Source: Pseudofrankia inefficax
GTDB lineage: Bacteria > Actinomycetota > Actinomycetes > Frankiales > Frankiaceae
Direction: 5' to 3'
DNA: 64,000 nt
NCBI RefSeq assembly: GCF_000166135.1
Contig: NC_014666.1
Coordinates: 6,200,001 to 6,264,000, forward strand
Below are positions 1 to 64,000 of the stretch, one piece after another. The notes beneath the pieces are model-generated. The model did not search any database, was not told where the DNA came from, and was given only the letters and a program-made list of their open reading frames with translations. The translations under genes were made by a program, and so were the position numbers. How positions within the stretch are numbered: the stretch's first letter is position 1; every line of letters starts with the position of its first letter.

Positions 1-2571
1 GACGTGCGGGGCCTGCCCCGGGGTCCCGGCAGCCGGCCGCGCTACTCGAACGCCCTCGTCGCGCTGGACGGCCTGGTGATCGTGGTCTCGATGCTGTTCA
101 TCATCTGGACCACCACCCTCAACGAGATCGTGGCCAGCGGCGTCGGCGGGATGGCGTTCGTCCTCGCCATGGCCCTCCCCCTGTGGGGCGTGCTCACCGT
201 GGTTCTGGCGATGCTGCTGGCGACCTTCCGCCGGCCGCGCAACGGGCGGTCGGTGGCACTGCTGATCGCGGGGCTCGCCGCGCTGGTCGCCCCCGACACC
301 GCCGTGGTCAGCCTGACCCTCGACGGCACCGAGAACCTCGCGCACACGGCGCCCTACTGGATCGGCCTGGCCGTCGGTCAGCCCCTGGTGGCCCTCGCGC
401 TCGTCGTCCCGGAGCGCAGCGGGCAGGCCGGTGCCCAGGAAACCGGTGACCGGGAGTCCGGTGATCAGAAGAACGCGGCGGCGGCGAGGCTGGGGAAAGG
501 CCTGGTCTGGCCGTGGGCCCACGTCTACGTGCCCTATCTCCCGCTCGGCGCCGCCGCGCTGCTCATCGTCGGGCTGGCGGTCAGCGGCACGACACTGGGC
601 GGCGCCTCGCTGTACCTGGCCCTGCTGCTGGCCACCCTGGTCACGCTTCGCCAGATCATCACGATGGCGGAGAACGTCCGGCTGCTCGCGACCCTGCAGT
701 CAACGCACGAACGGCTGCGCTACCAGGCGTTCCATGACGCACTCACCAACCTGCCGAACCGCGCGCTGTTCACCAGCGAGCTGGAACGGGCGATCGAGAA
801 CCACCGCGCCGAGCGGCAGGCGGTGATCGTGCTGTTCTGCGACCTGGACGACTTCAAGAGCATCAACGACACCCTGGGGCACGCGGCCGGCGACGACCTG
901 CTGCGCGCCGTCGCCGGCCGGCTGCGCGGCGCGGTGCGGGACGAGGACCTCGCGGCCCGGCTCGGCGGCGACGAGTTCGCCATCCTGCTCACCGACCTGG
1001 CCGGGGCGGGCGAGGCACGGATCACCGGCGAGCACACCGGGCGGCGGATCCTCGCCGTCATGCGCCAGCCGTTCACCGTCCGCGGGAGCCGGCGGTACGT
1101 GCGGGTCAGCATCGGCCTCGCGATCGCCGACGTCCAGGAGCCGGTGGACGACGCCGAGCAGCTGCTGCACCGGGCCGACACCGCGATGTACACCGCCAAA
1201 CACAGCCACAAGGGCGGTCTCGTCCTGTCACACGGCGGCGAGCCCGTGGCCACGAGCGTCGCGGCCACCATCGGCCCGTCGCTCACGCTCAAGCCGACGA
1301 CCGACGGCACCACCGGCGAACTCGCCGTCTGTTACCAGCCGATCCGCCGCCTGGCCGACGGCCAGGCCATCGGGGCCGAGGCGCTGCTCTGCTGGGTGCG
1401 GCCCTCCGGCTACCCGGTGCCGGCCCACGAGCTGCTCCGGGCCGCCGAGCGGGACGGCTCCATCGCCGAGCTGGAGACCCGCCTGCTCACCCGGGCCTGC
1501 CGAGAATTGCCCGCGGTCCGCGACCGGCTGCGTGCCCCGGTCCGGCTGCACGTCAACGTCTCCCCGAGCCGGGTGGGCGGCCGGGAGCTCGCCGACCTGG
1601 TCGAGGGAGCGCTGCGCCGTCACGGGCTGGACGCCGGCGCGCTGGTCCTGGAGGTCGCCGGCACCGCCCACATCCCGGACCTGGCCGCCGCCGAGACGAC
1701 GCTGCGCCGGCTGGTCGGCAGCGGGGTCGACATCGCGCTCGACGACGTCGGCGGCGCCGACACGTCGCTCGCCGCGCTCTACCAGCTGCCGCTGCGCCTC
1801 CTGAAGCTGGACGCCCTCCTCTCCGCCGACCTGGTGACCGCGCGGCCGTCGCCCTGGCCGAGCCTGCCGTCCGCCCGGGCCGCCGTCATCGGCTTCGCCG
1901 CCGCGACCGGACTGGCGGTGGGCGCCGACGGCATCGAGACGCCCACCCAGCTGGAGGACCTGCGCGCGGCCGGCTGCGGGTTCGGGCAGGGCAGCCTGCT
2001 CGGCCCGCCGCGGACGCTGGAGCTTCTGGCGGCCGCCCCCGGCCGCCCCGGCCCGATCTCCGACGGGCACGGCACCCCGCGGTCGGCCCGTTCCCAGGCC
2101 GGGGAGACCGAACGGCCGGGCCCGAACGCCGGGCTGCGCGGGCCCGCCGACCCACGGCCGCGTCCCGACGGTCGCGGCCGCGCGCCGCCGGCCGCCCACG
2201 CGCACGCCCGCGGGTCGAGACCACCTGCCCTGACCTGCGCACCTCCTCATAGACTGTCCCTGGCCACCAGAGACAGCGGGGGGTGTCGCCTGTGCGCCGG
2301 CTTGGTTCCCAATACGTCCTGCACGCCCCACTGGGCCGTGGCGCGAGCGGCGAGGTCTGGCGCGGCGTCCGCGAGGCGGACGGCAGCCCGGTCGCCGTCA
2401 AGATCCTGCGGGCCGAGCTCACCGAGGACCCCGAGGTCGTCGAACGCTTCCTGCGCGAGCGCAGGGTGCTGCTCGGCTTCGAACACCCGCATCTCGTCAG
2501 GGTGCGTGACCTGGTCGCCGAGGGCGACACCCTGGCGATCGTCATGGACCTGGTCGAGGGCACCGACCTGA
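1..2571 (+). CDS. Membrane GGDEF-EAL c-di-GMP signalling protein (5' partial)
   Basis: The reading frame is open to the left edge. A GTG at position 4 is the first visible start, but the paralogue at 4012-6393 has about 175 more N-terminal residues with membrane segments, so the true start is probably outside the window. Hydrophobic helices lie in the first 230 residues. A GGDEF domain follows, with an intact GGDEF motif at about bases 964-978 and an RxxD product-inhibition site five residues before it. The EAL domain keeps EAL (bases 1378-1386), the VN-S asparagine, the DD pair and the lysine, but the usual AEGxET loop reads ADGIET, a Glu-to-Asp change. The protein may make and/or break c-di-GMP at the membrane. 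After the EAL domain (about base 2035) the frame runs on as a Pro/Arg-rich tail and overlaps the kinase start by 289 bp. The real end is therefore uncertain. Confidence 0.85.
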   Translation, partial: DVRGLPRGPGSRPRYSNALVALDGLVIVVSMLFIIWTTTLNEIVASGVGGMAFVLAMALPLWGVLTVVLAMLLATFRRPRNGRSVALLIAGLAALVAPDTAVVSLTLDGTENLAHTAPYWIGLAVGQPLVALALVVPERSGQAGAQETGDRESGDQKNAAAARLGKGLVWPWAHVYVPYLPLGAAALLIVGLAVSGTTLGGASLYLALLLATLVTLRQIITMAENVRLLATLQSTHERLRYQAFHDALTNLPNRALFTSELERAIENHRAERQAVIVLFCDLDDFKSINDTLGHAAGDDLLRAVAGRLRGAVRDEDLAARLGGDEFAILLTDLAGAGEARITGEHTGRRILAVMRQPFTVRGSRRYVRVSIGLAIADVQEPVDDAEQLLHRADTAMYTAKHSHKGGLVLSHGGEPVATSVAATIGPSLTLKPTTDGTTGELAVCYQPIRRLADGQAIGAEALLCWVRPSGYPVPAHELLRAAERDGSIAELETRLLTRACRELPAVRDRLRAPVRLHVNVSPSRVGGRELADLVEGALRRHGLDAGALVLEVAGTAHIPDLAAAETTLRRLVGSGVDIALDDVGGADTSLAALYQLPLRLLKLDALLSADLVTARPSPWPSLPSARAAVIGFAAATGLAVGADGIETPTQLEDLRAAGCGFGQGSLLGPPRTLELLAAAPGRPGPISDGHGTPRSARSQAGETERPGPNAGLRGPADPRPRPDGRGRAPPAAHAHARGSRPPALTCAPPHRLSLATRDSGGCRLCAGLVPNTSCTPHWAVARAARSGAASARRTAARSPSRSCGPSSPRTPRSSNASCASAGCCSASNTRISSGCVTWSPRATPWRSSWTWSRAPT

Positions 2572-4052
2572 GGCGCTACCTGCGCGCGTCAGGACCGCTC
2601 GACCCGACGGCCGCGGTCGGGCTGACCGACCAGGTTCTGGACGCCCTCACCGTCGTGCACGGCCAGGGTGTGGTCCACCGGGACGTCAAGCCGGAGAACA
2701 TCCTCGTCGACACCACCGATCCCGGCCGCCCCCAGGCGATGCTCACCGACTTCGGGATCGCCCGGCTCACCTACGGCGCGGCGATCACCCGGCGAACCGG
2801 CCTGATCGGTACCCCGCGATACATGGCGCCGGAGCTGTCCGGGCAGACGCGGGCCACCCCCGCCGCCGACCTGTACAGCCTCGGCATCGTCCTCTACGAG
2901 CTGCTCAGCGGCCGGGCGCCGTTCGACGCCGACCATCCGATCGCGATGCTGCGCGCGCACCTGGAGCAGTCGCCCGCGCCGCTCGACGGCCTGCCCGGGA
3001 CACTGTGGCCCACGCTCGCACGGCTGCTCGCCAAGAGCCCGACCGACCGTCCGGCGACGGCCGGCGAGGCCCGCGTCGAGCTCACGACCGCGCTGACCGC
3101 CACCCCGTCCCCCGGCCAGGCCACCGGCCCGCGCCTAGCCGTCCCCGTTACCGGTGCCGTCGCCGGTGCGGCGGCCGCACCGCCCGAGCACGACGAGACC
3201 GTCCTGTCGCCCCGGCCCGACGGGTTCCCGCCGCCGCTGGGCGAGATGACGTCCGAGACCGCGCTCGCCACGCCGGCTCCCGCGCCCGCCGCGGCGGGCG
3301 GCCCGGAAGCCGATCCCGCGCCCGCTCGGCCGGCCGGCGCGAGGCGCCCCGCGCGGCTGATCTGGGCGGCGGTCCTCGCGGCGGCCGTCATCCTCACCGC
3401 CGGGTCGTGGGCCCTCGCGGCGGCCGTCGGCGGCGATCACGGCTCGGGCGGCGCCACGCCCCTCGCGGCCACACGCCCCGCCGCCACGGCCCCGCCGGCC
3501 ACGACCGCGACTGGTGACGCCGTCCCGGCTGTCGGGCCGAGCGCCTCGGCCGCCACCGGCCCGGCCAGCCGGCCCAACCACGCGCAGGCCGCCGACACCC
3601 CGGCCTCGGGGCAGGTCCAGCCGGCCGAGGACGACCACGCGACCGTGCCCGACGTACGGAAGCTGAGCCTCGACCAGGCCTCCGCCACCCTGAAGCAGGC
3701 CGGGTTCGGCAACCTGCCCTACCTGTACGGCTGCTACGCGGACAGCCCCGCCGACACCGTCGTCCGCCAGGACCCGGTGTCCGGTACCCGCGCCGTGCGC
3801 ACCGACCCGGTCCACCTCTACCTGGAGGCGAACAACTGCGGGACGGTCCCCGACGTCCGCGGCCTGACCCTCGACGGCGCGGCCACCTCCCTCAAGGCCC
3901 ACGGGCTCACCAACATCCCGTACGTGTACAAGTGCCTGGGCTCGCCGACCGCCGGCGTCGTCGTCAGCCAGGCTCCCGCCCCCGGCACGAACCAGCTCGC
4001 CACCGAACCCGTCAGCCTCGAACTGCAGGCCGACAACTGCGCCCGGTCCTGA
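2283..4052 (+). CDS. PknB-type Ser/Thr protein kinase with two PASTA repeats
   Basis: This is a 589-residue membrane kinase. The catalytic domain (about 11-270) has the glycine loop LGRGASGEV, the ATP lysine K40, HRDVKPEN with catalytic D134, DFG, and an activation loop (TRRTGLIGT) leading to APE. A Pro/Ala linker is followed by one transmembrane helix (about 359-381) and a second low-complexity stretch. Two extracellular PASTA repeats follow (about 452-519 and 520-588), each opening with VPDVR. PASTA domains of this family bind peptidoglycan fragments or muropeptides, so the protein probably senses the cell wall. Each PASTA repeat carries two cysteines at matching positions, which suggests a disulfide. 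The GTG at 2283 gives the full kinase N-terminus. The start lies inside the run-on frame of the preceding gene, and the 3' end overlaps the convergent neighbour by 41 bp. Confidence 0.93.
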   Translation: MSPVRRLGSQYVLHAPLGRGASGEVWRGVREADGSPVAVKILRAELTEDPEVVERFLRERRVLLGFEHPHLVRVRDLVAEGDTLAIVMDLVEGTDLRRYLRASGPLDPTAAVGLTDQVLDALTVVHGQGVVHRDVKPENILVDTTDPGRPQAMLTDFGIARLTYGAAITRRTGLIGTPRYMAPELSGQTRATPAADLYSLGIVLYELLSGRAPFDADHPIAMLRAHLEQSPAPLDGLPGTLWPTLARLLAKSPTDRPATAGEARVELTTALTATPSPGQATGPRLAVPVTGAVAGAAAAPPEHDETVLSPRPDGFPPPLGEMTSETALATPAPAPAAAGGPEADPAPARPAGARRPARLIWAAVLAAAVILTAGSWALAAAVGGDHGSGGATPLAATRPAATAPPATTATGDAVPAVGPSASAATGPASRPNHAQAADTPASGQVQPAEDDHATVPDVRKLSLDQASATLKQAGFGNLPYLYGCYADSPADTVVRQDPVSGTRAVRTDPVHLYLEANNCGTVPDVRGLTLDGAATSLKAHGLTNIPYVYKCLGSPTAGVVVSQAPAPGTNQLATEPVSLELQADNCARS

Positions 4053-6393
4053 CCCCGCCGAACAGGCGTCCGGACGCGAGCGCGCAGCCGAGCTCGCGGA
4101 CGCGGGCGGCCGCCGCCTCGTCGTCCACCCCGGCGGCGACCACCGTCAGGCCCAGCTGGCGAACAGCCGTCAGCAGGGCATTGAGCAGGATGGCGGTCCG
4201 CGGCTCGTGCCGGCTGCCGACGACCACCTCGGTGAACGACGGATCCAGCACGACGATGTCCGCCGGCAGGACGCGCAACGCGGCCAGGGACGTGTCGTAG
4301 CGGCCCAGATGGGCCAGCGAGACCGACATGCCCAGCGCGCGCAGGTGATCGAGCTCGCGTGCCGCCGCGGCCAGGTCCGGCGCCTGGGAGGTCGCCTCGA
4401 CGCCGAGCACCAGATCCCCCGGACTCGTGCCCGTGACGTCGAGGGCCTCCAGCACCTCGCGGGTCGTCGCCTCGTCGGCGAACCGCTCCGCGGAGATCAC
4501 GACATGCACCGGCACCGGTCCGCCGGCCTGGCCGCGCAGCACGGAGGCGTGCCCGCAGGCCGCGCGCAGCAACTGGCTGTCCAGCGCGGGGACAAGGCCC
4601 GCCGACCGGGCCACGACAACCAGTCGGCTCGGCTGCACCGGGCCCAGGTCGGGATGCATCCAGGTGAGCCGGGCCTCGTGCGCGACGGTCACCCGGCTGG
4701 CGAGGTCGACGATCGGCCGATAGTCGACGTCGAGCGTGCCCCCGGCCCGGTCGCCGCGCAGTGCGGCGCCCAGCGCCGCGCGCAGGGCGCTGGGCGAACG
4801 CGGGCCGAGCAGCTCCGGCCCGTAGATCGTCAGCGTCCCGGCAGCGTTCGTCTTCGCGGTGTACATGGCGACGTCGGCCCGGTGCAGCAGTGCCTCCGGA
4901 CTGATCGGGCCGCTGTCCGGCTCCACGACGACCAGCCCGAGGCTCGCCCGGACGGTGCACTCACTGTCCGCGACGGTGATCGGCGCGCGGATCGCGTCGC
5001 CGACCCGGCGGCTGATCTGTTCGGGGTCGTCGGCCAGCGGCTCCAGCAGGATGGCGAACTCGTCGCCGCCGAGCCTCGCCACCGTGTCGCTGCCGCGCAC
5101 CGCGCCCAGCAGCCGGGCGGCGGTGACCCGCAGCAACTCGTCGCCGGCCGCATGACCGAGCGCGTCGTTGATGTGCTTGAAGTCGTCCAGATCGCAGTAG
5201 AGCAGCGCCAGCCGGTTCGGCGCCCGGTCCCGCCGGGCGAGCGCCTGGGCGAGCCGGTCGGCGAACAGGGCCCGGTTCGCCAGGCCCGTCAGCGGGTCGT
5301 GGAACGCCTGGCGGCGCAGGGCGAGCCGATCCTCCTCGACGCGGGTGACGAGGTTCGTGTTGTCCGCCATCGTGATCATCTGGCGGATCAGGGCCAGCAG
5401 GAAAAGCGCCAGCAGGGCCCACACCTCGCGCGGCATTCCGGGCTGTCTCGGCAGGTGCGTCAGCGTCACCGCGGCGGCGACCGGCAGCGGGACGTAGGGC
5501 AGCGCCGCGTGCCACCAGCGCCGCCGAGCGCCCGTGTCGGCGGTTTCTGACAGCGGCCCCACCGCGGTGGCCGCCGGGGGCGCGGGAGCCGGCGGCAGCA
5601 GGGTCGCTCCCGCGATCAGGAGGGGCCCGACGGCCATCCCGAGGTTCAGCACCGGCCGGCTGTCGCCCAGGCCGTGGATCGCGGAATACAGCGAGGCGAG
5701 CGTCGACAGGGCGAAGGCCAGCTCACCGCCCCCGAGCAGCAGCAACCCGAGCGGACGGCGCGGCCGCCGGAACGCCGCGAGGAGGATCACCGCCACGACG
5801 AGCGTCTGGCCGATGCCGGTGGAGATGAAGTAATAGATCGCCGAGGACCGTGGCCCGGCGCCGAGAGCACGGTCGAGCACGAGGATCCAGGCGATCAGCG
5901 CGAGCGCCCCGGTCACGATCACGCTGTCGAGCGCGGCCACGAGATGCCAGCGCCGGCCCGGCAGCGCGTCCCTCCCGCGCAGGCCTATGTCGTAGGGATC
6001 GGCCGGATAGAGCATCAGCCCGGCCAGCCCGCACAGCCAGGGCAGGATCGGGGCCACCAGCAGGACGCCGTTCTTCGGCGTCGGGATGGCGCGTTCGGTG
6101 CCCAGGTTGCCGAGCAGGACGAGGGTGCCGATGAGGGCCCCGCCTAGCAGCATCGCTCCCATCAGCGCGCGCCAGAGCCGTTCCACGCCGCGTTGGCGGC
6201 TCGCCGCCCACAGGCACAGTCCGCCTCCGCCCAGCAGACCGACGGACAGGCTGACCCGCAGCAGGGCCAACGCCTGATCGACCGGCAGGATGACCGCGCA
6301 CAGCATCAGCACCAGCGAGTAGACGACCGTGGCGACGGCGAACCGCCGCGCGCCGCTACCGGCCCGCGCCGAGACTGCCGCACCATCACCCAT
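4012..6393 (-). CDS. Membrane GGDEF protein with degenerate EAL domain
   Basis: This 793-residue paralogue of the first gene has about nine or ten hydrophobic helices in the first 380 residues. A GGDEF domain follows with intact VARLGGDEF and an RxxD inhibition site, then an EAL-like domain. The EAL domain looks inactive: EAL reads EAR, the VN-S asparagine is missing, the DDFG region reads AHLG, KID reads VLD and the AEGxE loop reads AAGVD. I infer a diguanylate cyclase whose EAL part serves only for binding or structure. The start at 6393 is chosen because an AGGAGG sequence lies about 13 bases upstream; a GTG at 6495 would add 34 atypical residues. The 3' end overlaps the kinase tail to tail. 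Confidence 0.88.
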   Translation of the reverse strand: MGDGAAVSARAGSGARRFAVATVVYSLVLMLCAVILPVDQALALLRVSLSVGLLGGGGLCLWAASRQRGVERLWRALMGAMLLGGALIGTLVLLGNLGTERAIPTPKNGVLLVAPILPWLCGLAGLMLYPADPYDIGLRGRDALPGRRWHLVAALDSVIVTGALALIAWILVLDRALGAGPRSSAIYYFISTGIGQTLVVAVILLAAFRRPRRPLGLLLLGGGELAFALSTLASLYSAIHGLGDSRPVLNLGMAVGPLLIAGATLLPPAPAPPAATAVGPLSETADTGARRRWWHAALPYVPLPVAAAVTLTHLPRQPGMPREVWALLALFLLALIRQMITMADNTNLVTRVEEDRLALRRQAFHDPLTGLANRALFADRLAQALARRDRAPNRLALLYCDLDDFKHINDALGHAAGDELLRVTAARLLGAVRGSDTVARLGGDEFAILLEPLADDPEQISRRVGDAIRAPITVADSECTVRASLGLVVVEPDSGPISPEALLHRADVAMYTAKTNAAGTLTIYGPELLGPRSPSALRAALGAALRGDRAGGTLDVDYRPIVDLASRVTVAHEARLTWMHPDLGPVQPSRLVVVARSAGLVPALDSQLLRAACGHASVLRGQAGGPVPVHVVISAERFADEATTREVLEALDVTGTSPGDLVLGVEATSQAPDLAAAARELDHLRALGMSVSLAHLGRYDTSLAALRVLPADIVVLDPSFTEVVVGSRHEPRTAILLNALLTAVRQLGLTVVAAGVDDEAAAARVRELGCALASGRLFGGVRTGRSCRPAVRG

Positions 6394-6486
6394 GACCGGC
6401 CGAGCTCCTCCTGGCCAGCAGGCAGGCGCGAACGGGGCGCCGAGCCGCCGCCGGCCTCCGGTCAACCCATTCCCCGCACTGCACGT

Positions 6487-6528
6487 AGGGAACACAAATA
6501 GTTACCTAAAGTGAACAGTTGCGAACGG
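6487..6528 (-). promoter_or_regulatory. Possible promoter of the GGDEF/EAL-like gene
   Basis: This short AT-rich stretch in very GC-rich DNA lies between the TetR gene and the GGDEF gene. Read on the minus strand it holds a TAACTA -10-like hexamer (6499-6504). A -10 here would place transcription start near 6492, which excludes the GTG at 6495 and supports the ATG at 6393. The assignment rests on base composition and position only. Confidence 0.3.
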
Positions 6529-6542
6529 GGCCGCGGCGCGGG

Positions 6543-7121
6543 TCAGCCGCCCGCGCCGCCGAGGACCACCCGCACGACCAGGTCGGCGTCGTCGGCCGTC
6601 GGTGGTTCCTGCCGGCTGAGCACGCGGTAGAGCAACGAGCCGATGAGCACGCCGGCGATCGTCGGCACCGGGGCCTGCGGCCCGAGCTGCCCCGCCACCC
6701 GGGCCAGCTCCAGCCGGTCGCGCAACAGCTGCTCGTGTGGCGCGGTGAACCGCTCGTACAGCACGTCGGCGACGGCATGGTCCTCCGCCGTGGCCGCGGT
6801 GAGGGCGAGGATGAGGCTGGTGCCCACGCCGGAGGCCAGCCGCGACGTCCAGTCGCGCAGCCAGGCCCGCAGGTCGGCCTCGATGTCCCCCGTGTCGGGC
6901 GGCGCGACCAGCGGCGGCGCGAGGCCGCCCTCCAGTGCCGCGTCGGCGACGACGGCACCCTTCGAGCCCCACCAGCGGTAGATCGTCTGCTTGCCGACGC
7001 CGGCTCGGGCAGCGATGGCGTCGATCGTCAGCCGCTCGTACCCGCGTTCGAGCAGCAGGTCACGGGCCGCGTCGAGGATCGCGAGCCGCGAGCTCTCACT
7101 GCGCCGCCGCCCGCCTGTCAT
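6543..7121 (-). CDS. TetR/AcrR-family repressor
   Basis: A 192-residue one-component regulator. The N-terminal TetR helix-turn-helix (about 10-55) shows the typical pattern AARDLLLERGYERLTIDAIA followed by GVGKQTIYRWWGSKG. The C-terminal ligand domain is mostly helical and resembles the TetR_C families of actinobacteria. The gene is transcribed away from the SDR gene at 7232, and the 110-bp gap between them holds an inverted repeat plus a tandem repeat that look like its operator. It most likely represses that SDR operon and itself until a small ligand binds. The ATG at 7121 is preceded by an AAAGGG sequence. The ligand is unknown. Confidence 0.9.
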   Translation of the reverse strand: MTGGRRRSESSRLAILDAARDLLLERGYERLTIDAIAARAGVGKQTIYRWWGSKGAVVADAALEGGLAPPLVAPPDTGDIEADLRAWLRDWTSRLASGVGTSLILALTAATAEDHAVADVLYERFTAPHEQLLRDRLELARVAGQLGPQAPVPTIAGVLIGSLLYRVLSRQEPPTADDADLVVRVVLGGAGG

Positions 7122-7171
7122 CCCTTTGAGTCTAGAAGCGGCCCGACGCGACCCGCGGGCGTATAGTCCCG

Positions 7172-7210
7172 TTTCCGAGACTGGTCGTCTCGAAACTGGT
7201 GGTCTCGAAA
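7172..7210. promoter_or_regulatory. Candidate TetR operator (inverted plus tandem repeat)
   Basis: An inverted repeat at 7172-7195 pairs TTCCGAGAC with GTCTCGAAA around a 5-base spacer (8 of 9 pairs). Its right half begins a tandem direct repeat, CTGGTCGTCTCGAAA (7181-7195) and CTGGTGGTCTCGAAA (7196-7210), 14 of 15 identical. It lies between the divergent TetR and SDR genes and ends 21 bp before the SDR start, the expected place for a repressor site. Confidence 0.6.
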
Positions 7211-7231
7211 GCGGACGTTTGGAGCACGGGC

Positions 7232-8074
7232 ATGCCGAACGAGGTACTGGTGGTCATCGGCACGGGGGGCATGGGCGCCGCCGTCGCCCATCGCGTCGGC
7301 ACCGGCAAGGCGGTGCTGCTGGCCGACTACGACGAGACCGCGCTGAGCGCCGTCGCCGAGGTCCTGCGCGACGAGGGCCAGCGGGTGACGACGCAGGTCG
7401 TGGACGTCTCGTCCCGGGAGTCGGTGTACGCGCTCGCGCGGGCCGCCGCGGCCCTCGGCCCGGTCCGGCACGTCGTCCACACCGCCGGGCTCTCCCCCGC
7501 GCAGGCGCCGGTCGACGCGATCCTGAAGGTCGACCTGCTCGGCACCGCGCTGGTGCTCGACGCGTTCGCCGAGGTCATCGCGGTGGGCGGCGCAGGCGTG
7601 ATGATCTCCAGCATGTCCGGCTACCTCGCTCCCCCGCCGGCCCGCGAGATCGAGGCCGCCCTCGCCAACACCGCGACCGACGAGCTGCTGGCGCTGCCGT
7701 TCACGGCCGCCGACGCGTTCCCGAGCCCGGGCTACGCCTACTCCTTCGCGAAGCGGGCCAACCAGCTGCGGGTGCGGGCGGCGAGCGTCGCGTGGGGCGG
7801 GCGGGGCGCCCGGGTCAACTCGATCAGCCCCGGTGTCATCTCGACCAAGATGGGCCAGCAGGAGCTCGCGACCGAGTCGGGCGCCGGCATGCGCGCGATG
7901 GTGGCGGCCTCCGGGACCGGCCGGCTCGGCTCGCCGGACGACATCGCCGCCGCCGCCGAGTTCCTCCTGTCGGACGCGGCCTCGTTCGTCACCGGGATCG
8001 ACCTGCTGGTCGACGGCGGAGCTGTCGCCGCGGTCTCGACGGGCCGGGTCGACCTGTTCGCCGGGAGGAGCTGA
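7232..8074 (+). CDS. Short-chain dehydrogenase/reductase (SDR)
   Basis: A 280-residue classical-type SDR. It has a glycine-rich nucleotide-binding motif near the N-terminus (VVIGTGGMGAAVA), a VDVSS acidic stretch, HTAG in place of the usual NNAG, a catalytic serine in SSMSGY, and the YSFAK tyrosine/lysine pair. SDRs of this type oxidise or reduce alcohols and ketones with NAD(P). The substrate cannot be read from the sequence. The ATG at 7232 is chosen because GGAG lies seven bases upstream; the frame stays open farther back into the operator region. It is probably controlled by the divergent TetR. It is followed 94 bp later by a second SDR, so the two may act on the same compound. Confidence 0.88.
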   Translation: MPNEVLVVIGTGGMGAAVAHRVGTGKAVLLADYDETALSAVAEVLRDEGQRVTTQVVDVSSRESVYALARAAAALGPVRHVVHTAGLSPAQAPVDAILKVDLLGTALVLDAFAEVIAVGGAGVMISSMSGYLAPPPAREIEAALANTATDELLALPFTAADAFPSPGYAYSFAKRANQLRVRAASVAWGGRGARVNSISPGVISTKMGQQELATESGAGMRAMVAASGTGRLGSPDDIAAAAEFLLSDAASFVTGIDLLVDGGAVAAVSTGRVDLFAGRS

Positions 8075-8168
8075 CCGAGATCTGGCGCCTGAGGCCGGTT
8101 GCGGGCACCGTGTCTGCCGGGGAAGCAGCTCTCCCGCGGAAGTCAGCCGAGGGCAGGAGGAACCAGCC

Positions 8169-8939
8169 GTGCAGGTTGATCTCGCCGGCAAGGTCGCGCT
8201 CGTCACTGGGGCGTCGCAGGGCATCGGTGCCGCCATCGCGAGGGCGTTCGCCGAGAACGGCGCCAAGGTGATGCTGAGCTCGCGCAAGCGGGAGGGCCTG
8301 GAGAAGGCGGCGGCCTCGATCGACGGCGAGGTCGCGATCCACCCGGCGCACGCCGGCAGTCCGGCGGCTGCCGAGGAGACCGTCGCCGCGGCCCTCGCGA
8401 CGTTCGGCCGCCTCGACATCCTGGTCAACAACGCCGCCACCAGCCCGTACGCGGGCCCGCTGATCGACATCGACCTGCCGCGGTTCGACAAGACCGTCGA
8501 GGTCAACCTGCGCGCGCCGCTCGTCTGGACCCAGCAGGCCTGGCGGCAGTGGCAGTCCGAGCACGGCGGCAGCGTCCTGAACATCGCCTCGATCGGCGCG
8601 ATGAAGTACGGCGGCCCGATCGGCGCCTACGACATGACCAAGGCCGGTCTGGTCCACCTGACCAAGCACCTCGCGACCGAGCTCGGGCCACGTGTCCGGG
8701 TCAACGCCCTCGCCCCGGGCCTCGTCCAGACCAACTTCGCCCGTTACCTGTGGGAGGGCAGAGGCGCGGACCCGGCCGAGGCCGCCTGGCCCTGGCCGAT
8801 GGCGCGACTGGGCCAGCCCGCGGACATCGCGTCGGCTGCCCTGTGGCTGTCCAGCGAGCACGCGGGCTGGATCACCGGGGAGGTCCTCGTCGTGGACGGC
8901 GGCTCCCTGCTCGGCTCGGGGGTCACCCCGGCGGGCTGA
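8169..8939 (+). CDS. Short-chain dehydrogenase/reductase (SDR), FabG-like
   Basis: A 256-residue classical SDR with TGASQGIG cofactor binding, NNAAT, a catalytic Ser in NIASIG, YDMTK, and a C-terminal VVDGG typical of FabG-like enzymes. The GTG at 8169 has a strong AGGAGG at 8155-8160, eight bases upstream, whereas the open frame itself runs on upstream into the previous SDR. The pattern fits a 3-hydroxyacyl or hydroxy-ring dehydrogenase, but the substrate is not determined. It lies downstream of the SDR at 7232 in the same direction and may be co-transcribed under the TetR regulator. Confidence 0.9.
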   Translation: MQVDLAGKVALVTGASQGIGAAIARAFAENGAKVMLSSRKREGLEKAAASIDGEVAIHPAHAGSPAAAEETVAAALATFGRLDILVNNAATSPYAGPLIDIDLPRFDKTVEVNLRAPLVWTQQAWRQWQSEHGGSVLNIASIGAMKYGGPIGAYDMTKAGLVHLTKHLATELGPRVRVNALAPGLVQTNFARYLWEGRGADPAEAAWPWPMARLGQPADIASAALWLSSEHAGWITGEVLVVDGGSLLGSGVTPAG

Positions 8940-9201
8940 GCCACCGTCGCGGGCCTCCGCCGGGCCGCCCGACTCGCGAGGTCGCCGCCGCGGCGACCGG
9001 CCTCGGGTCCCCGGCCGGGCCGGTTCTCCGCTACCCGCCCCAGTGGGCGGCGGTCGTCGCGTTGACCGTAGTCGGTAGCCAGCCAGGAGCGGGACCTTCC
9101 CGCCTTGCTGAGGGACGCGCCCGCGCGTAACTTCAAGTAGTCCTTTGCGTACAGATAGCGATCTCCACGTCAACGCGCCCGTCGAAGGTGGATGTTCGGG
9201 G

Positions 9202-12200
9202 ATGTGGGGGCGAACAAGGTCGCGGCGCCGGGGCTGGCTCGGCCGTGCCGCGCCGCTCGTCACCGGTGCCGTACTGGCCGCGCTGCTGGCACTGGCCGCG
9301 CTGCTGATCGGGCACTGGCAGCTGCGCCACGCCGAACGGGACCGGCTCGCCAACCAGGTCGACCTGGTCGAGAGCATCGCGAGCTACCGGTCGCAGACCG
9401 ACGACCCCCGCATCCTCCAGACGATGGTCGACAACGCCGGCTTCAGCCCGACCGATGCCGCCCGCGACACCCTCCTGCTCGGGGCCTTCGACCTGACGCC
9501 GACGGGCAACCCGACCGTGGCCGTCGCGCTGGTCGACCCGGCCGGGCACGTCGTCGCGTCGCATCCGGCCGGGGCGGTGATCTCCACCGCGCAGCTGGGT
9601 GCCGCCTGGCCGGCCGCGCTGCGGGGCCAGTCGGGCTGGTCGTCGGCGTTCGTGTCGGGCGGCAAGGTGGTCCGCGCCGCGCTGGCCCCGGTACACGACG
9701 GCGACCAGGCGGGCGGCGGCGCGACCGGTCCGGGCGGAGGCCAGCCACGGGTCGTGCTCGTCTCCCTGTCGGTCGACACCGCCGGCGAACGGTTCCAGGA
9801 ACGCCTCGGCGCGCTGGAGCGCGGCGCGGGCGGGCTGTCCCAGCTGGACCGCAAGGGTGTCGCGATCTCGTCGTGGAGACCGGCCGGCGTCGGCCAGCGC
9901 GTCCTCGAACCGGCCCAGGTGGCGCGGCTGCCACCAGGGCGCGCGACGGTGTGGCGGGAACGGGACGCGGCCGGGCATGAGCTGACCGTGATCGCGGCCC
10001 CGCAGCCGACCACCGGCTACGTCACCGCGTTCCAGGTGCACACCAAGCAGCTCTACGGCGACCTGCGCGACCAGCAGGCCAGCCGCGACCGGACGCTCGT
10101 CGGCCTGCTGGGCGGCTCGGCCCTGGGGCTGGTCCTGTTCGGCGCGCTGCGCGAGTCGGCGGTCCGCCGGACCCGCGCGCGGATGTACGAGCTGATCGGC
10201 AACACCCACGACATCATCGTGCTGGTCCGCGCCGGCCTCACGGTGGCGTTCATGAGCCCGTCCGCGCACCGGCTGCTCGGCCAGACCGGGACCGACTGGA
10301 TCGGCCGGCCGCTGCTGGGCCTCGTCCATCCCGAGGACCGGGACCGGGTGGAGACGGCGCTGACCCGGCTGCCGTCCGGCGAGACGACGGTCACCGATGT
10401 CCGGCTGCGCACCGGCCCACGGCCCGCCGCCACCGAGGGCGGTGCGCCCGCCTCCGGTACCGGACCGGAGGCGGGCGGCGGGCTCGACGGCTTCCGCTGG
10501 TTCGATCTCACCGCGGTCGACGAGCGCGACGTCGCGGACCTCGACGGCGTGCTGATCACCTGCCACGAGGTCGGCGAGCGCAAGGCGCTGCAGGACCGGC
10601 TGTCCCACCAGGCCTGGCACGACCCGCTGACGGGCCTCGCCAACCGGGCGACCTTCCTCGCGCAGGTCGCCGGCGCGCTCACCCGCGCGGCCGAGGAGGG
10701 CACCCGGGACGCCCTGCTGTTCATCGACCTCGACGGCTTCAAGCCGGTCAACGACCTGCACGGCCACGCCGCGGGGGACGACGTGCTGCGGATCGTCGCC
10801 CAGCGCATCCTCGCCACCCTGCGCCCGAGCGACCTCGCCGGCCGCTTCGGCGGCGACGAGTTCGGCGTGCTGCTGCGCGACGCCGACCACGCCACCGCGG
10901 GCCAGGTGTCCGAGCGCCTCGTGGCGGCCATCGGGCGGCCGATCGTGCTGCCCCCCGCCGACGCGGTCGCCGGCGGCGGCCGGGCGGCCTCGCCGCGACG
11001 GATGCGGGTCGGGGCCAGCATCGGGGTCGCCCTGAGCGCGCGGCCCGCCGAGGCCACGCCCGTGCCGGACGTCCACGCGCTGCTGCGGGCCGCCGACCAC
11101 GCCATGTACGAGGCCAAACGGGCCCGGTCGCAGGCGCGCACCGCGTTCGCGCCGGACCCGGCCCCGCCCGCCGAACCGACCGGGGCGCGGCCCCGCCCGG
11201 TTCCGCCCGCCGGTCCGGCCGGGACGCCGCCGGACCGGCCCGCGGCGGCGCGAACCGCGCGGCCGTCCCGGCAGGACCGCGCACCGAGCGCCTGGCCCTC
11301 GGCCGCGGCCGAGGGCGCCCGAGCCCGGCGGCTTTGGCCCCGCCGCGCCGCCTCCCGCCGCGCAGCCTCCCGGCACGCCACGGCGGGCGACCCGGCGGCC
11401 AGCCGGACCCGGCGTCCCTGGCCGGGCTGGCTGCACACCGTGAGCCTGCTGCTCACGGTCGCCGCCCTGCTGCTCGGCGTCGTCGGGATCCGGCTGCACC
11501 AGGAGGGCGACGCCCGGCGCACCGCCCGCGCCGCTGCGCTCGCCCAGAACCGGGCCGTCGCGGCCGCGTTCAACGACTCGGCGGCGACGATCCTGGACCC
11601 GCAGCGGCTGGTGCCCTTCGTGTCGGGCGCGCCGTGGACGTTCACGAACACCGCGGTCGACCGCGAGATCCTGCGCCGGTTCGCCGCGTCCGCGGTCGGC
11701 GGGCCCGACACGGACCTGCTGCTCACGTCGCTGACCGGCCAGGTTCTCTCGACGCTGCCGTCGACGGCCCGGCTGCCCGTCGACACGCACGGACCGCTCT
11801 GGCGCGCCGCCGTGGCCGGGCGGGCGCAGTGGACCCCGGTCACCACCGACGCGAGCGGAGCCCAGCGGGTGTACGCCCTCGAACCGGTGCTGCGCGGCGA
11901 CCGGGCCGTGGCGATCCTGGTCATCGGGCGCTCGACCCACCACGGCCTGCCGACCGTGATCTTCCGCTCGCTCGCTCCCCTGGGCGCGCTAGAGCTGGTG
12001 GACGCGACCGGGCGCGTCGCCTTCGGCTCGGACAGCGCGGTCGTCGGCAAGCGCGTCGTCGATCCCGCCGTGCTGCGCGGGCTCCCCGCCGCCAACGCCA
12101 CCGAGGTGCGGTCGGCCGACCCGCACGTGATCTCGTTCGCCATGCCGACGGGCACGATCCCCGGGTACTCCACCCTGCTGCAGCGCTACCGGGCCGTGGT

Positions 12201-13440
12201 CTTCGACGATCTCGGCAGCTCCCTGCCCGGCCTCGGGCTGCTGCTCGGCATCGTCGCGTTCACGCTGGTCGCCGTGGCCGTCGCCGACGACCGTCGCCGC
12301 CGGTCGGTGCGCCGCGACGCCGACTGGTTCGAGGCGCTGCTGCGCGGCGCGCACGACATCGTCGCCGTCGCCGCCCCGGACGGGCGGATCCGCGTCGTCG
12401 GGCCGTCGGTGTACCGCCTCCTGCACCAGCAGCCCACCGACTGGACCGGCCATGATGTCGCCGACCTCGTCCACCCCGACGACGCCGCCCGGCTGCGCGC
12501 CTTCGTCCTGGCCGCGGCGGCCCAGGCAGCACCGGGCGCCGACGGCCCGTCGCCCACCGACGCGCACGCGCCGCCGGTCCCGCGCCGGCTGCGCGACGTC
12601 CGGCTCCGGACCGCCGAAGGCTGGTACCGGTGGTTCGACGTCACGGCGTCGAGGCTGCCGACCACGCCGGACCCGGCGGCGGCCGCGGTGCTGCTGACGT
12701 GTCATGACATCGGCGAACGCAAGGCGCTCCAGGACGAGCTGACCGCCGCCGCGTTCCGCGACCCGCTCACCGGCCTGCCGAACCGCGCCGCGTTCGCCCG
12801 CCGCCTCGACGAGGCCGTGCTGCGGGTGGCCCGTTGGCGGGTCGGGCCGCCGGGCGAGCCCGCCCCGGCCCCGGACGAACCCGGCCCGGGCGGCGGCGCC
12901 GACGACGACGGGTACGACAGCGCGGCGGGAGTGGCGCCGGCCGGCGGGCCGGCCGAGGCGGGCTGGACGCAGACGGCGCACTTCGGCGTCCTGTTCATCG
13001 ACCTGGACGACTTCAAACCGATCAACGACCGGTACGGCCACGGGACCGGCGACGAGGTGCTGGAGATCATCGCCCGGCGGCTGGAGGCGGCGGTCCGGCC
13101 GGGCGACACCGTCGCGAGGCTCGGTGGCGACGAGTTCGCCGTGCTCGCCGAGAACACCCACGAGGGCCAGCTGATCGAGCTCGCCGGCAGCGTCGTCGCC
13201 GCGTTGGACGAGCCGTTGCGGACCCAGGCGGGCCCGCTGAAGGTCGCCGCCACGATCGGGGCCGCGGTCTCGACCGCCTATCCCGACCCACTGCGGACGG
13301 TCCGCGCCGCCGACCTCGCCATGTACGACGCCAAGCGCCACGGCCGGGCGCGGGTCGCGCTGGCCGGCGCGGACGGTTCCATCAGGCCGATCGACACCGC
13401 GGCTCGCGACGAGACCGGCGAGCGCTACGGGACCGAGTGA
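9202..13440 (+). CDS. Tandem sensor-PAS-GGDEF protein: two diguanylate cyclases in one chain
   Basis: This 1412-residue protein is built from two copies of the same layout. Half 1 has TM (about 17-40), an extracytoplasmic sensor (about 42-297), TM (about 298-316), a PAS fold (about 325-460) and GGDEF (motif at 550-554). A Pro/Ala/Arg linker follows (about 647-735). Half 2 has TM (about 743-765), an external sensor (about 766-1005), TM (about 1007-1027), PAS (about 1035-1170) and GGDEF (motif at 1308-1312). Both GGDEF motifs are intact, both carry an RxxD inhibition site, and both follow a GERKALQD signature. GGDEF domains work as dimers, so the protein may form its active site within one chain. 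The ATG at 9202 is preferred; a TTG at 9145 would add 19 residues. The four membrane passes leave both catalytic domains in the cytoplasm. Confidence 0.9.
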   Translation: MWGRTRSRRRGWLGRAAPLVTGAVLAALLALAALLIGHWQLRHAERDRLANQVDLVESIASYRSQTDDPRILQTMVDNAGFSPTDAARDTLLLGAFDLTPTGNPTVAVALVDPAGHVVASHPAGAVISTAQLGAAWPAALRGQSGWSSAFVSGGKVVRAALAPVHDGDQAGGGATGPGGGQPRVVLVSLSVDTAGERFQERLGALERGAGGLSQLDRKGVAISSWRPAGVGQRVLEPAQVARLPPGRATVWRERDAAGHELTVIAAPQPTTGYVTAFQVHTKQLYGDLRDQQASRDRTLVGLLGGSALGLVLFGALRESAVRRTRARMYELIGNTHDIIVLVRAGLTVAFMSPSAHRLLGQTGTDWIGRPLLGLVHPEDRDRVETALTRLPSGETTVTDVRLRTGPRPAATEGGAPASGTGPEAGGGLDGFRWFDLTAVDERDVADLDGVLITCHEVGERKALQDRLSHQAWHDPLTGLANRATFLAQVAGALTRAAEEGTRDALLFIDLDGFKPVNDLHGHAAGDDVLRIVAQRILATLRPSDLAGRFGGDEFGVLLRDADHATAGQVSERLVAAIGRPIVLPPADAVAGGGRAASPRRMRVGASIGVALSARPAEATPVPDVHALLRAADHAMYEAKRARSQARTAFAPDPAPPAEPTGARPRPVPPAGPAGTPPDRPAAARTARPSRQDRAPSAWPSAAAEGARARRLWPRRAASRRAASRHATAGDPAASRTRRPWPGWLHTVSLLLTVAALLLGVVGIRLHQEGDARRTARAAALAQNRAVAAAFNDSAATILDPQRLVPFVSGAPWTFTNTAVDREILRRFAASAVGGPDTDLLLTSLTGQVLSTLPSTARLPVDTHGPLWRAAVAGRAQWTPVTTDASGAQRVYALEPVLRGDRAVAILVIGRSTHHGLPTVIFRSLAPLGALELVDATGRVAFGSDSAVVGKRVVDPAVLRGLPAANATEVRSADPHVISFAMPTGTIPGYSTLLQRYRAVVFDDLGSSLPGLGLLLGIVAFTLVAVAVADDRRRRSVRRDADWFEALLRGAHDIVAVAAPDGRIRVVGPSVYRLLHQQPTDWTGHDVADLVHPDDAARLRAFVLAAAAQAAPGADGPSPTDAHAPPVPRRLRDVRLRTAEGWYRWFDVTASRLPTTPDPAAAAVLLTCHDIGERKALQDELTAAAFRDPLTGLPNRAAFARRLDEAVLRVARWRVGPPGEPAPAPDEPGPGGGADDDGYDSAAGVAPAGGPAEAGWTQTAHFGVLFIDLDDFKPINDRYGHGTGDEVLEIIARRLEAAVRPGDTVARLGGDEFAVLAENTHEGQLIELAGSVVAALDEPLRTQAGPLKVAATIGAAVSTAYPDPLRTVRAADLAMYDAKRHGRARVALAGADGSIRPIDTAARDETGERYGTE

Positions 13441-13582
13441 AGGTTTAGGTGAGCAGGGCCTGCGCACGGGCATAACCAAGGCGTGTGTCGGCTGGCAACT
13501 CCCGTTGCGCGACCGAATTCAAGGATTTCCACGGGAATTCAGGAATGGACCGCCTCGGCCCCAGGGCCCCAAAGCGAGAGAA

Positions 13583-14800
13583 ATGGGCATGAGGACGATG
13601 GATCCTGATATCTCGCCGCGACCCGCCGAAGGCTCGGACACGGAGCGAAGCGTGCTGGGCCTGCTCGCCGCGGCGCGCCACCGGCTCGGCATGGAGGTCT
13701 CCTGGCTGGACCGGCGGACCCAGGACCACGGTCTCGTCACCGACCTGGTCGACGCCCAGGGCTCGCTTCCCGGCCTGGTCCCCGGATTCGCGGACTGCTC
13801 CCCCGGCACCACCACCGGGGACGCCATGCACCACCGCAGGCCCTTCGTCGTCGCGACGGCCGACCGGTGCGCGTGGCCGGACGTGCGGGAGCTGGCGAGC
13901 CGCAACGGCGCGGGGGCCTATGCAGGCGCCCCGGTGGTGCTGTGCAACGGCTCGGTCTACGGGATGCTCGGCTGCGCCAGCCGGTCCCCGATGCCCGTCC
14001 CGCGTGAGCGCGACGCGAAGTTCCTCGCCCTGCTCGCCGGCGTCCTGGCCGACTGCCTGTGGCCGAGCCCCGCGACGGCCCAGACCCGGGACCAGATCTG
14101 GCTGCGGGTGCACCTGCTGATCGACGCGGGCGGCCCCGACATCGTCTACCAGCCGGTCTACGACGTCGTCGACGGCTCCGTCGCGGTCGTCGAGGCGCTC
14201 TCCCGGTTCCCGGCCGGCTCCGGCGGCCCCGAGCGGTGGTTCTTCGACGCGGAGACGGTCGGCCTCGGCCGCGAGCTGGAGACGGCCGCCGTCCGCAACG
14301 CCCTGCGCGTGCTTCCCGACCTGCCCGCGCCCGCGGTGCTCTCCGTCAACGCGTCCCCGCCCGTGATCGCCTCCCGCGGCCTCAACGAGCTGTTCGCGGC
14401 CGTCCCCGCCGGGCACCTGGCGGTCGAGGTGACGGAGCACGCCCGGATCGACGACTACGCCTCGGTCCGGGTCATCCGCGACGAGCTGCGCGGGCAGGGC
14501 ATCCAGATCGCCCTGGACGACTTCGGGGCCGGCTACTGCGGCCTGCAGCGGATGCTGGAGCTGCGGCCCGACTACGTCAAGATCGACCGGGCGCTGATCT
14601 CGAAGATCGACGTCGACCCCGCGTACGAGGTGCTCGCGCGCGCGGTGGTCACGCTGAGCAAGGAGATCGGAGCCTCCGTCATCGCCGAGGGCATCGAGAC
14701 CGCGGCGCAGCTCGACCGCGTGTCCAGGGTCGGCATCCGCTACGCGCAGGGCTTCCACCTGGCCAGGCCGTCCCGCCGGCTGGCCCTCGCCTCCCGGTAG
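13583..14800 (+). CDS. GAF-like plus EAL c-di-GMP phosphodiesterase
   Basis: A 405-residue protein with no clear membrane segment. The N-terminal half (about 15-170) looks like a GAF sensor, with a central GAYAGAPVVLCNGSVYGMLG strand-loop. The C-terminal EAL domain (about 175-400) keeps every catalytic motif I can check: VEALSRF, SVNAS, VEVTEH, ALDDFGAGY, VKIDRA and VIAEGIET. It should hydrolyse c-di-GMP to pGpG. It sits 142 bp after the double GGDEF gene in the same direction, a natural opposing partner. ATGs at 13583, 13589 and 13598 are all possible; the first is used, with a purine-rich GAGAG just upstream. An open frame continues farther back to 13505. Confidence 0.9.
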   Translation: MGMRTMDPDISPRPAEGSDTERSVLGLLAAARHRLGMEVSWLDRRTQDHGLVTDLVDAQGSLPGLVPGFADCSPGTTTGDAMHHRRPFVVATADRCAWPDVRELASRNGAGAYAGAPVVLCNGSVYGMLGCASRSPMPVPRERDAKFLALLAGVLADCLWPSPATAQTRDQIWLRVHLLIDAGGPDIVYQPVYDVVDGSVAVVEALSRFPAGSGGPERWFFDAETVGLGRELETAAVRNALRVLPDLPAPAVLSVNASPPVIASRGLNELFAAVPAGHLAVEVTEHARIDDYASVRVIRDELRGQGIQIALDDFGAGYCGLQRMLELRPDYVKIDRALISKIDVDPAYEVLARAVVTLSKEIGASVIAEGIETAAQLDRVSRVGIRYAQGFHLARPSRRLALASR

Positions 14801-14815
14801 GCGCGGGGCGTCCCC

Positions 14816-15796
14816 TCAGGGCTCGACCAGGATCTTCGCGCCGGCGTTCGCGGCCACCAGGTCGTCGAATGCCGCGTCCACGTCCGCGAGCTGGACCCGG
14901 CGGGCGAGCAGCAGCGACGGGTCGAGCGTGCCGTCGGCGAACGCGGCGACGACGGTCCGGAACTCCTCGGGCGTGTAGTAGACGGCGAAGCCGATCGAGA
15001 CCTCCTTCATCAGCGCCGACAGCGACGAGAAGGGCGACGAGTCGACGGAGACCCCGGCGATGACGATGCGGCCCTTCACCCGGGTCGCGGCGACGCAGCC
15101 GTCCAGCAGCGTCGCCTTGCCGGCGCACTCGGCGACGACGTCGTAGGACGCCGGGGTGGCCTCGCCCAACGAGGCCAGGACGTCCGTCGCGCCGAACGAC
15201 GTCGCGGCCTCACGCCGCGACGCCACCGGGTCGACCACGGTGACGCGGTGCGCGCCGAGCGCCCCCGCCCAGGCGGCGGTGGTGAGCCCGACGCTGCCCC
15301 CACCCACGACGAGGACGTCGTCGCCGGCCTTGATGCCGGCGGTCCGCGCGGTGTGCAGGCCGACCGCGAACGGCTCGACCAGGGCGCTGTGCAGCGGGTC
15401 GGTCCCGTCCGGCAGCGGGACGGCCGCGGCGGTGGTCACCACCGCGAGCTCGGCGAAGCCGCCCGAGCTTCCGCCGAGGCCGACCAGCCGGACCGACGCG
15501 CAGTGGGCCACGTGCCCGGACCGGCACCACTCGCACTGGCCGCAGGACAGCGCGGGCAGGACCGCGGCCAGGGAGCCGGTTCGCCACCCGGTCACCCCGG
15601 CCCCGACCGCGACGACCTCGCCGCCGAACTCGTGCCCCATCACCGTGCCCGCGGGCATCATGGCCCGCGCCTTGACGTCCGAGCCGCACAGGCCGCAGGC
15701 CGCGACCCGCAGCAGCAGCTCGCCGGGCCCGGGCGCCGGGTCCGGCACCGTGACGATCTCGAAACGCCCGCCCGAACCAGTGACCGCCGCGCGCAC
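14816..15796 (-). CDS. Zinc-dependent alcohol dehydrogenase (MDR family)
   Basis: A 326-residue medium-chain dehydrogenase. Catalytic zinc ligands appear in ACGLCGSD and GHEFGGE. The four structural-zinc cysteines are in CGQCEWCRSGHVAHC. The Rossmann motif is VLVVGGGSVGL. It should oxidise an alcohol (or polyol) with NAD(P). The GTG at 15796 is supported by GAGGAGG four bases upstream. It lies 52 bp after the alpha/beta hydrolase gene on the same strand and may share its promoter; a small CGTAT/ATACG palindrome at 15841-15855 may add its own control. It marks the left edge of the catabolic island. The substrate is unknown. Confidence 0.9.
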   Translation of the reverse strand: MRAAVTGSGGRFEIVTVPDPAPGPGELLLRVAACGLCGSDVKARAMMPAGTVMGHEFGGEVVAVGAGVTGWRTGSLAAVLPALSCGQCEWCRSGHVAHCASVRLVGLGGSSGGFAELAVVTTAAAVPLPDGTDPLHSALVEPFAVGLHTARTAGIKAGDDVLVVGGGSVGLTTAAWAGALGAHRVTVVDPVASRREAATSFGATDVLASLGEATPASYDVVAECAGKATLLDGCVAATRVKGRIVIAGVSVDSSPFSSLSALMKEVSIGFAVYYTPEEFRTVVAAFADGTLDPSLLLARRVQLADVDAAFDDLVAANAGAKILVEP

Positions 15797-15840
15797 AGTG
15801 CCTCCTCAGGCCGCGCCGAGCACGGCCACCGAATCGAGAA

Positions 15841-15855
15841 CGTATTCTTTATACG
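15841..15855. promoter_or_regulatory. Short AT-rich palindrome (tentative operator, site A)
   Basis: CGTAT and ATACG face each other across five bases, overlapping the 3' end of the hydrolase gene 45 bp before the dehydrogenase start. It does not share the ATCTAGAT core of the other island sites, so its membership in that set is doubtful. Confidence 0.3.
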
Positions 15856-16637
15856 ACTAAGGTCAGCCAGGCCGTGACGAGCGCGTTGAACTCGGCCGGC
15901 CGTTCCTGGTGCAGCCAGTGGCCCGCGCCCTCCCAGGTCACGACCCGGGAGCGCGGGTCGTCGAACAGGGCCCGCTCGGTCGCGGCCCGCGCCGGGTCCG
16001 CGTAGAAGGTCAGCACCGGGCAGCGCCGCCGCCGCAGGTAGGGCTCGCTCTGCGAGCGCAGCGCCATGCCGGACGTCTGCGCCTCCAGCGACTGGCGCAG
16101 CACGTGCGCGTCCATGCCCGCGATCCGGCGCAGCTGCCAGGTCCGCAGCGCCGGCTGCCGGGCCGCGGAGTCCATCCCGCCGCCCACGAGCTGCTGGACG
16201 AACGGGACCGGGTCGGCGTCGGCGATCAGGTCCAGCATCGGCTGGATACCACCGGCGATCTCGTCAGGGAACAGGTAGGCCGGGTCGACGGCGACGATGC
16301 CCGCGACGCGTTCGGGGTACTCCACGGCCAGGCCGCTGACCACGCTGCCGCCCATCGAGTGGCCCATCGCGACGACCCGCCCGACGCCGAGCTGGTCGAG
16401 CAGGCCGGCGAGGTCCTCGGCGAACTGGCGGGTCGTATAGCCCTTGGGCGGCGCGCTGGACCGGCCGTGGCCGCGCAGGTCGACCGAGATCACCCGTCGC
16501 GACGCGACGAACGACGGGAGCTGCCAGCTCCAGTCGTGCGAGTCGGCGGCGTAGCCGTGCACGAGCAGCAGCGGGAGGTCGCCCGCGCCCTCGTCCGTGT
16601 AGAACAGGCGGACGTCACCCACGTCGGCGAAAGGCAC
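15849..16637 (-). CDS. Alpha/beta hydrolase
   Basis: A 262-residue alpha/beta-hydrolase-fold protein. LLVHGYAADSHDW forms the oxyanion-side HG motif, the nucleophile elbow is GHSMGG with Ser94, and the catalytic His is in GAGHWLHQ near residue 245. Family members hydrolyse esters, C-C bonds of ring-cleavage products, or epoxides. Which applies here cannot be decided. A good CCTCC on the plus strand (GGAGG on the coding strand) precedes the start. Site B of the island operator lies about 20-35 bp upstream. The gene leads into the alcohol dehydrogenase at 14816, so an ester-to-alcohol-to-carbonyl order of reactions is plausible. Confidence 0.88.
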   Translation of the reverse strand: MPFADVGDVRLFYTDEGAGDLPLLLVHGYAADSHDWSWQLPSFVASRRVISVDLRGHGRSSAPPKGYTTRQFAEDLAGLLDQLGVGRVVAMGHSMGGSVVSGLAVEYPERVAGIVAVDPAYLFPDEIAGGIQPMLDLIADADPVPFVQQLVGGGMDSAARQPALRTWQLRRIAGMDAHVLRQSLEAQTSGMALRSQSEPYLRRRRCPVLTFYADPARAATERALFDDPRSRVVTWEGAGHWLHQERPAEFNALVTAWLTLVV

Positions 16638-16654
16638 CGGGCCTCCTCAAGCTG

Positions 16655-16672
16655 GATACATCTATAGCTTTC
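16655..16672. promoter_or_regulatory. Island operator, site B
   Basis: GATACATCTATAGCTTTC matches the ATCTA half and flanking AT bases of the island motif, but the palindrome centre is degenerate (ATCTATAG instead of ATCTAGAT). It lies about 27 bp upstream of the alpha/beta hydrolase start in otherwise GC-rich DNA. Confidence 0.5.
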
Positions 16673-16750
16673 CGCAGCGGGAGCCCATCGCGCAAGAGGT
16701 CCACTCCCCGGGCCGGGGCGTGGACGAGGCCGCCGGCCCGGTCGGCGCGG

Positions 16751-17875
16751 CTACGCCGGAAGGCCCTCGGCCTGGGCCGTCCGCGCGGGCGGGAGCAGCA
16801 CGGGCTTGACGACCTTGCCCGACAGCGAGGCCTCCTCGGCGGCGTTGATCTCGTCGAGCGGGAAGGTCTCGATCAGCTGGTCGAACGGGAACTCACCGGC
16901 CCGCCACCAGTCGATCAGCTGCGGGATGACGACCCGCGGGTCGGCGCCGCCCTCCAGGATCCCGGACACGGTCTTGCCGATGAGCGCGATCGGGTCGAGG
17001 GTGAGCGGCTCGGTCTGGATGCCGACCAGGCCGCAGTGGCCGCCCTGGCGCAGCGCGCTGATCGCGTTGCCGATGACGGTGACGTTGCCGGTCGTGTCGA
17101 AGCTGAACTCGGCCCCGCCGCCGGTCAGCGTCTGGACCTGCTGGACGAGGTCCGCGGCGGCCCCGTCGAGCACGTGGGTGGCGCCCAGCTCGGTCGCCAG
17201 CGCCAGCCGGTGGGCGTGCAGGTCGACGGCGATGATGGTCGCCGCGCCGACGGCCCTGGCCGCCATGATCGCGGCCAGGCCCACCGCGCCCGCGCCGAAC
17301 ACGACGAGGCTCGCGCCGGCCGGCACGGCCAGCTGGACCAGCACCGAGCCGGCGCCGGTCAGGATGCCGCACCCGAGTGGCCCCAGCTTCTCCAGCGGCA
17401 GGTCCTTGTCGACCACCACGACGTTGCGCTCCGCCGCGACACAGTGGGTCGCGAACGAGGACTGGCCGAACCAGCGGGACGCGATCTCGCCGCCGTCCGC
17501 GTCCCGCACCCCCGTGGTCCCGTCGGCCCGGCGCCCCAGCAGGTTGCGGAACAGGAACTGGTCGCAGTAGGGCGGACGGCCGCCGCGGCAGTTCGCGCAC
17601 TCGCCGCAGGTGTCGAAGGACAGCACGACGTGGTCGCCGACCACCACCCGCTCCACGCCGGCGCCGACGGCCTCGACCACCCCGGCGCCCTCGTGCCCGG
17701 TGATGATCGGGGGCGGCGAGAACGACGCGGCCTGACGCGGCACGACGTCCGTGTGGCACAGGCCCGCGCCGACCACGCGGACGAGCAGCTCGCCGGGCCC
17801 CGGCGGGTCGAGCTCGACCTCCTCCAGCACGTACGGCCCGTCAGCCCGGCGCAGCACCGCCGCGGTCATCTTCAT
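16751..17875 (-). CDS. Zinc alcohol dehydrogenase, aryl-alcohol/AdhC-like
   Basis: A 374-residue class-III-like zinc alcohol dehydrogenase. The catalytic zinc motifs are GLCHTD and GHEGAG, the structural zinc cluster is in CGECANCRGGRPPYC, and the Rossmann motif is VVFGAGAVGLAA. Length and motifs match benzyl/aryl-alcohol and formaldehyde-type dehydrogenases using NAD. The start at 17875 is chosen because GGAGG sits seven bases upstream; the open frame to 17926 would run through operator site C. It is divergent from the GntR regulator gene, and the gap between them holds site C. It probably oxidises an alcohol intermediate of the island pathway to an aldehyde. Confidence 0.9.
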   Translation of the reverse strand: MKMTAAVLRRADGPYVLEEVELDPPGPGELLVRVVGAGLCHTDVVPRQAASFSPPPIITGHEGAGVVEAVGAGVERVVVGDHVVLSFDTCGECANCRGGRPPYCDQFLFRNLLGRRADGTTGVRDADGGEIASRWFGQSSFATHCVAAERNVVVVDKDLPLEKLGPLGCGILTGAGSVLVQLAVPAGASLVVFGAGAVGLAAIMAARAVGAATIIAVDLHAHRLALATELGATHVLDGAAADLVQQVQTLTGGGAEFSFDTTGNVTVIGNAISALRQGGHCGLVGIQTEPLTLDPIALIGKTVSGILEGGADPRVVIPQLIDWWRAGEFPFDQLIETFPLDEINAAEEASLSGKVVKPVLLPPARTAQAEGLPA

Positions 17876-17907
17876 CGACCGACCTCCGCTCATCCCAACC
17901 CTTTTCC

Positions 17908-17923
17908 ATAGATATATATGTTT
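17908..17923. promoter_or_regulatory. Island operator, site C
   Basis: ATAGATATATATGTTT lies between the divergent alcohol dehydrogenase (about 33 bp from its start) and the GntR regulator (about 118 bp from its start). It shares the AT-rich body and the ATGTTTC flank with sites F and E, but its centre is ATATAT rather than CTAG. The position would let one protein control both the enzyme and the regulator. Confidence 0.55.
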
Positions 17924-18040
17924 CAATCACCGAGGGCCACCGACCGTCGGCATGTCCGGCCCGCTGGCGCCGAGGCGGCCCTCATCGGACGGTACGCTCA
18001 ACTGATCGTTTTGCTCCCGCCGATGGGGAAGGGGTCGAGC

Positions 18041-18817
18041 ATGGTGGCCGAGCGCCAGGGAGCCCGCGGCGGCGAGCGTCCCGGGCTTCGCGAGAAGCCG
18101 CAGCAGATCGCCGACGAGCTCCGGCGGCTGATCGTCACCGGGGAGCTGGCCGACGGCGAGTCCCTCGGGCACGAGCCCGACCTCGTCGAGCGGTTCGGCG
18201 TCTCCCGCCCGTCGCTGCGTGAGGCGCTGCGCATCCTGGAGGCGGAAGGCCTGATCACCGTCAAGCGCGGTGTGCTCGGCGGCATCGTCGTCCACCAGCC
18301 CAACGGCCGGATGACCGCGCGCACCGCGGCGCTGCTGCTGCAGGCGCGCAACGTGCCACTGGCCGATGTCTACGACGCCCGCGGGCTGATCGAGCCCGTC
18401 GCCGCCCGGCTGCTCGCCCAGTCCCGGTCCCGCCGGTCGGCGGCGGCCGAGCTGCGCCGGCTCACCGCCGAGCAGCTGGAGGTCATCGACGACCCCGACG
18501 CCTTCGGCCGGGCCAACTCCGCGTTCCACGCCCGGCTCGTCGAGCTGGCCGGGAACCAGACCCTGAGCATCGTCGCCGAGATGCTCAGCGAGATCGTCGC
18601 CCGCGCGGTCGCGGCCGTCAGCCAGCCGGACGACGGCAGGGACACCGCGGCGACCCGGGCCCGCGGCCTGCGCTCCCAGGCCCGGCTCGCCGCCCTCGTC
18701 GAGGCAGGGGACGCCGCCGCCGCCGAGACCCACTGGGCCGAGCACATGAAGGTCGTCGGGCGGGTGCTGGTCGCGCAACGCGCGAAGACCGTCATCGACC
18801 TGATGCAGCACTACTGA
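18041..18817 (+). CDS. GntR-family regulator with FCD domain
   Basis: A 258-residue regulator of the FadR subfamily. The N-terminal winged helix (about 15-85) shows the GntR pattern ADELRRLIVTGELADGESLG followed by LVERFGVSRPSLREALRILEAEGLI. The C-terminal FCD domain (about 95-240) is helical and has the His residues (FHARL, HWAEHMK) that usually bind a metal near the effector pocket. FCD regulators usually respond to organic acids or acyl-CoA and are often repressors of nearby catabolic genes. The ATG at 18041 has AAGGGG six bases before it. This is the only DNA-binding protein inside the island, so it is the best candidate to bind the repeated ATCTAGAT sites. Confidence 0.92.
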   Translation: MVAERQGARGGERPGLREKPQQIADELRRLIVTGELADGESLGHEPDLVERFGVSRPSLREALRILEAEGLITVKRGVLGGIVVHQPNGRMTARTAALLLQARNVPLADVYDARGLIEPVAARLLAQSRSRRSAAAELRRLTAEQLEVIDDPDAFGRANSAFHARLVELAGNQTLSIVAEMLSEIVARAVAAVSQPDDGRDTAATRARGLRSQARLAALVEAGDAAAAETHWAEHMKVVGRVLVAQRAKTVIDLMQHY

Positions 18818-18864
18818 GCGGCGCCCCGGCCCCGGACCTCGGCGCAACCCGTAGCGGCTCCGCG

Positions 18865-18881
18865 ATAAATCTAGATATATT
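18865..18881. promoter_or_regulatory. Island operator, site D
   Basis: ATAAATCTAGATATATT is a near-perfect palindrome centred on CTAG, about 74 bp upstream of the amidohydrolase at 18947, which heads a three-gene unit (amidohydrolase, crotonase, CoA ligase). Confidence 0.7.
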
Positions 18882-18946
18882 GCGGACCGACGGGATGGCG
18901 CCCGCGGGTGGACCACGGGCGGCTGGCGGCGGAGGTGTGGCCGATC

Positions 18947-20185
18947 ATGACCATTGCAGTGGACTCCCCGGAAGCGGGGTCATCGGCGCCCGACTTCCCG
19001 GTGTTCGACGTGGACAACCACCTGTACGAGACCGAGGACGCGCTGACCCGGCACCTGCCGGCCGCGCACCGGGACCTGTTCCGGTTCGTCGAGCTGAACG
19101 GGCGCAAGAAGCTGGTCGTGCGCAGCCTGCTGACCGAGTACATCCCGAACCCGACGTTCGAGGTGGTGGCCCGGCCCGGCTCGCACATGGCCTTCTACGC
19201 CAGCGAGAACACCGAGGGGAAGTCGCTGCGCGAGCTCGCCGGCAAGCCGATGCGGACCGTCCCGGCGTTCCGCGAGCCCGCCGCCCGCCTGGCGCTGATG
19301 GACGAGCAGGGCCTCGACACCTGCCTGATGTTCCCGACGCTGGCGAGCCTCATCGAGGAGCGGCTGCGCGACGACCCGAAGCTCACCGACGTCGCCATCC
19401 ACGCGTTCAACGAGTGGCTTCACGACGACTGGACCTACGACTACCAGGGGCGCATCTTCGCCACGCCGATCATCACGCCGACGACACCGGAGGCCGGTAT
19501 CCGTGAGCTGGAGACGGTGCTCGGGCGCGGGGCGAAGGTCGTCCTGATGCGCCCGGCGCCGGTCACCGGCTCGCGCGGGCCGCGCTCCCCCTTCCTGCCC
19601 GAGTTCGACCCGTTCTGGGCCCGGGTGCAGGAGTCCGGGGTCATCGTCGCCCTGCACGCCTCCGACAGCGGCTACCAGGAGTACCTCAACACCTGGGAGG
19701 GCCGCGACGGGGAGTTCGTCGCGTTCAAGCCCAAGACCTTCGCCTACGTGGCGGACGGTGGCCGCAGCATCCAGGACACGCTCGCCTCGGCGATCTGCCA
19801 CGGCATGCTCGACCGCTTCCCCCGGGTACGCCTGGTCAGTGTGGAGAACGGGGGCAGCTGGGTCGGCGTGCTGGCGAAGAACCTCGAGCTGACCTACAAG
19901 AAGATGCCGCAGGAGTTCCAGACCCACCCGTTGGAGCTGCTGCGGCGCAACGTGTGGATCAACCCGTTCTGGGAGGACTCGCTCGACGGCCTGATCGGCC
20001 TGATGGGGACCGACCGGGTCTGCTTCGGCTCGGACTACCCGCACGCCGAGGGCCTGGCCGAGCCGCTGTCGTTCCTCGACCGGATCACCGACCTTCCGCC
20101 GGCCGACGTCGAGCGGATCATGTCAACGAACCTCGCCGACCTGCTCGGCGTGACCCGGTCGGCCCCGGCGGCCGGGAAGGCCTGA
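18947..20185 (+). CDS. Amidohydrolase-2 family metal-dependent hydrolase
   Basis: A 412-residue TIM-barrel metal-dependent hydrolase of the amidohydrolase-2 group. The N-terminal motif is FDVDNHLYE (in place of the usual DxHxH), a central HA-SDSGY region follows, and the C-terminal FGSDYPHAEG carries the conserved Asp. Relatives act as hydrolases or as non-oxidative decarboxylases on cyclic or aromatic acids and are common in actinobacterial acid-degradation clusters. The start at 18947 has GGAGGTG nine bases upstream. The gene is followed closely by a crotonase and a CoA ligase, with operator site D in front. A second, smaller member lies at 26553. The reaction is not fixed by the sequence. 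Confidence 0.85.
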   Translation: MTIAVDSPEAGSSAPDFPVFDVDNHLYETEDALTRHLPAAHRDLFRFVELNGRKKLVVRSLLTEYIPNPTFEVVARPGSHMAFYASENTEGKSLRELAGKPMRTVPAFREPAARLALMDEQGLDTCLMFPTLASLIEERLRDDPKLTDVAIHAFNEWLHDDWTYDYQGRIFATPIITPTTPEAGIRELETVLGRGAKVVLMRPAPVTGSRGPRSPFLPEFDPFWARVQESGVIVALHASDSGYQEYLNTWEGRDGEFVAFKPKTFAYVADGGRSIQDTLASAICHGMLDRFPRVRLVSVENGGSWVGVLAKNLELTYKKMPQEFQTHPLELLRRNVWINPFWEDSLDGLIGLMGTDRVCFGSDYPHAEGLAEPLSFLDRITDLPPADVERIMSTNLADLLGVTRSAPAAGKA

Positions 20186-20261
20186 CCGCGCCAGCCGGCG
20201 GCACGGTTCCGCGCGGCCGGTTCCGCGCAGCCCCACCCCTTCACAGCGGGAGGTTCCCGGT

Positions 20262-21065
20262 ATGGGATTCCAGACGATCCAGTACGAGGTCGCCGACCGC
20301 GTCGCGACGATCACCTTCAACCGGCCGGACCGGCTCAACGCGCTGAGCCCCGCCATGATCGGGGAGCTGCGCCAGGCGTACGCCGACGCCGAGGCCGACG
20401 ACGACGTGTGGATCCTGCTGGTGACCGGCAACGGCCGGGCGTTCTGCGCGGGCGCCGACGTGGGCGAGATCCCCGCCGACGGCCGGGTGATCTACGACGA
20501 GCCGTACCTGTCGACGTTCGCGCAGTGGGAGGCGCCGCAGGAGGGCACCCCGCCGTTCCGGTCGATGACGAAGCCGATCCTGACGGCCGTCAACGGGCTG
20601 TGCTGCGGCGCCGGCCTGGACCTCGTCACCACCGGCGACATCGTGATCGCCTCGGACCGGGCCGAGTTCTTCGACCCGCACGTGAGCATCGGGCTGGTCG
20701 CGGGGCGCGAGACCGTCCGGCTGGCCCGGGCGCTGCCGACCACCGTCGCGCTGCGGATGGCGCTGATGGGCCGCCACGAGCGGATGTCCGCCCAGCGCGC
20801 CTACGAGCTGGGGCTGGTCTCCGAGGTCGTCGAGCACGACCGGCTACTGGAGCGGGCGCGGGAGATCGCGGCCATCGTCAACCGCAACGCCCCGCTGGCC
20901 GTGCGCGGCACCCGCCTGGCGATCCGCCGGGGCCTGGACCTGCCGATGTACGAGGCGGAGGTCATGGCCGAGACGTTCCGCGAGCGGGTCGTGCGCACCG
21001 ACGACGCCAAGGAGGGCCCGGCGGCGTTCCTCCAGAAGCGCCAGCCGGAGTGGAAGTGCCAGTGA
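20262..21065 (+). CDS. Crotonase (enoyl-CoA hydratase/isomerase family)
   Basis: A 267-residue crotonase-fold enzyme acting on a CoA thioester. The oxyanion-hole segments FCAGADVG and GLCCGAGLDL are present. By eye, neither glutamate of classical enoyl-CoA hydratase is kept: the first position reads Asp (GAGLDL) and the second falls at PHVSIGL. It may therefore be an isomerase, hydrolase or lyase rather than a hydratase. The ATG has a GGGAGG upstream. It lies between the amidohydrolase and the acyl-CoA ligase, in the same direction and with short gaps, and is probably one operon under site D. Confidence 0.88.
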   Translation: MGFQTIQYEVADRVATITFNRPDRLNALSPAMIGELRQAYADAEADDDVWILLVTGNGRAFCAGADVGEIPADGRVIYDEPYLSTFAQWEAPQEGTPPFRSMTKPILTAVNGLCCGAGLDLVTTGDIVIASDRAEFFDPHVSIGLVAGRETVRLARALPTTVALRMALMGRHERMSAQRAYELGLVSEVVEHDRLLERAREIAAIVNRNAPLAVRGTRLAIRRGLDLPMYEAEVMAETFRERVVRTDDAKEGPAAFLQKRQPEWKCQ

Positions 21066-21147
21066 CCGCAGCGAGCACGGAGATGACCATGGCCGACCCG
21101 GCAACCATCGACCCACGCCGCCCAGCCGCCTTAGCCCGGGCCGCCGC

Positions 21148-22872
21148 GTGACCGCCCCCGGCCAGACCAGGACGACGCCCGCCGACGCGCCCGCGGCCCC
21201 GCCCGGCCCGTCGACGGACTGGTCCCTGCCGGCACTGCTGGACGTGATCACCGACGCGGCGCCCGACCGGACGATGCTGGTCTGGGAGGACGTCCGGCGC
21301 ACCTACGCCGAGGTCCGGGACCGCACCCGCCGCCTCGGCGCCTTCCTGCGCGGCCGGGGTCTCGGCGCCCACCAGGAACGGGCCGAGCTGGAACGCTGGG
21401 AGTGCGGCCAGAGCCCGGTCGCGATCCTGCTGTCCAACTGCCCCGAGTACCTCGAGGCGATGATCGGCGCCTACCGGGCCAGGGCCGTGCCGTTCAACGT
21501 CAACCACCACTACAACGCCGACGAGGTCGGTGCCCTGCTGGCGGCCGTCGGCGCCGAGGCGGTCGTCTACCACCGCAGGCTCGGCCCGCTGCTCGCCGCG
21601 GCCACCTCGTTGGAAGGCCGGGTGCTGCTCGACGTCGACGACGGCTCGGGGGTCGCGCCGCTCACCGGCTCCACCCCGTACGAGCAGGCGCTCGCCGGGG
21701 TGAGCGACGCCGAGGTCGACGCGCTGCCGACGGCGTCGCCCGACGACCTCTACCTGGTCTGCACGGGCGGCACCACCGGTAAGCCCAAGGGGGTGCTGTG
21801 GCGGCAGGGTGATGTCTACGTCGCCGCCATGGGTGGCTTCGAGGGAGCCACCGCGGACCGGATCGCCGCCCTCGTGGCCGTGCCCGGCGGTCCTGGCGGG
21901 CCGCGGTCGCGCGGCGGCGTCTGGTTCGCCGTGCCGCCGCTCATGCACGGGGCCGCGCAGTGGACCGCGTTCGCCGGCCTCGCCCTCGGGGTCACCCTCG
22001 TGCTGCACGACGACAAGACCCCGTTCGACGCCGGCGCGATCCTCGCCCTCGCCGCCCGCGAGGGGGTCACCATGATGACGATCGTCGGCGACGCCTACGC
22101 CCGTCCCCTCGTGGAGGAGCTGCAGGCCAGGTCCCACGACCTGGCCGCGTTGACGAGCCTGAGCACCGGCGGGGCTACGACCAGCGCGGCTCTCAAGCAC
22201 GCGTTCCTGGAGCTGGTCCCGCACCTGACGATCGTCGACGGCTACGGCGCGTCGGAGACCGGCGGCATGGCGTTCGGCGCCTCGACGCGGGGCTCCGAGA
22301 CCCGGCAGTTCACCCTCGGCCCGGGCGGGGCCGTCCTGTCCGCCGACCGCTCGCGGTTCCTGGGCACCGACGAGGCCGAGATCGGCTGGACGGCCCGCAC
22401 CGGCCGGGTCCCGCTCGGCTACCTGGACGACGAGGACCGGACGGTGCAGACCTTCCCGATCGTCGACGGCCGGCGGATCACCGTCCCCGGCGACCGGGCC
22501 CGCTACGAGGCGGACGGCTCCGGGCGGATCGTCATGCTCGGCCGCGACTCGATGGTCGTCAACACCGGCGGGGAGAAGGTGTTCGTCGAGGAGGTCGAGG
22601 AGGCGCTGCGCCGCCACCCGGACGTCCTCGACGCCCTGGTCGTCGGCCGGCCCAGCGAGCGGTTCGGCCAGGAGGTCGTCGCCCTCGTCCAGCTGCGCCC
22701 GGGGGCCGCGCTGTCCCCCGCCGAGGTCCGTGAGTACGCGGCCCGGTCCGTCGCCCGGTTCAAGGCGCCGCGCGCGGTGCTGGTGTGCGAGACGATCGGC
22801 CGCCACGCCACCGGCAAGGCCGACTACACCTGGGCCAGAAAGGCCGCCCTGGACGCCGTGCCGGCCACCTGA
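21148..22872 (+). CDS. AMP-forming acyl-CoA ligase (FadD-like)
   Basis: A 574-residue ANL-superfamily enzyme. The P-loop is CTGGTTGKPKGV, the A5 region is DGYGASETGG, the hinge region contains GRDSMVVNTGGEKVFVEEVE, and the catalytic lysine is in ATGKADY. It activates a carboxylic acid with ATP and CoA. It resembles actinobacterial FadD-type ligases found in steroid and branched-acid clusters. The GTG at 21148 is 82 bp after the crotonase stop, and it is the third gene of the unit starting at 18947. It is one of four ligases in the island, which suggests several acid intermediates or substrates. Confidence 0.9.
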   Translation: MTAPGQTRTTPADAPAAPPGPSTDWSLPALLDVITDAAPDRTMLVWEDVRRTYAEVRDRTRRLGAFLRGRGLGAHQERAELERWECGQSPVAILLSNCPEYLEAMIGAYRARAVPFNVNHHYNADEVGALLAAVGAEAVVYHRRLGPLLAAATSLEGRVLLDVDDGSGVAPLTGSTPYEQALAGVSDAEVDALPTASPDDLYLVCTGGTTGKPKGVLWRQGDVYVAAMGGFEGATADRIAALVAVPGGPGGPRSRGGVWFAVPPLMHGAAQWTAFAGLALGVTLVLHDDKTPFDAGAILALAAREGVTMMTIVGDAYARPLVEELQARSHDLAALTSLSTGGATTSAALKHAFLELVPHLTIVDGYGASETGGMAFGASTRGSETRQFTLGPGGAVLSADRSRFLGTDEAEIGWTARTGRVPLGYLDDEDRTVQTFPIVDGRRITVPGDRARYEADGSGRIVMLGRDSMVVNTGGEKVFVEEVEEALRRHPDVLDALVVGRPSERFGQEVVALVQLRPGAALSPAEVREYAARSVARFKAPRAVLVCETIGRHATGKADYTWARKAALDAVPAT

Positions 22873-22927
22873 GCAGCGCCGTCGGGCCCCGGGCGGCGTG
22901 GAAACCGCCGGGGCCCGACACCCGGCC

Positions 22928-23722
22928 TCAGCGGCCGGTGAAGCGGGGCTCGCGGCGCTCCAGGAACGAGCGGATGCCCTCGGCCATGTCCTTGGTGGTG
23001 TAGGCGATGTGCTGAGAGCGCGCCTCGTCCTCCAGGGCCTGCTCGAAGGTGAGCGAGCCGGCGGCGTCAAGCTGGCGCTTGATCAGGCTGAGCGTGGTGG
23101 TCGGCCCGTCCGCGAGCCGGCGGCCCCAGGCCCCGGCGACCTTGGGCAGTTCGTCGGCCGGCACGACCTCGTTGATCAGGCCCCAGGCCAGCGCGTCGTC
23201 GGCGCCGAGGATGTCGCCGAAGAACGCGAGCTGCTTGGCCCGGCGCAGGCCGACGTGGCGGGGCAGCGTCCAGGACGTACCGCCGTCGAGCGCGAGGCCT
23301 CGGCGGGCGAACACCTCGCAGAACCGGGCCCGGTCGCTGGCCAGGACCAGGTCGCAGGCCAGCGCGATCCCGAGGGCCACCCCGACGCAGACACCGTCGA
23401 CCACGGCCAGCGTCGGCTTGGGCAGGCGGTGCAGCCGGTTGATGATGTCGCCGACGACCCGCATCTCGTGCAGGATCGCCTGGCGGCCGCGGCCGGTCAG
23501 CCCGCTGGTCGCGTCGCTGCTGCCGGACAGGTCGGCGCCGGAGGAGAAGTTCCCGCCCGCGCCGGTCAGCACCAGCGCGCGGTCGTCCGGGTTCGTGGTG
23601 ACCTCGGTCAGCACCCGGTCGAGGTCGGCCCAGCTCTCGGCGTTCAGCGCGTTCTTCTTCTCCGGGCGGTTGAACGTGACGGTGACCAGACCGTCCTGGC
23701 GTTCAACGAGCGTCGCCGCCAT
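22928..23722 (-). CDS. Crotonase, PaaG/isomerase-like
   Basis: A 264-residue crotonase. The oxyanion segments are NFSSGADLSG and GVCVGVALGIA. The hydratase glutamates are replaced (Gly at the first position, Phe at the second), but RRGLALDGGTSW carries an Asp where PaaG and delta3,delta2-enoyl-CoA isomerases have theirs. It may shift a double bond in a CoA intermediate. The start at 23722 is chosen for the strong AGGAGG four bases before it. The gene is divergent from the acyl-CoA dehydrogenase at 23814, and operator site E lies in the 91-bp gap, so both genes are probably controlled together. Confidence 0.9.
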   Translation of the reverse strand: MAATLVERQDGLVTVTFNRPEKKNALNAESWADLDRVLTEVTTNPDDRALVLTGAGGNFSSGADLSGSSDATSGLTGRGRQAILHEMRVVGDIINRLHRLPKPTLAVVDGVCVGVALGIALACDLVLASDRARFCEVFARRGLALDGGTSWTLPRHVGLRRAKQLAFFGDILGADDALAWGLINEVVPADELPKVAGAWGRRLADGPTTTLSLIKRQLDAAGSLTFEQALEDEARSQHIAYTTKDMAEGIRSFLERREPRFTGR

Positions 23723-23768
23723 CGAGCCTCCTCTGTTCGGCCCTGGCGCTAGTATCGAGGGCGTCCTC

Positions 23769-23786
23769 TTAGTATCTAGATATTTC
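23769..23786. promoter_or_regulatory. Island operator, site E (divergent)
   Basis: TTAGTATCTAGATATTTC, a palindrome centred on CTAG, lies 55 bp from the crotonase start on one side and 37 bp from the acyl-CoA dehydrogenase start on the other. One site could serve both promoters. Confidence 0.7.
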
Positions 23787-23813
23787 AAAGATCACGTGCA
23801 AGGGGTGGCGCCG

Positions 23814-25124
23814 ATGAGCACGGCTTTCTCCGGCAGCGCCGCGGGCGAGGCGGACCTCGGGTTCGACCTGCGGGCGGAGGTCACGGCCTGGCTGCGCGAG
23901 CACTGGGACCCCGAGCTGTCGGTCGAGCAGTGGTGGCGGATCGTCGCGGCGGCCGGCTGGTCGGCGCCGCATCTCACCCCGGAGCAGGGCGGCCGAGGCC
24001 TGCCGCAGCGGACCGGCAAGACGGTGCGGTCCGCGTTCGCCGCCTTCGGCGCTCTGCAGCCACCCGGCGGCCTCGGCCTGCTGATGGCCGCGCCGACCAT
24101 CCTCACGCTGGGAACGCCGGAGCAGATCGCCCGGCACGTGCCGCCGATCCTGGAGGGCCGCAGCGGCTGGTGCCAGCTGTTCTCCGAGCCGGGCGCCGGG
24201 TCCGACCTGGCCGGGCTCACCACCCGGGCCGAGCGCGACGGCGACCGGTGGGTGATCAACGGCCAGAAGGTCTGGAGCAGCGGGGCGCGCGAGGCCGACT
24301 ACGGCATGCTGCTGGCCAGGACCAACTTCGACGTTCCCAAGCACGCCGGCATCTCCTGGTTCGCGTTCAAGCTCGACCAGCCGGGCGTCACGATCCGCCC
24401 GCTGCGGGAGATGACCGGCGACGCCGTCTTCAACGAGGTCTTCTTCGACGACGCGATCGTCCTGGACGAGGACCTGGTCGGCGGCGAGGGCAACGGCTGG
24501 ATGGCCGCGAACACGACGCTGCACTTCGAGCGGACCGGGATCGGCGCCGGCGGGGCGCACGCGGGATTCCCCACGCCCGGCCCGAACGGCGGGATCCTCG
24601 GGCTGAAGGCCGGTGACGCCGCGAAGCTGCGTGCGCCCGAGGGCCTCACCGTCACCCTCGCCGACCTGGTGGAACTGGCCAAGGAGCACGGCCGGGCCGG
24701 CGACCCGGCCATCCGCCAGAAGCTGGCGCGCCTGTACTCCTACCAGCAGATCGGCCAGTGGAACGCGGCCCGCGCCAAGGCCGAGACCGCCGCGGGCGAC
24801 GCCGCCGCCGGCACGGCCATCGCCAGCACCGGCAAGATCGCCCAGACCCGGATCACCAAGCTCGCCGCCGAGATCGGCCTGGACATCCTCGAGGCGGGCG
24901 GCCTGCTCGCCGGGGCGGACGCGGCGGACGAGGGCAAGTTCAGCAACGCGTTCCTGTTCGCCCGGGCCTCCTCGATCTACGGCGGCACCGACGAGATCCA
25001 GCGCAACATCGCGGCCGAGCGCGTCCTCGGCCTCCCCCGCGACCCCAGCCCCGACCGCGGCCGCCCCTACCGCGAGGTCCTACGCGGCCGCGCCACCCGG
25101 GACGACGCCCCGCCGGCCGGCTAG
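23814..25124 (+). CDS. Acyl-CoA dehydrogenase
   Basis: A 436-residue FAD-dependent acyl-CoA dehydrogenase. It has the substrate/FAD stretch QLFSEPGAGSDLAGL, a WVINGQKVWSSGA segment, and the C-terminal IYGGTDEIQRNIAAERVLGLPR signature. It should introduce a 2,3-double bond into an acyl-CoA. The ATG has AAGGGG eight bases upstream, and operator site E lies 28-45 bp before it. A second acyl-CoA dehydrogenase at 25326 faces it. In actinobacteria such unequal pairs often form alpha2beta2 enzymes, so a heteromer is possible, though the genes are convergent rather than in tandem. Confidence 0.92.
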   Translation: MSTAFSGSAAGEADLGFDLRAEVTAWLREHWDPELSVEQWWRIVAAAGWSAPHLTPEQGGRGLPQRTGKTVRSAFAAFGALQPPGGLGLLMAAPTILTLGTPEQIARHVPPILEGRSGWCQLFSEPGAGSDLAGLTTRAERDGDRWVINGQKVWSSGAREADYGMLLARTNFDVPKHAGISWFAFKLDQPGVTIRPLREMTGDAVFNEVFFDDAIVLDEDLVGGEGNGWMAANTTLHFERTGIGAGGAHAGFPTPGPNGGILGLKAGDAAKLRAPEGLTVTLADLVELAKEHGRAGDPAIRQKLARLYSYQQIGQWNAARAKAETAAGDAAAGTAIASTGKIAQTRITKLAAEIGLDILEAGGLLAGADAADEGKFSNAFLFARASSIYGGTDEIQRNIAAERVLGLPRDPSPDRGRPYREVLRGRATRDDAPPAG

Positions 25125-25150
25125 CGCCGGCCAGGCGGAGAACCCGGGCC

Positions 25151-25226
25151 TTGATCGCTGTTTCGGCCCTCCGGTGGTCGCCGCGCCGGTCCAATCGTGA
25201 CCACGCGAGGGCCGAAACGGCGATCA
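25151..25226. repeat. 76-bp hairpin repeat, copy 1
   Basis: A long imperfect hairpin lies between two convergent acyl-CoA dehydrogenase genes. The outer arms TGATCGCTGTTTCGGCCCT (25152-25170) and 25208-25226 pair at 18 of 19 positions. After a 3-base mismatch an inner stem GTGGTC/GACCAC (25174-25179 and 25199-25204) follows, with a 19-base loop. The same architecture and length recur at 40951 and 58609. Here it could act as a bidirectional terminator. Confidence 0.8.
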
Positions 25227-25325
25227 CTGGCGCCAGGCTGGTGGCGCGTGAGCTTGGCCTCGCGCCGGTCTCGATGACACCGGCGAGGCCGGCGAGGGGG
25301 ATGCCGCTCGGCGGCGGGACCGCGG

Positions 25326-26468
25326 CTACACGCCGATGCTGGTGGCCAAACGGTCGCGCCAGGCCGCCGGATCGCCGAAGAGCAGCTCGTCGGACTTGGC
25401 CCGGCGGAAGTACAGGTGGGCCGAGTGCTCCCAGGTGAAGCCGATGCCGCCGTGGACCTGGATGTTGTCGGCGGCGACCTGGGTGTAGGCCTCCGAGCAG
25501 TACGCCTTCGCGACCGCGGCGATCTTGGCCAGCTCATCCGCGCTCTCGTCGCCCGCCGTGGTCCCTGCGGCGCACCAGGCCGCGTAGTAGGCGGCCGACC
25601 GGGCCGACTCCACCTCCAGCAGCATGTCGGCGCAGCGGTGCTTCACCGCCTGGAAGCTGCCGATCTGGCGGCCGAACTGGACCCGGTCCTTGGCGTACTG
25701 GACCGCCATGTCCAGGGCGACCTCGGCGCCGCCGGCCTGCTCGGCGGCCAGCGCCACGGCCGCGAGGTTCAGCACGTGCTCGATCACCGGCCAGCCGGCG
25801 CCGTCCTCGCCGACCAGGGTGGCCGGCACGCCGGCGAGCTCGACCCTGGCCAGCCGGCGGGTCTGGTCCAGCGTCGCCAAAGGCAGGCGGGTCAGGCCCG
25901 GGGCGTCGCCGGGGACGGCGAACAGGGACACGCCGGCCGCACCGCGCGCGGCGACCAGCAGCAGGTCGGCCGTGTGGCCGTCGAGCACGTAGGACTTGGT
26001 GCCGGTCAGCGTCCAGCCGTCGCCCGACCGCGCCGCTACGGCGGTGATGCCGCTGACGTCCCAGCGGCCGTTCTCCTCGGCGAAGGCCAGCGTCGCGATG
26101 GTCTCGCCGGCCGCGATGCCGGGCAGCCAGGCCTTCTGCGCCCCGGCATCCCCGGAGCGCAGCAGCGTCCCGACCGCCAGCACCGCCGTGGACAGGTACG
26201 GCGCGCACAGCAGGCGTCGCCCCATCTCCTCGGCGACGATCGCCACCTCGACGAACGTGGCGCCGGCGCCGCCCAGCTCCTCCGGGATCACGAGACCCAC
26301 CAGGTCCAGCTCGCCGGCCAGCTGCGCCCAGACCGCGGGGTCGTAGCCCTCCGGGGTCTCCATCAGGCGGCGTACCTCGGGCTCCGGGGCGGCCTGCTCC
26401 AGGAACGCGCGTACGGTCCGGCGCAGCTCCCGCTGCTCCTCGGTAAAGGCAAACGGCTTCTCGGCCAT
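25326..26468 (-). CDS. Acyl-CoA dehydrogenase, small-subunit-like
   Basis: A 380-residue acyl-CoA dehydrogenase of the actinobacterial FadE type. IPEELGGAGATFVE lies in the N-terminal helical domain, RVQFGRQIGSFQAVKHRCADM in the C-terminal domain, and QVHGGIGFTWEHSAHLYFRRAK near the end. It uses FAD and oxidises an acyl-CoA alone or with a partner such as the product of 23814. Two ATGs (26474, 26468) and a GTG (26489) compete; the one at 26468 has AAGGG eight bases away. Operator site F lies about 55-70 bp upstream. It appears to be a single-gene unit, ending near hairpin copy 1. Confidence 0.9.
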   Translation of the reverse strand: MAEKPFAFTEEQRELRRTVRAFLEQAAPEPEVRRLMETPEGYDPAVWAQLAGELDLVGLVIPEELGGAGATFVEVAIVAEEMGRRLLCAPYLSTAVLAVGTLLRSGDAGAQKAWLPGIAAGETIATLAFAEENGRWDVSGITAVAARSGDGWTLTGTKSYVLDGHTADLLLVAARGAAGVSLFAVPGDAPGLTRLPLATLDQTRRLARVELAGVPATLVGEDGAGWPVIEHVLNLAAVALAAEQAGGAEVALDMAVQYAKDRVQFGRQIGSFQAVKHRCADMLLEVESARSAAYYAAWCAAGTTAGDESADELAKIAAVAKAYCSEAYTQVAADNIQVHGGIGFTWEHSAHLYFRRAKSDELLFGDPAAWRDRLATSIGV

Positions 26469-26521
26469 CCCCATCGCCCTTCTCGTCACGCGCGCCCAGC
26501 CCGGCGAGCCGTCGCCTCGTA

Positions 26522-26540
26522 GGTTATATCTAGATGTTTC
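26522..26540. promoter_or_regulatory. Island operator, site F
   Basis: GGTTATATCTAGATGTTTC, a palindrome centred on CTAG, lies about 63 bp upstream of the acyl-CoA dehydrogenase start at 26468 and just after the stop of the amidohydrolase gene. Confidence 0.7.
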
Positions 26541-26552
26541 GGCCGCGGCGGG

Positions 26553-27383
26553 TCACTCGGCCTTGGCGCGGTCGGCGAAGAAGAACGACATGGCGTTGTC
26601 GTGGAGCCAGGCCTGGCGGACCTCGTCGGTGAGGCCGAGGTTGGCCGCCTCGGCAAGGCAGCGCTCGAACGAGAGCACCGGGTGGTCGGAGGCGAAGATG
26701 ATTTTGTCCCGGCCCCGGGTCGACATGTAGTGCAGCAGCGAGGCGGGCAGCCGCTTGGGCGACCAGGCCGAGGTCATCAGCCGCAGGTTCCTGTACTTGA
26801 GCATCAGCCGGATCGCGGTGTCCCACCAGGGGTCGGCCCCATGGATCATGCAGAGCTTCAGCTCGGGGAACCGGTAGCAGACCCGGTCGAGGTAGATCGG
26901 GTTCTGGACCTCGCCGGGGATCGGCGGCCCGGGCAGGCCGGTGTTCATGCACAGCGGCAGGTCGAGCTCGCAGCACTTCGTGTAGAGCGGGTAGTAGACG
27001 GCGTCGGTGGGCGGGTACATCCCGTCGCCCCAGAAGCTCGGCCCGACGGTGGCCGTCGCGACGGGGTAGTCCCGGACGTACGACTCCAGCGTGCGCAGGG
27101 CCTTCATCGGGCGCAGCAGGTTGAAGGTGCCGATGGCGAGGGCGAACCGGTCGGGGCGCTGCTCGGCGTAGCGCGCGGCCCGGTCCGGCCCCTTGTTGGC
27201 CCGCGAGACCAGGATCGCCCGCTCGACCCCGGCGGCGTCCATCGCGTCGATCAGCTCGGGCAGCTCGGGGCTGTGGAAGAAGGAGGCGCCACCCTTGAAG
27301 TAGTCCTCCTTGACGCGCACCATCCACTCCGGCTGCTTGTCGTCGCCGAGGTGGACGTTGACCAGGCAGTCGATGGCCTTCAC
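26553..27383 (-). CDS. Amidohydrolase-2 family protein (short)
   Basis: A 276-residue member of the amidohydrolase-2 superfamily. It lacks the N-terminal HxH (the start reads IDCLVNVHLGD), but keeps an internal MIHGAD histidine and IIFASDHP aspartate. Related proteins include ACMSD-like decarboxylases and lactone hydrolases; the incomplete metal site makes activity uncertain. The GTG start overlaps the stop of the upstream CoA ligase by 4 bp, showing translational coupling. It is the last gene of a four-gene operon (crotonase, two CoA ligases, amidohydrolase) that starts near operator site G. Confidence 0.82.
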   Translation of the reverse strand: MKAIDCLVNVHLGDDKQPEWMVRVKEDYFKGGASFFHSPELPELIDAMDAAGVERAILVSRANKGPDRAARYAEQRPDRFALAIGTFNLLRPMKALRTLESYVRDYPVATATVGPSFWGDGMYPPTDAVYYPLYTKCCELDLPLCMNTGLPGPPIPGEVQNPIYLDRVCYRFPELKLCMIHGADPWWDTAIRLMLKYRNLRLMTSAWSPKRLPASLLHYMSTRGRDKIIFASDHPVLSFERCLAEAANLGLTDEVRQAWLHDNAMSFFFADRAKAE

Positions 27384-29059
27384 GCCGGCCTCACCTTCCG
27401 GGATCTGACGACACCCTGCTCCCGCAGGAGCCGGCGCAGCGCGCCGACGTCGGCCTTGCCGCTGGCCAGTCGTGGCACGGCGGCCGGGTCGGTCACCACG
27501 AGCCAGCGGGTCGGGACCTTGAAGCTGCTCAGCCGCGACCTGGCCTGCTCGGCCAGGCCATCAGGTCCGGCCATCGCCTCAGAACCGTCCGTGGCGCCGG
27601 GCGTCACGACGACCAGGGCGGCGACGTGGCGGTCGCCGGCCTCGTCCGCGACGTCGGTGACGAACGCCTCGCGCACCCCGGCCAGGCCGCGCAGCGCCGT
27701 CTCGACCTCCAGCGGGTACACGGTCGCGCCGCTGACCTTGAACATGTCGTCCAGCCGGCCCCGGTACCAGAGGTAGCCCTCGGCATCGAGCACCCCGGCG
27801 TCGGCGGTCGGGTAGAAGCCGTCGCGGTCGAACACGTTCGCCCGGTGGCGCCCGCAGATGCCGCGCATCAGGTGCGGCCCGCGCAGCCGGATCTCGCCCT
27901 CGGCACCGGGCGGCAGCGGCTCGCCGGTGGCCGGGTCGACGACGCGGACCTCGACGCCCGCGAAGGGCTGGCCGCAGCTGCCGTGCTTGCCCGCGGGCAG
28001 GTCGGTGTCGAGCCGGGAGCCGCAGTACGGGCCGAACGACTCGGTCATCCCGAACAGGTTCGCCCGCGCCCCCGCGGCGGGTCGCGCCGCCGCGGGCAGG
28101 ATCGCGCCGAGGCTGCCCGGCCGCAGCGAGGACAGGTCGACGGTCGGGAAGTCGGGGTGCGCCGCGAGCCGGGCCGCCTGGTCGGGCCAGCCGCGGAACA
28201 GCGTGACCCGCTCCCGTTCGAGGAAGCGCAGCGTGCGCCCGGGCTCCGGCTCCGCCTCGGTGAGCAGCGTGGCGCCGGCGACGAGCACGGAGAGCAGCCC
28301 GGCCCCGAACCCGCCGGTCCAGAAGAACGGCATCGGGATGTAGAGCCGCTCACCAGGGCCGACGCGCCGGGCGTCCAGGCTGCTGGCGACGGCGCGCAAC
28401 GCGTTGCCGTGGGTGTGCAGCACGCCCTTCGGCCCGCCCGAGCTGCCCGAGGTGAACAGGACGACGAGGTCGTCGGCCGGCCTGACCACCCGTTCGAGCG
28501 CGTCGACCAGCTCGGCCGGGGCGGCGGCCGCGGGCAGTTCGTCCGGGGTCCAGACCGCGCGCAGCGACGGCACGGCCGGCTGCCGGCCGCCCGCGCGCAG
28601 GCGTTCGGTCAGGCCCGGCACCTCGGCGTCCAGCTCGGCGCGGTAGTCACGGCCGCGGAAGGCCGGCACCACGACCAGCTCGGTGACGGCCGCGGCGCGC
28701 AGCTGCGCGACCAGCTCCGGCGGGCGCAGCAGCGTCGACAGCGGGACGAGCACCGCGCCGAGCCTGGTCACGGCGAGCGCGTGCACCGCCCAGCCCACGC
28801 CGTTCGGCATCACCAGGCCGACCCGGCTGCCCTTGCCGACGCCGGCGGCCACCAGCCGGGCCGCGAGCGCCCGGCTCGCGTCGTCGAGCTCCCGGTAGGT
28901 GACGGCGTCGTCGTCGCCGACCAGCGCCCGCAGGTCGGCGTCCTCGCGCCGCCGGACCGCGAGCAGGCCCGGGATCGTCAGCGCTTCCGGGATCGTCAGC
29001 GGTCCCGGGGGCGTCAGCGGTTCCCGGATCGTCGGCGCCGCGGGCTCAGCGGGCGGCAC
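27380..29059 (-). CDS. AMP-forming acyl-CoA ligase
   Basis: A 559-residue ANL enzyme with the P-loop FTSGSSGGPKGVLHTH, a NLFGMTESFG A5 motif, YRGRLDDMFKVSG, and the catalytic lysine in LASGKADV. It forms an acyl-CoA from acid, ATP and CoA. The GTG at 29059 has AAGGAG seven bases upstream and overlaps the end of the previous ligase by 14 bp; the longer open frame back to 29251 is spurious. Its close paralogue immediately upstream suggests a local duplication. The N-terminal 20 residues carry a Pro/Thr-rich stretch with an LTIPEALTIP repeat. Confidence 0.9.
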   Translation of the reverse strand: MPPAEPAAPTIREPLTPPGPLTIPEALTIPGLLAVRRREDADLRALVGDDDAVTYRELDDASRALAARLVAAGVGKGSRVGLVMPNGVGWAVHALAVTRLGAVLVPLSTLLRPPELVAQLRAAAVTELVVVPAFRGRDYRAELDAEVPGLTERLRAGGRQPAVPSLRAVWTPDELPAAAAPAELVDALERVVRPADDLVVLFTSGSSGGPKGVLHTHGNALRAVASSLDARRVGPGERLYIPMPFFWTGGFGAGLLSVLVAGATLLTEAEPEPGRTLRFLERERVTLFRGWPDQAARLAAHPDFPTVDLSSLRPGSLGAILPAAARPAAGARANLFGMTESFGPYCGSRLDTDLPAGKHGSCGQPFAGVEVRVVDPATGEPLPPGAEGEIRLRGPHLMRGICGRHRANVFDRDGFYPTADAGVLDAEGYLWYRGRLDDMFKVSGATVYPLEVETALRGLAGVREAFVTDVADEAGDRHVAALVVVTPGATDGSEAMAGPDGLAEQARSRLSSFKVPTRWLVVTDPAAVPRLASGKADVGALRRLLREQGVVRSRKVRPA

Positions 29060-30686
29060 GCAGCAGCTCCTTGAGGGCGGGCATGTCGATCTTGCCGCTG
29101 GACATCGTCGGCACCTCGTCGTCGGCGAGCAGGACGAACCTGCGCGGCACCTTGTAGGAGGACAGCCGCGCGGCGAGCTGACCGCGCAGCTCGTCGGCGT
29201 CGACACCCCGGCCGGACGGCACCCGGACCGCCGCCGCGACGATCTGCCCACGCGCCGGGTCCTCCAGGCCGACGACGTGCGCGGTGAGCCCCGCGACGTC
29301 GCGGATCACCGCCTCGACCTCGCTCGGCGACACGTTCGCGCCGCCGGTCTTGATCATGTCGCCACGCCGGCCGTGGAAGTAGTAGAAGCCCTCGTCGTCG
29401 ACCGCGAACAGGTCTCCGGTGTGGAACCACCCGTCGGCGTCGAACACCTCGTGACGTTCCCTGCCGTAGTAGCCCTCCATCAGGAACGGGCCCCGCAGCC
29501 ACAGCTCCCCCACCGCGCCGACGGCGCAGGCGGAACCGTCCGTGTCGACGACCCGGGCCTCCAGGCCCGGCGCGGGCGGCCCGAACGAGCCGCGGCGCCG
29601 CTCCGGCTGGTCGCCCTCGTCCGCGCTGACCAGGCAGACGCTGCCAGCCTCGGTCATCCCGAGCATCTGGTGGCGCCGCAGCGGGTCGGCGGGCCGGACG
29701 TCGGCCGGCATGATCGAGTACAGGTTGCCGCGGCGGATCGAGGACAGGTCCCGGCGGGCGAAGGTCGGGTCGTTCGGCAGGCCCGCCACCGACTGGGCGT
29801 AGCCGTTCACCATCGTCGGGCGCTCCCGTTCGAGCACGTCGAGCACACCCGCCGGATTCGACGCGTTCGAGCACACCAGCCGGGCACCGGCCACCAGTGT
29901 GCCGAGCAGCGCGTAGGCGAAGCCGCCGACCCAGAAGAACGGCGAGTTCGAGAAGAGCGACTCCTCGGGGGTGTAGCGGCGGATCTCGTTCAGGTTCGCC
30001 AGATGCCGGATCAGCGCGCCCTGGGTGTGGATCACGCCCTTCGGCGCGCTCGTCGACCCGGACGTGTGGACGATGACCATCCGGTCGCTCGGCGCGAGCG
30101 ACTCCTCGACCGCCAGCACGAGGTCGTCGTCCACCGTGTCGCCGTGGCGCGCGAGCGCGGCGAGGGTCCGGCCCGGCCCGACCCGGCCGTCGTCGGCGCC
30201 CGCGCCTTCGGCGAAGAACACGTGCCGCAGCACCGGCATCGACGCGGCCAGCAGCGGCCCTTCTCCCTGGAGGTCAAGCTCGCCGGCGGCCGAGCCGAGC
30301 GCGGCGACGTAGTCGTGGCCGCGGAAGCCGCGCGCCGCCAGCAGCACCCCGACGTCCGCGTTGGACAACAGCCCACGCAGCTCCGCGCTGGTCGAGAACG
30401 TGCTCAGCGGGACGGTCACCGCGCCGACCCGGGCCGCGGCCAGCCAGCCGACGACGAAGTCGCTCCCGTTCGGGAACAGCAGCCCGACGTGGGTCCCCCG
30501 GGCGACGCCAAGGGCCAGCAGGCCCCGGGCCAGCTCCCGCGAGCGCCGGTCGGCCTCGGCGTAGGTGAGGACGTCGTCGTCGGACGCCAGCAGCACCCGC
30601 GGGCCGTACTGGGCGGCCCGCTCGCGCAGCAGGGCAGCGACCGTCAGCGGTAAGCCGTCCTCGGCCTCGATCGTCGTGGAGATCAT
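29046..30686 (-). CDS. AMP-forming acyl-CoA ligase
   Basis: A 546-residue ANL enzyme: P-loop VHTSGSTSAPKGVIHTQ, A5 motif QMLGMTEAGS, GRRGDMIKTGGANVSPSEVE, and catalytic lysine in MSSGKIDM. It is related to the downstream ligase at 27380 and, less closely, to those at 21148 and 31587. It should activate a carboxylic acid; the chain or ring type is not evident. The ATG lies two bases after the stop of the upstream crotonase and no clear ribosome site is seen, so translation is likely coupled. It is the second gene of the site G operon. Confidence 0.92.
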   Translation of the reverse strand: MISTTIEAEDGLPLTVAALLRERAAQYGPRVLLASDDDVLTYAEADRRSRELARGLLALGVARGTHVGLLFPNGSDFVVGWLAAARVGAVTVPLSTFSTSAELRGLLSNADVGVLLAARGFRGHDYVAALGSAAGELDLQGEGPLLAASMPVLRHVFFAEGAGADDGRVGPGRTLAALARHGDTVDDDLVLAVEESLAPSDRMVIVHTSGSTSAPKGVIHTQGALIRHLANLNEIRRYTPEESLFSNSPFFWVGGFAYALLGTLVAGARLVCSNASNPAGVLDVLERERPTMVNGYAQSVAGLPNDPTFARRDLSSIRRGNLYSIMPADVRPADPLRRHQMLGMTEAGSVCLVSADEGDQPERRRGSFGPPAPGLEARVVDTDGSACAVGAVGELWLRGPFLMEGYYGRERHEVFDADGWFHTGDLFAVDDEGFYYFHGRRGDMIKTGGANVSPSEVEAVIRDVAGLTAHVVGLEDPARGQIVAAAVRVPSGRGVDADELRGQLAARLSSYKVPRRFVLLADDEVPTMSSGKIDMPALKELLRAAR

Positions 30687-30688
30687 GA

Positions 30689-31495
30689 TCAGCGGCCGCC
30701 GAACTTGGGCTCGCGCCGCTCCTGGAAGGCCGCGAGCCCCTCCCGGAAGTCGCCGGTGCGGGACGACAGCTCCAACGCGTAGGCCTCCTGCTCCATCGTC
30801 TCGGCGAGCCCCAGCTCCAGGCCCCGGTTGACCGACCGCTTGGTCAGCCCGACCGCGACGGTCGCGGCCTGGCCGAGCTCGGTGACCAGGTCGGTGGTCG
30901 CGTCGTCGAGGTCGGCGTCGGGCACCGCCCGGTAGATCAGCCCCCAGTCGGCGGCCTCCCGGCCGGACAGCCTGCGCCCCAGGATGAGCAGCTCCTTCGC
31001 CCGCGCGATGCCGACCAGCCGGGGCAGCAGCCAGGTGGCGCCGCTGTCCGGGCTGAAGCCCCGGGCCAGGAACGGCTCCCAGAAGCGGCTGGTCTCGGCG
31101 GCGACGGTGAAGTCCGCCGCCAGCGCCAGCTGGAACCCGAGCCCGGCCGCGTGCCCGCGCACCGCGCAGACGACGGGCAGCTGGAGCTCGGTGATCAGCT
31201 GGACGAGCCGGTGGGCCTGCAGGGCCGTGCGCCGTTGCACGCTGCCCGTCCGCGGCCGCTCGCCGCCCTTGGTGTTCGACGCGACCCAGTCGGCGCCGGA
31301 GCAGAAGTCCGGCCCGAGGCTGGACAGCACGACGACCCGCAGCCCGTCGTCGACCGCCGCGTCCTCGAGGGTGGCGATCAGCAGGCGGACCGTGGCGGGG
31401 GCGAGCGCGTTGCGGCGTTCCGGGCGGTTGAGGCCGATCCGCAGCACGCCGCCGTCGCGTTCGACGACGATGCCAGCGGCCGTGGCGGAATCCAT
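30689..31495 (-). CDS. Crotonase, PaaG/isomerase-like
   Basis: A 268-residue crotonase: oxyanion segments DFCSGADW and GHAAGLGFQLA, then LARGFSPDSGATWLLPRLVG. The hydratase glutamates are absent, and an Asp in SPDSG sits at the PaaG/enoyl-CoA isomerase position, so double-bond isomerisation or ring chemistry is more likely than hydration. An ATG at 31495 is used; GTGs at 31504 and 31507 are alternatives and none has a clear ribosome site. It is the first gene of the operon running to 26553, with operator site G about 35-53 bp upstream. Confidence 0.88.
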   Translation of the reverse strand: MDSATAAGIVVERDGGVLRIGLNRPERRNALAPATVRLLIATLEDAAVDDGLRVVVLSSLGPDFCSGADWVASNTKGGERPRTGSVQRRTALQAHRLVQLITELQLPVVCAVRGHAAGLGFQLALAADFTVAAETSRFWEPFLARGFSPDSGATWLLPRLVGIARAKELLILGRRLSGREAADWGLIYRAVPDADLDDATTDLVTELGQAATVAVGLTKRSVNRGLELGLAETMEQEAYALELSSRTGDFREGLAAFQERREPKFGGR

Positions 31496-31529
31496 GTCGT
31501 TCACCACGGCGATGGTATCGAGGCGGCCC

Positions 31530-31548
31530 TAAAATATCTAGATGTATT
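31530..31548. promoter_or_regulatory. Island operator, site G
   Basis: TAAAATATCTAGATGTATT, a palindrome centred on CTAG, lies about 35-53 bp upstream of the first gene (31495) of the four-gene crotonase-ligase-ligase-amidohydrolase operon, and just past the stop of the ligase at 31587. Confidence 0.7.
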
Positions 31549-31586
31549 GGCGCCCGCGCCGGACGGCGCCCCAGGACCGGGCCTGG

Positions 31587-33122
31587 TCACGCCAGTACGT
31601 CGGGCGGCAGCAGGCGGCGGGCGACCTTGCCGGTGGGCAGGCGCGGGAACTCGTCGAGGAACCGGACCGAGCGCGGCGCCTTGAACCGGGCGAGGTGCTC
31701 GCGGGCGTAGGCGATGAGCTCGGTCTCCAGCGCCGCCGGGTCGGCCGGGGGGCTCGCGGGCTGCACGACCGCCCGCACCGACTCGCCCATCTCCGCGTCG
31801 GGGACGCCGATGACGACGACGTCCGCGACCCGCGGATGGCGGACCAGGACGTCCTCCAGCTCGCGCGGGTAGATGTTGACGCCACCCGAGACGATCATGT
31901 TGGTGGCGCGGTCGGTCAGGTAGAGGTACCCGTCGGCGTCGACATGGCCGATCTCGCCGTAGGTGGCCCAGCCACGGTCGTCGAACACCGAGGCAGTCTT
32001 CTCGGCATCGCCGTGGTATTCAAAGCGGCGCGCGGCCTCGAAGAAGACCCGGCCGTCGGCGCCGGCCGGCAGCTCCTCGCCCGCCTCGTCCACGATGTGG
32101 ACCTTGCCCTGCATCGAGCGGCCGACGGAGCCCGGGTGGGCCAGCCACTCCTCGGGCCCGATGAAGCAGAAGCCGACGCCCTCACTGCCGGCGTAGTACT
32201 CGTAGACGATCGGGCCGAGCCACTCCAGCACCGCCCGCTTGACGTCGACCGGGCACGGCGCCGCGGCGTGGACGAGCGTCTTCAGGCTGGACAGGTCGTG
32301 GCGGGCCCGCTCCTGCTCGGGGAGCTTCAGCAGCCGGACGAGGTGGGTCGGGACGACCTGGGCCATCGTGACCCGGTGGCGCTCGATCGTCTCGAGGAAG
32401 TCGACGGGCTCGAACCGCTCGGTCAGCACGACCGTCGCGCCGATCCGGTGCATGGCGTTGGTCCAGCCCGACGGCGCCGCGTGGTAGAGCGGAGCGGGGC
32501 TCAGGTAGCGGGTGTTCTCGTCGCCGCCGAACAGGAACCGGACCATCGCCGTGAACCCCATCGGCGTGCCCAGCGGGCCACCGACCTCGGGCGGCTTGAT
32601 GCCCTTGGGACGGCCGGTGGTGCCCGACGAGTAGAACATCCAGGCGCCGTCCGCCTCGTCGTCGATCGGTGTCGACGGGTAGCCGGCGGCGACCTGCTCG
32701 TACGGCTCGAACCCCTCGATCGGCCCGCCGACGGACAGCCGGATCTTCGGGCCGGCGCCGGCCAGCTCGGCCACCACGTCGGCGCAGGACGCGGAGGCGA
32801 TCAGCGCGTCGGCGCCGCAGTCCTCGACGATGTAGCGGGCCTCGGCGCCGGACAGGTGCCAGTTGATCGGCGTGACCAGCAGGCCGGCCCGCAGCCCCGC
32901 CCAGGTGATCTCGAAGTACTCGGCCCGGTTCTCCATCAGCACCGCGATGTTGGCGCCGACGCCCAGTCCGGCCGCGCGCAGCGCGTGCGCGAGCCGGTTC
33001 GACCGCGCCTCCAGCTGCGCGTAGGTGACCGTGACGTCCCCGGCGATCACCGCGGGCCGGTCCGGCGCCACGGCGGCGAACCACTTCGGATGCTCGAGCT
33101 GCGTCCCCACTGTCTCTTCCAC
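31587..33122 (-). CDS. AMP-forming acyl-CoA ligase
   Basis: A 511-residue ANL enzyme: P-loop FYSSGTTGRPKGI, A5 motif EYYAGSEGVG, LTDRATNMIVSGGVNIYPRE hinge, catalytic lysine in LPTGKVAR. After the P-loop it has the KPPEVGGPLGTP insertion often seen in actinobacterial ligases. It activates an organic acid as its CoA thioester. The GTG start lies 10 bases after the stop of the crotonase gene at 33133, so the two form a unit. This unit has no ATCTAGAT site close in front; the nearest is site H, about 205 bp upstream of the crotonase. Confidence 0.9.
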   Translation of the reverse strand: MEETVGTQLEHPKWFAAVAPDRPAVIAGDVTVTYAQLEARSNRLAHALRAAGLGVGANIAVLMENRAEYFEITWAGLRAGLLVTPINWHLSGAEARYIVEDCGADALIASASCADVVAELAGAGPKIRLSVGGPIEGFEPYEQVAAGYPSTPIDDEADGAWMFYSSGTTGRPKGIKPPEVGGPLGTPMGFTAMVRFLFGGDENTRYLSPAPLYHAAPSGWTNAMHRIGATVVLTERFEPVDFLETIERHRVTMAQVVPTHLVRLLKLPEQERARHDLSSLKTLVHAAAPCPVDVKRAVLEWLGPIVYEYYAGSEGVGFCFIGPEEWLAHPGSVGRSMQGKVHIVDEAGEELPAGADGRVFFEAARRFEYHGDAEKTASVFDDRGWATYGEIGHVDADGYLYLTDRATNMIVSGGVNIYPRELEDVLVRHPRVADVVVIGVPDAEMGESVRAVVQPASPPADPAALETELIAYAREHLARFKAPRSVRFLDEFPRLPTGKVARRLLPPDVLA

Positions 33123-33132
33123 GGGGCCGCCG

Positions 33133-33957
33133 TCAGCGACCGTTGGAGGAGGGCTTCGCGAGCTGCTCCTTCATGCCGTCGAGCAGCATGAGGATCGGCA
33201 TGCCGCTCTCGGACAGCGCGTGGCCGTGGCCGGTCTGGTGGATGTCGAAGACCGACTGGACCGCCGCGTAGAAGCCCTGCACGTCGAGCGTCTGGTTGAC
33301 GGCCCGCTTGGCCTGGCGCAGCGCGAACGGATGCTTGGTCGCGATCTCGGCCGCGAGCGCCCTGGTCGCCTCGCGCAGGTCCGCCAGCGGGACGACCCGG
33401 TTGACCATGCCGACGCGCTCCGCCTCGTAGGCGTCCATCTTGCGGCCGGTGAACAGCAGCTCCTTGGCCTTGCGCGGGCCCATCTCCCAGGTGTGGCCGT
33501 GGTACTCGACACCGCCGATGCCCATGTTCACGACCGGGTCGGAGAACGTGGCGTTGTCCGCGGCGATGATCAGGTCACAGGGCCAGGCGAGCAGCAGGCC
33601 GCCGGAGATGCACACGCCCTGGACGGCGGCGATCGACGGCTTCGGCACGTTGCGCCACCGCAGGCTGTACTCCAGGAACCGACGAGACTCGATCTCGTAG
33701 ATCCCCTCCAGCGTCCACTTCGGCGGCGCCCCGTTCGACTCGCCGCCGACACCCTTGATGTCGTGGCCGGCGGAGAAGTGCCTGCCGTTGGCCTGCAGGA
33801 TGATGACCCGGACCTCGGGGTCGTCGGCGGCCCGCCGCCACGCGGCGTCCAGCTCGTCGAGCAGCTCCAACGTCTGGGCGTTGGCTGCCTCCGGCCGGTC
33901 CAAAGTGATGGTCGCGACCGCGTCGCTGACCTCGTAGTCGATGAACGTCTTCGTCAC
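33133..33957 (-). CDS. Crotonase (unusual active site)
   Basis: A 274-residue crotonase: oxyanion segments HFSAGHDIKG and GVCISGGLLLAWPCD. The region that usually holds the second catalytic glutamate reads PVVNMGIGGVEYHGHTWEMG, unlike either hydratases or PaaG, so a different reaction is likely. The HDIKG motif resembles long actinobacterial EchA proteins. The GTG at 33957 is supported by GGAGG six bases upstream. It is the first gene of a two-gene unit with the ligase at 31587 and is divergent from the crotonase at 34238. A 9-bp inverted repeat and site H lie in the gap. Confidence 0.88.
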   Translation of the reverse strand: MTKTFIDYEVSDAVATITLDRPEAANAQTLELLDELDAAWRRAADDPEVRVIILQANGRHFSAGHDIKGVGGESNGAPPKWTLEGIYEIESRRFLEYSLRWRNVPKPSIAAVQGVCISGGLLLAWPCDLIIAADNATFSDPVVNMGIGGVEYHGHTWEMGPRKAKELLFTGRKMDAYEAERVGMVNRVVPLADLREATRALAAEIATKHPFALRQAKRAVNQTLDVQGFYAAVQSVFDIHQTGHGHALSESGMPILMLLDGMKEQLAKPSSNGR

Positions 33958-33983
33958 GACCGGCCTCCAGGACTGTCGAGCAC

Positions 33984-34019
33984 GGCGTTGTCTCGATTGA
34001 CGCCGATGGGGACAACGTC
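33984..34019. promoter_or_regulatory. Inverted repeat upstream of the crotonase-ligase unit
   Basis: GGCGTTGTC (33984-33992) and GACAACGTC (34011-34019) pair at 8 of 9 positions with an 18-base spacer, 27 bp before the crotonase start. It could be an operator different from the ATCTAGAT type, or part of the promoter. No regulator can be assigned. Confidence 0.3.
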
Positions 34020-34161
34020 GCGCAAGCGGTCAGAGGTCCGCGCGCCGTGTGAGGAGCAGGTGCTGGCCGCGACGCCGCGCCGGCGGCCGGTCGAGGCCGG
34101 CACGCCACCGCGCGTCACCCCTGAGCGCTTCGCACTGCGGCGATGCTAGCCAGCGACCCCA

Positions 34162-34180
34162 CTAATGTCTAGATATATAC
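34162..34180. promoter_or_regulatory. Island operator, site H
   Basis: CTAATGTCTAGATATATAC, a palindrome centred on CTAG, lies about 67 bp upstream of the crotonase at 34238 in the divergent gap shared with the crotonase-ligase unit. It is the rightmost member of the set. Confidence 0.7.
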
Positions 34181-34237
34181 GATGGGGTGCCGGCGGGGCA
34201 TCCTTCCGGGTGGCGGCGGCGACGAGGAGAACCTGCG

Positions 34238-35233
34238 ATGGGTCAAGGACAGGCGCGGGACGGCCGCGTGCTGCTGGAGCGTGACGAGTCCCGCGGCATC
34301 GCCCGGCTCACCCTCGACAACCCGGCGCGGCGCAACGCCTACGACCCCGCGATGCGCGACCAGCTCGCCACCCACCTCGACGCCCTCGCCGACGACGACA
34401 CCATCAAGGTCGTCATCCTGCGCGGCAGCGACGGCGTCTTCTCCACCGGCGCCGACATGGGCAACGCCTACGCCTGGTACGGCAACGACGCCAAAACCAA
34501 CCCCGACGACAAAGCCGCGCGCACCCGACGCCCCAGCCAACGCCGCCGCCTCGCCGTGGACCGCCGGACCTTCGACTTCTACCACCAGTTCCTCGGCTAC
34601 CCCAAGGTCACCGTCGCCGAGGTGAACGGCTACGCACTCGGCGGCGGCTTCGAACTCGCCCTCATGGCCGACATCGCCGTCGTCGGCGCGAGCACCCAGG
34701 TCGGCATGCCCGCCACACGCTTCCTCGGCCCGGCGCTCGGATCGCTGCACATGTTCTTTCACCGCCTCGGGCCCGTCACCGCCCGACGCCTCCTGCTCAC
34801 CGGCGACATCATCACCGCGGGCGACCTCGCCCACCTCGGCGTCTTCACCGAGGTCGTCGACGACGGCAGCGTCACCGCCCGAGCCGAGTACTGGGCCCGC
34901 AAAACCGCGAAGATGCCCGCCGACGGCATCACCATCGCCAAAGAAGCCTTCCGCCTCGTCGAACAACTCCAGGCCTACCAAGGCGAAGAAACCACCAGCT
35001 ACCTCATCCACGCCTACGGCACCAACCTCCGCTTCGAAGACGACGAATTCAACTTCGTCAAAACCCGCGCCCAACACGGCACCAGGAAAGCCTTCCAACT
35101 CCGCGACGCCCACTTCGACATCACCGACGAACCACTCTTCACCACCCCCAACGGCCAGGCCCCCGAAAGCCAGGTCCCCGGGAGCCGGGCGCCCGAGGGC
35201 CGGGAGCCGACGTTCGGAGCACCCACCGGCTGA
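34238..35233 (+). CDS. Crotonase-family protein with foreign-looking codon use
   Basis: A 331-residue crotonase, longer than usual. It keeps the first hydratase glutamate (GGGFELAL) but has MPATRFLG at the second. A basic insertion (KAARTRRPSQRRR) lies near residue 100. The C-terminus is a low-complexity tail built on repeats of a QAPES/QVPGS type. Codon choice differs from neighbouring crotonases: CTC, GAA, AAA and CAA are frequent where they use CTG, GAG, AAG and CAG. This points to recent acquisition from another GC-rich genome. The ATG has GAGGAGA seven bases upstream, and site H lies in front. The next gene (35286) is in the same direction. Confidence 0.88.
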   Translation: MGQGQARDGRVLLERDESRGIARLTLDNPARRNAYDPAMRDQLATHLDALADDDTIKVVILRGSDGVFSTGADMGNAYAWYGNDAKTNPDDKAARTRRPSQRRRLAVDRRTFDFYHQFLGYPKVTVAEVNGYALGGGFELALMADIAVVGASTQVGMPATRFLGPALGSLHMFFHRLGPVTARRLLLTGDIITAGDLAHLGVFTEVVDDGSVTARAEYWARKTAKMPADGITIAKEAFRLVEQLQAYQGEETTSYLIHAYGTNLRFEDDEFNFVKTRAQHGTRKAFQLRDAHFDITDEPLFTTPNGQAPESQVPGSRAPEGREPTFGAPTG

Positions 35234-35285
35234 GGCCTCGCCGCCTCGCCTATCGTCGGGCCAACCCGCTGAGAGGAATCCACTG

Positions 35286-36401
35286 GTGCTCATTCCCTTT
35301 GACGACTACCCGGTGCACCAGACCGCGCTTCCACTCGCGCATGCCGGCGACGGCCACCCGGACCAGTACGACCGGTTCTGGTTCAACGGCTACGACGAGA
35401 ACATGTACTTCGCGGTCGCGCTCGGCCTCTACCCGAACCGCGGCATCATCGACGCCGCGTTCAGCGTCGTCCACGACGGCGTCCAGCGGTCCGTGTTCGC
35501 CTCCGGCCGGATCCCGCTGGACCGCACCCAGACGAGAATCGGCCCGATCTCCATCGAGATCGTCGAACCCATGCGGGTCGCCCGGATCGTGGTCACCGCC
35601 CCGGAGCACGGGCTCGTGGCGGACCTCACCGCGACCGCCCGTACGTCCGCGTACGAGGAGCCCCGCCAGACCCGGCACGCCGGCACCGTGATGGTCATGG
35701 ACGTCACCCGGGCCACCCAGCTGGTCACCTGGTCGGGCACCGTCTCCTCCGGTGGCACGGACATTCCGATCGGCGTGCCCACCTACGGCACCAAGGACCG
35801 TTCCTGGGGTATCCGCGGCGTCGGCGACCCCGCTCCGGCCGCTCCCCGCAACGTGCCGCCGCAGCTGTGCTTCTTCTGGGCCCCGCTGAACTTTCCCGAC
35901 CAGTGCCTGCACTACCTGCGCTTCGAGGACGCCCGCGGCGTGCCGTGGTCCGAGACCGCGGCCGTCCTGCCCGTGCTGGGGGACGAGGCACCGATCTTCG
36001 GCGCCGAGACGGGGATTCGCCGGCTGGACGGGGTTCACCACGAGATCCGCTGGGCCCCGGGGCTGCGTCGTTCCGAAGGCGCCACGATCCGGCTCGGGGC
36101 CGGCGAGACCGTCGAGCTGGAGCCCATCCGGACGTTCCGGATGAAGGGCGTCGGCTATCTCCACCCGACCTGGGGCCACGGGAAGTGGCACGGTGAGCTG
36201 GCCGTCGGCGGTGAGGCCCACAAGACCGCCGACCTCGACGTCCTCGCGTTCGACACCGTGCACGTGCAGCAGGTGATGCGCGCGACCTGGGGTGACCGGA
36301 CCGGCCTCGGCGTCCTCGAACAGGTCGTCATCGGCCCCTACGCCCCCGGCGGCTTCACCGAGCTCCTCGACGGCGCCGCGCCGAGGACGGCGCCCAGCTA
36401 G
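35286..36401 (+). CDS. Uncharacterised protein, probably beta-rich
   Basis: A 371-residue protein with no signal peptide or membrane helix. I do not recognise a characterised family. The N-terminus (DRFWFNGYDENMYFAVALG) and repeated beta-strand-like stretches suggest a lipocalin-like or beta-sandwich fold such as occurs beside lipid- and steroid-degradation genes; that is an inference from general appearance. Tryptophans and histidines cluster in HPTWGHGKWHGE near the end. The GTG start has GAGAGG nine bases upstream. It lies 52 bp after the crotonase at 34238, and the pair is probably one unit under site H. Its 3' end overlaps the MarR gene by 4 bp. Confidence 0.75.
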   Translation: MLIPFDDYPVHQTALPLAHAGDGHPDQYDRFWFNGYDENMYFAVALGLYPNRGIIDAAFSVVHDGVQRSVFASGRIPLDRTQTRIGPISIEIVEPMRVARIVVTAPEHGLVADLTATARTSAYEEPRQTRHAGTVMVMDVTRATQLVTWSGTVSSGGTDIPIGVPTYGTKDRSWGIRGVGDPAPAAPRNVPPQLCFFWAPLNFPDQCLHYLRFEDARGVPWSETAAVLPVLGDEAPIFGAETGIRRLDGVHHEIRWAPGLRRSEGATIRLGAGETVELEPIRTFRMKGVGYLHPTWGHGKWHGELAVGGEAHKTADLDVLAFDTVHVQQVMRATWGDRTGLGVLEQVVIGPYAPGGFTELLDGAAPRTAPS

Positions 36402-36841
36402 GCGGTGCGCAGCGAGTCGACGATCGTCGTCAGCTCGCCGATGAGCCGCAGGGCGGTCGGGATGTCGATGCCGTAACGCTGGAAGACCCGCTGCGGCACG
36501 TCGGCGGCCTGCGCCCGCAGGGCCTTTCCCTGTTCGGTCAGGGAGACCAGGACCCGCCGCTCGTCCGCCGGGTCCCGGGTCCGGTCGGCCAGGCCGAGAT
36601 CTTCCAGGCGCTTGAGCAGCGGGGTCAGCGTGCCGCTGTCGAGGTGCAGGCTCGCGCCGATGTCGCCGACCGTCCGCGGCTCCTGCGCCTCCCAGAGCAC
36701 CAGCATCGTGAGGTACTGCGGGTAGGTGAGGCCGAGCTCCGCGAGGACCGGCCCGTAGGCCCGGATCGCGTAACGGCTCGCGCTGTAGAGCGCGAAGCAC
36801 AGCTGGTTGCCGAGCTCCAGCTGCGGGAGGCGATCGGCCAT
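36398..36841 (-). CDS. MarR-family regulator, OhrR-like
   Basis: A 147-residue winged-helix protein. The N-terminus LELGNQLCFALYSASR matches OhrR-type peroxide sensors, with the reactive cysteine at position 15 when the ATG at 36841 is used. The winged helix (about 45-110) includes TVGDIGASLHLDSGTLTPLLKRLE and a DERRVLVSLT wing. OhrR proteins repress an organic-hydroperoxide reductase (ohr) until the cysteine is oxidised. No ohr gene is near, so the target is elsewhere or is a neighbour. The GTG at 36862 is a less likely start. The gene is convergent with the unknown gene at 35286. Confidence 0.9.
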   Translation of the reverse strand: MADRLPQLELGNQLCFALYSASRYAIRAYGPVLAELGLTYPQYLTMLVLWEAQEPRTVGDIGASLHLDSGTLTPLLKRLEDLGLADRTRDPADERRVLVSLTEQGKALRAQAADVPQRVFQRYGIDIPTALRLIGELTTIVDSLRTA

Positions 36842-36979
36842 GCCGTAGACGTTACAGGTCACCCCCGGTTCATTTGGCGGCTCTGGGCGCTTGCTTCGCG
36901 ACGGCTGCCTGCGCGGGGCCGATCCGCCGGCCGGTGCCTGACCGCCGACCCACGCCGTCCCGGTGCGCGGCGGGCGGCG

Positions 36980-38041
36980 CTAGGGATGGGCGAGGCGCGC
37001 GGCCGCCGTGAGCAGCTCCGTCGCGAGGGCCGCGTCGCCGCTGATCGCGGCGCGCGCCGCCTCGGGGGCCCGCCGGTCCGCGGCCACCAGGCAGAACTCG
37101 ACCGTGTCGAGGACCAGCCCGGCCGTCGGCTCGGCCGCCCCGAGCCCGGCGGGCGGCGGGCCACCGACGTGGACGAGCCAGGCGCCCCCGCCAGGCCCGG
37201 TCAGCGTGAGGCGCACGGCACCGGCCGGCGCCGTGGCGGCGCGGGCCGGCAGGGCGCCGAGCAGTCCCGCCGCGAGATCGGCCATCGCGGCGAGGCTGTC
37301 GGCGGGCGGCGCCGGCACCGTCAGGCCGGCCGCGACGCCGAGGTCGCGGGCGTGGATCCAGGTCTCGAAGGCACGCGCGACCAGGTGGGAGCCGACGGGC
37401 AGGCGGAGTCCGTCGACCTCGACCCACGCGTCCGCGAGCTCGGGCTCGGCCCGGATCCGCTCGGCCACGGCCGCGATGCCGTCGCGCCACAGCCGCGCGA
37501 CGCGGGCCCGCGGCCAGCCGTCCACCCAGCGCAGCAGCCGTTCGGTGTGGGCCACCAGGTCGACGCCCGCGGCCACGGGTGGGTCGACCGCGATCGCGAC
37601 CGCGCTGGCCACCAGGGCGTTGCCCGCGGCCACGTGGGTGACCAGATCGCCCAGCCGCCAGGTGAGGACCGGGCTGGGCCGCAGCAGGAGATCGTCGTTC
37701 ACCTCGGCGAGCACCACGTCGAGCATCGCGGCCGTCGCCCCGAAAGCGGCGGCGAACGCGGGCAGCTCGGGTGCCGGGCGCCGACGGGCGCGGGCGGCGG
37801 CGAGCACCCGCGGCAGCGCGGGAGCGGCTCCGGGCTCGGGCTCGTCCCCCGGCGCGCGCAGCAGCCGCTCGATTTCCCGGCGCTCGGCCTCGGCCCGCGC
37901 GCAGGCCGGGCAGGCGTCAACGTGGTCGGCCAGCGGACCGACGTCCGCCGCGTCGCACAGGTGCGACGCCAGCCTGGTCAGGTTGCCCGGATGCGGGTCG
38001 GACGCCGGCGCGCCGGCCGCGTGCCCATCAGAGGTCGTCAT
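36980..38041 (-). CDS. Zinc-finger anti-sigma factor fused to maleylpyruvate-isomerase-like domain
   Basis: A 353-residue soluble protein. Near the N-terminus HVDACPACARA carries the HxxxCxxC zinc motif of ZAS anti-sigma factors. From about residue 95 it has a mycothiol-dependent maleylpyruvate isomerase/DinB-like helical bundle (LTWRLGDLVTHVAAGN and the later ARAFETWIHARDLG). It should bind and hold the ECF sigma factor encoded just upstream, with which it overlaps by 4 bp (ATGA). The isomerase-like part may sense redox state or mycothiol. It lacks a membrane helix, so the signal is probably cytoplasmic. Confidence 0.88.
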   Translation of the reverse strand: MTTSDGHAAGAPASDPHPGNLTRLASHLCDAADVGPLADHVDACPACARAEAERREIERLLRAPGDEPEPGAAPALPRVLAAARARRRPAPELPAFAAAFGATAAMLDVVLAEVNDDLLLRPSPVLTWRLGDLVTHVAAGNALVASAVAIAVDPPVAAGVDLVAHTERLLRWVDGWPRARVARLWRDGIAAVAERIRAEPELADAWVEVDGLRLPVGSHLVARAFETWIHARDLGVAAGLTVPAPPADSLAAMADLAAGLLGALPARAATAPAGAVRLTLTGPGGGAWLVHVGGPPPAGLGAAEPTAGLVLDTVEFCLVAADRRAPEAARAAISGDAALATELLTAAARLAHP

Positions 38042-38625
38042 CCGCCGATACCTTCCTCGGCGAGAGCCCGGGCGATGCGCGCCAGTGCGCTGCGCATTCG
38101 TGATTTCGCCGTACCCTCCGGGATTCCGAGCTCGGCCGCTACTTCACGGTAGGTCATCCCCCGGTAGAACGCCAACTCGACCGCGGTCCGCAGGGACTCG
38201 GGAAGACCGGCGACGGTGTGCCGTACCCGGCAGAAGGTGTCTGCCACCTCCACTGTTTCGGCGGCACTCGGGACCGCCTCCTGCGGCGGCCCGAACCGCC
38301 CGGCCGCGGCCCGTTGACGTTCCTCCGCACGCACCCAGTCGACGGCCCGGCGGTGCGCCAGCATTGCCAGCCAGGTTCGCAGAGCGGCCCGGTTCGGGTC
38401 ATAGCGCAGCGGCCGTTCCCAGAGATACCCGAACACGTCCTGAACGATGTCGCCGGCGGCGTCCCGGTCGCGGGTAACCCGCTGGGCAAGCGTATGAACA
38501 AGTTTTCCAAACAGCCGGTAGGCCTCGCACAATGCGGTCTCGTCACCGGCGACCAGCCGTCTGTGCAGTTCCGCGTCCGCCGACGCCGTCTCGGTCGTCG
38601 GCCGCGGGCGGTCCCCCGTCACCAC
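38038..38625 (-). CDS. ECF-type RNA polymerase sigma factor
   Basis: A 195-residue sigma-70 family ECF factor. Region 2 (about 25-95) contains RDAAGDIVQDVFGYLWERP and RTWLAMLAHRRAVDWVR. Region 4 (about 125-180) contains LPESLRTAVELAFYRGMTYREVAAELGIPEGTAKSRMRSAL. The GTG at 38625 is chosen because AGGGGGG lies seven bases upstream; the frame stays open to 38718 without support. Its partner anti-sigma is translationally coupled downstream, so the pair is one stress-response switch. The promoters it reads cannot be determined here. Confidence 0.92.
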   Translation of the reverse strand: MVTGDRPRPTTETASADAELHRRLVAGDETALCEAYRLFGKLVHTLAQRVTRDRDAAGDIVQDVFGYLWERPLRYDPNRAALRTWLAMLAHRRAVDWVRAEERQRAAAGRFGPPQEAVPSAAETVEVADTFCRVRHTVAGLPESLRTAVELAFYRGMTYREVAAELGIPEGTAKSRMRSALARIARALAEEGIGG

Positions 38626-38743
38626 ACGTCCACCCCCCTGGAGGGAGGTGATTCTAACGTGGACGCTGTTCCCGACTGGGTGAACTTCTCGGGTCGGGGC
38701 CGCGTCGTGCCGGCTCACAGCCCGGCCCCGACCTCAGGAGACT

Positions 38744-39136
38744 TCAGCCGGCGAGCAGCGCGGCCCAGTGCGCGGTGTCGAAGTACTCGGTCATCCGTGT
38801 CGCCTTACCGTCGGCGAGCGCCCAGTCGTGGACGAAGCCCAGCGTGACGACGTGGCCGGAATCCGACCGGGCCTCCAGCAGGCCGAACGCGACGACGCGG
38901 TCCCCTGACTCCACGAACTCCAAAGGCCGCACCGCCATGTGCTCGCCATAGGCCGCGAGCACCTTGCCGAAGAAGGACTGCACCTCTCCGTGGCCCTTGT
39001 AGACGCCGGCCAGGTCCCGTGGCGACCCGGACGGAGACGTCCACTCGATGTCCGGCGCGAACCTGGCGAACAGGTCCACGACGTCGCCCCGGGAAAAGGC
39101 CTCGTAGCCGCCCTTGATGATCTCGGTGTTCGTCAC
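38744..39136 (-). CDS. SnoaL-like / nuclear-transport-factor-2-fold protein
   Basis: A 130-residue protein with the SnoaL/NTF2 cone fold: an N-terminal helix (IIKGGYEAFSRGDVVDLFARFAPDIEW), SGSPRDLAGVYKGHGEVQSFFGKV, and a C-terminal FVHDWALADGKATRMTEYFDT. Members act as isomerases, cyclases or ligand carriers, or have no known activity. The GTG at 39136 has GGAGG seven bases before it. A near-perfect 20-bp CRP/GlxR-type palindrome lies 90 bp upstream, so expression may follow carbon or cAMP status. The gene ends about 120 bp before the ECF sigma start. Confidence 0.85.
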   Translation of the reverse strand: MTNTEIIKGGYEAFSRGDVVDLFARFAPDIEWTSPSGSPRDLAGVYKGHGEVQSFFGKVLAAYGEHMAVRPLEFVESGDRVVAFGLLEARSDSGHVVTLGFVHDWALADGKATRMTEYFDTAHWAALLAG

Positions 39137-39226
39137 CCGAAAGCCTCCGCTCAGCTCCCCGCCCCCGAATCGTGCGTGCGGGTCGCGAGCCATTCGCGTG
39201 GCGGGCGCCGACGGATCACCACCTTG

Positions 39227-39246
39227 CATGTGACCTGGATCACATG
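39227..39246. promoter_or_regulatory. CRP/GlxR-type palindrome
   Basis: CATGTGACCTGGATCACATG has perfect 7-base arms and contains TGTGA-N6-TCACA, the consensus for CRP-family regulators such as Corynebacterium GlxR and mycobacterial CRP. It lies 91 bp upstream of the SnoaL-like gene and after the stop of the SDR at 39281. No regulator gene is nearby. Confidence 0.6.
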
Positions 39247-39280
39247 ACGACCGGACTGGCGCCGTCCGGACCGTTGGGGA

Positions 39281-40219
39281 TCAGCCGGCCAGGGTCTGGA
39301 CCGAGACCTCCCACAGGCGGGCGGCGGCCTCGGGGTCGAGCGCGAACGGGGCGACGCCGTTGCGGGCGGTGAGCACGCCGACCTCCGCCTCGTTGCAATC
39401 CTCGAAGTAGCGCCCGCCGACGCCGTCGAGCAGCGGCGCGGTCGCGACCAGGACGGAGGTGGCGGCGCCCTGCTCGGGGGTCTTCCACTTCAGGCCGCCA
39501 CCACCGGCCGCGGTCCGCATCTGCTCCAGCACCTCGTCGGGCACGTACCGCTGCAGGTTCGTGCGAATCCCGCCCGGCATGAGCGCGTTGACGGTGATCC
39601 CGTCGGTGGCCCACCGCTTGCTGGCCTCGACGGCGAACAGCACGTTGGCCGTCTTCGACTGCCCGTAGGCCGAGAACGGGTCGTACGGGCGGCGCTCGAA
39701 GTGGATGTCATCGAAGACCACCGGAGACCGGTGGTGCGCGCTGGAGCTGACCGACACGACCCGGGCCCGGCCGGCCGAGGCGAGCGCGTCGTGCAGCCCG
39801 ACGGCGAGGGCGAAGTGGCCCAGGTGGTTGGTCGCGAACTGCATCTCCCAGCCCTCGGGCGTGCGCGCCAGCGGGGAGGCCATGACGCCGGCGTTGTTGA
39901 CGAGGATGTCCAGCGGCCCGTCCCAGCCGGCGACGAAGGCGGCGACCGACGCCTGGTCGGCCAGGTCGAGCGGGGCGACCAGGATCTGCTTGCTGCCGGT
40001 GGCCGCCGTGAGGTCGGCGGCGACGCGGTCGCCGGCACCGACGTCGCGAACGGCCAGCGTCACTTCGGCGCCGGCGCCGGCCAGGGCCCGCGCCGTCTCG
40101 ACGCCGATCCCCGAGGCACCGCCCGTGACGACGACGCGTCGGCCCGTGAGGTCGATGCCCTCGATCACCTCCGCGGCGGTCGACCCGGCGGAAAACGAGG
40201 TGGTGATCCGGTCGGTCAT
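39281..40219 (-). CDS. Short-chain dehydrogenase, retinol-dehydrogenase-like
   Basis: A 312-residue SDR: TGGASGIG cofactor motif, DILVNNAGVM, SVSSSAHHR with catalytic Ser, and YGQSKTAN with the Tyr/Lys pair. The overall pattern matches the extended retinol-dehydrogenase/WW-domain-oxidoreductase-like SDRs that are common in actinobacteria, typically NADP dependent; the substrate is not known. The start at 40219 is ATG. It is divergent from a TetR gene at 40314, and the gap holds two copies of a palindromic operator, so the TetR protein very probably represses it. Confidence 0.92.
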   Translation of the reverse strand: MTDRITTSFSAGSTAAEVIEGIDLTGRRVVVTGGASGIGVETARALAGAGAEVTLAVRDVGAGDRVAADLTAATGSKQILVAPLDLADQASVAAFVAGWDGPLDILVNNAGVMASPLARTPEGWEMQFATNHLGHFALAVGLHDALASAGRARVVSVSSSAHHRSPVVFDDIHFERRPYDPFSAYGQSKTANVLFAVEASKRWATDGITVNALMPGGIRTNLQRYVPDEVLEQMRTAAGGGGLKWKTPEQGAATSVLVATAPLLDGVGGRYFEDCNEAEVGVLTARNGVAPFALDPEAAARLWEVSVQTLAG

Positions 40220-40242
40220 GGCGTGCTCCCGTCGGTACGCTT

Positions 40243-40292
40243 AACCGGAGGTTCCTCCGGTCCGTCGACCACACTAACCGGAGGTTCCTCCG
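40243..40292. promoter_or_regulatory. Duplicated palindromic operator for the TetR at 40314
   Basis: Two copies of AACCGGAGGTTCCTCCG lie at 40243-40259 and 40276-40292, with a 33-bp period. Each contains the palindrome CGGAGG-TT-CCTCCG. They fall 24-73 bp from the SDR start and 22-71 bp from the TetR start. Such a double site between divergent TetR and enzyme genes is a textbook repressor arrangement. Confidence 0.75.
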
Positions 40293-40313
40293 CTTCATTC
40301 CGGAGGTGATGTG

Positions 40314-40880
40314 ATGGCGGCCACGCGGGCCCTGCGCGCCGACGCCCAGCGCAATCGGGACCGGCTGCTGGAGGTCGCCGTCCGGGCGCTGTCCCAGGCC
40401 GGTCCCGACGTGCCGCTGGAGGCGATCGCGAAAGAGGCCGGCGTGGGGATCGGCACGCTCTACCGGCACTTCCCCAGCCGGGAGGCGCTGGTCGACGCGG
40501 CCTACCGTAACGAGCTCGACCGGCTGGCCGACGCCGTCGACGACCTCCTGCGCGACCTGCCGCCCGACCGCGCCCTGCGCGCCTGGATGGACCGGTTCGT
40601 CGACTACCTCGCCGCCAAGCGCGGCATGGGCGACGCACTGCGCGCGCTCATCGCCTCCGGTGGTGACCCGTTCGCGCACAGCCGCGACCGGCTGACCACC
40701 GCCGTCGGGACGCTGCTGCGAGCCGGAGCCGCGGCCGGGACGCTGCGCGCGGACGTGGCTCCCGACGACATCCTGGTCAGCCTCAGCGCGCTGTCCCTCG
40801 CCTCCGCCGACCGCGGCGACCGCGACCAGGCCGGCCGCCTGCTGGACCTCCTCATGGACGCGCTACGCGTCCGCGCCTGA
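40314..40880 (+). CDS. TetR-family repressor
   Basis: A 188-residue TetR regulator. The helix-turn-helix region (about 10-58) contains RLLEVAVRALSQ and LEAIAKEAGVGIGTLYRHFPSREALVDAAY. The helical C-terminal domain (ligand pocket) resembles the TetR SACE_7040-like group. The ATG at 40314 has GGAGG seven bases upstream; GTG 40311 is possible. It is divergent from the SDR at 39281 with a doubled palindromic operator between, so it likely regulates that gene and itself. The inducer is unknown. Hairpin repeat copy 2 follows 70 bp downstream. Confidence 0.92.
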   Translation: MAATRALRADAQRNRDRLLEVAVRALSQAGPDVPLEAIAKEAGVGIGTLYRHFPSREALVDAAYRNELDRLADAVDDLLRDLPPDRALRAWMDRFVDYLAAKRGMGDALRALIASGGDPFAHSRDRLTTAVGTLLRAGAAAGTLRADVAPDDILVSLSALSLASADRGDRDQAGRLLDLLMDALRVRA

Positions 40881-40950
40881 CCCCACAGTCGCGCCGGGAG
40901 CACGGAGACAGCGCCGCTCCCGCCAGGCCTTCCCGCTCCACACCTTGATC

Positions 40951-41026
40951 TTGATCGCGAGTTTGGCCCTCGAACGGTTGCGGCCAGGCCGGATTCACGA
41001 CCACCCGAGGGCTTGAACGGCGATCA
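40951..41026. repeat. 76-bp hairpin repeat, copy 2
   Basis: This copy has the same length and spacing as copy 1 at 25151. The left arm TGATCGCGAGTTTGGCCCT (40952-40970) and the right arm (41008-41026) are each close to copy 1, but their mutual pairing has decayed (about 12 of 19). The GACCAC element falls at the same offset (48 bases). It lies between the convergent TetR (ends 40880) and glutamine amidotransferase (ends 41048) genes. Confidence 0.75.
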
Positions 41027-41047
41027 CCGCGCCGGGCCGCGCTGGCC

Positions 41048-41914
41048 TTACTTCGGTTTCTGGGACGCGGCGGCGTCGGGGCGCAGGTCCGCGAGGCTGA
41101 GTTGATGCGCCGGCTTGTCGGGCACCGCGATCCGGCGGGTGATCCGCAGGTCGGGCCCGGCATGCAGCAGCTCGCCGGGCTCCATCGGGCGCCACGTCGG
41201 GCTGTCGTCCATCTGTTCGCTGGCGATGACGAGCGCGGGCGCGGCGGCCAGGTCGTGGGAGTGGACGCGCATCCGGCCGTTCGTGCCGCTGTGGTCGAGG
41301 TGCCGGTCGCCGTGGTGGCCGCCGGCCTGCCGTTCGAGCGTGTACAGCTGGTGGGTGTCGGGATAGCGCAACGCCCAGAGCTCACGCGGGGTCGTGACGA
41401 TCAGGTTGAGGGAATAGAGCGGCAGGTTCGCCGCGACCCAGCGGGCCGCGCGTTCGATGCCGGTGGCCACGTCCCCGGAACTCCGGATCTCACGGGTGAT
41501 CAGGGCGAAGAACCGCTCGGAGTCCGTGTCGCCCTTCACCAGTGCTCGGTCCGCGCCTAGTTCGGCGTCAAGCTGGTCCAGGCCCTCGAGCACCCCGTTG
41601 TGCGCGAACATCCGCCCCTCCTGCTCGAAGGGATGGGTGTTGCGCTGTTCCACCGCTCCGGTCGAGGCGAATCGGATGTGAGCGAGGAAGGTGGCTGATT
41701 CGACGTTCCGGGCCTCCTGCGCGAAGCCTCGGTCCTCGTAGGCCGCGATCGGCGCCTTGTACAGCTCCGGAGCGCCGTCGGGGTCGAAGAAGCCGATCCC
41801 GGCTCCGTCCGGCTCCTCGTGGCTCTGGTCGCTGAGGCTGTCCGGGGCGTCCAGTAGCCAGAACGTGGCGCGGGTGCGCAGTGGCGCGCTGCTCATTCCG
41901 AACAGACGACACAT
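41048..41914 (-). CDS. Class II glutamine amidotransferase
   Basis: A 288-residue Ntn-hydrolase-type glutaminase. The ATG at 41914 gives MCRLFG, with Cys2 as the N-terminal nucleophile after Met removal, which fixes the start; the longer open frame would bury it. Other landmarks are DGAGIGFFD, FLAHIRFASTG, NTHPFEQEGRMFAHNG and KGDTDSERFF. It resembles YafJ/EgtC-like stand-alone glutaminases, which hydrolyse a gamma-glutamyl amide. No ergothioneine genes are adjacent, so I leave the substrate open. The gene ends just beyond hairpin copy 2 and may be co-oriented with the MFS gene behind it. Confidence 0.9.
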   Translation of the reverse strand: MCRLFGMSSAPLRTRATFWLLDAPDSLSDQSHEEPDGAGIGFFDPDGAPELYKAPIAAYEDRGFAQEARNVESATFLAHIRFASTGAVEQRNTHPFEQEGRMFAHNGVLEGLDQLDAELGADRALVKGDTDSERFFALITREIRSSGDVATGIERAARWVAANLPLYSLNLIVTTPRELWALRYPDTHQLYTLERQAGGHHGDRHLDHSGTNGRMRVHSHDLAAAPALVIASEQMDDSPTWRPMEPGELLHAGPDLRITRRIAVPDKPAHQLSLADLRPDAAASQKPK

Positions 41915-41993
41915 GCGGCACCACGCTCCCCGTCGGTCGTGCGCCGCCGGCCTGGGCCGACGGTCGTGGGCCGGGTGGGCCGGCCCGCGTGCA

Positions 41994-43571
41994 TCATCGC
42001 CGACGACCGACCCGGCGGCCGCCACGGCGCGACGAGCGAGGGCCGGCCTGGCCGCGGCGGCGAGCCGACAGCCGGTAGGCGGCCAGCAGGGCGGCTGCCC
42101 CCGTCGCGCACCCGCAGACCGGGAAGACGATCAGGGCGGACGCGGCACCGGCGTGGTCGACGAGCGCGCCGGCCAGCGGGGCTCCGGCGGCGACGCCGAC
42201 GCCGTTCGCGATCACCACCCAGCCGAAGCCCTCGGTCCGCCGGTGCGCCGGGACCAGTTCGCCGACGATCGCGGTGGAGCTGATGATCAGGGGCGTCAGC
42301 GGCAGACCGGCGATGACGACCGCGACGACCACGGCGTTGATGCCGCCGACCGAGGCGGCCAGCGGCGCCACCGAGGCGGTGACGGCGAACAGGCCTCCCG
42401 CCACCCCGAACCGGCGCGGCAGGCTGGAGCGCCAGCGCACCATCCCGTAGCAGATGCCGGCCAACAGGTTGGACGCCGTCAGTGTGCTCGGCAGCAGTCC
42501 GGACGCGGCTCCCCAGCCATGCGCGCGGCCGTAGGCCACCAGGGCGACGTCCGAGGCGCCGAAGAACATCCCGAGCGCGGCCGCCGAGGCCAGCAGTGGA
42601 ACCAGCCCTTCGATCCGCCCCATCGACCGCTCCCGGCGGCCGGCCGCGCTGACCGACGACCCTTCGGTCGACGATGCCGCGGTCGAGGACGGCCCGACCG
42701 ACGCCGGCCCCCCGCTCGCCGACCCGACGGCGGACCCGACGCCGGCCGGCGCGGCGGCCCGGTCCGCACCGGCGGGCCAGTCCGGCACGACAGCCAGGTC
42801 CGGCACGACGGACTGGGCCGGGAGCTGGTGGGCGGAGCCGGGCAGCGCCGTGAAGGCCGCGGTGCCGACGGCGGCGAGCACCAGCGCGGCCGCGGTCCCG
42901 GCGGACGGGGTGAGGCCGGCGAGCGCGCTGGCGGCGGCCGGGCCGGTGACGAAGGTGATCTCGTCGATCGCCGACTCCAGCGCGTACGCGGCGTCCAGCC
43001 GGGGCCCGACCGGCAGCCTGGCGGCCCAGCGCTGCCGCGCGACCGGGCCGACCTGCGGAAGGGTCGCGCCGGTGGCGACCGCGGCCACGAGCAGCACGGG
43101 CACCGGTGCGGCCACGACCGCGGCGACGAGGAACGCGACGCCAGCGACGACGTGGGCGGTGGCGAGCAGCGGAAGGACCGCGCGGGGGCCGAGCCGGTCG
43201 ATGCGCCGGCCGATCACCGGGCCGGCCGCCGCGCCGGCCAGCGCGATCGCGGCGGTCGTCAGGCCGGCGAGGCGGTACGAGCCGGTGGTCGCCGCCACCA
43301 GCAGCATGCCGCCCACACCGATCATGGCGACCGGCAGCCGGGCCAGCAGCCCCGCGACCATCATCGGCCGGGTACCCGGCTGGTTGATCAGCCACCGGTA
43401 GGCGGCGGCGCCGGACTGGGGCGGTTCGGTGGCCACGGGCGCGCGCTGGGAACAGGCCTCAGGCCGGCGCCCGGCCGCGACGGGCCGGTCCGGCGCGGCG
43501 GGAATCGTGGGGACGGCGACAGTAGGGACGGAAATCGGTGCGGACGTGCTGAGGTCAGACGTGACGCTCAT
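41994..43571 (-). CDS. MFS-type membrane protein
   Basis: A 525-residue protein with about twelve hydrophobic helices in two blocks separated by a long Pro/Ser/Ala cytoplasmic linker (about residues 255-330). It has the loop GPVIGRRIDRLGPRA typical of major facilitator proteins. No specific signature for sugar, drug or acid transport can be read. The start at 43571 (ATG, with GAGG eight bases before) is preferred; the frame is open to 43649. The N-terminal 65 residues are low complexity. It is divergent from gadB, with a 346-bp gap. Confidence 0.82.
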   Translation of the reverse strand: MSVTSDLSTSAPISVPTVAVPTIPAAPDRPVAAGRRPEACSQRAPVATEPPQSGAAAYRWLINQPGTRPMMVAGLLARLPVAMIGVGGMLLVAATTGSYRLAGLTTAAIALAGAAAGPVIGRRIDRLGPRAVLPLLATAHVVAGVAFLVAAVVAAPVPVLLVAAVATGATLPQVGPVARQRWAARLPVGPRLDAAYALESAIDEITFVTGPAAASALAGLTPSAGTAAALVLAAVGTAAFTALPGSAHQLPAQSVVPDLAVVPDWPAGADRAAAPAGVGSAVGSASGGPASVGPSSTAASSTEGSSVSAAGRRERSMGRIEGLVPLLASAAALGMFFGASDVALVAYGRAHGWGAASGLLPSTLTASNLLAGICYGMVRWRSSLPRRFGVAGGLFAVTASVAPLAASVGGINAVVVAVVIAGLPLTPLIISSTAIVGELVPAHRRTEGFGWVVIANGVGVAAGAPLAGALVDHAGAASALIVFPVCGCATGAAALLAAYRLSARRRGQAGPRSSRRGGRRVGRRR

Positions 43572-43917
43572 CGGGCATACCTCGCGACCGAGGCGCAACG
43601 GGCGCTCAGCCGGCGGGGTGACGGGTCCCGGATGCGTCGACTCGGCCACGCCCGACCGCCGGCACGCCGCGCAGCGGCCGGCGCCTCCGTCAAGGTGTCT
43701 CGGAGGCGGGCCTGGTCCGCGAAAGCGCGTCGAGCCTGAGGAGGACCTCGACTACTGACGGTCACGCGGACTACTGGTCGGCTCGGTGCGGCGCGGTCGC
43801 GTAGCACGAAAGCCGACAAATCATAGCATCGCCTGGCGGCTGGAAGGGAGCCCTCAACATCCCGGATTCAGCCACGCCCTGTCGCCAGGCCGGTCGGCTC
43901 CGCATAGCCTTTGCGGC
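43572..43917. other. Intergenic region between divergent MFS and gadB genes
   Basis: No convincing gene is seen in this 346-bp gap. It holds a small direct repeat, GACTACTG at 43750-43757 and 43769-43776 (19-bp period), and a slightly AT-richer patch near 43812-43830. A TAGCCT -10-like hexamer at 43905-43910 lies seven bases before the gadB GTG, so gadB may be transcribed without a leader. Otherwise I see nothing in it. Confidence 0.5.
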
Positions 43918-45351
43918 GTGGCGCTGCACAGGCAAGCGGTGGGAGACCAGGCGAACGCGCGGCTGGCGGTCCGCCCGCAGTTCCGCTGGCCCGCGGGGCA
44001 GGCGCGCCCAGGCGAGGAGACCGGCGGCGAGCTGCCGCGCTACCGCATCCCGGCCGGGCCGACGGACCCGGAGACGGCCTACCAGCTGGTGCACGACGAG
44101 CTGATGCTCGACGGGAACGCCCGGTTGAACCTCGCCACGTTCGTGACGACCTGGATGGACCCGCACGCCGACCGGCTGATGGCCGAGTGCGCCGCCAAGA
44201 ACATGATCGACAAGGACGAGTACCCGCAGACCGCCGAGCTGGAGGCGCGCTGCGTGAGCATGCTCGCCGACCTCTGGCACGCCGCGGACGCGGCCGACGC
44301 GGTCGGCTGCTCGACGACCGGCTCGTCCGAGGCGGGCATGCTCGCCGGTCTGGCGATGACCCGCCGGTGGCGGGCCGCGCGCCGCGCCGCGGGCCTGCCG
44401 GCCGACCGGCCGAACCTGGTGATGGGCGCGAACGTGCAGGTCTGCTGGGAGAAGTTCGCCCGCTACTGGGACGTCGAGGCCCGGCTGGTGCCGCTCGCGC
44501 CCGGGCGCACCCACCTCACCGCCGACGAGGCCGTCCGGCACTGCGACGAGAACACCGTCGGCGTCGTCGCGATCCTCGGCTCGACGTTCGACGGGACGTA
44601 CGAGCCGGTCGCCGAGATCGCGGCGGCGCTCGACCGGCTCGCGGCCGGCGGCGGTCCCGACGTGCCGGTCCACGTCGACGCCGCGTCCGGTGGTTTTGTC
44701 GCTCCCTTCTGCGACCCAGACCTGCTCTGGGACTTCCGGCTCGACCGGGTGGTCTCGATCAACGCGTCGGGCCACAAGTTCGGCCTGGTCTACCCGGGCG
44801 TCGGCTGGGTGCTGTGGCGCGACCGCGAGCACCTGCCCGAGGAGCTCGTCTTCCACGTCGACTATCTCGGCGGGACGATGCCGACGTTCGCGCTCAACTT
44901 CTCCCGCCCCGGCGCGCAGGTCGTCGCCCAGTACTACTCGCTGCTGCGCCACGGCCGCGAGGGCTACCGGCAGGTGATCCAGGGCTGCCGGGACGTCGCG
45001 ACCCGCCTGTCCGGCGAGATCGCCGAGATGGGGCCCTTCGCGCTGGTCTCCGACGGCGCCGGCGGCGGCATTCCCGCGTTCGCGTTCACGCTGCGCGACG
45101 CCGACGCGGCCGGGTTCAGCGTCTTCGACGTGTCGGAGCTACTGCGGACCCGGGGCTGGCAGGTTCCCGCCTACCGGTTCCCGCCGGCACTGCAGGAGCT
45201 CGCCGTGCTGCGGGTCGTCGTGCGCAACGGGTTCGGCCCGGACCTGGCCGATCTGCTGGTCGCCGACCTTCGCCGCGTCGTCGACCGGCTCACCGACGCG
45301 GGCCGCCCCGGCCCGCCGCCCGCCGAGGCCACGGCCGCGTTCCACCACTGA
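43918..45351 (+). CDS. gadB: Glutamate decarboxylase (PLP-dependent)
   Basis: A 477-residue group II PLP decarboxylase. ARLNLATFVTTWMDPHAD and NMIDKDEYPQTAELEARCV are characteristic of glutamate decarboxylase; SASGHKFGLVYPG-like SINASGHKFG carries the PLP lysine (about K287), and HVDAASGGFVAPF the cofactor aspartate. It converts glutamate to GABA and CO2. No ribosome site precedes the GTG at 43918, but a TAGCCT hexamer sits seven bases upstream, compatible with a leaderless message; the open frame back to 43786 is not needed. No glutamate/GABA antiporter is adjacent; the divergent MFS protein shows no such signature. Confidence 0.93.
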   Translation: MALHRQAVGDQANARLAVRPQFRWPAGQARPGEETGGELPRYRIPAGPTDPETAYQLVHDELMLDGNARLNLATFVTTWMDPHADRLMAECAAKNMIDKDEYPQTAELEARCVSMLADLWHAADAADAVGCSTTGSSEAGMLAGLAMTRRWRAARRAAGLPADRPNLVMGANVQVCWEKFARYWDVEARLVPLAPGRTHLTADEAVRHCDENTVGVVAILGSTFDGTYEPVAEIAAALDRLAAGGGPDVPVHVDAASGGFVAPFCDPDLLWDFRLDRVVSINASGHKFGLVYPGVGWVLWRDREHLPEELVFHVDYLGGTMPTFALNFSRPGAQVVAQYYSLLRHGREGYRQVIQGCRDVATRLSGEIAEMGPFALVSDGAGGGIPAFAFTLRDADAAGFSVFDVSELLRTRGWQVPAYRFPPALQELAVLRVVVRNGFGPDLADLLVADLRRVVDRLTDAGRPGPPPAEATAAFHH

Positions 45352-45482
45352 CTCTCGGTGGCGGGCGCGCGGTGTGCAACTGGCCGGCGACCGATGAGTG
45401 GGCACGGGTTGCCCGGTCGAAAGAGGTGAGCGTGCCGGTGAGACGACGGCGGCTCACCCCCTACGAGCGCGGGAGCAGCCTG

Positions 45483-45704
45483 ATGGCCACCGAACAGACC
45501 GTCGCGAAGATCCACGGACCGGCGTCCTACTTCCCGTCGATCGAGAAGAAGTACGGCCGCCCGATCGCCGAGTGGAAGGCGATCATCCGGGCGAGTGGCC
45601 TCACCCGGCACATGGAGCTGGTCGGCTGGCTGAAGAAGGAGTACGGCCTGGGACACGGCCACGCCAACGCCCTCGTCGCCGACACGCTGGCCGCACGAAC
45701 CTGA
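45483..45704 (+). CDS. DUF4287 small protein
   Basis: A 73-residue protein that is almost entirely a DUF4287 domain: helix IEKKYGRPIAEWKAIIRASG, then HMELVGWLKKEYGLGHGHANALVADTL. Its function is unknown; related domains occur alone or fused to DUF5655, in small soluble proteins. The ATG at 45483 has GGGAG about eight bases upstream. An in-frame GTG at 45426 would add 19 basic residues and cannot be excluded. It follows gadB by 131 bp and is convergent with the lipoprotein gene, leaving an 18-bp gap. Confidence 0.85.
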   Translation: MATEQTVAKIHGPASYFPSIEKKYGRPIAEWKAIIRASGLTRHMELVGWLKKEYGLGHGHANALVADTLAART

Positions 45705-45722
45705 CCGGGCGCGGCGCGGGTC

Positions 45723-46433
45723 TCAGCTCCTGCGCCGGACGATCAGCGGGTCGGTGGCCGCCGCGACGGCGTGCGCGCCCAGGTGCACCGCGCTCGCGGG
45801 CAGTTCGGCGCCGGCGTGTTGGAACCCGAACTGGGTGTAGATCGCGCACTGGTCGGTGAGATCGAAGCCGTCGATCCGGCCATGGTTGGTCAGGGTGAAG
45901 GTCAGCACGTGCCGGTCGGCCGAGAGATGGAAGGTGTCGCCCTTCTCCAGCGCGTAGGGGTGGGCGGTGATGGTCTGCGCGCTGCGGACGGTCCCGGTGA
46001 AGACCTCGGGACTTGTCGAGGGGTGGGTGACGCGCAGGTGCCAGCCGGTGCCGTCATGCCAGACCCATACGCCGTCGACGCCGCCCGGGGTGATGCTCGG
46101 CGCGCCGATGACCTGGTCCGGCAGCGGCACGGAGCAGTGGTTCTGGCGGGCGTCGGCGGTGCCGGGCGCGGCCGGCGCGCCGGCCGCGGCCGCGCTGGTC
46201 GCGGCGACCGGGGCGACCGCGAGCGCGGGCTGGGCTGCCGCCGGCGCCGGATCGCCTGTGTCATCGGTTGCCGTGGCGGGTCGGGTCGGGACCGGGGCCG
46301 TCGTGGTCGCGCTGGAGGACGCGCTCTGCGCCTCGAGGGTGCCGGCCTGGCAGGCGGTCAGACCGGCGACCGTGGCGGCGGCAGCCAGGCTCACGAAGGT
46401 CGCGGTCAACGTGCGGTTGCGGTGGCGGGACAT
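45723..46433 (-). CDS. Secreted lipoprotein of unknown function
   Basis: A 236-residue exported protein. It has a basic N-terminus, a hydrophobic core and the lipobox LTAC with Cys28 as the lipidation site. A long Ala/Pro/Thr spacer (about 30-95) is typical of cell-envelope proteins. The folded part (about 97-236) contains VWVWHDGTGWHLRVTH and FHLSADRHVLTFTLTNHG, beta-rich segments, and two Cys. I do not recognise the domain. The ATG is preceded by GAGGAG four bases away. It is convergent with the DUF4287 gene, and a Roadblock gene lies upstream in the same direction. Confidence 0.82.
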   Translation of the reverse strand: MSRHRNRTLTATFVSLAAAATVAGLTACQAGTLEAQSASSSATTTAPVPTRPATATDDTGDPAPAAAQPALAVAPVAATSAAAAGAPAAPGTADARQNHCSVPLPDQVIGAPSITPGGVDGVWVWHDGTGWHLRVTHPSTSPEVFTGTVRSAQTITAHPYALEKGDTFHLSADRHVLTFTLTNHGRIDGFDLTDQCAIYTQFGFQHAGAELPASAVHLGAHAVAAATDPLIVRRRS

Positions 46434-46563
46434 GTGGCTCCTCGACGTAGGCGTCGGTGACGACGACCAACGTGGTCCTTCAAGGCGAGAAGCGTGTGCG
46501 CGGAATGTTCGGGCTCGGTCAACCTCGGCTGGTTCTGGGCGGACGGGGCGTGGGCGGGTGAGG

Positions 46564-46929
46564 TCAGGCCGCCAGGAGCTCGCCCAGCCGGGTGACGGCG
46601 GGCCGCGAGTACAGGTGCAGCCTGTTGATGTCGAGCCCCTCGTCGCCCAGCACGACGAGCAGGTTGGTCTGACCGACGGCGTACACGACGATGTGCCCGC
46701 CCGCGCAGCGCGTGATGACCTCGCGCAGCTCGCCCATGCCGACCTCGGCGCCCGTGCTCTTGCCCAGGCCGAGCGCCACGGCGGCCATCGCGGCGAGGAC
46801 CTCCGGGCGGACGTCGCTCGCGTCGTGGGTGACCAGCAGCCCGTCGACCGAGGCCACCGCGCTGTTGGTCACGCCGGCCACCTGCTCACGCAGCGTCATG
46901 AGTTCCGTGAGAACGGATTCGATATTCAT
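46564..46929 (-). CDS. Roadblock/LC7-domain protein
   Basis: A 121-residue Roadblock/LC7 protein: GVTNSAVASVDGLLVTHDA, an AMAAVALGLGKSTGAEVG helix, EVITRCAGGHIVVYAVG and NLLVVLGDEGLDINRL. In actinobacteria such proteins are partners or regulators of small GTPases in MglB-like systems. No MglA-type GTPase, DUF742 protein or nitrate-sensor-type kinase is seen in the window. The ATG at 46929 has no clear ribosome site; an ATG at 46938 is the alternative. A second, more divergent Roadblock-like gene lies 76 bp upstream in the same direction, so the two may form a heteromer. Confidence 0.85.
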   Translation of the reverse strand: MNIESVLTELMTLREQVAGVTNSAVASVDGLLVTHDASDVRPEVLAAMAAVALGLGKSTGAEVGMGELREVITRCAGGHIVVYAVGQTNLLVVLGDEGLDINRLHLYSRPAVTRLGELLAA

Positions 46930-47005
46930 CCGGCGCATTCATCGCATTCATTACGGGGCTCCCCGCGCAGAGAGCCGGACGACTGGTTCATCGAAGGCCA
47001 GGCCG

Positions 47006-47371
47006 TCACATGCTCAGTTCACGTTCGATCGCGCGCAGGCGATGGCGGGCCAATGCGAGGTTGGCGCGCGACCGGTCCAGCGCGAGGTAGAGGAAGAGCT
47101 GGCTCCCGCCACGGCTGAGCAGGCGGATGAGGTGGTACTGCCGGTCGAGGGTGATCAGGATGTCCTCGATCCCCTCCCGGACGCCCAGTGCCTCCAGGGT
47201 CCTGGCCTTGGCCCGGACGACCTCGGTGTTTCCCGCGGCGGCGATCTCCAGGTTCAGGGTGCGGCCACCCCCGGCGGCGCCCAGCATCATGCCGCTCTCG
47301 TAGTCGACCAGCGCCGCCCCCAGCGCGCCGTCGAGCCCCATTGCTTCCTTGAGCGCGGTCTCGATGTCCAT
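47006..47371 (-). CDS. Roadblock-like protein (divergent)
   Basis: A 121-residue protein with the same fold pattern as the next gene: GALGAALVDYESGMMLGAAG, a helix EIAAAGNTEVVRAKARTL, IEDILITLDRQYHLIRLL and LFLYLALDRSRANLALARHRLRAIERE. It matches the MglB-like Roadblock family seen in Streptomyces and Frankia. The ATG at 47371 has GAAGG seven bases before it. It heads a short unit with the Roadblock gene at 46564 and is divergent from a DUF4388-like gene at 47533; the 161-bp gap is AT-rich and probably carries promoters both ways. This grouping suggests one polarity or signalling module. Confidence 0.8.
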   Translation of the reverse strand: MDIETALKEAMGLDGALGAALVDYESGMMLGAAGGGRTLNLEIAAAGNTEVVRAKARTLEALGVREGIEDILITLDRQYHLIRLLSRGGSQLFLYLALDRSRANLALARHRLRAIERELSM

Positions 47372-47503
47372 GTCGCCGCCTTCCACCCGTGGGTGCTGGT
47401 TGATTGTCGGATGATAGTTTTTATAGTGTTATCTTTGGGAAGTTGTTGAGACACCTACCTGGGTTCAGTTTCGGCACCATATGCGGGAATCCGTAAACTT
47501 GTC

Positions 47504-47515
47504 GTAATGAATTAC
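47504..47515. promoter_or_regulatory. Small palindrome in the divergent Roadblock/DUF4388 gap
   Basis: GTAATGAATTAC has perfect 5-base arms and lies 18 bp before the GTG of the gene at 47533, in an AT-rich divergent gap. It could be part of a promoter or an operator. No regulator is assigned. Confidence 0.3.
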
Positions 47516-47532
47516 ACGTTTGGGCTGGTGGC

Positions 47533-48435
47533 GTGACGAGACCGAGCTTCACGGTGGGTAGCGACCTGCTGCTGTCAGGGCTGTACCGCCTGGGCGAGAC
47601 CGGGTTCTCCGGAGTGCTGCGGGTCGAGGGCGCCCGGGTCGGCGGGACGATCACGCTGAGCTCGGGCCTGGTGATCGCCGCCGACACCGCCGCGGCGCCC
47701 GGCCTGGAGTCGCTGCTGCTGCGCTCGGGCCGCGTCTCGGGCGAGGACTGGACCGAGACCTTCGCCGACGCCGCGCCGCGCGGCGAGCTGCGGGCCGCGC
47801 TGGTGCAACGCGGGCTGCTGGGCAGCGCGTCGATCCAGGTGCTCACGCAGACGGCCGCCGTGGACGCGGTGTTCGCGCTCGCGCTGGCCGAGGTCCACAG
47901 CTGCGTGCCGGAGCCGGCGGGATCCGTCCTGCCCCCGCTCGTGCCCATCTCGCCGGGGATGGACGTCGGGCGGATCGTGCGCGAGACACACCGCCGGCTG
48001 GCCGTCGTCGCCGGCTGGTACGAGCTCGGCCTGGATCCGCGGGTCCGGCCCTGGGTGACCACCGCGGCCCCACCGGTGGACCAGGCCCGCGCGGAGGTTC
48101 TCGCCCGCGTCAACGGCCGCCGGACCAGCCGCGACATCGCCTTCCTGCTCGGGCGCGGCCTGTTCGCCGTCATGTCCGACCTCGCGGTGCTGCTCCAGGA
48201 CGGCCAGATCGCCCTCGCGCCGCCGACGACCGCCGCGACGTCCGCCCTGGCCGCGGCCAGCTGGCCCACCGACGCTGGCGCCCCCACGTCACCCGCCGAG
48301 GCCGCGTCACCCACCGAGACGGCGTCACCCGCCGAGGCGGCGGCCCCGGGCCCGGCCTTCGAGCCCACGGATACCCCGGCCGGCCCCCGGCGCAGGCTTC
48401 TGCTCACCCGCCGCAACCCCCGCGACGCCCCATAA
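47533..48435 (+). CDS. DUF4388-like protein
   Basis: A 300-residue soluble protein. The N-terminal region resembles DUF4388/PATAN domains (FSGVLRVEGARVGGTITLSSGLVIAAD), which in other bacteria often accompany MglA/MglB-type GTPase systems or response regulators. The middle includes a helical segment ending in RRTSRDIAFLLGRGLFAVMSDLAVLLQDG, a winged-helix-like pattern also common in such proteins. A low-complexity tail (about 230-285) contains three SPAEAA-like six-residue repeats. The GTG start has no clear ribosome site. It is divergent from the Roadblock pair, which supports a functional link. Confidence 0.75.
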   Translation: MTRPSFTVGSDLLLSGLYRLGETGFSGVLRVEGARVGGTITLSSGLVIAADTAAAPGLESLLLRSGRVSGEDWTETFADAAPRGELRAALVQRGLLGSASIQVLTQTAAVDAVFALALAEVHSCVPEPAGSVLPPLVPISPGMDVGRIVRETHRRLAVVAGWYELGLDPRVRPWVTTAAPPVDQARAEVLARVNGRRTSRDIAFLLGRGLFAVMSDLAVLLQDGQIALAPPTTAATSALAAASWPTDAGAPTSPAEAASPTETASPAEAAAPGPAFEPTDTPAGPRRRLLLTRRNPRDAP

Positions 48436-48574
48436 CCCCAGGCGACGCCCGGAGGCCTCCGCGCCGCGGGTGGATGCCGCGTGACCTGGGTTTTCTCGCT
48501 CGCTCCGAGGGGAGGAGCCCGCTTGCGTCGGCGCCGGCCGCCGCCCCTGATCTTGCTCGGTCCGGGGGGACGTC

Positions 48575-50206
48575 GTGAGACTGGTTGTGGACCTCACCCG
48601 CTGTCAGGGATACGCGCAGTGCGCGTTCCTGGCTCCGGACGTGTTCAGGATGCAGGGTGACGAGGCGCTCTGGTACGACCCGGAGCCCGACGACTCCCGG
48701 CGGGAGCAGGTGCTGCGGGCCGCGGCCGCCTGCCCGGTCCAGGCCCTGCGGGTCGAGCCGGCGCGGATGGGTGATGTCACCGCCGGTACCTGGTCGACCC
48801 GCGACCGGGCCGGCCAGCTCAACGGGGTCGCCGACGGCGCGCTGACGCGCACCGGCCGGATCGTGATCGTCGGTGCCTCGCTCGCCGGCCTGCGGGCCGC
48901 GGTGACGCTGCGCCAGGAGGGTTTCGCCGGCTCGCTGACGGTGATCGGCGACGAGCCGAACGAGCCCTACGACCGTCCGCCGCTGTCGAAGCAGGTGGTG
49001 GACGGATGGGTCGCCGGTGGGCACACCGCGCTCCCCCGGCCGGGTGACCTCGCGGCGCGGTGGCGCCTGGGCGTGGCCGCGACCGGCCTGGACCTCGAGC
49101 GCAAGCGGGTCCTGCTGGCCGACGGCGAGCAGGTCGAGTTCGACCGCCTGCTGATCGCCACCGGCGCGCGGGCCCGGCCCTGGCCCGAGCCCGCCCAGGC
49201 CGCGCTGGACGGCGTGTTCGTGCTGCGCGGTGGGGGCGACGCCGCCGGCCTGCGGCAGCGGCTGGCGGCCAGGCCCCGCCGGGTGCTCGTGATCGGCGCC
49301 GGGTTCACCGGTTCCGAGGTCGCCTCGTCGTGCCGCGGGCTCGGGCTGCCGGTCACCGTCGCCGAGCGGGGCCAGGCGCCGCTGGTCGGGGCGCTCGGCC
49401 GGGCCGTCGGAGCCATCGCCGCCGACCTGCACCGCGAGAACGGCGTCGACCTGCGCTGCGGCGTGACGGTCACGGAGCTCGAAGGCGACGGCGCCGGGCG
49501 GCTGCGCGCCGCGCGCCTGTCGGACGGGACCGTGCTCGACGTCGACGTGGCCGTCGTCGCGCTCGGCAGCGTGCGCAACGTCGAATGGCTGGAGGACTCC
49601 GGGCTCGCCGCCGGGCCGTGGGGTGTCGGCTGTGACACCGGCTGCCGGGCCTTCACCGTGGACGGCATGGTCGCCGACGACGTGTTCGTCGCCGGCGACG
49701 TGGCACGCTGCCCGCACCCGGTGTACGACTACCAGTTCCTCGCGCTGGAGCACTGGGGCAACGCGGTCGCCCAGGGCGAGATCGCGGCCCACAACATGAT
49801 CAACCCGCAGACCCGGCGGTGGCCGCACCTGGCGATCCCCAGCTTCTGGTCGACCCAGTTCGGCATCGAGATCAAGTCGGTGGGGGTGCCCACCTTCGCC
49901 GACGAGGTCGTCTTCGCCCAGGGCTCGGTGGCCGACCGGCGGTTCGTCGCCGTCTACGGGTGTCGCGGCCGGGTCACCGCGGCCGTCGCGTTCGACCAGG
50001 GCAAATGGCTCGGCTTCTACGAGGGGCTGATCAGGCAGGCCGCTCCGTTCCCGCCGGAGTTCCGGACCGTGGACCAGGCCGACGGCCGGCGGCCCGTGCC
50101 GGCGGGGATCTCCGAGACGCCGATGCTGGTCCGCCAGGCCACCGTCGTCGTCACCGGCCACAGCCCAGCCCAGCGCCGAGCCCAGTACGTCCGTCGGGAC
50201 CATTGA
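48575..50206 (+). CDS. Ferredoxin fused to FAD-dependent ferredoxin reductase
   Basis: A 543-residue natural fusion. Residues 1-65 form a small ferredoxin: CQGYAQC (C10 and C16) and a third cysteine in ACPVQAL, with Tyr at the place of a fourth ligand, as in the [3Fe-4S]-type ferredoxins that serve P450s. From about 93 a pyridine-nucleotide-disulphide-type reductase follows, with FAD motif VIVGASLAGL, DRPPLSKQ, NAD motif VLVIGAGFTGSEVAS and VFVAGDVAR. It should pass electrons from NAD(P)H through FAD and the cluster to the P450 encoded 59 bp downstream. The GTG at 48575 sits five bases after a G-rich run. Confidence 0.92.
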   Translation: MRLVVDLTRCQGYAQCAFLAPDVFRMQGDEALWYDPEPDDSRREQVLRAAAACPVQALRVEPARMGDVTAGTWSTRDRAGQLNGVADGALTRTGRIVIVGASLAGLRAAVTLRQEGFAGSLTVIGDEPNEPYDRPPLSKQVVDGWVAGGHTALPRPGDLAARWRLGVAATGLDLERKRVLLADGEQVEFDRLLIATGARARPWPEPAQAALDGVFVLRGGGDAAGLRQRLAARPRRVLVIGAGFTGSEVASSCRGLGLPVTVAERGQAPLVGALGRAVGAIAADLHRENGVDLRCGVTVTELEGDGAGRLRAARLSDGTVLDVDVAVVALGSVRNVEWLEDSGLAAGPWGVGCDTGCRAFTVDGMVADDVFVAGDVARCPHPVYDYQFLALEHWGNAVAQGEIAAHNMINPQTRRWPHLAIPSFWSTQFGIEIKSVGVPTFADEVVFAQGSVADRRFVAVYGCRGRVTAAVAFDQGKWLGFYEGLIRQAAPFPPEFRTVDQADGRRPVPAGISETPMLVRQATVVVTGHSPAQRRAQYVRRDH

Positions 50207-50264
50207 TCCGGCGGCCGACCTGACCCTGCACGCTCTCGCCGCCGCAACCACCGGAGGGGCCGCC

Positions 50265-51536
50265 ATGGCGCCGGCCAGCGTCTTCGACCAGATCCTCGAC
50301 TACGGCAGTCGGGCCGACCCGTATCCGCTGTACTCCGAGCTACGTCACACACCCGTTAGCCGCTCCGACGACGGCACCTTCGTCGTGAGCACCTACGCGG
50401 AGATCGCCGGTCTGCTGCACGACCCGCGGCTCAGCTCCGACCGGCGCAACCGGGCCGACCCGGCCATGGTGGACGGACCGGGCCTGCCGCCGGCGTTCAT
50501 CGGCCTCGACCCGCCCGCACACGACCGGATCCGCCGGCTGCTGACCCGGCATTTCGGGCCGCCGCACAGCCCGGGCCGCGTCGCCGGCCTGGTCCCCGCG
50601 ATGGCCGAGATCGCCGGCAGCCTGGCCGACGACCTGGCCGGCCGCGACCGGGTCGATCTGGTCGACGACTTCGCCTACCCGCTCCCGGTCACGGTCATCT
50701 GCCGGCTGCTCGGGGTGCCGCCCGAGGACGAGCCCCGCTTCCGGGTCTGGGCGGACGTCTCCGTGGCGGCGACCGACCCCGCGACCGGGGACCTCGCCAC
50801 CCGGCTGAACCGCCGGGCCGGGGCCATGGTCGAGCTCGGCGGCTACCTCGGCGCGCTCGCCGACGCCGGGCGGCGCCAGCCCCGCGACGACCTGCTGTCC
50901 GGGCTCGCCACCGACGACGGCCCGGACGGCCGGCTGACACGCGAGGAGATCATGGCCAACGCGGCGTTGCTGCTGATCGCCGGCCATGAGACGACCGTCA
51001 ACCTCATCGCGAACGGGATGCTCACCCTGCTGCGGCACCCCGAGATCCTCGCGCGGCTGCGCCGTGAGCCCGACCTCGCCACCCGGCTGGTCGAGGAGCT
51101 GCTGCGCTACGAGCCGCCGGTGCAGTACCTGCCCAACCGGACCGCGCTCGACGACCTCGAGATCGCCGGGACCACGATCCCGCGCGGCGCGGCGGTCGCG
51201 CTCGTCCTCGCCGCCGGGAACCGCGACCCCGGCCACGTCCACGACCCCGACCGGTTCGACCCGGACCGGCCGAACCTCGAACACCTCGGCTTCGGGGGCG
51301 GCGTGCACTACTGTTTCGGCGCCCCGCTGGCCCGGCTGGAGGCGCAGCTCGCGCTCACCGAGCTGGCCCGCCGGCTGGTGAACCCACGGCTGCTCGCCGA
51401 CCCGCCGCCCTACCGGCCGAGCCCGGTGTTGCGCGGGCCCCGCCACCTGCCGGTCATGATCGACGACGTGACGCGGGGGCCGGCCCGGCCCCGCCAGCTG
51501 GTCTCCACCGGGCCGACCCGACGGCAGGCGCCCTGA
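50265..51536 (+). CDS. Cytochrome P450
   Basis: A 423-residue soluble bacterial P450. I-helix LLIAGHETTVN, K-helix EELLRYEPP with ExxR, PERF-like region DPDRFDPDRPN, and the haem loop FGGGVHYCFGAPLARLE with Cys350 as thiolate ligand. It is similar in shape to CYP107/CYP105-type enzymes that hydroxylate small molecules; the substrate is unknown. GGAGG lies ten bases before the ATG. The upstream ferredoxin-reductase fusion supplies a complete electron chain within one two-gene unit. Confidence 0.95.
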   Translation: MAPASVFDQILDYGSRADPYPLYSELRHTPVSRSDDGTFVVSTYAEIAGLLHDPRLSSDRRNRADPAMVDGPGLPPAFIGLDPPAHDRIRRLLTRHFGPPHSPGRVAGLVPAMAEIAGSLADDLAGRDRVDLVDDFAYPLPVTVICRLLGVPPEDEPRFRVWADVSVAATDPATGDLATRLNRRAGAMVELGGYLGALADAGRRQPRDDLLSGLATDDGPDGRLTREEIMANAALLLIAGHETTVNLIANGMLTLLRHPEILARLRREPDLATRLVEELLRYEPPVQYLPNRTALDDLEIAGTTIPRGAAVALVLAAGNRDPGHVHDPDRFDPDRPNLEHLGFGGGVHYCFGAPLARLEAQLALTELARRLVNPRLLADPPPYRPSPVLRGPRHLPVMIDDVTRGPARPRQLVSTGPTRRQAP

Positions 51537-51579
51537 CCTGGTCTCCCGACGCGCACGGAGCCGCGCTGGCCGGGCCCAC

Positions 51580-52308
51580 TCAGCCGGCCGGGCCGCGCTC
51601 GGAGAGCTCGACGTTGCCGCGCTGCAGCATCAGCCGGACGGCCGGGCCCTGGCCCGTGGGCGGCGAGCCGGCCGACGGCGGGTTGGCGAAGTACGCGACC
51701 AGGTTGCAGGCATACGGCGCCGCGCCGACCGTGACGCGGTAGCGCACCGGGTGTGGGCTGTCCCAGTGCACCCGCACCCCGTCGCGGCCGGGCCCGAGCA
51801 GCTCGTCCAGCTCGGCGCGGTGAGGTCCGCCGCCGGTCGGGGTGATCTGGAGGTCGGTCACCGAACCGTCCCGCTCGGAGATCTCCAACCGGTCCACCCC
51901 CGCCGGCGGCGGCATCAGCAGCCGGTAGCCGATCGCCTCCACCAGTTCGCCGGTCAGGCCGAACGCGGCGATCACGCGCTCGGCCGGGCTGCCCGCCACC
52001 GCGCAGAGCCGATGCGCCCAGTCCGCCACGACGATCGCGTCGAACCTGCCGCGGCCGGCCCGTGCGTCCCCGGCGACGCGCAGCGCCTCCGGCCCGACGA
52101 GCGGCCTCGTCCAGGCGGACGGCCAGTCCTCCAGGTCGAAACCGGGCCGGCCGTCGATGAGCAAGGTGTAGAGCGGCTCGGCCGGAAAGTCGTTGACCCG
52201 GATCGTCAGCTCGCTGCCCGCATGGTCAGCGCGGAAGGGGAACTCACCGTTCCCGGTGCGGCTCCACGCGATCGGCTGCTCCGGGAGCCGGCCGAACCCC
52301 GTCGCCAT
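51580..52308 (-). CDS. Uncharacterised protein
   Basis: A 242-residue protein without signal peptide or membrane helices. I do not recognise the family. It is rich in beta-like stretches (ELTIRVNDFPAEPLYTLLIDG, PVRYRVTVGAAPYACNLVAYF). The N-terminal part up to about 60 resembles immunity/DUF1851-like or SUKH-like beta sheets only loosely. The ATG at 52308 lies just behind a GGGAGGG. It is convergent with the P450 gene (43-bp gap) and divergent from the phosphatase gene. The codon pattern looks normal for this genome, so I believe it is a real gene. Confidence 0.6.
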   Translation of the reverse strand: MATGFGRLPEQPIAWSRTGNGEFPFRADHAGSELTIRVNDFPAEPLYTLLIDGRPGFDLEDWPSAWTRPLVGPEALRVAGDARAGRGRFDAIVVADWAHRLCAVAGSPAERVIAAFGLTGELVEAIGYRLLMPPPAGVDRLEISERDGSVTDLQITPTGGGPHRAELDELLGPGRDGVRVHWDSPHPVRYRVTVGAAPYACNLVAYFANPPSAGSPPTGQGPAVRLMLQRGNVELSERGPAG

Positions 52309-52391
52309 GTCCCTCCCCGGCCCGCCGAACACTTCGCGCCGGCGGGGTCGGGCCGAAGCATAACGGCACCGGCCGGCCGCGGGACGGGCCG

Positions 52392-53105
52392 ATGATCCAG
52401 GCCGAAATCCGCTGGGACACCGGGCCTCGACTCCTTACCATCGGGCCGGTGTCCACCGCGGCAGGCGTCGAGCTGGTCCCCGTCGGCCCTGGGGCGGTCG
52501 GGGTCACCCACCGCCCGAGGCTCGCCTCGTTACCGGGCCTGCGGACCTCGTCCGTCACCCATCTCGTGACGTTGCTGTCCGCCCGCGAGGGAGCGGAAGG
52601 ACTGGGTGGCGCGGCCGTCGCCGCCGGGTTGCGCTGGGTCTGGCTGCCCGTGCCGGACGGGAGGGAACCGACCCCGGCCACCCGGGCCACCATCGTCGCG
52701 GGGCTGGTGGAGCTCGCCGGCCTCGTGCGCGGCGGCGCCCACCTCGTGATCCATTGCTCGGCTGGCATCCACCGCACCGGGATGATCACCTACGCGCTGC
52801 TTCGCACCCTCGGCCTTGCGCCCGACGAGGCAGGGGCCGCGCTCGCCAGAATGCGCTCCGTCACGGCCGGCGGGCTGGGCGACCATCGCCTCGCCTGGGC
52901 CGAACAGCTCGCCGAACTGGCCACCGAGAGGCACGCGGTGGGCGCCCCCGGGGGACCTGCCGCCGACCGGGCCGCCGTCGACGATCTTCAGATGGGCGCC
53001 CAAGCGATGGTCACGAGCCCCGACGGCGGCCAGCCCGGTCCGGCTACAGGCCAGCCCGGTCCGGCCACGACCCAGTGGCCCGCCGAAGGGTCCTGGATGT
53101 CCTGA
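52392..53105 (+). CDS. Dual-specificity/tyrosine phosphatase-like protein
   Basis: A 237-residue protein with the P-loop HCSAGIHRTG (HCx5R; Cys122 when counted from the ATG at 52392), followed by MITYALLRTLGL, the usual helix after the signature. The WLPVPDG motif before it carries a possible general-acid aspartate. It should remove phosphate from a phosphotyrosine or small molecule. The C-terminal 60 residues are low complexity with a GQPGPAT repeat. The start is uncertain; a GTG at 52449 would shorten it by 19 residues. The next gene, an MFS protein, follows after 48 bp. Confidence 0.75.
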   Translation: MIQAEIRWDTGPRLLTIGPVSTAAGVELVPVGPGAVGVTHRPRLASLPGLRTSSVTHLVTLLSAREGAEGLGGAAVAAGLRWVWLPVPDGREPTPATRATIVAGLVELAGLVRGGAHLVIHCSAGIHRTGMITYALLRTLGLAPDEAGAALARMRSVTAGGLGDHRLAWAEQLAELATERHAVGAPGGPAADRAAVDDLQMGAQAMVTSPDGGQPGPATGQPGPATTQWPAEGSWMS

Positions 53106-53153
53106 CTGGGGCTTTCGTGCTCAGGACCGGGGCGGCGGCTCTACGATCACGCC

Positions 53154-54479
53154 ATGTCAGCCCCACCCGCCGACGCGCGGGACAGCACCGTCGACGGCCT
53201 CGCGGTGGCGACCCAGCCGGCCGGGACCGCCCAACCGGTGGGAACCGCCCAACCGGCCGGGGCGCCCGCGCGGGACCAGATCCGCTACCGCGACCCCGCG
53301 CGGCTGCCCTACCTGCTGTCGACGGTCGGGCTGGAGTGCATGACGGCGGTCGCGGCGCCGTTCTTCTCGCGCACGCTGCGGGCCGCGCCCTTCGCGCTCG
53401 CCGGCGTCGAGGCGGCCGGCCGGGCCGGTGGGGCGGCCGCCCGGTACGGCCGCAACCAGCTCGCCGACCGGCGTCCCGGCCTGCGCGGCGCGCTCGACCT
53501 GGCGGCGAGCGCGGGACTCGCCCTGGCCGCCGGCTTTCTCGCGGCCAGCGGCGCGCTGTGGCAGGCCGGGGCCTGCCGGGCCGGCTCGTGGGCGGCCCGC
53601 GGGCTCGGCACGCCGGCCCTGGAGGAGGAGGCGAGCGCGGCCGGCCCGGCGCGGCTTGGGCGCCGGCTGGGGTTCGAGCGGTCCGTCGGCGCGCTCGGCG
53701 GCGCCCTCGGTGCCCTGGTGACGGTGGCCCTGCTGGAGTTCACCAGCCCGCGCGGCGTCATCGGCTTCGCCGCGATCCCGATCGCGCTGGCGGTGGTGGT
53801 GAGCGCCGTGGCCATGGTTCGGGGCCGGGGCACCGCCGCCCAGGCGCCGACGGCACCGACCCAGATCAAGATCACCCAGCTGCGCGGCCGGGCGCTGGGC
53901 ACGCTGCTGGTCGGGGTCGCCTGCTACGAGGCGTCCAACATCGCGGTGGTCCTGCTCCTGCTGCGGGCGTCCAAGGTCGTCGGCTCCAGCGGGACGCTCG
54001 CGACCGCCCAGCGGGTGGCGCTGTGCTACGGGCTCTACCAGCTGACGGCCGCTGTCTGCGCGGCCTGGGTCGGGCGGCTGGTGGACCGGGCCGGGACCGG
54101 CCTCGTGCTGGCCGCCGGCGGGGTGAGCCTGCTGCTGGCCTACCTGGGCCTGGCCACCATCACGGCCGACCACAACGTCACGCTCGCCGTCTGTTTCCTG
54201 CTCGCGGGCGCGGCGGCCGGCGCGGTCGACACCGCCGAGTACACGGGCGTGGCCCGGCTCGCCGGGCCGGAGAGCTGCCGCGCCGCGTTCGGGGCGCTCG
54301 CCGGCATCCAGAGCGCGGGCCGGGTGCTCGCGACACTGACGGCCGGCGGTCTGTGGACGCTGGTCGGGCCGAAGGCCGGCCTCCTGGTCTGCGGCCCGCT
54401 GCTGGTGGTCGCGACGGTCATCTTCCTGCTGCGGGCCGACCGTCCGCACCGCCAGGCTCAGGCCGAGCTGGCCGGCTGA
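53154..54479 (+). CDS. MFS-type membrane protein
   Basis: A 441-residue protein with about ten to twelve hydrophobic helices. A flexible N-terminus carries GTAQP repeats (about 20-36). The internal stretch RLGRRLGFERSVGALGGALGALV and the loop VGRLVDRAGTG fit the major facilitator superfamily. The substrate is unknown. The ATG has no strong ribosome site. The gene runs in the same direction as the phosphatase gene and is convergent with the flavin-reductase fusion gene, 10 bp away. Confidence 0.78.
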   Translation: MSAPPADARDSTVDGLAVATQPAGTAQPVGTAQPAGAPARDQIRYRDPARLPYLLSTVGLECMTAVAAPFFSRTLRAAPFALAGVEAAGRAGGAAARYGRNQLADRRPGLRGALDLAASAGLALAAGFLAASGALWQAGACRAGSWAARGLGTPALEEEASAAGPARLGRRLGFERSVGALGGALGALVTVALLEFTSPRGVIGFAAIPIALAVVVSAVAMVRGRGTAAQAPTAPTQIKITQLRGRALGTLLVGVACYEASNIAVVLLLLRASKVVGSSGTLATAQRVALCYGLYQLTAAVCAAWVGRLVDRAGTGLVLAAGGVSLLLAYLGLATITADHNVTLAVCFLLAGAAAGAVDTAEYTGVARLAGPESCRAAFGALAGIQSAGRVLATLTAGGLWTLVGPKAGLLVCGPLLVVATVIFLLRADRPHRQAQAELAG

Positions 54480-54489
54480 CGGCCAGACG

Positions 54490-55731
54490 TCAGGTCGGCT
54501 GGGCGCCGCCGAGCGCGGCGGTGACGGTCGCGGCCGCCGCGCGCAGCGCCGCGACCGGGTCGTCGTCGCCGCCGTCGAGCGGGCGGTGGACGCCGATCAG
54601 GGTGAGGACGAGGACGGCGGTGCCGTCGCGGCCGAAGACCGGCGCGGACAGGGTGCGCAGCTCGTCCGCGTGCCGGCGCGGCACCTCCGCCCTGGGTGAC
54701 GCCGCCTCGGGTGACGCCGCCTCGGGTGACGCTGCCTTAGATGACGCCGCCTCGGATGACGCCGCCGCCGGCGACTCGTAGCCGGGCGGCAGCGACCGGA
54801 TCAGCCGGCGGATGGCGTCGTGACCCGGGTCGGCCGGGTCGGTCGGGTCGGCCTTCGCGAGGACCGTGTTCAGCGCGCCGTGCCAGTCGCGGCCCCGGCC
54901 GACCGAGTAGCCGGCGGCCCGGACCTGCGCGAGCGTCGCCTCCAGGGCGGCGACGGTGCCGGGCGGGCTGTCCTTGCCTGCGCGGTCCAGCCAGGCGCGG
55001 CGCGCCAGCGGGCCGGCCCAGGCGACGAACGCGGTGCCGAGCGGTGGCAGGAACGGGATGCGCTGCCCGACCCGGGGCGCGAGCTCCCCCGACGACCCGG
55101 CGCTGGCGTTCGCGACCAGCACCATCTCGTCGCCGACCGCCGCGCTGGCCACGCATTCGGCGGCGAACCGGGCGGCCAGGTCCTCCAGCTGCGGCCGGGC
55201 CAGGTCGGCCGTGCGCAGCTGGACGGCGAGGTCTCCCTCCCAGGCCGCGAGCGACAGCGGCGAGAACCGACCGTAGCCACCCTGAAAGAACACCAGCGGC
55301 AGCACGGAGCGCCCGACGTCCAGGGTCCGGACCCGCCCGAGCACGAGGTCGTGGTCGCCGGCGGGATGGACCGCCTCCAGGTCGCAGTCGATCCAGGCGA
55401 CGACGCCGTCGAGGACCGGTGCCCCCGACGGCGCCGAGCGCCAGGACAGCTCGGCGAACTTGTCCCCGCCCCGGACGGCGAACGTCCGGCAGACCGCCTC
55501 CTGGTCGAAGCCGAGGATGTTGACGCAGAACCGCCCGGTGGCGGCGATCCGCGGCCAGCTCGACGAGGAGCGGTCCGGGAAGAACGCGACCAGCGGCGGG
55601 TCGAGCGACGCCGACGCGAACGACCCGACGGCGAGCCCCACCGGGGCACCGCCGGCGTCGAGGCCGGTGATGACCGCGACGCCGGTCGGGAAGTTCCCCA
55701 GCACCCGCCGGAAGATCCCGGGATCGATCAC
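54490..55731 (-). CDS. Flavin reductase domain fused to IclR-type effector domain
   Basis: A 413-residue fusion. Residues about 1-160 match HpaC/DIM6-type flavin reductases that supply reduced FMN/FAD to a monooxygenase (VLGNFPTGVAVITG, GLAVGSFASASLDPPLVAFFP). From about 170 to the end a second domain resembles the ligand-binding C-terminal half of IclR regulators (VANASAGSSGELAPRVGQRIPFLPPLGTAFVAW, YSVGRGRDWHGALN, SAPVFGRDGTAVLVLTLIG), yet no helix-turn-helix is present. A five-unit EAASP-like repeat (54696-54770) interrupts the effector part. The GTG at 55731 lies eight bases after the stop of the nitronate-monooxygenase-like gene, so they form one operon. The fused sensor may tune flavin supply to an aromatic ligand. 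Confidence 0.85.
   Translation of the reverse strand: MIDPGIFRRVLGNFPTGVAVITGLDAGGAPVGLAVGSFASASLDPPLVAFFPDRSSSSWPRIAATGRFCVNILGFDQEAVCRTFAVRGGDKFAELSWRSAPSGAPVLDGVVAWIDCDLEAVHPAGDHDLVLGRVRTLDVGRSVLPLVFFQGGYGRFSPLSLAAWEGDLAVQLRTADLARPQLEDLAARFAAECVASAAVGDEMVLVANASAGSSGELAPRVGQRIPFLPPLGTAFVAWAGPLARRAWLDRAGKDSPPGTVAALEATLAQVRAAGYSVGRGRDWHGALNTVLAKADPTDPADPGHDAIRRLIRSLPPGYESPAAASSEAASSKAASPEAASPEAASPRAEVPRRHADELRTLSAPVFGRDGTAVLVLTLIGVHRPLDGGDDDPVAALRAAAATVTAALGGAQPT
54696..54770 (+). repeat. 15-bp tandem repeat, five units
   Basis: Five units of GTGACGCCGCCTCGG or close variants lie in tandem within the flavin-reductase/IclR fusion gene and encode an Ala/Ser/Glu-rich pentapeptide repeat on the minus strand. 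The first two units are identical; the others differ at one to three bases. The tract can change length by slippage without breaking the frame. Confidence 0.85.
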
Positions 55732-55739
55732 GACCGGGC

Positions 55740-56855
55740 TCAGTCCTCGATCAGGCCGGACAGGCGCTGGGTGGTCGCGATCCATTCCTCGACGAGGCCG
55801 TGCACCACCTCGCCCGCGGGCCGGCGCGCGTTCATCCGCCCGACGATCTGCCCGACCGGGAAGCCGTTGAGCTCGGGCGTCCCGGCCCGGGTGAACCGGC
55901 GGGCCGCCTCGGCCCAGACGACTCCCTGCAGCGGCATCGGCAGCGTCTTCGGCGCGTCCGGCCGCTCCCAGGCGTCGGTCCAGGCGTTGCGCAGCAGGCG
56001 GGCCGGCTTGCCGGTCATCGAGCGCGACCGGACGGTGTCCCGTGAGCCCGCCCGCAGCAGGTTGTCGACGACGACCGGGTTGGTGTCCGCCTCGGCGACC
56101 GTGAGCCAGATCGAGCCGGTCCAGGCGCCCTGGGCGCCCAGCGCGAGCGCCGCGGCCATCTGCCGGCCCGAGCCGATGCCGCCGGCCGCGAGCACGGGCA
56201 CGTCCGGTCCGACCGCGTCGACGACGTCCGGGATGAGCACCATCGTCGCGATCTCGCCGGTGTGCCCGCCGGCCTCGGTGCCCTGGGCGACGATGATGTC
56301 GACGCCCTGCTCGACCTGCTTGACCGCGTGCCGGGGGCTGCCGACCAGCGCGCCGACCAGGATGCCGTGCTCGTGGGCCCGGTCGACGACCTCCTTCGGC
56401 GGCGGGCCCAGCGCGTTGACGAGCATCCGGGTCGGGTGCTTGAGCGCGACCTCGACCTGGCCGGGGCCCTCCAGGTCGACGGCGAGCCCGGCGGCCTTGA
56501 TGTCCCGGCCGTCCTCGGCCTCGTCCGGCAGCGGGGGGACGCCGTACTCGGCGAGGACGCCGTCGACGAACGTCCGGTACTCCGGCGGCACCAGGCCCGA
56601 GATCTTCTCCCGGGTGAGGCCCTCGCCCTTGCCCATGTAGGCGTTCGGCATGACGATGTCGACCCCGTACGGCTTGCCGTCGACGTGGTCGTCGATCCAG
56701 GACAGCTCGACCTCGAGCTCCTCGGCGTTGAACGCCAGCGCGCCGAGCACCCCGAACCCGCCGGCGCGGCTGACGGCCGCCACGACGTCCCGGCAGTGCG
56801 AGAACGCGAAGATCGGGAACTCGATGCCGAGCCGGTCACAGATGGGTGTTCGCAC
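55740..56855 (-). CDS. Nitronate monooxygenase / 2-nitropropane dioxygenase-like flavoprotein
   Basis: A 371-residue TIM-barrel FMN enzyme: PIFAFSHCRDVVAAVSRAGGFGVLGA at the N-terminus, HTGEIATMVLIPDVVDAVG, and VPVLAAGGIGSGRQMAAALALGAQGAWTGS, all features of the nitronate monooxygenase family, with the His of GTEAGGHTGE at the catalytic place. The family oxidises alkyl nitronates or acts on enoyl-type substrates. The GTG at 55855+1000 (56855) has GAGAGG seven bases upstream; the next GTG (56858) is possible. The flavin reductase fusion lies directly downstream, so reduced or bound flavin chemistry links them. Confidence 0.9.
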   Translation of the reverse strand: MRTPICDRLGIEFPIFAFSHCRDVVAAVSRAGGFGVLGALAFNAEELEVELSWIDDHVDGKPYGVDIVMPNAYMGKGEGLTREKISGLVPPEYRTFVDGVLAEYGVPPLPDEAEDGRDIKAAGLAVDLEGPGQVEVALKHPTRMLVNALGPPPKEVVDRAHEHGILVGALVGSPRHAVKQVEQGVDIIVAQGTEAGGHTGEIATMVLIPDVVDAVGPDVPVLAAGGIGSGRQMAAALALGAQGAWTGSIWLTVAEADTNPVVVDNLLRAGSRDTVRSRSMTGKPARLLRNAWTDAWERPDAPKTLPMPLQGVVWAEAARRFTRAGTPELNGFPVGQIVGRMNARRPAGEVVHGLVEEWIATTQRLSGLIED

Positions 56856-57056
56856 CACGATCCCTCTCGGTGGATGTCTCCGGGGATGAGCGGCGCCGGG
56901 GCGCGCGGGCGCCGGCAACCGCGTCAGCGGCCGTGCCCCGGTGGCCGGGTAGTGAGGGCATACAAGCATCTTTCGCCCTCAAATGAAACCCGTTCTAGTT
57001 TTTTCGCGACTGCCCGTTCCTGCCGTGGCCGCTACTGGACGCCGACGCGGAGCAGG

Positions 57057-58124
57057 ATGGCTCACGTGACAGAGCGGATCCGGTGGGGCATTGCCGGCAC
57101 GGGAATGATCGCGCGGGACTTCGCCCGCGACCTGGCCCTCGTCGAGGACGCGGAGCTGGTCGCCGTGGGCTCGCGGGCCGCGGCCGGCGCCGAGGCGTTC
57201 GGCGCCGAGCTCGGAGTGCCGCGCCGGCACGCCTCGTACGCGGCGCTGGCCGACGACCCCGAGGTCGACGTCGTCTACGTGGCCTCGCCGCACACCGGGC
57301 ACCTGGCCCACACGCTGCAGTTCCTCGGGGCCGGCAAGCACGTGCTGTGCGAGAAGCCGCTCGCCGTGAACGCGGCCCAGGCCCGCGCGATGGCCGCCGC
57401 CGCACGCGAGGCCGGTCGGTTCCTGATGGAGGCCGTCTGGAGCCGGTTCACCCCGGGCTACCGGGCGATGCGGGCGGTCCTCGACGCCGGGGAGATCGGC
57501 GAGCTGCTGCTCGTCGAGGCCGAGTTCGGCTTCCGGGCCGACTTCGACCCGGCCCACCGGCTGTTCAACCCGGACCTGGCCGGCGGCAGCGTGCTGGACA
57601 TCGGCATCTACCCGGTCCAGTTCGCGCACCTGCTGCTCGGCACGCCCGTCGCGGTGACCGCGAGCGGGGTGCTGGGCGCGACCGGCGTCGACGAGCATGT
57701 CGTCGCCGTGCTGCGGTACGCCGGTGGCGCCCTCGCCGTCGCGACGTCCTCGCTGCGGGCCGACCTGCCGGGCGCGGCCCGGATCGTCGGCACCCTTGGC
57801 TCGATCGAGCTGCCCAGCTCGATGTGGGCGCCGGAGACCGTCATCGTCCACGGCCCCGCGGCGCCGAGCAGGATCGGCGCGGACGACGCCGAGCCGGTTC
57901 CGCCGCGCCGGATCGACACGCCACTGGCCGGCATCGGGCTGCACTACCAGGTCCGGCACATCCACGACCGGCTGCGGGCCGGCCACCTCGAAAGCGACGT
58001 CATGCCGCTGTCCGAAAGCGTCCAGATCGCCGAGACCCTGGACGCCATCCGCGTCGCCGTCGGCGTCCACTACCCGGACGACGAGCAGGCCGAGCCGTCA
58101 GTCCGGTCCGGGACAAGCATTTGA
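57057..58124 (+). CDS. Gfo/Idh/MocA-family oxidoreductase
   Basis: A 355-residue NAD(P)-dependent enzyme. The Rossmann motif is WGIAGTGMIARDFA, the catalytic lysine lies in CEKPLAV, and AVWSRFTPGYRAM and GGSVLDIGIYPVQFAH match the dihydrodiol-dehydrogenase/xylose-dehydrogenase branch. It should oxidise or reduce a sugar or cyclic diol. The ATG at 57057 is used; GTG 57066 is the alternative, with AGGA at a better distance. An AT-richer patch around 56985-57005 probably holds the promoter. It is divergent from the nitronate-monooxygenase-like gene. Confidence 0.92.
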   Translation: MAHVTERIRWGIAGTGMIARDFARDLALVEDAELVAVGSRAAAGAEAFGAELGVPRRHASYAALADDPEVDVVYVASPHTGHLAHTLQFLGAGKHVLCEKPLAVNAAQARAMAAAAREAGRFLMEAVWSRFTPGYRAMRAVLDAGEIGELLLVEAEFGFRADFDPAHRLFNPDLAGGSVLDIGIYPVQFAHLLLGTPVAVTASGVLGATGVDEHVVAVLRYAGGALAVATSSLRADLPGAARIVGTLGSIELPSSMWAPETVIVHGPAAPSRIGADDAEPVPPRRIDTPLAGIGLHYQVRHIHDRLRAGHLESDVMPLSESVQIAETLDAIRVAVGVHYPDDEQAEPSVRSGTSI

Positions 58125-58252
58125 CCGACGGCCGGCGCCAGGGTCTCCCGACCGGTCACGCCGGGCGGGGTTCAGGAGCATGCTGGAGCTGACGTCGAGC
58201 GGGTTTCGACGGTGGACGGGCGCCGCCGGGCGCCTCGGGAAGGTGAGCGGTG

Positions 58253-58567
58253 ATGCGGGACCAGAACATCGTCCGGCTGGTGCCAATCCTCGTCGTCCTC
58301 GCGGTCATCGTCGTCGGGACGGTCGTCGCCCGCCGTCGTGGCTACAACGTCGGCGGTCAGACGGTGGTCCGCTGTCGCGACGGGCATCTGTTCACGACGG
58401 TGTGGATCCCCGGCGGCTCGTTCAAGTCGATCCGCCTCGGCTGGTACCGGCTCCAGTACTGCCCGGTCGGGCGGCACTGGTCGCTCGTCGCGCCGGTCCG
58501 CGACGAGGACCTGACCGACGCCGAGCGCGGCTTCGCCCACGCGCACCACGACACCCGCGTCCCCTAA
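58253..58567 (+). CDS. Small single-pass membrane protein of unknown function
   Basis: A 104-residue protein with one transmembrane helix near the N-terminus (VRLVPILVVLAVIVVGTVVA) and a cytoplasmic or external part with VVRCRDGHLFTTVWIPG and RLQYCPVGRHWSLV. The pattern, with two cysteines and DLTDAERGFAH at the end, is typical of small hypothetical proteins conserved in actinobacteria. The function is not known. The ATG at 58253 has AAGGTGA about eight bases upstream. Hairpin repeat copy 3 lies 42 bp downstream. Confidence 0.82.
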   Translation: MRDQNIVRLVPILVVLAVIVVGTVVARRRGYNVGGQTVVRCRDGHLFTTVWIPGGSFKSIRLGWYRLQYCPVGRHWSLVAPVRDEDLTDAERGFAHAHHDTRVP

Positions 58568-58608
58568 GCCCACGGCCGGACCTCCGAGCCCAGCCAGCTC
58601 GACCCGCC

Positions 58609-58684
58609 ATGATCTCCGTTTTGGCCCTGGGGTGGTTGCAGAAACGTCCTCGACACGACCATCCCAGGGCCAAAGCGGCGATCA
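58609..58684. repeat. 76-bp hairpin repeat, copy 3
   Basis: The third copy has the same length and the same element spacing as copies 1 and 2. The left arm TGATCTCCGTTTTGGCCCT (58610-58628) pairs with the right arm (58666-58684) at 17 of 19 positions. The GACCA element is again 48 bases from the left end. It lies between two genes in the same direction, after the small membrane protein gene. Confidence 0.8.
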
Positions 58685-58823
58685 TGAACTGGCGGCTCGG
58701 CGGACTCCTTGGTCACATCGCGGGCTGGGGTGACTATGACCTGGATCGGGCTGGATAGCGTCGCCCGGTGCGAGCGTCCCGGTTACCCAGGTCCGGGGCG
58801 GACGCGGTGCCGGCTGGCCGGCG

Positions 58824-59579
58824 GTGAGCGGCGCCGACCTGGTGTTTCTCGTCATCGCCGGGGTGCTCGCGGGGATCACCGGGACGGTCGGGCTCGCCTC
58901 GCTGGTCTCCTACCCGGCACTGCTCGCGGTCGGGCTGCCGCCGCTGGACGCCAACGTCACCAACACCGTGGCCCTGGTGTGCATCGCGCTCGGCGCGGTC
59001 GGCGGCTCACGGCCCGAGCTCGTCGGACAGGCCCCACGGGTCCTGCGGTTCGGGGCGCTGACCCTCGTCGGTGGCTCGGCCGGTGCCGTGCTGCTGCTGA
59101 CCACCCCGCCCGGCGCGTTCCGGCTGGCGGTGCCGTGGCTGATCGCGGCCGCCGGGGTGCTGCTGGCGCTGCAGCCGCGCCTGGTGCGCCGGGGCACCGG
59201 CACGCTGGACGAGCATGGCCCGCCGATCCGGCTGGCGGTGCTCGGGGTCGGGGTCTATCTCGGCTACTTCGGCGCGGGTGGCGGGGTCGCGATGCTTGCC
59301 GTCCTCGCGCTGACGCTGCCGGAGCCGCTGGCCCGGGTCAACGCGGTCAAGACCGTCTCGTCGGGCTTCGCGAACCTGCTCGCCACGATCATCTTTGCCT
59401 TCTCCGGCCCGGTGCACTGGGCCGCGGCCGGCCCACTCGCCGTCGGCCTGCTCGCCGGCGGCTACGCCGGGCCCGCGATCGTGCGGGTCGCCCCGGCCAC
59501 CGTGATCCGCCTGCTGGTCGCCGTCGCCGCGCTCGGCCTCGCGGTCTGGCTCGGCCTCGACGCCTACGGCGCCCGCTGA
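58824..59579 (+). CDS. TauE/SafE-family membrane permease
   Basis: A 251-residue protein with about eight hydrophobic helices in two repeats, each with the family motif: GTVGLASLVSYPALLAVGLPPLDANVTN and later LGYFGAGGGVAMLAVLALTLPEPLARVNAVKT. TauE/SafE (TSUP) proteins move sulfonates, sulfite or other organic anions. Here the substrate is unknown. A GTG at 58824 is used; no strong ribosome site is seen. The 3' end overlaps the convergent adenine deaminase gene by 16 bp. Confidence 0.9.
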   Translation: MSGADLVFLVIAGVLAGITGTVGLASLVSYPALLAVGLPPLDANVTNTVALVCIALGAVGGSRPELVGQAPRVLRFGALTLVGGSAGAVLLLTTPPGAFRLAVPWLIAAAGVLLALQPRLVRRGTGTLDEHGPPIRLAVLGVGVYLGYFGAGGGVAMLAVLALTLPEPLARVNAVKTVSSGFANLLATIIFAFSGPVHWAAAGPLAVGLLAGGYAGPAIVRVAPATVIRLLVAVAALGLAVWLGLDAYGAR

Positions 59580-61450
59580 CCGAGCCCGCCGTCGCCGGTG
59601 CTCGGGTCCATCAGCGCGTGGACCGGGTAGCCGTGGCTGGGGCAACGGCAGGTCACACCGCTCTCGCGAACGTCGAGGACGACGTCGGTGAACCGCTGCG
59701 CGCCCGCGTCCACCAGGCCCAGCTCGGTCAGCCCCAGATCCGGGACGACGGCCAGGCCGACGAACGACAGCACCAGATACGGCGAACGGATGGCGCACCC
59801 GAGCGCCACCGCCGCGTCCTGCGCGGCGGCGAGCGCGTCCCGGGTCCGCTCGAACGGGGCGTCGCTCATCAGCCCGCCGACCGGGAGCGCGACCGCGGCG
59901 AGCACCGCGCCGTCCGCCACGGCGACGAACCCACCGCCCAGCTCGCGCAGGGCCAGGACCGCCGCGACCAGGTCGGCGTCGCTCGTGCCGACGGCCACGA
60001 CGTTGGCGTTGGTGCAGTTCGTCGAGATCGCCAGCGCCCCGGACCGCAGCGTGAAGCCGCGCACGAACCCGACCCCGGTCAGCCCGTCGCCGTGGTGGCG
60101 GTCGACCACCGCGATCTTCAGGACGTCACGCTCGACATCCGGCTGGACCAGGCCGTCGACGACCGGCAGCTCGACGTGGAACGCCCGCTTGAAGTAGCCG
60201 TCGTACATCTCCATCGCCTGCACCCAGGCCGTCCGCGCCGCCGGGTCCCGGGCCGCCACGGCTAGCCGGTCCGGGCCGAAGTCGTCGGCGATCCGGACCG
60301 TCTCGCGAGTCCAGGCGGGAATCTCGTCGGTGTTGGCGAACAGCGCCCGGCCGTTCTCGGCGACCACCTCGCCGCCGACGACAACCAGGTCCGGGCGGAC
60401 GGCGGCCAGGTCGCCGATGATCGCCAGGTCGGCGAGCCGGGCCGGGATGACCGCGCCGACCAGCTGGTCGATCCTGTAGTACAGGGCCGCGTTCCAGCTG
60501 GCCATCCGGTAGGCGTCCGCGACCGGCACACCGGCGGCGATCGCGGCGCGGACGTGATGGTCGATGTGGCCCTCGGTCGCCAGGTCCAGGACGTGCTTGT
60601 CGTCGGCGCAGAAGCAGATGTGCCCGAAGGCCGGCCGGACCCGGTCGAGGTCGGCGAACACGGCGGCGGTGTTGTCGTTCATCGAACCGGCCATCAACGT
60701 CAGCATCGCGCCCAGGCGGATCCGCTCCAGCGCCTCGTCGGCGGTGGCCGCGTTGTGGTCGTCGCCGACCCCGGCGGCAAGGTACGACCACAGTGGCTCG
60801 CCGGAGAGGCGCGCGGTGTGCCCGGTGATCCGCCGGCCGTGGCGCAGCGCCGTGAGGTAGCGCTCGGCCGCGACCCGGCTCTCGTCGAACGGGCTGGACT
60901 CGCCGAGCGTCACCGACGTCGGCTCCGCCAGCCGTTCGAGCACCGCTGCCTCGGGGATGACCGCGCCGCCGCGTTCCAGCCCTGGGACGACCGGCGTCGT
61001 CGGCGAGACCTGCTCGAAGATCCGCAGCGGCGTGCCGGTCGTGCGCATGACGTCCATGCCGGCGGTTCCGGCGACGTTGGCCATGCAGTCCGGGTCGGTG
61101 AGCACGCAGACCGTGCCGCGCGGGACCGTGAGGCGGGCGAGCTCGCCCGGGGTGAGCATCGTGTACTCGATGTGCAGGTGCGCGTCGATGAAGGTCGGGA
61201 CGACGTGCAGGCCGGCCGCGTCGAGCTCGACGGTGTCCGGGCCGGCGCTCATCCGTCCGAGCGGCGTGACGGCGGCGATGTGGCGGCCGGAGACGACGAC
61301 GTCGCGTTCGAGCAGCTCGCCGGTGTGCACGGCGAGGACCCGGCCGCCGCGCACGATCAGATCGGCCGGCGCCGCGCCTGTCGCGACCCGGCGGGCCAGC
61401 ATCAGCTCGTCGACGGTCGGCAGCAGCTCGGGCCGCGGCTGGCCGCTCAT
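59564..61450 (-). CDS. ade: Adenine deaminase
   Basis: A 628-residue amidohydrolase of the Ade family. The metal motif DAHLHIEYT (HxH), GHTARLSGEPL, FCADDKHVLDL and a C-terminal domain with GGFVAVADGAVLAAVALPVGGLMSD match bacterial adenine deaminases, which convert adenine to hypoxanthine using manganese or iron. The length is somewhat above the typical 580-600. The ATG at 61450 overlaps the stop of the adenosine deaminase gene (ATGA), so the two are translationally coupled and form a purine-salvage unit. The open frame back to 62086 is spurious. Confidence 0.9.
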   Translation of the reverse strand: MSGQPRPELLPTVDELMLARRVATGAAPADLIVRGGRVLAVHTGELLERDVVVSGRHIAAVTPLGRMSAGPDTVELDAAGLHVVPTFIDAHLHIEYTMLTPGELARLTVPRGTVCVLTDPDCMANVAGTAGMDVMRTTGTPLRIFEQVSPTTPVVPGLERGGAVIPEAAVLERLAEPTSVTLGESSPFDESRVAAERYLTALRHGRRITGHTARLSGEPLWSYLAAGVGDDHNAATADEALERIRLGAMLTLMAGSMNDNTAAVFADLDRVRPAFGHICFCADDKHVLDLATEGHIDHHVRAAIAAGVPVADAYRMASWNAALYYRIDQLVGAVIPARLADLAIIGDLAAVRPDLVVVGGEVVAENGRALFANTDEIPAWTRETVRIADDFGPDRLAVAARDPAARTAWVQAMEMYDGYFKRAFHVELPVVDGLVQPDVERDVLKIAVVDRHHGDGLTGVGFVRGFTLRSGALAISTNCTNANVVAVGTSDADLVAAVLALRELGGGFVAVADGAVLAAVALPVGGLMSDAPFERTRDALAAAQDAAVALGCAIRSPYLVLSFVGLAVVPDLGLTELGLVDAGAQRFTDVVLDVRESGVTCRCPSHGYPVHALMDPSTGDGGLGQRAP

Positions 61451-62517
61451 GACCGGGTCCGGCCGGCGACGAAACGATCCACGTCGGCCAGCAGCGCGGC
61501 CTGGAGCTCGGGTGGCGCGAAGCTGGCGGCGATCGACGCGCGGGCGAGGCCGGCGAGGTCCGCCAGGCCCCAGCCGTAGGCGTCCGCGCAGGCCACCCAC
61601 TCGGACTCCAGCCGGTAGCCCATCGCCGCCGGATCGTCGGTGTTGACCGTGACCGCGACGCCGGCGGCGCGCAGGGCGGGCAGCGGATGGCTCGCCCGGT
61701 CGGGGTAGAGCCCGAGCGCCAGGTTCGAGCGCGGGCAGACCCCGAGCGGCACCTGGGAGTCGGCGAGGCGGCGCAGCAGCGTCGGATCCTCGGCGGCGCG
61801 GACCCCGTGGTCGATCCGCTCGGCTCGCAGCAGGTCGAGCGCGTCCCAGACACCCTGCGGGCCGGAGGACTCGCCGGCGTGGACGGTCCGGCGCAGGCCC
61901 GCGTCCGCCGCGCGGCCGAAGGCCTCGGCGAACCGTGGGCCGGTGCGCCCGGCGGCCCGCTCGTCGCCGTCGATCGAGAGCGCCACCAGCCGCGGCGGGC
62001 GGGCCTCGACGATCCAGTCGACCAGCTCGGCCGCCTCGGCCGGGGACTGCTGCCGCAGCAGCGACGCGCACAGGTTCACGACGCACAGGCCGTCCTGCTC
62101 CGCCTCGTCGAGACCGGCGGCGAACGCGGCGAACAGCGCGCCAAGCCGGCCGTGCCAGGCACCCCAGTGGGTCGGGTTGATGATCACGTCGGCATACCGG
62201 ACGCCGGAGGCGCTCTCCCGGGCCGCGAACCGGTAGGCCGCGCGAGCGGCCTGCTCCGGCGTCCGGACCAGCCCACCCTCCCAGTCCAGGAACCGCAGGA
62301 ACGCGGAGAGGGCGCCCGGGGCGCCACCTGGCACGTCGTGGGTGTCGACGTCGAAGAGCGTGGCGGCCGGGCCAGGCAGCGGTTCATCGGCGGCCCTGGC
62401 CAGCTCCAGCAGGTCGGCGAGGTCGAAGCACCCCTCCAGATGGACGTGGACCTCGGCCTTCGGCAGCGCCCTGACCAGCGTCTCGTCGATGGCCGGACCA
62501 GCGGTCTCCAGAGTCAC
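61447..62517 (-). CDS. add: Adenosine deaminase-family protein
   Basis: A 356-residue amidohydrolase: PKAEVHVHLEG (zinc HxH), HAGESSGPQGVWDAL with the zinc His and catalytic Glu region, ERIDHGVRA, VCPRSNLALG and VNTDDPAAMG with the zinc aspartate. All key residues are present. It deaminates adenosine or a related purine nucleoside; family members also act on adenine or aminofutalosine, so the exact substrate is not certain. The GTG has AAGG nine bases upstream. The adenine deaminase gene is coupled directly behind it. Confidence 0.9.
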   Translation of the reverse strand: MTLETAGPAIDETLVRALPKAEVHVHLEGCFDLADLLELARAADEPLPGPAATLFDVDTHDVPGGAPGALSAFLRFLDWEGGLVRTPEQAARAAYRFAARESASGVRYADVIINPTHWGAWHGRLGALFAAFAAGLDEAEQDGLCVVNLCASLLRQQSPAEAAELVDWIVEARPPRLVALSIDGDERAAGRTGPRFAEAFGRAADAGLRRTVHAGESSGPQGVWDALDLLRAERIDHGVRAAEDPTLLRRLADSQVPLGVCPRSNLALGLYPDRASHPLPALRAAGVAVTVNTDDPAAMGYRLESEWVACADAYGWGLADLAGLARASIAASFAPPELQAALLADVDRFVAGRTRS

Positions 62518-62701
62518 GTCCGTGAGCCTTGGGATGGCGCCGTGGCCCTGTCAACGCGCGGGCGAAGACGTTACGCAACGGTCATACCCGCAGCTCGCCC
62601 GCCGGTTGCGGCAACGGTGCGGCAACGCCATGAGGGCCTGTCCTGAAACGCTCAGGGTCCGGTCGTGAGCCGCCGACGCCGGTCGGCCCAGAATGCCCGT
62701 C

Positions 62702-64000
62702 ATGACGGACACACCCGCCGACGGGCTCCTGACCAGCACCGCCACCACGGCGAGCGCCGAAGCCGAGGCACAGGCCGGGGCCGGGACCTCGGCGCCTGCC
62801 GGGCTGCTCGGCGCGTTGCTGCCCGCCCAGCGGTGGACTCCCACGGAGGCGTCGCTGCTCGCCAGGCTCGACCTGGTGGCCGAGACCGAGCTGGCGCCGC
62901 TCGCCGCCGCGAACGACGCGGCCGGGCGCTACCCCACGGAGAGCATGGCCGCCCTGCGTGCCGCCGGCCTCACCGCGGTCAGTGTCCCGGTGGACCTCGG
63001 CGGGCCGGGCGTCTCGCATCGGTTCTTCCTGGAGGCACTGGTCCGGCTGGCCGCCGTCGACAGCGCCGTGGCGCAGGTCTGGAAGGTTCACGACGAGCTG
63101 ACCAGGGAGATCCTCGTCTACTGCCCGGAGGCGGTGCGCCCGTGGCTCGCCGGTGAGCTCCTGGCGGGAAAGCTGCTCGGCCTCGCGGTCGCCGAGTCGG
63201 GCAGGACCGCCGCTGACCCGTGGAAGACCGTCGTCACGACCGCCGACGACGGCCGCCGGGTGATCAACGGCACGAAGATCTACACCACCGGCGCCGCCGA
63301 GGCCGACTACGTCGCGACCTGGGCGTTCGACCCCGTCGCCGGCGCCGGCGACCCGTTCCTCGGCTTCGCGCTGACCCTCGTCCCCGCCGGCACCCCTGGC
63401 CTGACCGTCCACCGCGACTGGGACGCGCTGGGCCAGCGGGCCACCGACAGCGGCACGATCACCTTCGCCGACGTCACCGTCGACCCGGACCTGGTGGGCA
63501 GCGTTCCCGGCCGGGCGCCGCTGCCGCAGAACTCGCTGCGCTACCAGGCCGGTTTCGCCGCCGCGCTGCTCGGCATCGGCCTCGGCGGGGTGAAGGCCGC
63601 GAGTGGGTTCGTCGCCGAGAGCGCCCGGCCCTGGGTGACCGCCGGCGTGGCGCGGGCCGCCGACGACCCGATGGTGCGCCGCCTCACCGGCGAGCTGGCC
63701 ACCGACCTCGCCGCCGCCTACGCGCTGACGCTGGCCACCGGCGACCTCCTCGACGCCTTCGAACGCGGCGAACTGGACCGCACGACGCTGGCCATCCCGA
63801 TCTACGCGGCCAAGGCGGCCGCCTCCCGAGCCGCCGTCCGTGCCACCAGCGAGATCTACGCCCTGATGGGCACCCGCTCGACGTCCAGCGGCCACGGCCT
63901 CGACCGTTACTGGCGCAACGCCCGCACCCTCTCCCTGCACGACCCCGTCGACTGGAAGCACGCCGAACTAGGCCAGTACCTCCTCACCGGCCAGCCCCCC
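62702..64000 (+). CDS. Acyl-CoA dehydrogenase-fold flavoprotein, DszC/SfnB-like (3' partial)
   Basis: Open from the ATG at 62702 to the window end (433 codons, no stop seen). The fold is that of acyl-CoA dehydrogenases: VINGTKIYTTGAAEADYVATWA in the middle, and a C-terminal RYWRNARTLSLHDPVDWKHAELG pattern that is typical of DszC, SfnB and other flavin-dependent monooxygenases which use reduced flavin from a separate reductase. So it is more likely an oxygenase than a beta-oxidation enzyme. The N-terminal 30 residues are Ala/Thr-rich and unconserved in appearance. The start lacks a clear ribosome site. It is divergent from the adenosine deaminase gene. Confidence 0.85.
   Translation, partial: MTDTPADGLLTSTATTASAEAEAQAGAGTSAPAGLLGALLPAQRWTPTEASLLARLDLVAETELAPLAAANDAAGRYPTESMAALRAAGLTAVSVPVDLGGPGVSHRFFLEALVRLAAVDSAVAQVWKVHDELTREILVYCPEAVRPWLAGELLAGKLLGLAVAESGRTAADPWKTVVTTADDGRRVINGTKIYTTGAAEADYVATWAFDPVAGAGDPFLGFALTLVPAGTPGLTVHRDWDALGQRATDSGTITFADVTVDPDLVGSVPGRAPLPQNSLRYQAGFAAALLGIGLGGVKAASGFVAESARPWVTAGVARAADDPMVRRLTGELATDLAAAYALTLATGDLLDAFERGELDRTTLAIPIYAAKAAASRAAVRATSEIYALMGTRSTSSGHGLDRYWRNARTLSLHDPVDWKHAELGQYLLTGQPP

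Follow-up and report, generated by a model that had tools for sequence, protein, structure and literature searches.

Seven copies of an 18-bp palindrome, GAWAYATCTAGATRTWTC, are the sole strong matches to this motif within the 64-kb stretch of DNA analysed here (the window), and they are probably the operators of the GntR/FCD protein encoded among them and of its paralogues, whose dimer would repress the adjoining units until an intermediate of acyl-CoA type releases it. The best reading of the sequences is a new, dispersed repressor regulon of the FadR/FCD-type GntR kind. A single regulon is favored because a paralogue of the regulator lies beside the largest other cluster of sites, because presence and absence of regulator and sites agree between genomes, because the same palindrome is found in another class, and because the operators are conserved.

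Predicted operators and genes in the window

All seven sites, B to H (Table 1), are intergenic. The core ATCTAGAT is located at 18869, 23774, 26528 and 31536 (sites D, E, F and G) and GTCTAGAT at 34167 (site H), which confirms the positions given for these five sites in the initial annotation. Searching both strands for WWATCTAGATRTWT with up to three mismatches gave 13 matches, every one at sites B to H, whereas 0.20 were expected in the window (sd 0.53, largest 2, in 100 shuffles). A matrix was built from 18 sites of the same genome, including D to H and excluding B and C; under a first-order background, its chance rate per Mb is 1.25 hits at a threshold of 12 bits and 0.75 at one of 14. Sites B and C, which had been called weaker, were recovered independently by this matrix because they were absent from its training set, and no further match of 13 bits or more was found in the window, in agreement with the view that the palindrome is absent elsewhere in it. 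The gene caller placed site E within a gene because the start was chosen too far upstream; the acyl-CoA dehydrogenase beside it more plausibly starts at the position given in Table 1.

The gene inventory of the initial annotation held for the four CoA ligases, five crotonases, two Amidohydro_2 proteins, two acyl-CoA dehydrogenases and two Zn dehydrogenases, but omitted the alpha/beta hydrolase. The second of the two dehydrogenases placed in the island (14816–15796) lies outside the range given for it and has no site of its own, and the protein at 35286, listed as unknown, belongs to the Rv3169 family.

Table 1. Predicted operators and genes of the island (positions in the window)
Feature	Position	Strand	Context or remark	Matrix score (bits)
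Operator B (predicted)	16655–16672		26 bp before alpha/beta-hydrolase start; outside training set	23.8
Operator C (predicted)	17907–17924		40 bp before Zn-alcohol dehydrogenase start, ~125 bp before gntR; outside training set	23.3
Operator D (predicted)	18864–18881		before amidohydrolase/crotonase/CoA-ligase unit	35.3
Operator E (predicted)	23769–23786		divergent gap crotonase(-)/acyl-CoA dehydrogenase(+)	30.5
Operator F (predicted)	26523–26540		57 bp before acyl-CoA dehydrogenase(-)	33.4
Operator G (predicted)	31531–31548		32 bp before crotonase/CoA-ligase/CoA-ligase/amidohydrolase unit(-)	36.2
Operator H (predicted)	34162–34179		67 bp before crotonase/Rv3169-family unit(+); 213 bp from divergent crotonase/CoA-ligase unit(-)	27.7
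Alpha/beta hydrolase	15849–16637	-
Zn-dependent alcohol dehydrogenase	16751–17875	-	top NCBIfam match NDMA-dependent ADH, below cut-off
GntR/FCD regulator (PF00392, PF07729)	18041–18817	+	proposed repressor
Amidohydro_2 protein	18947–20185	+
Crotonase	20262–21065	+
Acyl-CoA synthetase, PRK07798 subfamily	21274–22872	+	above cut-off
Crotonase	22928–23722	-
Acyl-CoA dehydrogenase	23814–25124	+
Acyl-CoA dehydrogenase	25326–26474	-
Amidohydro_2 protein	26553–27383	-
CoA ligase	27380–29059	-
CoA ligase	29046–30686	-
Crotonase	30689–31507	-
CoA ligase, FadD4-like	31587–33110	-	below cut-off
Crotonase, PRK08290 subfamily	33133–33957	-	above cut-off
Crotonase	34238–35233	+
Rv3169-family protein	35286–36401	+	function unknown

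Genome-wide distribution and promoter geometry

In its own genome (8.8 Mb), WWATCTAGATRTWT with two or fewer mismatches clusters at 1.67, 3.26, 4.74, 5.23–5.29 and 6.22–6.23 Mb, with one further locus at 4.815 Mb. The motif had been taken as a mark of this island; it is not confined to it, being present at five or more other loci. The notion of one regulon under the GntR/FCD gene gains support from the comparative data below, but its scope was drawn too narrowly because the regulon spans at least six loci. As to the concern that many matches might lie far from catabolic genes, a partial test covered 27 neighbours that face a site outside the window: 19 encode proteins of CoA pathways, oxygenases/oxidoreductases or amidohydrolases, and the remaining eight are two solute-binding, two kinase-like and four other. 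The core ATCTAGAT alone was too loose as a criterion, as exact cores occur at 1856360, 2561633 and 3997362 and only that at 2561633 reaches 13 bits (13.2).

The window GntR has 18 other matches in this genome, and the sole close one (84%; the next is 41%) is encoded at 5.2955 Mb, where only 1.4 kb separates it from the final site in the largest other cluster.

Among the matches of 13 bits or more, 168 of 176 are intergenic, though 83% of the DNA is coding. Sites lie close to start codons, at a median distance of 70 bp. TANNNT boxes on the 153 gene-facing sides peak at two distances beyond the site, one helical turn apart: +3/+4 (17 boxes) and +13/+14 (13 boxes). No pair of neighbouring offsets matched either peak in 1000 shuffles. 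At most 30 of the 153 sides hold a -10-like box at the preferred distances (operator G, for example, has TACCAT 13 bp beyond the site), and a lesser peak is also present on the sides that point away from genes (9 and 4 of 129). Since -10-like boxes stand at two fixed distances, repression by promoter occlusion is suggested. A GntR dimer would bind the palindrome so as to overlap the -35 or spacer part of the promoter and would thereby block transcription; wherever a -10 box can be assigned, the centre of the site falls at about -24 or -34. The dimer would come off the operator in response to an intermediate of the pathway, for which the likeliest candidate is an acyl-CoA, or a related acid, derived from a steroid-like, terpenoid or polycyclic substrate; the scattered units would then be switched on together.

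That GntR activates from these sites, and does not repress, is rather unlikely. Sites with the -10 box at +13 would centre near -34 and take the place of a -35 element; however, a site centred near -24 or -34 overlaps the stretch covered by the polymerase, whereas activator sites usually have their centre at -41.5 or still farther upstream, and the closeness of the sites to start codons also counts against activation. We infer repression.

Co-occurrence of the palindrome and the GntR clade

We examined 35 genomes of the family, calling the GntR clade at E below 1e-70 and counting motif matches on both strands. The 14 genomes with the clade have 3–24 matches versus 0–3 in the 21 without it (Mann-Whitney p 4e-7, relatedness ignored), and a reversed-pattern control gave 0–4 throughout the 35. 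Two contrasts run against phylogeny: a genome of the same genus in which the clade gene is absent (G007) has 0 matches, and among the 13 genomes of genus g6 the one with the clade gene (G031) has 7, the other 12 having 0–1.

A regulator travelling with the islands would co-occur too, and the rival compared in this respect was a MarR-family gene (36398–36841), an example of another nearby regulator that might bind the palindrome. This is very improbable, even though only 2.2 kb separates the gene from site H, AT-rich palindromes are frequent targets of MarR proteins, and the gene is found in 11 of the 14 motif-rich genomes. No MarR match at E 1e-15 was found in the motif-bearing G014, G017 and G031 (G031 is 88% complete, so that absence there is not certain), G012 has a 50% identical homologue yet 0 motif matches, and none of the other site clusters has a close paralogue nearby, since elsewhere in its own genome the gene has no match better than E 4e-8. 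With no match in three motif-bearing genomes, the MarR gene was set aside as general regulator, and we infer that the palindrome is bound by GntR.

In another class, Acidimicrobiia, intergenic sites scoring 25 bits or more were found at five of eight loci with a 60–70% identical GntR, and in G542 (4) and G777 (3) all pattern matches share a contig with gntR. Taken alone, the counts for the six carriers in this sample (4, 3, 1, 0, 0, 0) give no separation from the non-carriers; many of the latter have AT-rich DNA that matches the pattern and the control equally. Among the clade gntR loci, no site of 13 bits or more was found at G008 C3 (0 in 40 kb) or G023 C337 (0 in 20 kb); L111 (11.8 kb) and G605 (4.7 kb) have no site, and G572 has one weak site.

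Conservation of the predicted operators

Conserved sites in relatives had been proposed as a check, and operators indeed precede orthologous genes. A site lies before 13 of the 13 listed homologues (60% identity or more) of the crotonase behind operator H, itself included and three from Acidimicrobiia, and at 8 of the 11 listed for operator G, itself included. Operator D is present as an identical 18 bp in G001 and G002; operator E is found at crotonase homologues in G001, G002, G026 and L108 and is missing in G003–G006 and G014 (crotonase 22928); and operator F is found at homologues in G001, G002, G004 and G005 and missing in G006 and G026. Overall, the best hit of an own-genome target was itself a target in 115 of 253 cases, versus 71 of 296 when the starting gene was a non-target. 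Autoregulation as a rule was rejected, as a site scoring at least 16 bits in the 200 bp upstream was found for only 7 of the 30 gntR homologues listed; operator C therefore mainly fits the dehydrogenase.

The palindrome also emerged in a matrix-free check: of 256 8-mer palindromes, ATCTAGAT was the most over-represented between genes, both in the segments from other Frankiaceae (18 versus 0.19 expected) and in those from Acidimicrobiia near the homologous gntR (7 versus 0.02 expected), where the counts exclude segments picked for motif hits (with them 21 and 10). In the comparisons as a whole, several segments had been selected to surround gntR or known sites.

It is hardly credible that the sites, instead of being operators, belong to a dispersed repeat or were left behind by island duplication: the genome's two gntR copies do share 84% identity and there are paralogues among the target genes, but the shared stretch is only ~16–18 bp with differing flanks, and the sites are symmetric, predominantly intergenic and found again in another class. 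Chance AT-rich palindromes, which the AT-richer promoter gaps would favor and for which the reversed pattern still yields 9 and 8 own-genome matches versus 29 and 24 at two mismatches, are already excluded by the counts, namely the excess in the window, the 13 and 11 own-genome matches versus 0 and 0 for the reversed control at one mismatch, and the top rank of ATCTAGAT in relatives.

Gene content and related regulons

Among the NCBIfam matches listed, no equivalog, steroid ones included, reached its cut-off, and the pathway gained no name from them. The subfamilies above cut-off are PRK07798, PRK08290 and Rv3169 for window proteins, and TIGR01930, PRK08252 and TIGR03617 for proteins outside it. 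The KstR and KstR2 steroid regulons of actinobacteria are governed by TetR-family proteins with other operators. The present regulon resembles them in its width and in its CoA ligases, acyl-CoA dehydrogenases, crotonases, P450, KshA_C and ChsH2-type genes, whereas the co-occurring regulator is GntR/FCD. Among the open-licence literature matches listed, we found no paper presenting the palindrome as an operator and nothing fitting such a regulon in Frankiaceae; the ATCTAGAT letters beside GntR in the matching passages of PMC5425828, PMC3917455 and PMC5377504 are cloning primers with an XbaI site.

For many unassigned CoA-pathway enzymes of Frankiaceae and uncultured Acidimicrobiia, the result names a candidate regulator and supplies an operator matrix together with a list of targets. 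Genes with the common operator can be grouped into one pathway, and its substrate can therefore be searched for.

The GntR protein and its proposed operator type

Like FadR, LldR, PdhR and NanR of the FadR subfamily, the window protein has an N-terminal GntR wHTH (PF00392, 2.4e-16) and a C-terminal FCD domain (PF07729, 5.2e-16), both above cut-off. The metal-binding residues D, H, H and H are common to many FCD domains. Two of these four usual ligands differ here, with N in place of D and Q in place of one H. The change is seen when the window protein is aligned to 2DI3, the solved structure that it matches best in sequence, and it recurs in 34 of 34 clade rows. According to PMC4494728, 2DI3 is LldR of C. 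glutamicum. For the subfamily, the same source describes operators that are palindromic and lie between divergent genes or ahead of catabolic units, as observed here, but the present operator lacks TKGT/ACMA boxes, the matrix of 18 sites having A/T where the GT/AC boxes would stand. Since the exceptions to GT/AC operators that it gives include BioR and NanR (PMC4494728), the missing GT/AC does not remove the protein from the FadR subfamily. A further difference is that the regulon is dispersed over CoA-pathway units.

The window protein carries an FCD domain, which differs from the effector domain of the HutC type. The HutC consensus NyGTMTAKACNy, as given in PMC4494728, is fitted by the DasR/NagR dre centre GT-CTAG-AC, which shares its centre with the present site, but here A/T pairs replace the G/C pairs (AT-CTAG-AT).

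The recognition helix FGVSRPSLREALRILE is identical in 34 of 34 clade rows and is also found in a 52% relative whose sites differ; the helix alone therefore does not set the motif. From our alignment of the helix with that of FadR, we take residue 28 of the window protein to be Pro. In FadR, Arg at this residue contacts G (PMC4494728). As the cause of the missing GT it is not sufficient, as clade member L080 has Arg yet canonical sites around it.

These features make a case for an FCD regulator that reads a non-canonical operator, and for a possible shift in specificity. More tentatively, the whole might be a mobile, modular master regulon of an undescribed route of polycyclic (steroid- or terpenoid-like) catabolism in Frankiaceae and Acidimicrobiia, in which an FCD GntR repressor with a GT/AC-free operator would sense acyl-CoA and not a metal-bound carboxylate, and whose more distant 52% relative would have shifted towards ACCTCTAGAGGT chiefly via one base pair per half-site.

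Palindromes in the window and the genome

The initial annotation had placed a palindrome before most units of the catabolic island, and it lay at the places described (sites B-H, Table). When both strands of the window were searched with its consensus GAWAYATCTAGATRTWTC, allowing up to three mismatches, 13 matches were obtained against 0.20 expected, every one at B-H. A symmetric 18-bp matrix, built from 18 sites of the Pseudofrankia inefficax genome including D-H, scored at least 13 bits at exactly these seven places in the 64 kb, which bears out the claim that the palindrome occurs nowhere else in the window. Given the acyl-CoA dehydrogenase start listed in the Table, all seven are intergenic. 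At its 3′ end, the alpha/beta-hydrolase gene has an AT-rich inverted repeat, which scored below 13 bits and is not the proposed operator motif.

Features of the window (positions from its start) and of the P. inefficax genome (Mb or contig position)
Feature	Position	Sequence	Description
Inverted repeat	15841-15855	CGTATTCTTTATACG	3′ end of alpha/beta-hydrolase gene
Site B	16655		
Site C	17907		
gntR	18041-18817 (+)		GntR/FCD gene, proposed repressor
Site D	18864	ATCTAGAT at 18869	
Site E	23769	ATCTAGAT at 23774	
Acyl-CoA dehydrogenase start	23814		
Site F	26523	ATCTAGAT at 26528	
Site G	31531	ATCTAGAT at 31536	
Site H	34162	GTCTAGAT at 34167	
MarR-family gene	36398-36841		just outside island
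Cluster	1.67 Mb		site-facing: DAP_DH_C protein, acetyltransferase, siderophore-interacting protein, ion channel
Cluster	3.26 Mb		site-facing: crotonase, DapB/DAP_DH_C-type protein, Amidohydro_2
Cluster	4.74 Mb		site-facing, divergent: flavin monooxygenase / P450; Amidohydro_2 protein / RibD_C protein
Lone match	4.815 Mb		site-facing: thiolase, protein with ChsH2-type and thiolase-like domains
Cluster	5.23-5.29 Mb		site-facing: 2 crotonases, 2 acyl-CoA dehydrogenases, 2 CoA ligases, 2 luciferase-like monooxygenases, Rieske/KshA_C oxygenase, short-chain dehydrogenase, 2 periplasmic binding proteins, 2 kinase-like proteins (APH/EcKL)
gntR paralogue	5295479		84% identity, 1.4 kb past last site of largest cluster
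Cluster	6.22-6.23 Mb		

The genome is one contig of 8,815,781 bases, with the window at 6.200-6.264 Mb. At one mismatch the motif gave 13 and 11 matches against 0 and 0 for the reversed pattern, and at up to two mismatches, the level at which the clusters and the lone match in the Table were located, 29 and 24 against 9 and 8. Ten more 20-kb loci of this genome, each picked for a loose or core match, held 8 matches at 13 bits, 2 matches at 19 bits and a single one at 25 bits.

A sample of 27 genes outside the window, each facing a site within approximately 225 bp, was scanned for domains. In keeping with the proposed catabolic regulon, 19 of them encode CoA-pathway, oxygenase/oxidoreductase or amidohydrolase proteins; a catabolic role is less obvious for the genes at 1.67 Mb. 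The gene set resembles those that degrade the side chains and rings of steroids or terpenoids; among the matches listed for the window and the other proteins behind sites, no equivalog model reached its cut-off. The region G000:C1:5210001-5310000 (L013-L017) is a sister site cluster with five site pairs spaced 71-223 bp apart.

Co-occurrence with the GntR/FCD regulator

The window GntR/FCD protein had 18 further matches in its own genome, one of them close and the next at 41%. Its clade, defined by E below 1e-70 (the next family homologues are at 2e-48), was present in 14 of 35 Frankiaceae genomes, where the motif at one mismatch on both strands gave 24, 8, 24, 17, 7, 12, 15, 23, 3, 11, 15, 16, 5 and 7 matches. 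The 21 genomes without the clade had 0 to 3, and the ranges meet at 3, in G014 with the clade and G015 without it; the reversed control gave 0 to 4 across both groups. G007, of the same genus as P. inefficax, has neither gene nor motif, and G031 is the sole one of the 13 genomes in its genus to have both. The other regulator compared for co-occurrence, the MarR-family gene, had no match in motif-bearing G014, G017 and G031. Two clade paralogues, in G008:C3:345001-385000 and G023:C337:15001-35000, had no site nearby at 13 bits.

The named relatives were strains of Frankia, Parafrankia and Pseudofrankia together with four MAGs, of which three were labelled Acidimicrobiia or Acidimicrobiaceae. 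The gene was carried by 6 of 296 genomes in the class of G542; one of the six, G628, is the contig of MAG L109, on whose label the class name used here rests. Sites of at least 15 bits near gntR numbered five in 60 kb (G542), seven in 40 kb (G777), five across three 20-kb stretches (G628), six (L108) and one (L110, from G642); G572 had one weak site (18.5 bits), and G605 (4.7 kb) and L111 (11.8 kb) had none at this threshold. All of these sites lie between genes, and the number expected by chance was no higher than 0.31 for any stretch. Across whole genomes, the pattern matched 4, 3, 1, 0, 0 and 0 times in the six carriers, counts that do not separate carriers, because many AT-rich non-carriers in the class match pattern and control alike. 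We consider location telling: all seven matches in G542 and G777 are on the gntR contig. Among the 256 8-mer palindromes, ATCTAGAT ranked first both in the other Frankiaceae segments and in Acidimicrobiia, and still did so without segments picked for motif hits (18 versus 0.19 expected and 7 versus 0.02, respectively).

Site conservation and promoter geometry

In 29 segments from the 14 clade-bearing genomes (1.02 Mb, 83% coding), 168 of 176 matches of at least 13 bits were intergenic by the gene caller; the segments were picked around gntR or known sites, and therefore this density is not a genome average. Conservation at orthologous promoters was found for the crotonase at 34238: each of the 13 listed homologues with 60% identity or more, this gene counted among them, had a site upstream. 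Sites were absent from homologues of crotonase 22928 in G003-G006 and G014, and of crotonase 30689 in G542, G777 and one of those in G014. Best hits of target genes from the P. inefficax genome were themselves targets in 115 of 253 cases, versus 71 of 296 for non-targets.

The median distance from site to target start was 70 bp. On the 153 gene-facing sides left after de-duplication, TANNNT boxes past the 18-bp site numbered 17 at +3/+4 and 13 at +13/+14; at most one-fifth of these sides carry such a box, and the highest count for any neighbouring offset pair in 1000 shuffles was 7. Sides facing away had 9 and 4, respectively, of 129. If these are -10 boxes, the site centre would lie near -24 or -34, within the polymerase footprint, a position that favours repression as the action of the putative sites.

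Regulator protein and a variant palindrome

The window protein has Pfam GntR and FCD domains, and its best match among solved structures was 2DI3. The recognition helix is invariant in 34 clade rows and identical in a 52% relative as well. Relative to 2DI3, all 34 clade rows carry N for the D of the D..FH motif and Q for one H, at two of the four positions that usually bind metal in FCD domains. These replacements hint that the metal site is altered in the clade and that the effector is not a small carboxylate. FadR subfamily operators have TKGT/ACMA boxes and the HutC operator consensus is NyGTMTAKACNy (PMC4494728). The HutC consensus permits the CTAG centre of the proposed operator, which has A/T where HutC has GT/AC pairs. 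Judged by its domains, the window protein is a FadR-subfamily regulator, with an atypical proposed operator.

The 52% relative is encoded at 4.826 Mb in G552, and the surrounding 40 kb had seven matches of at least 15 bits versus 0.93 expected, four of them ACCTMTANAGGT (G552:C1:4825695-4841727; L130, L131). With WAYACCTCTAGAGGTWT at one mismatch, all five matches in whole G552 were within 4.826-4.842 Mb, beside the gene, a clustering that is only a lead since the pattern was taken from the same stretch; at three mismatches, 8 of 13 were in this stretch and the total was not above the reversed control (13 versus 14). The main difference between the G552 palindromes and the proposed window operator is a single pair in each half-site, which may represent a natural specificity shift.
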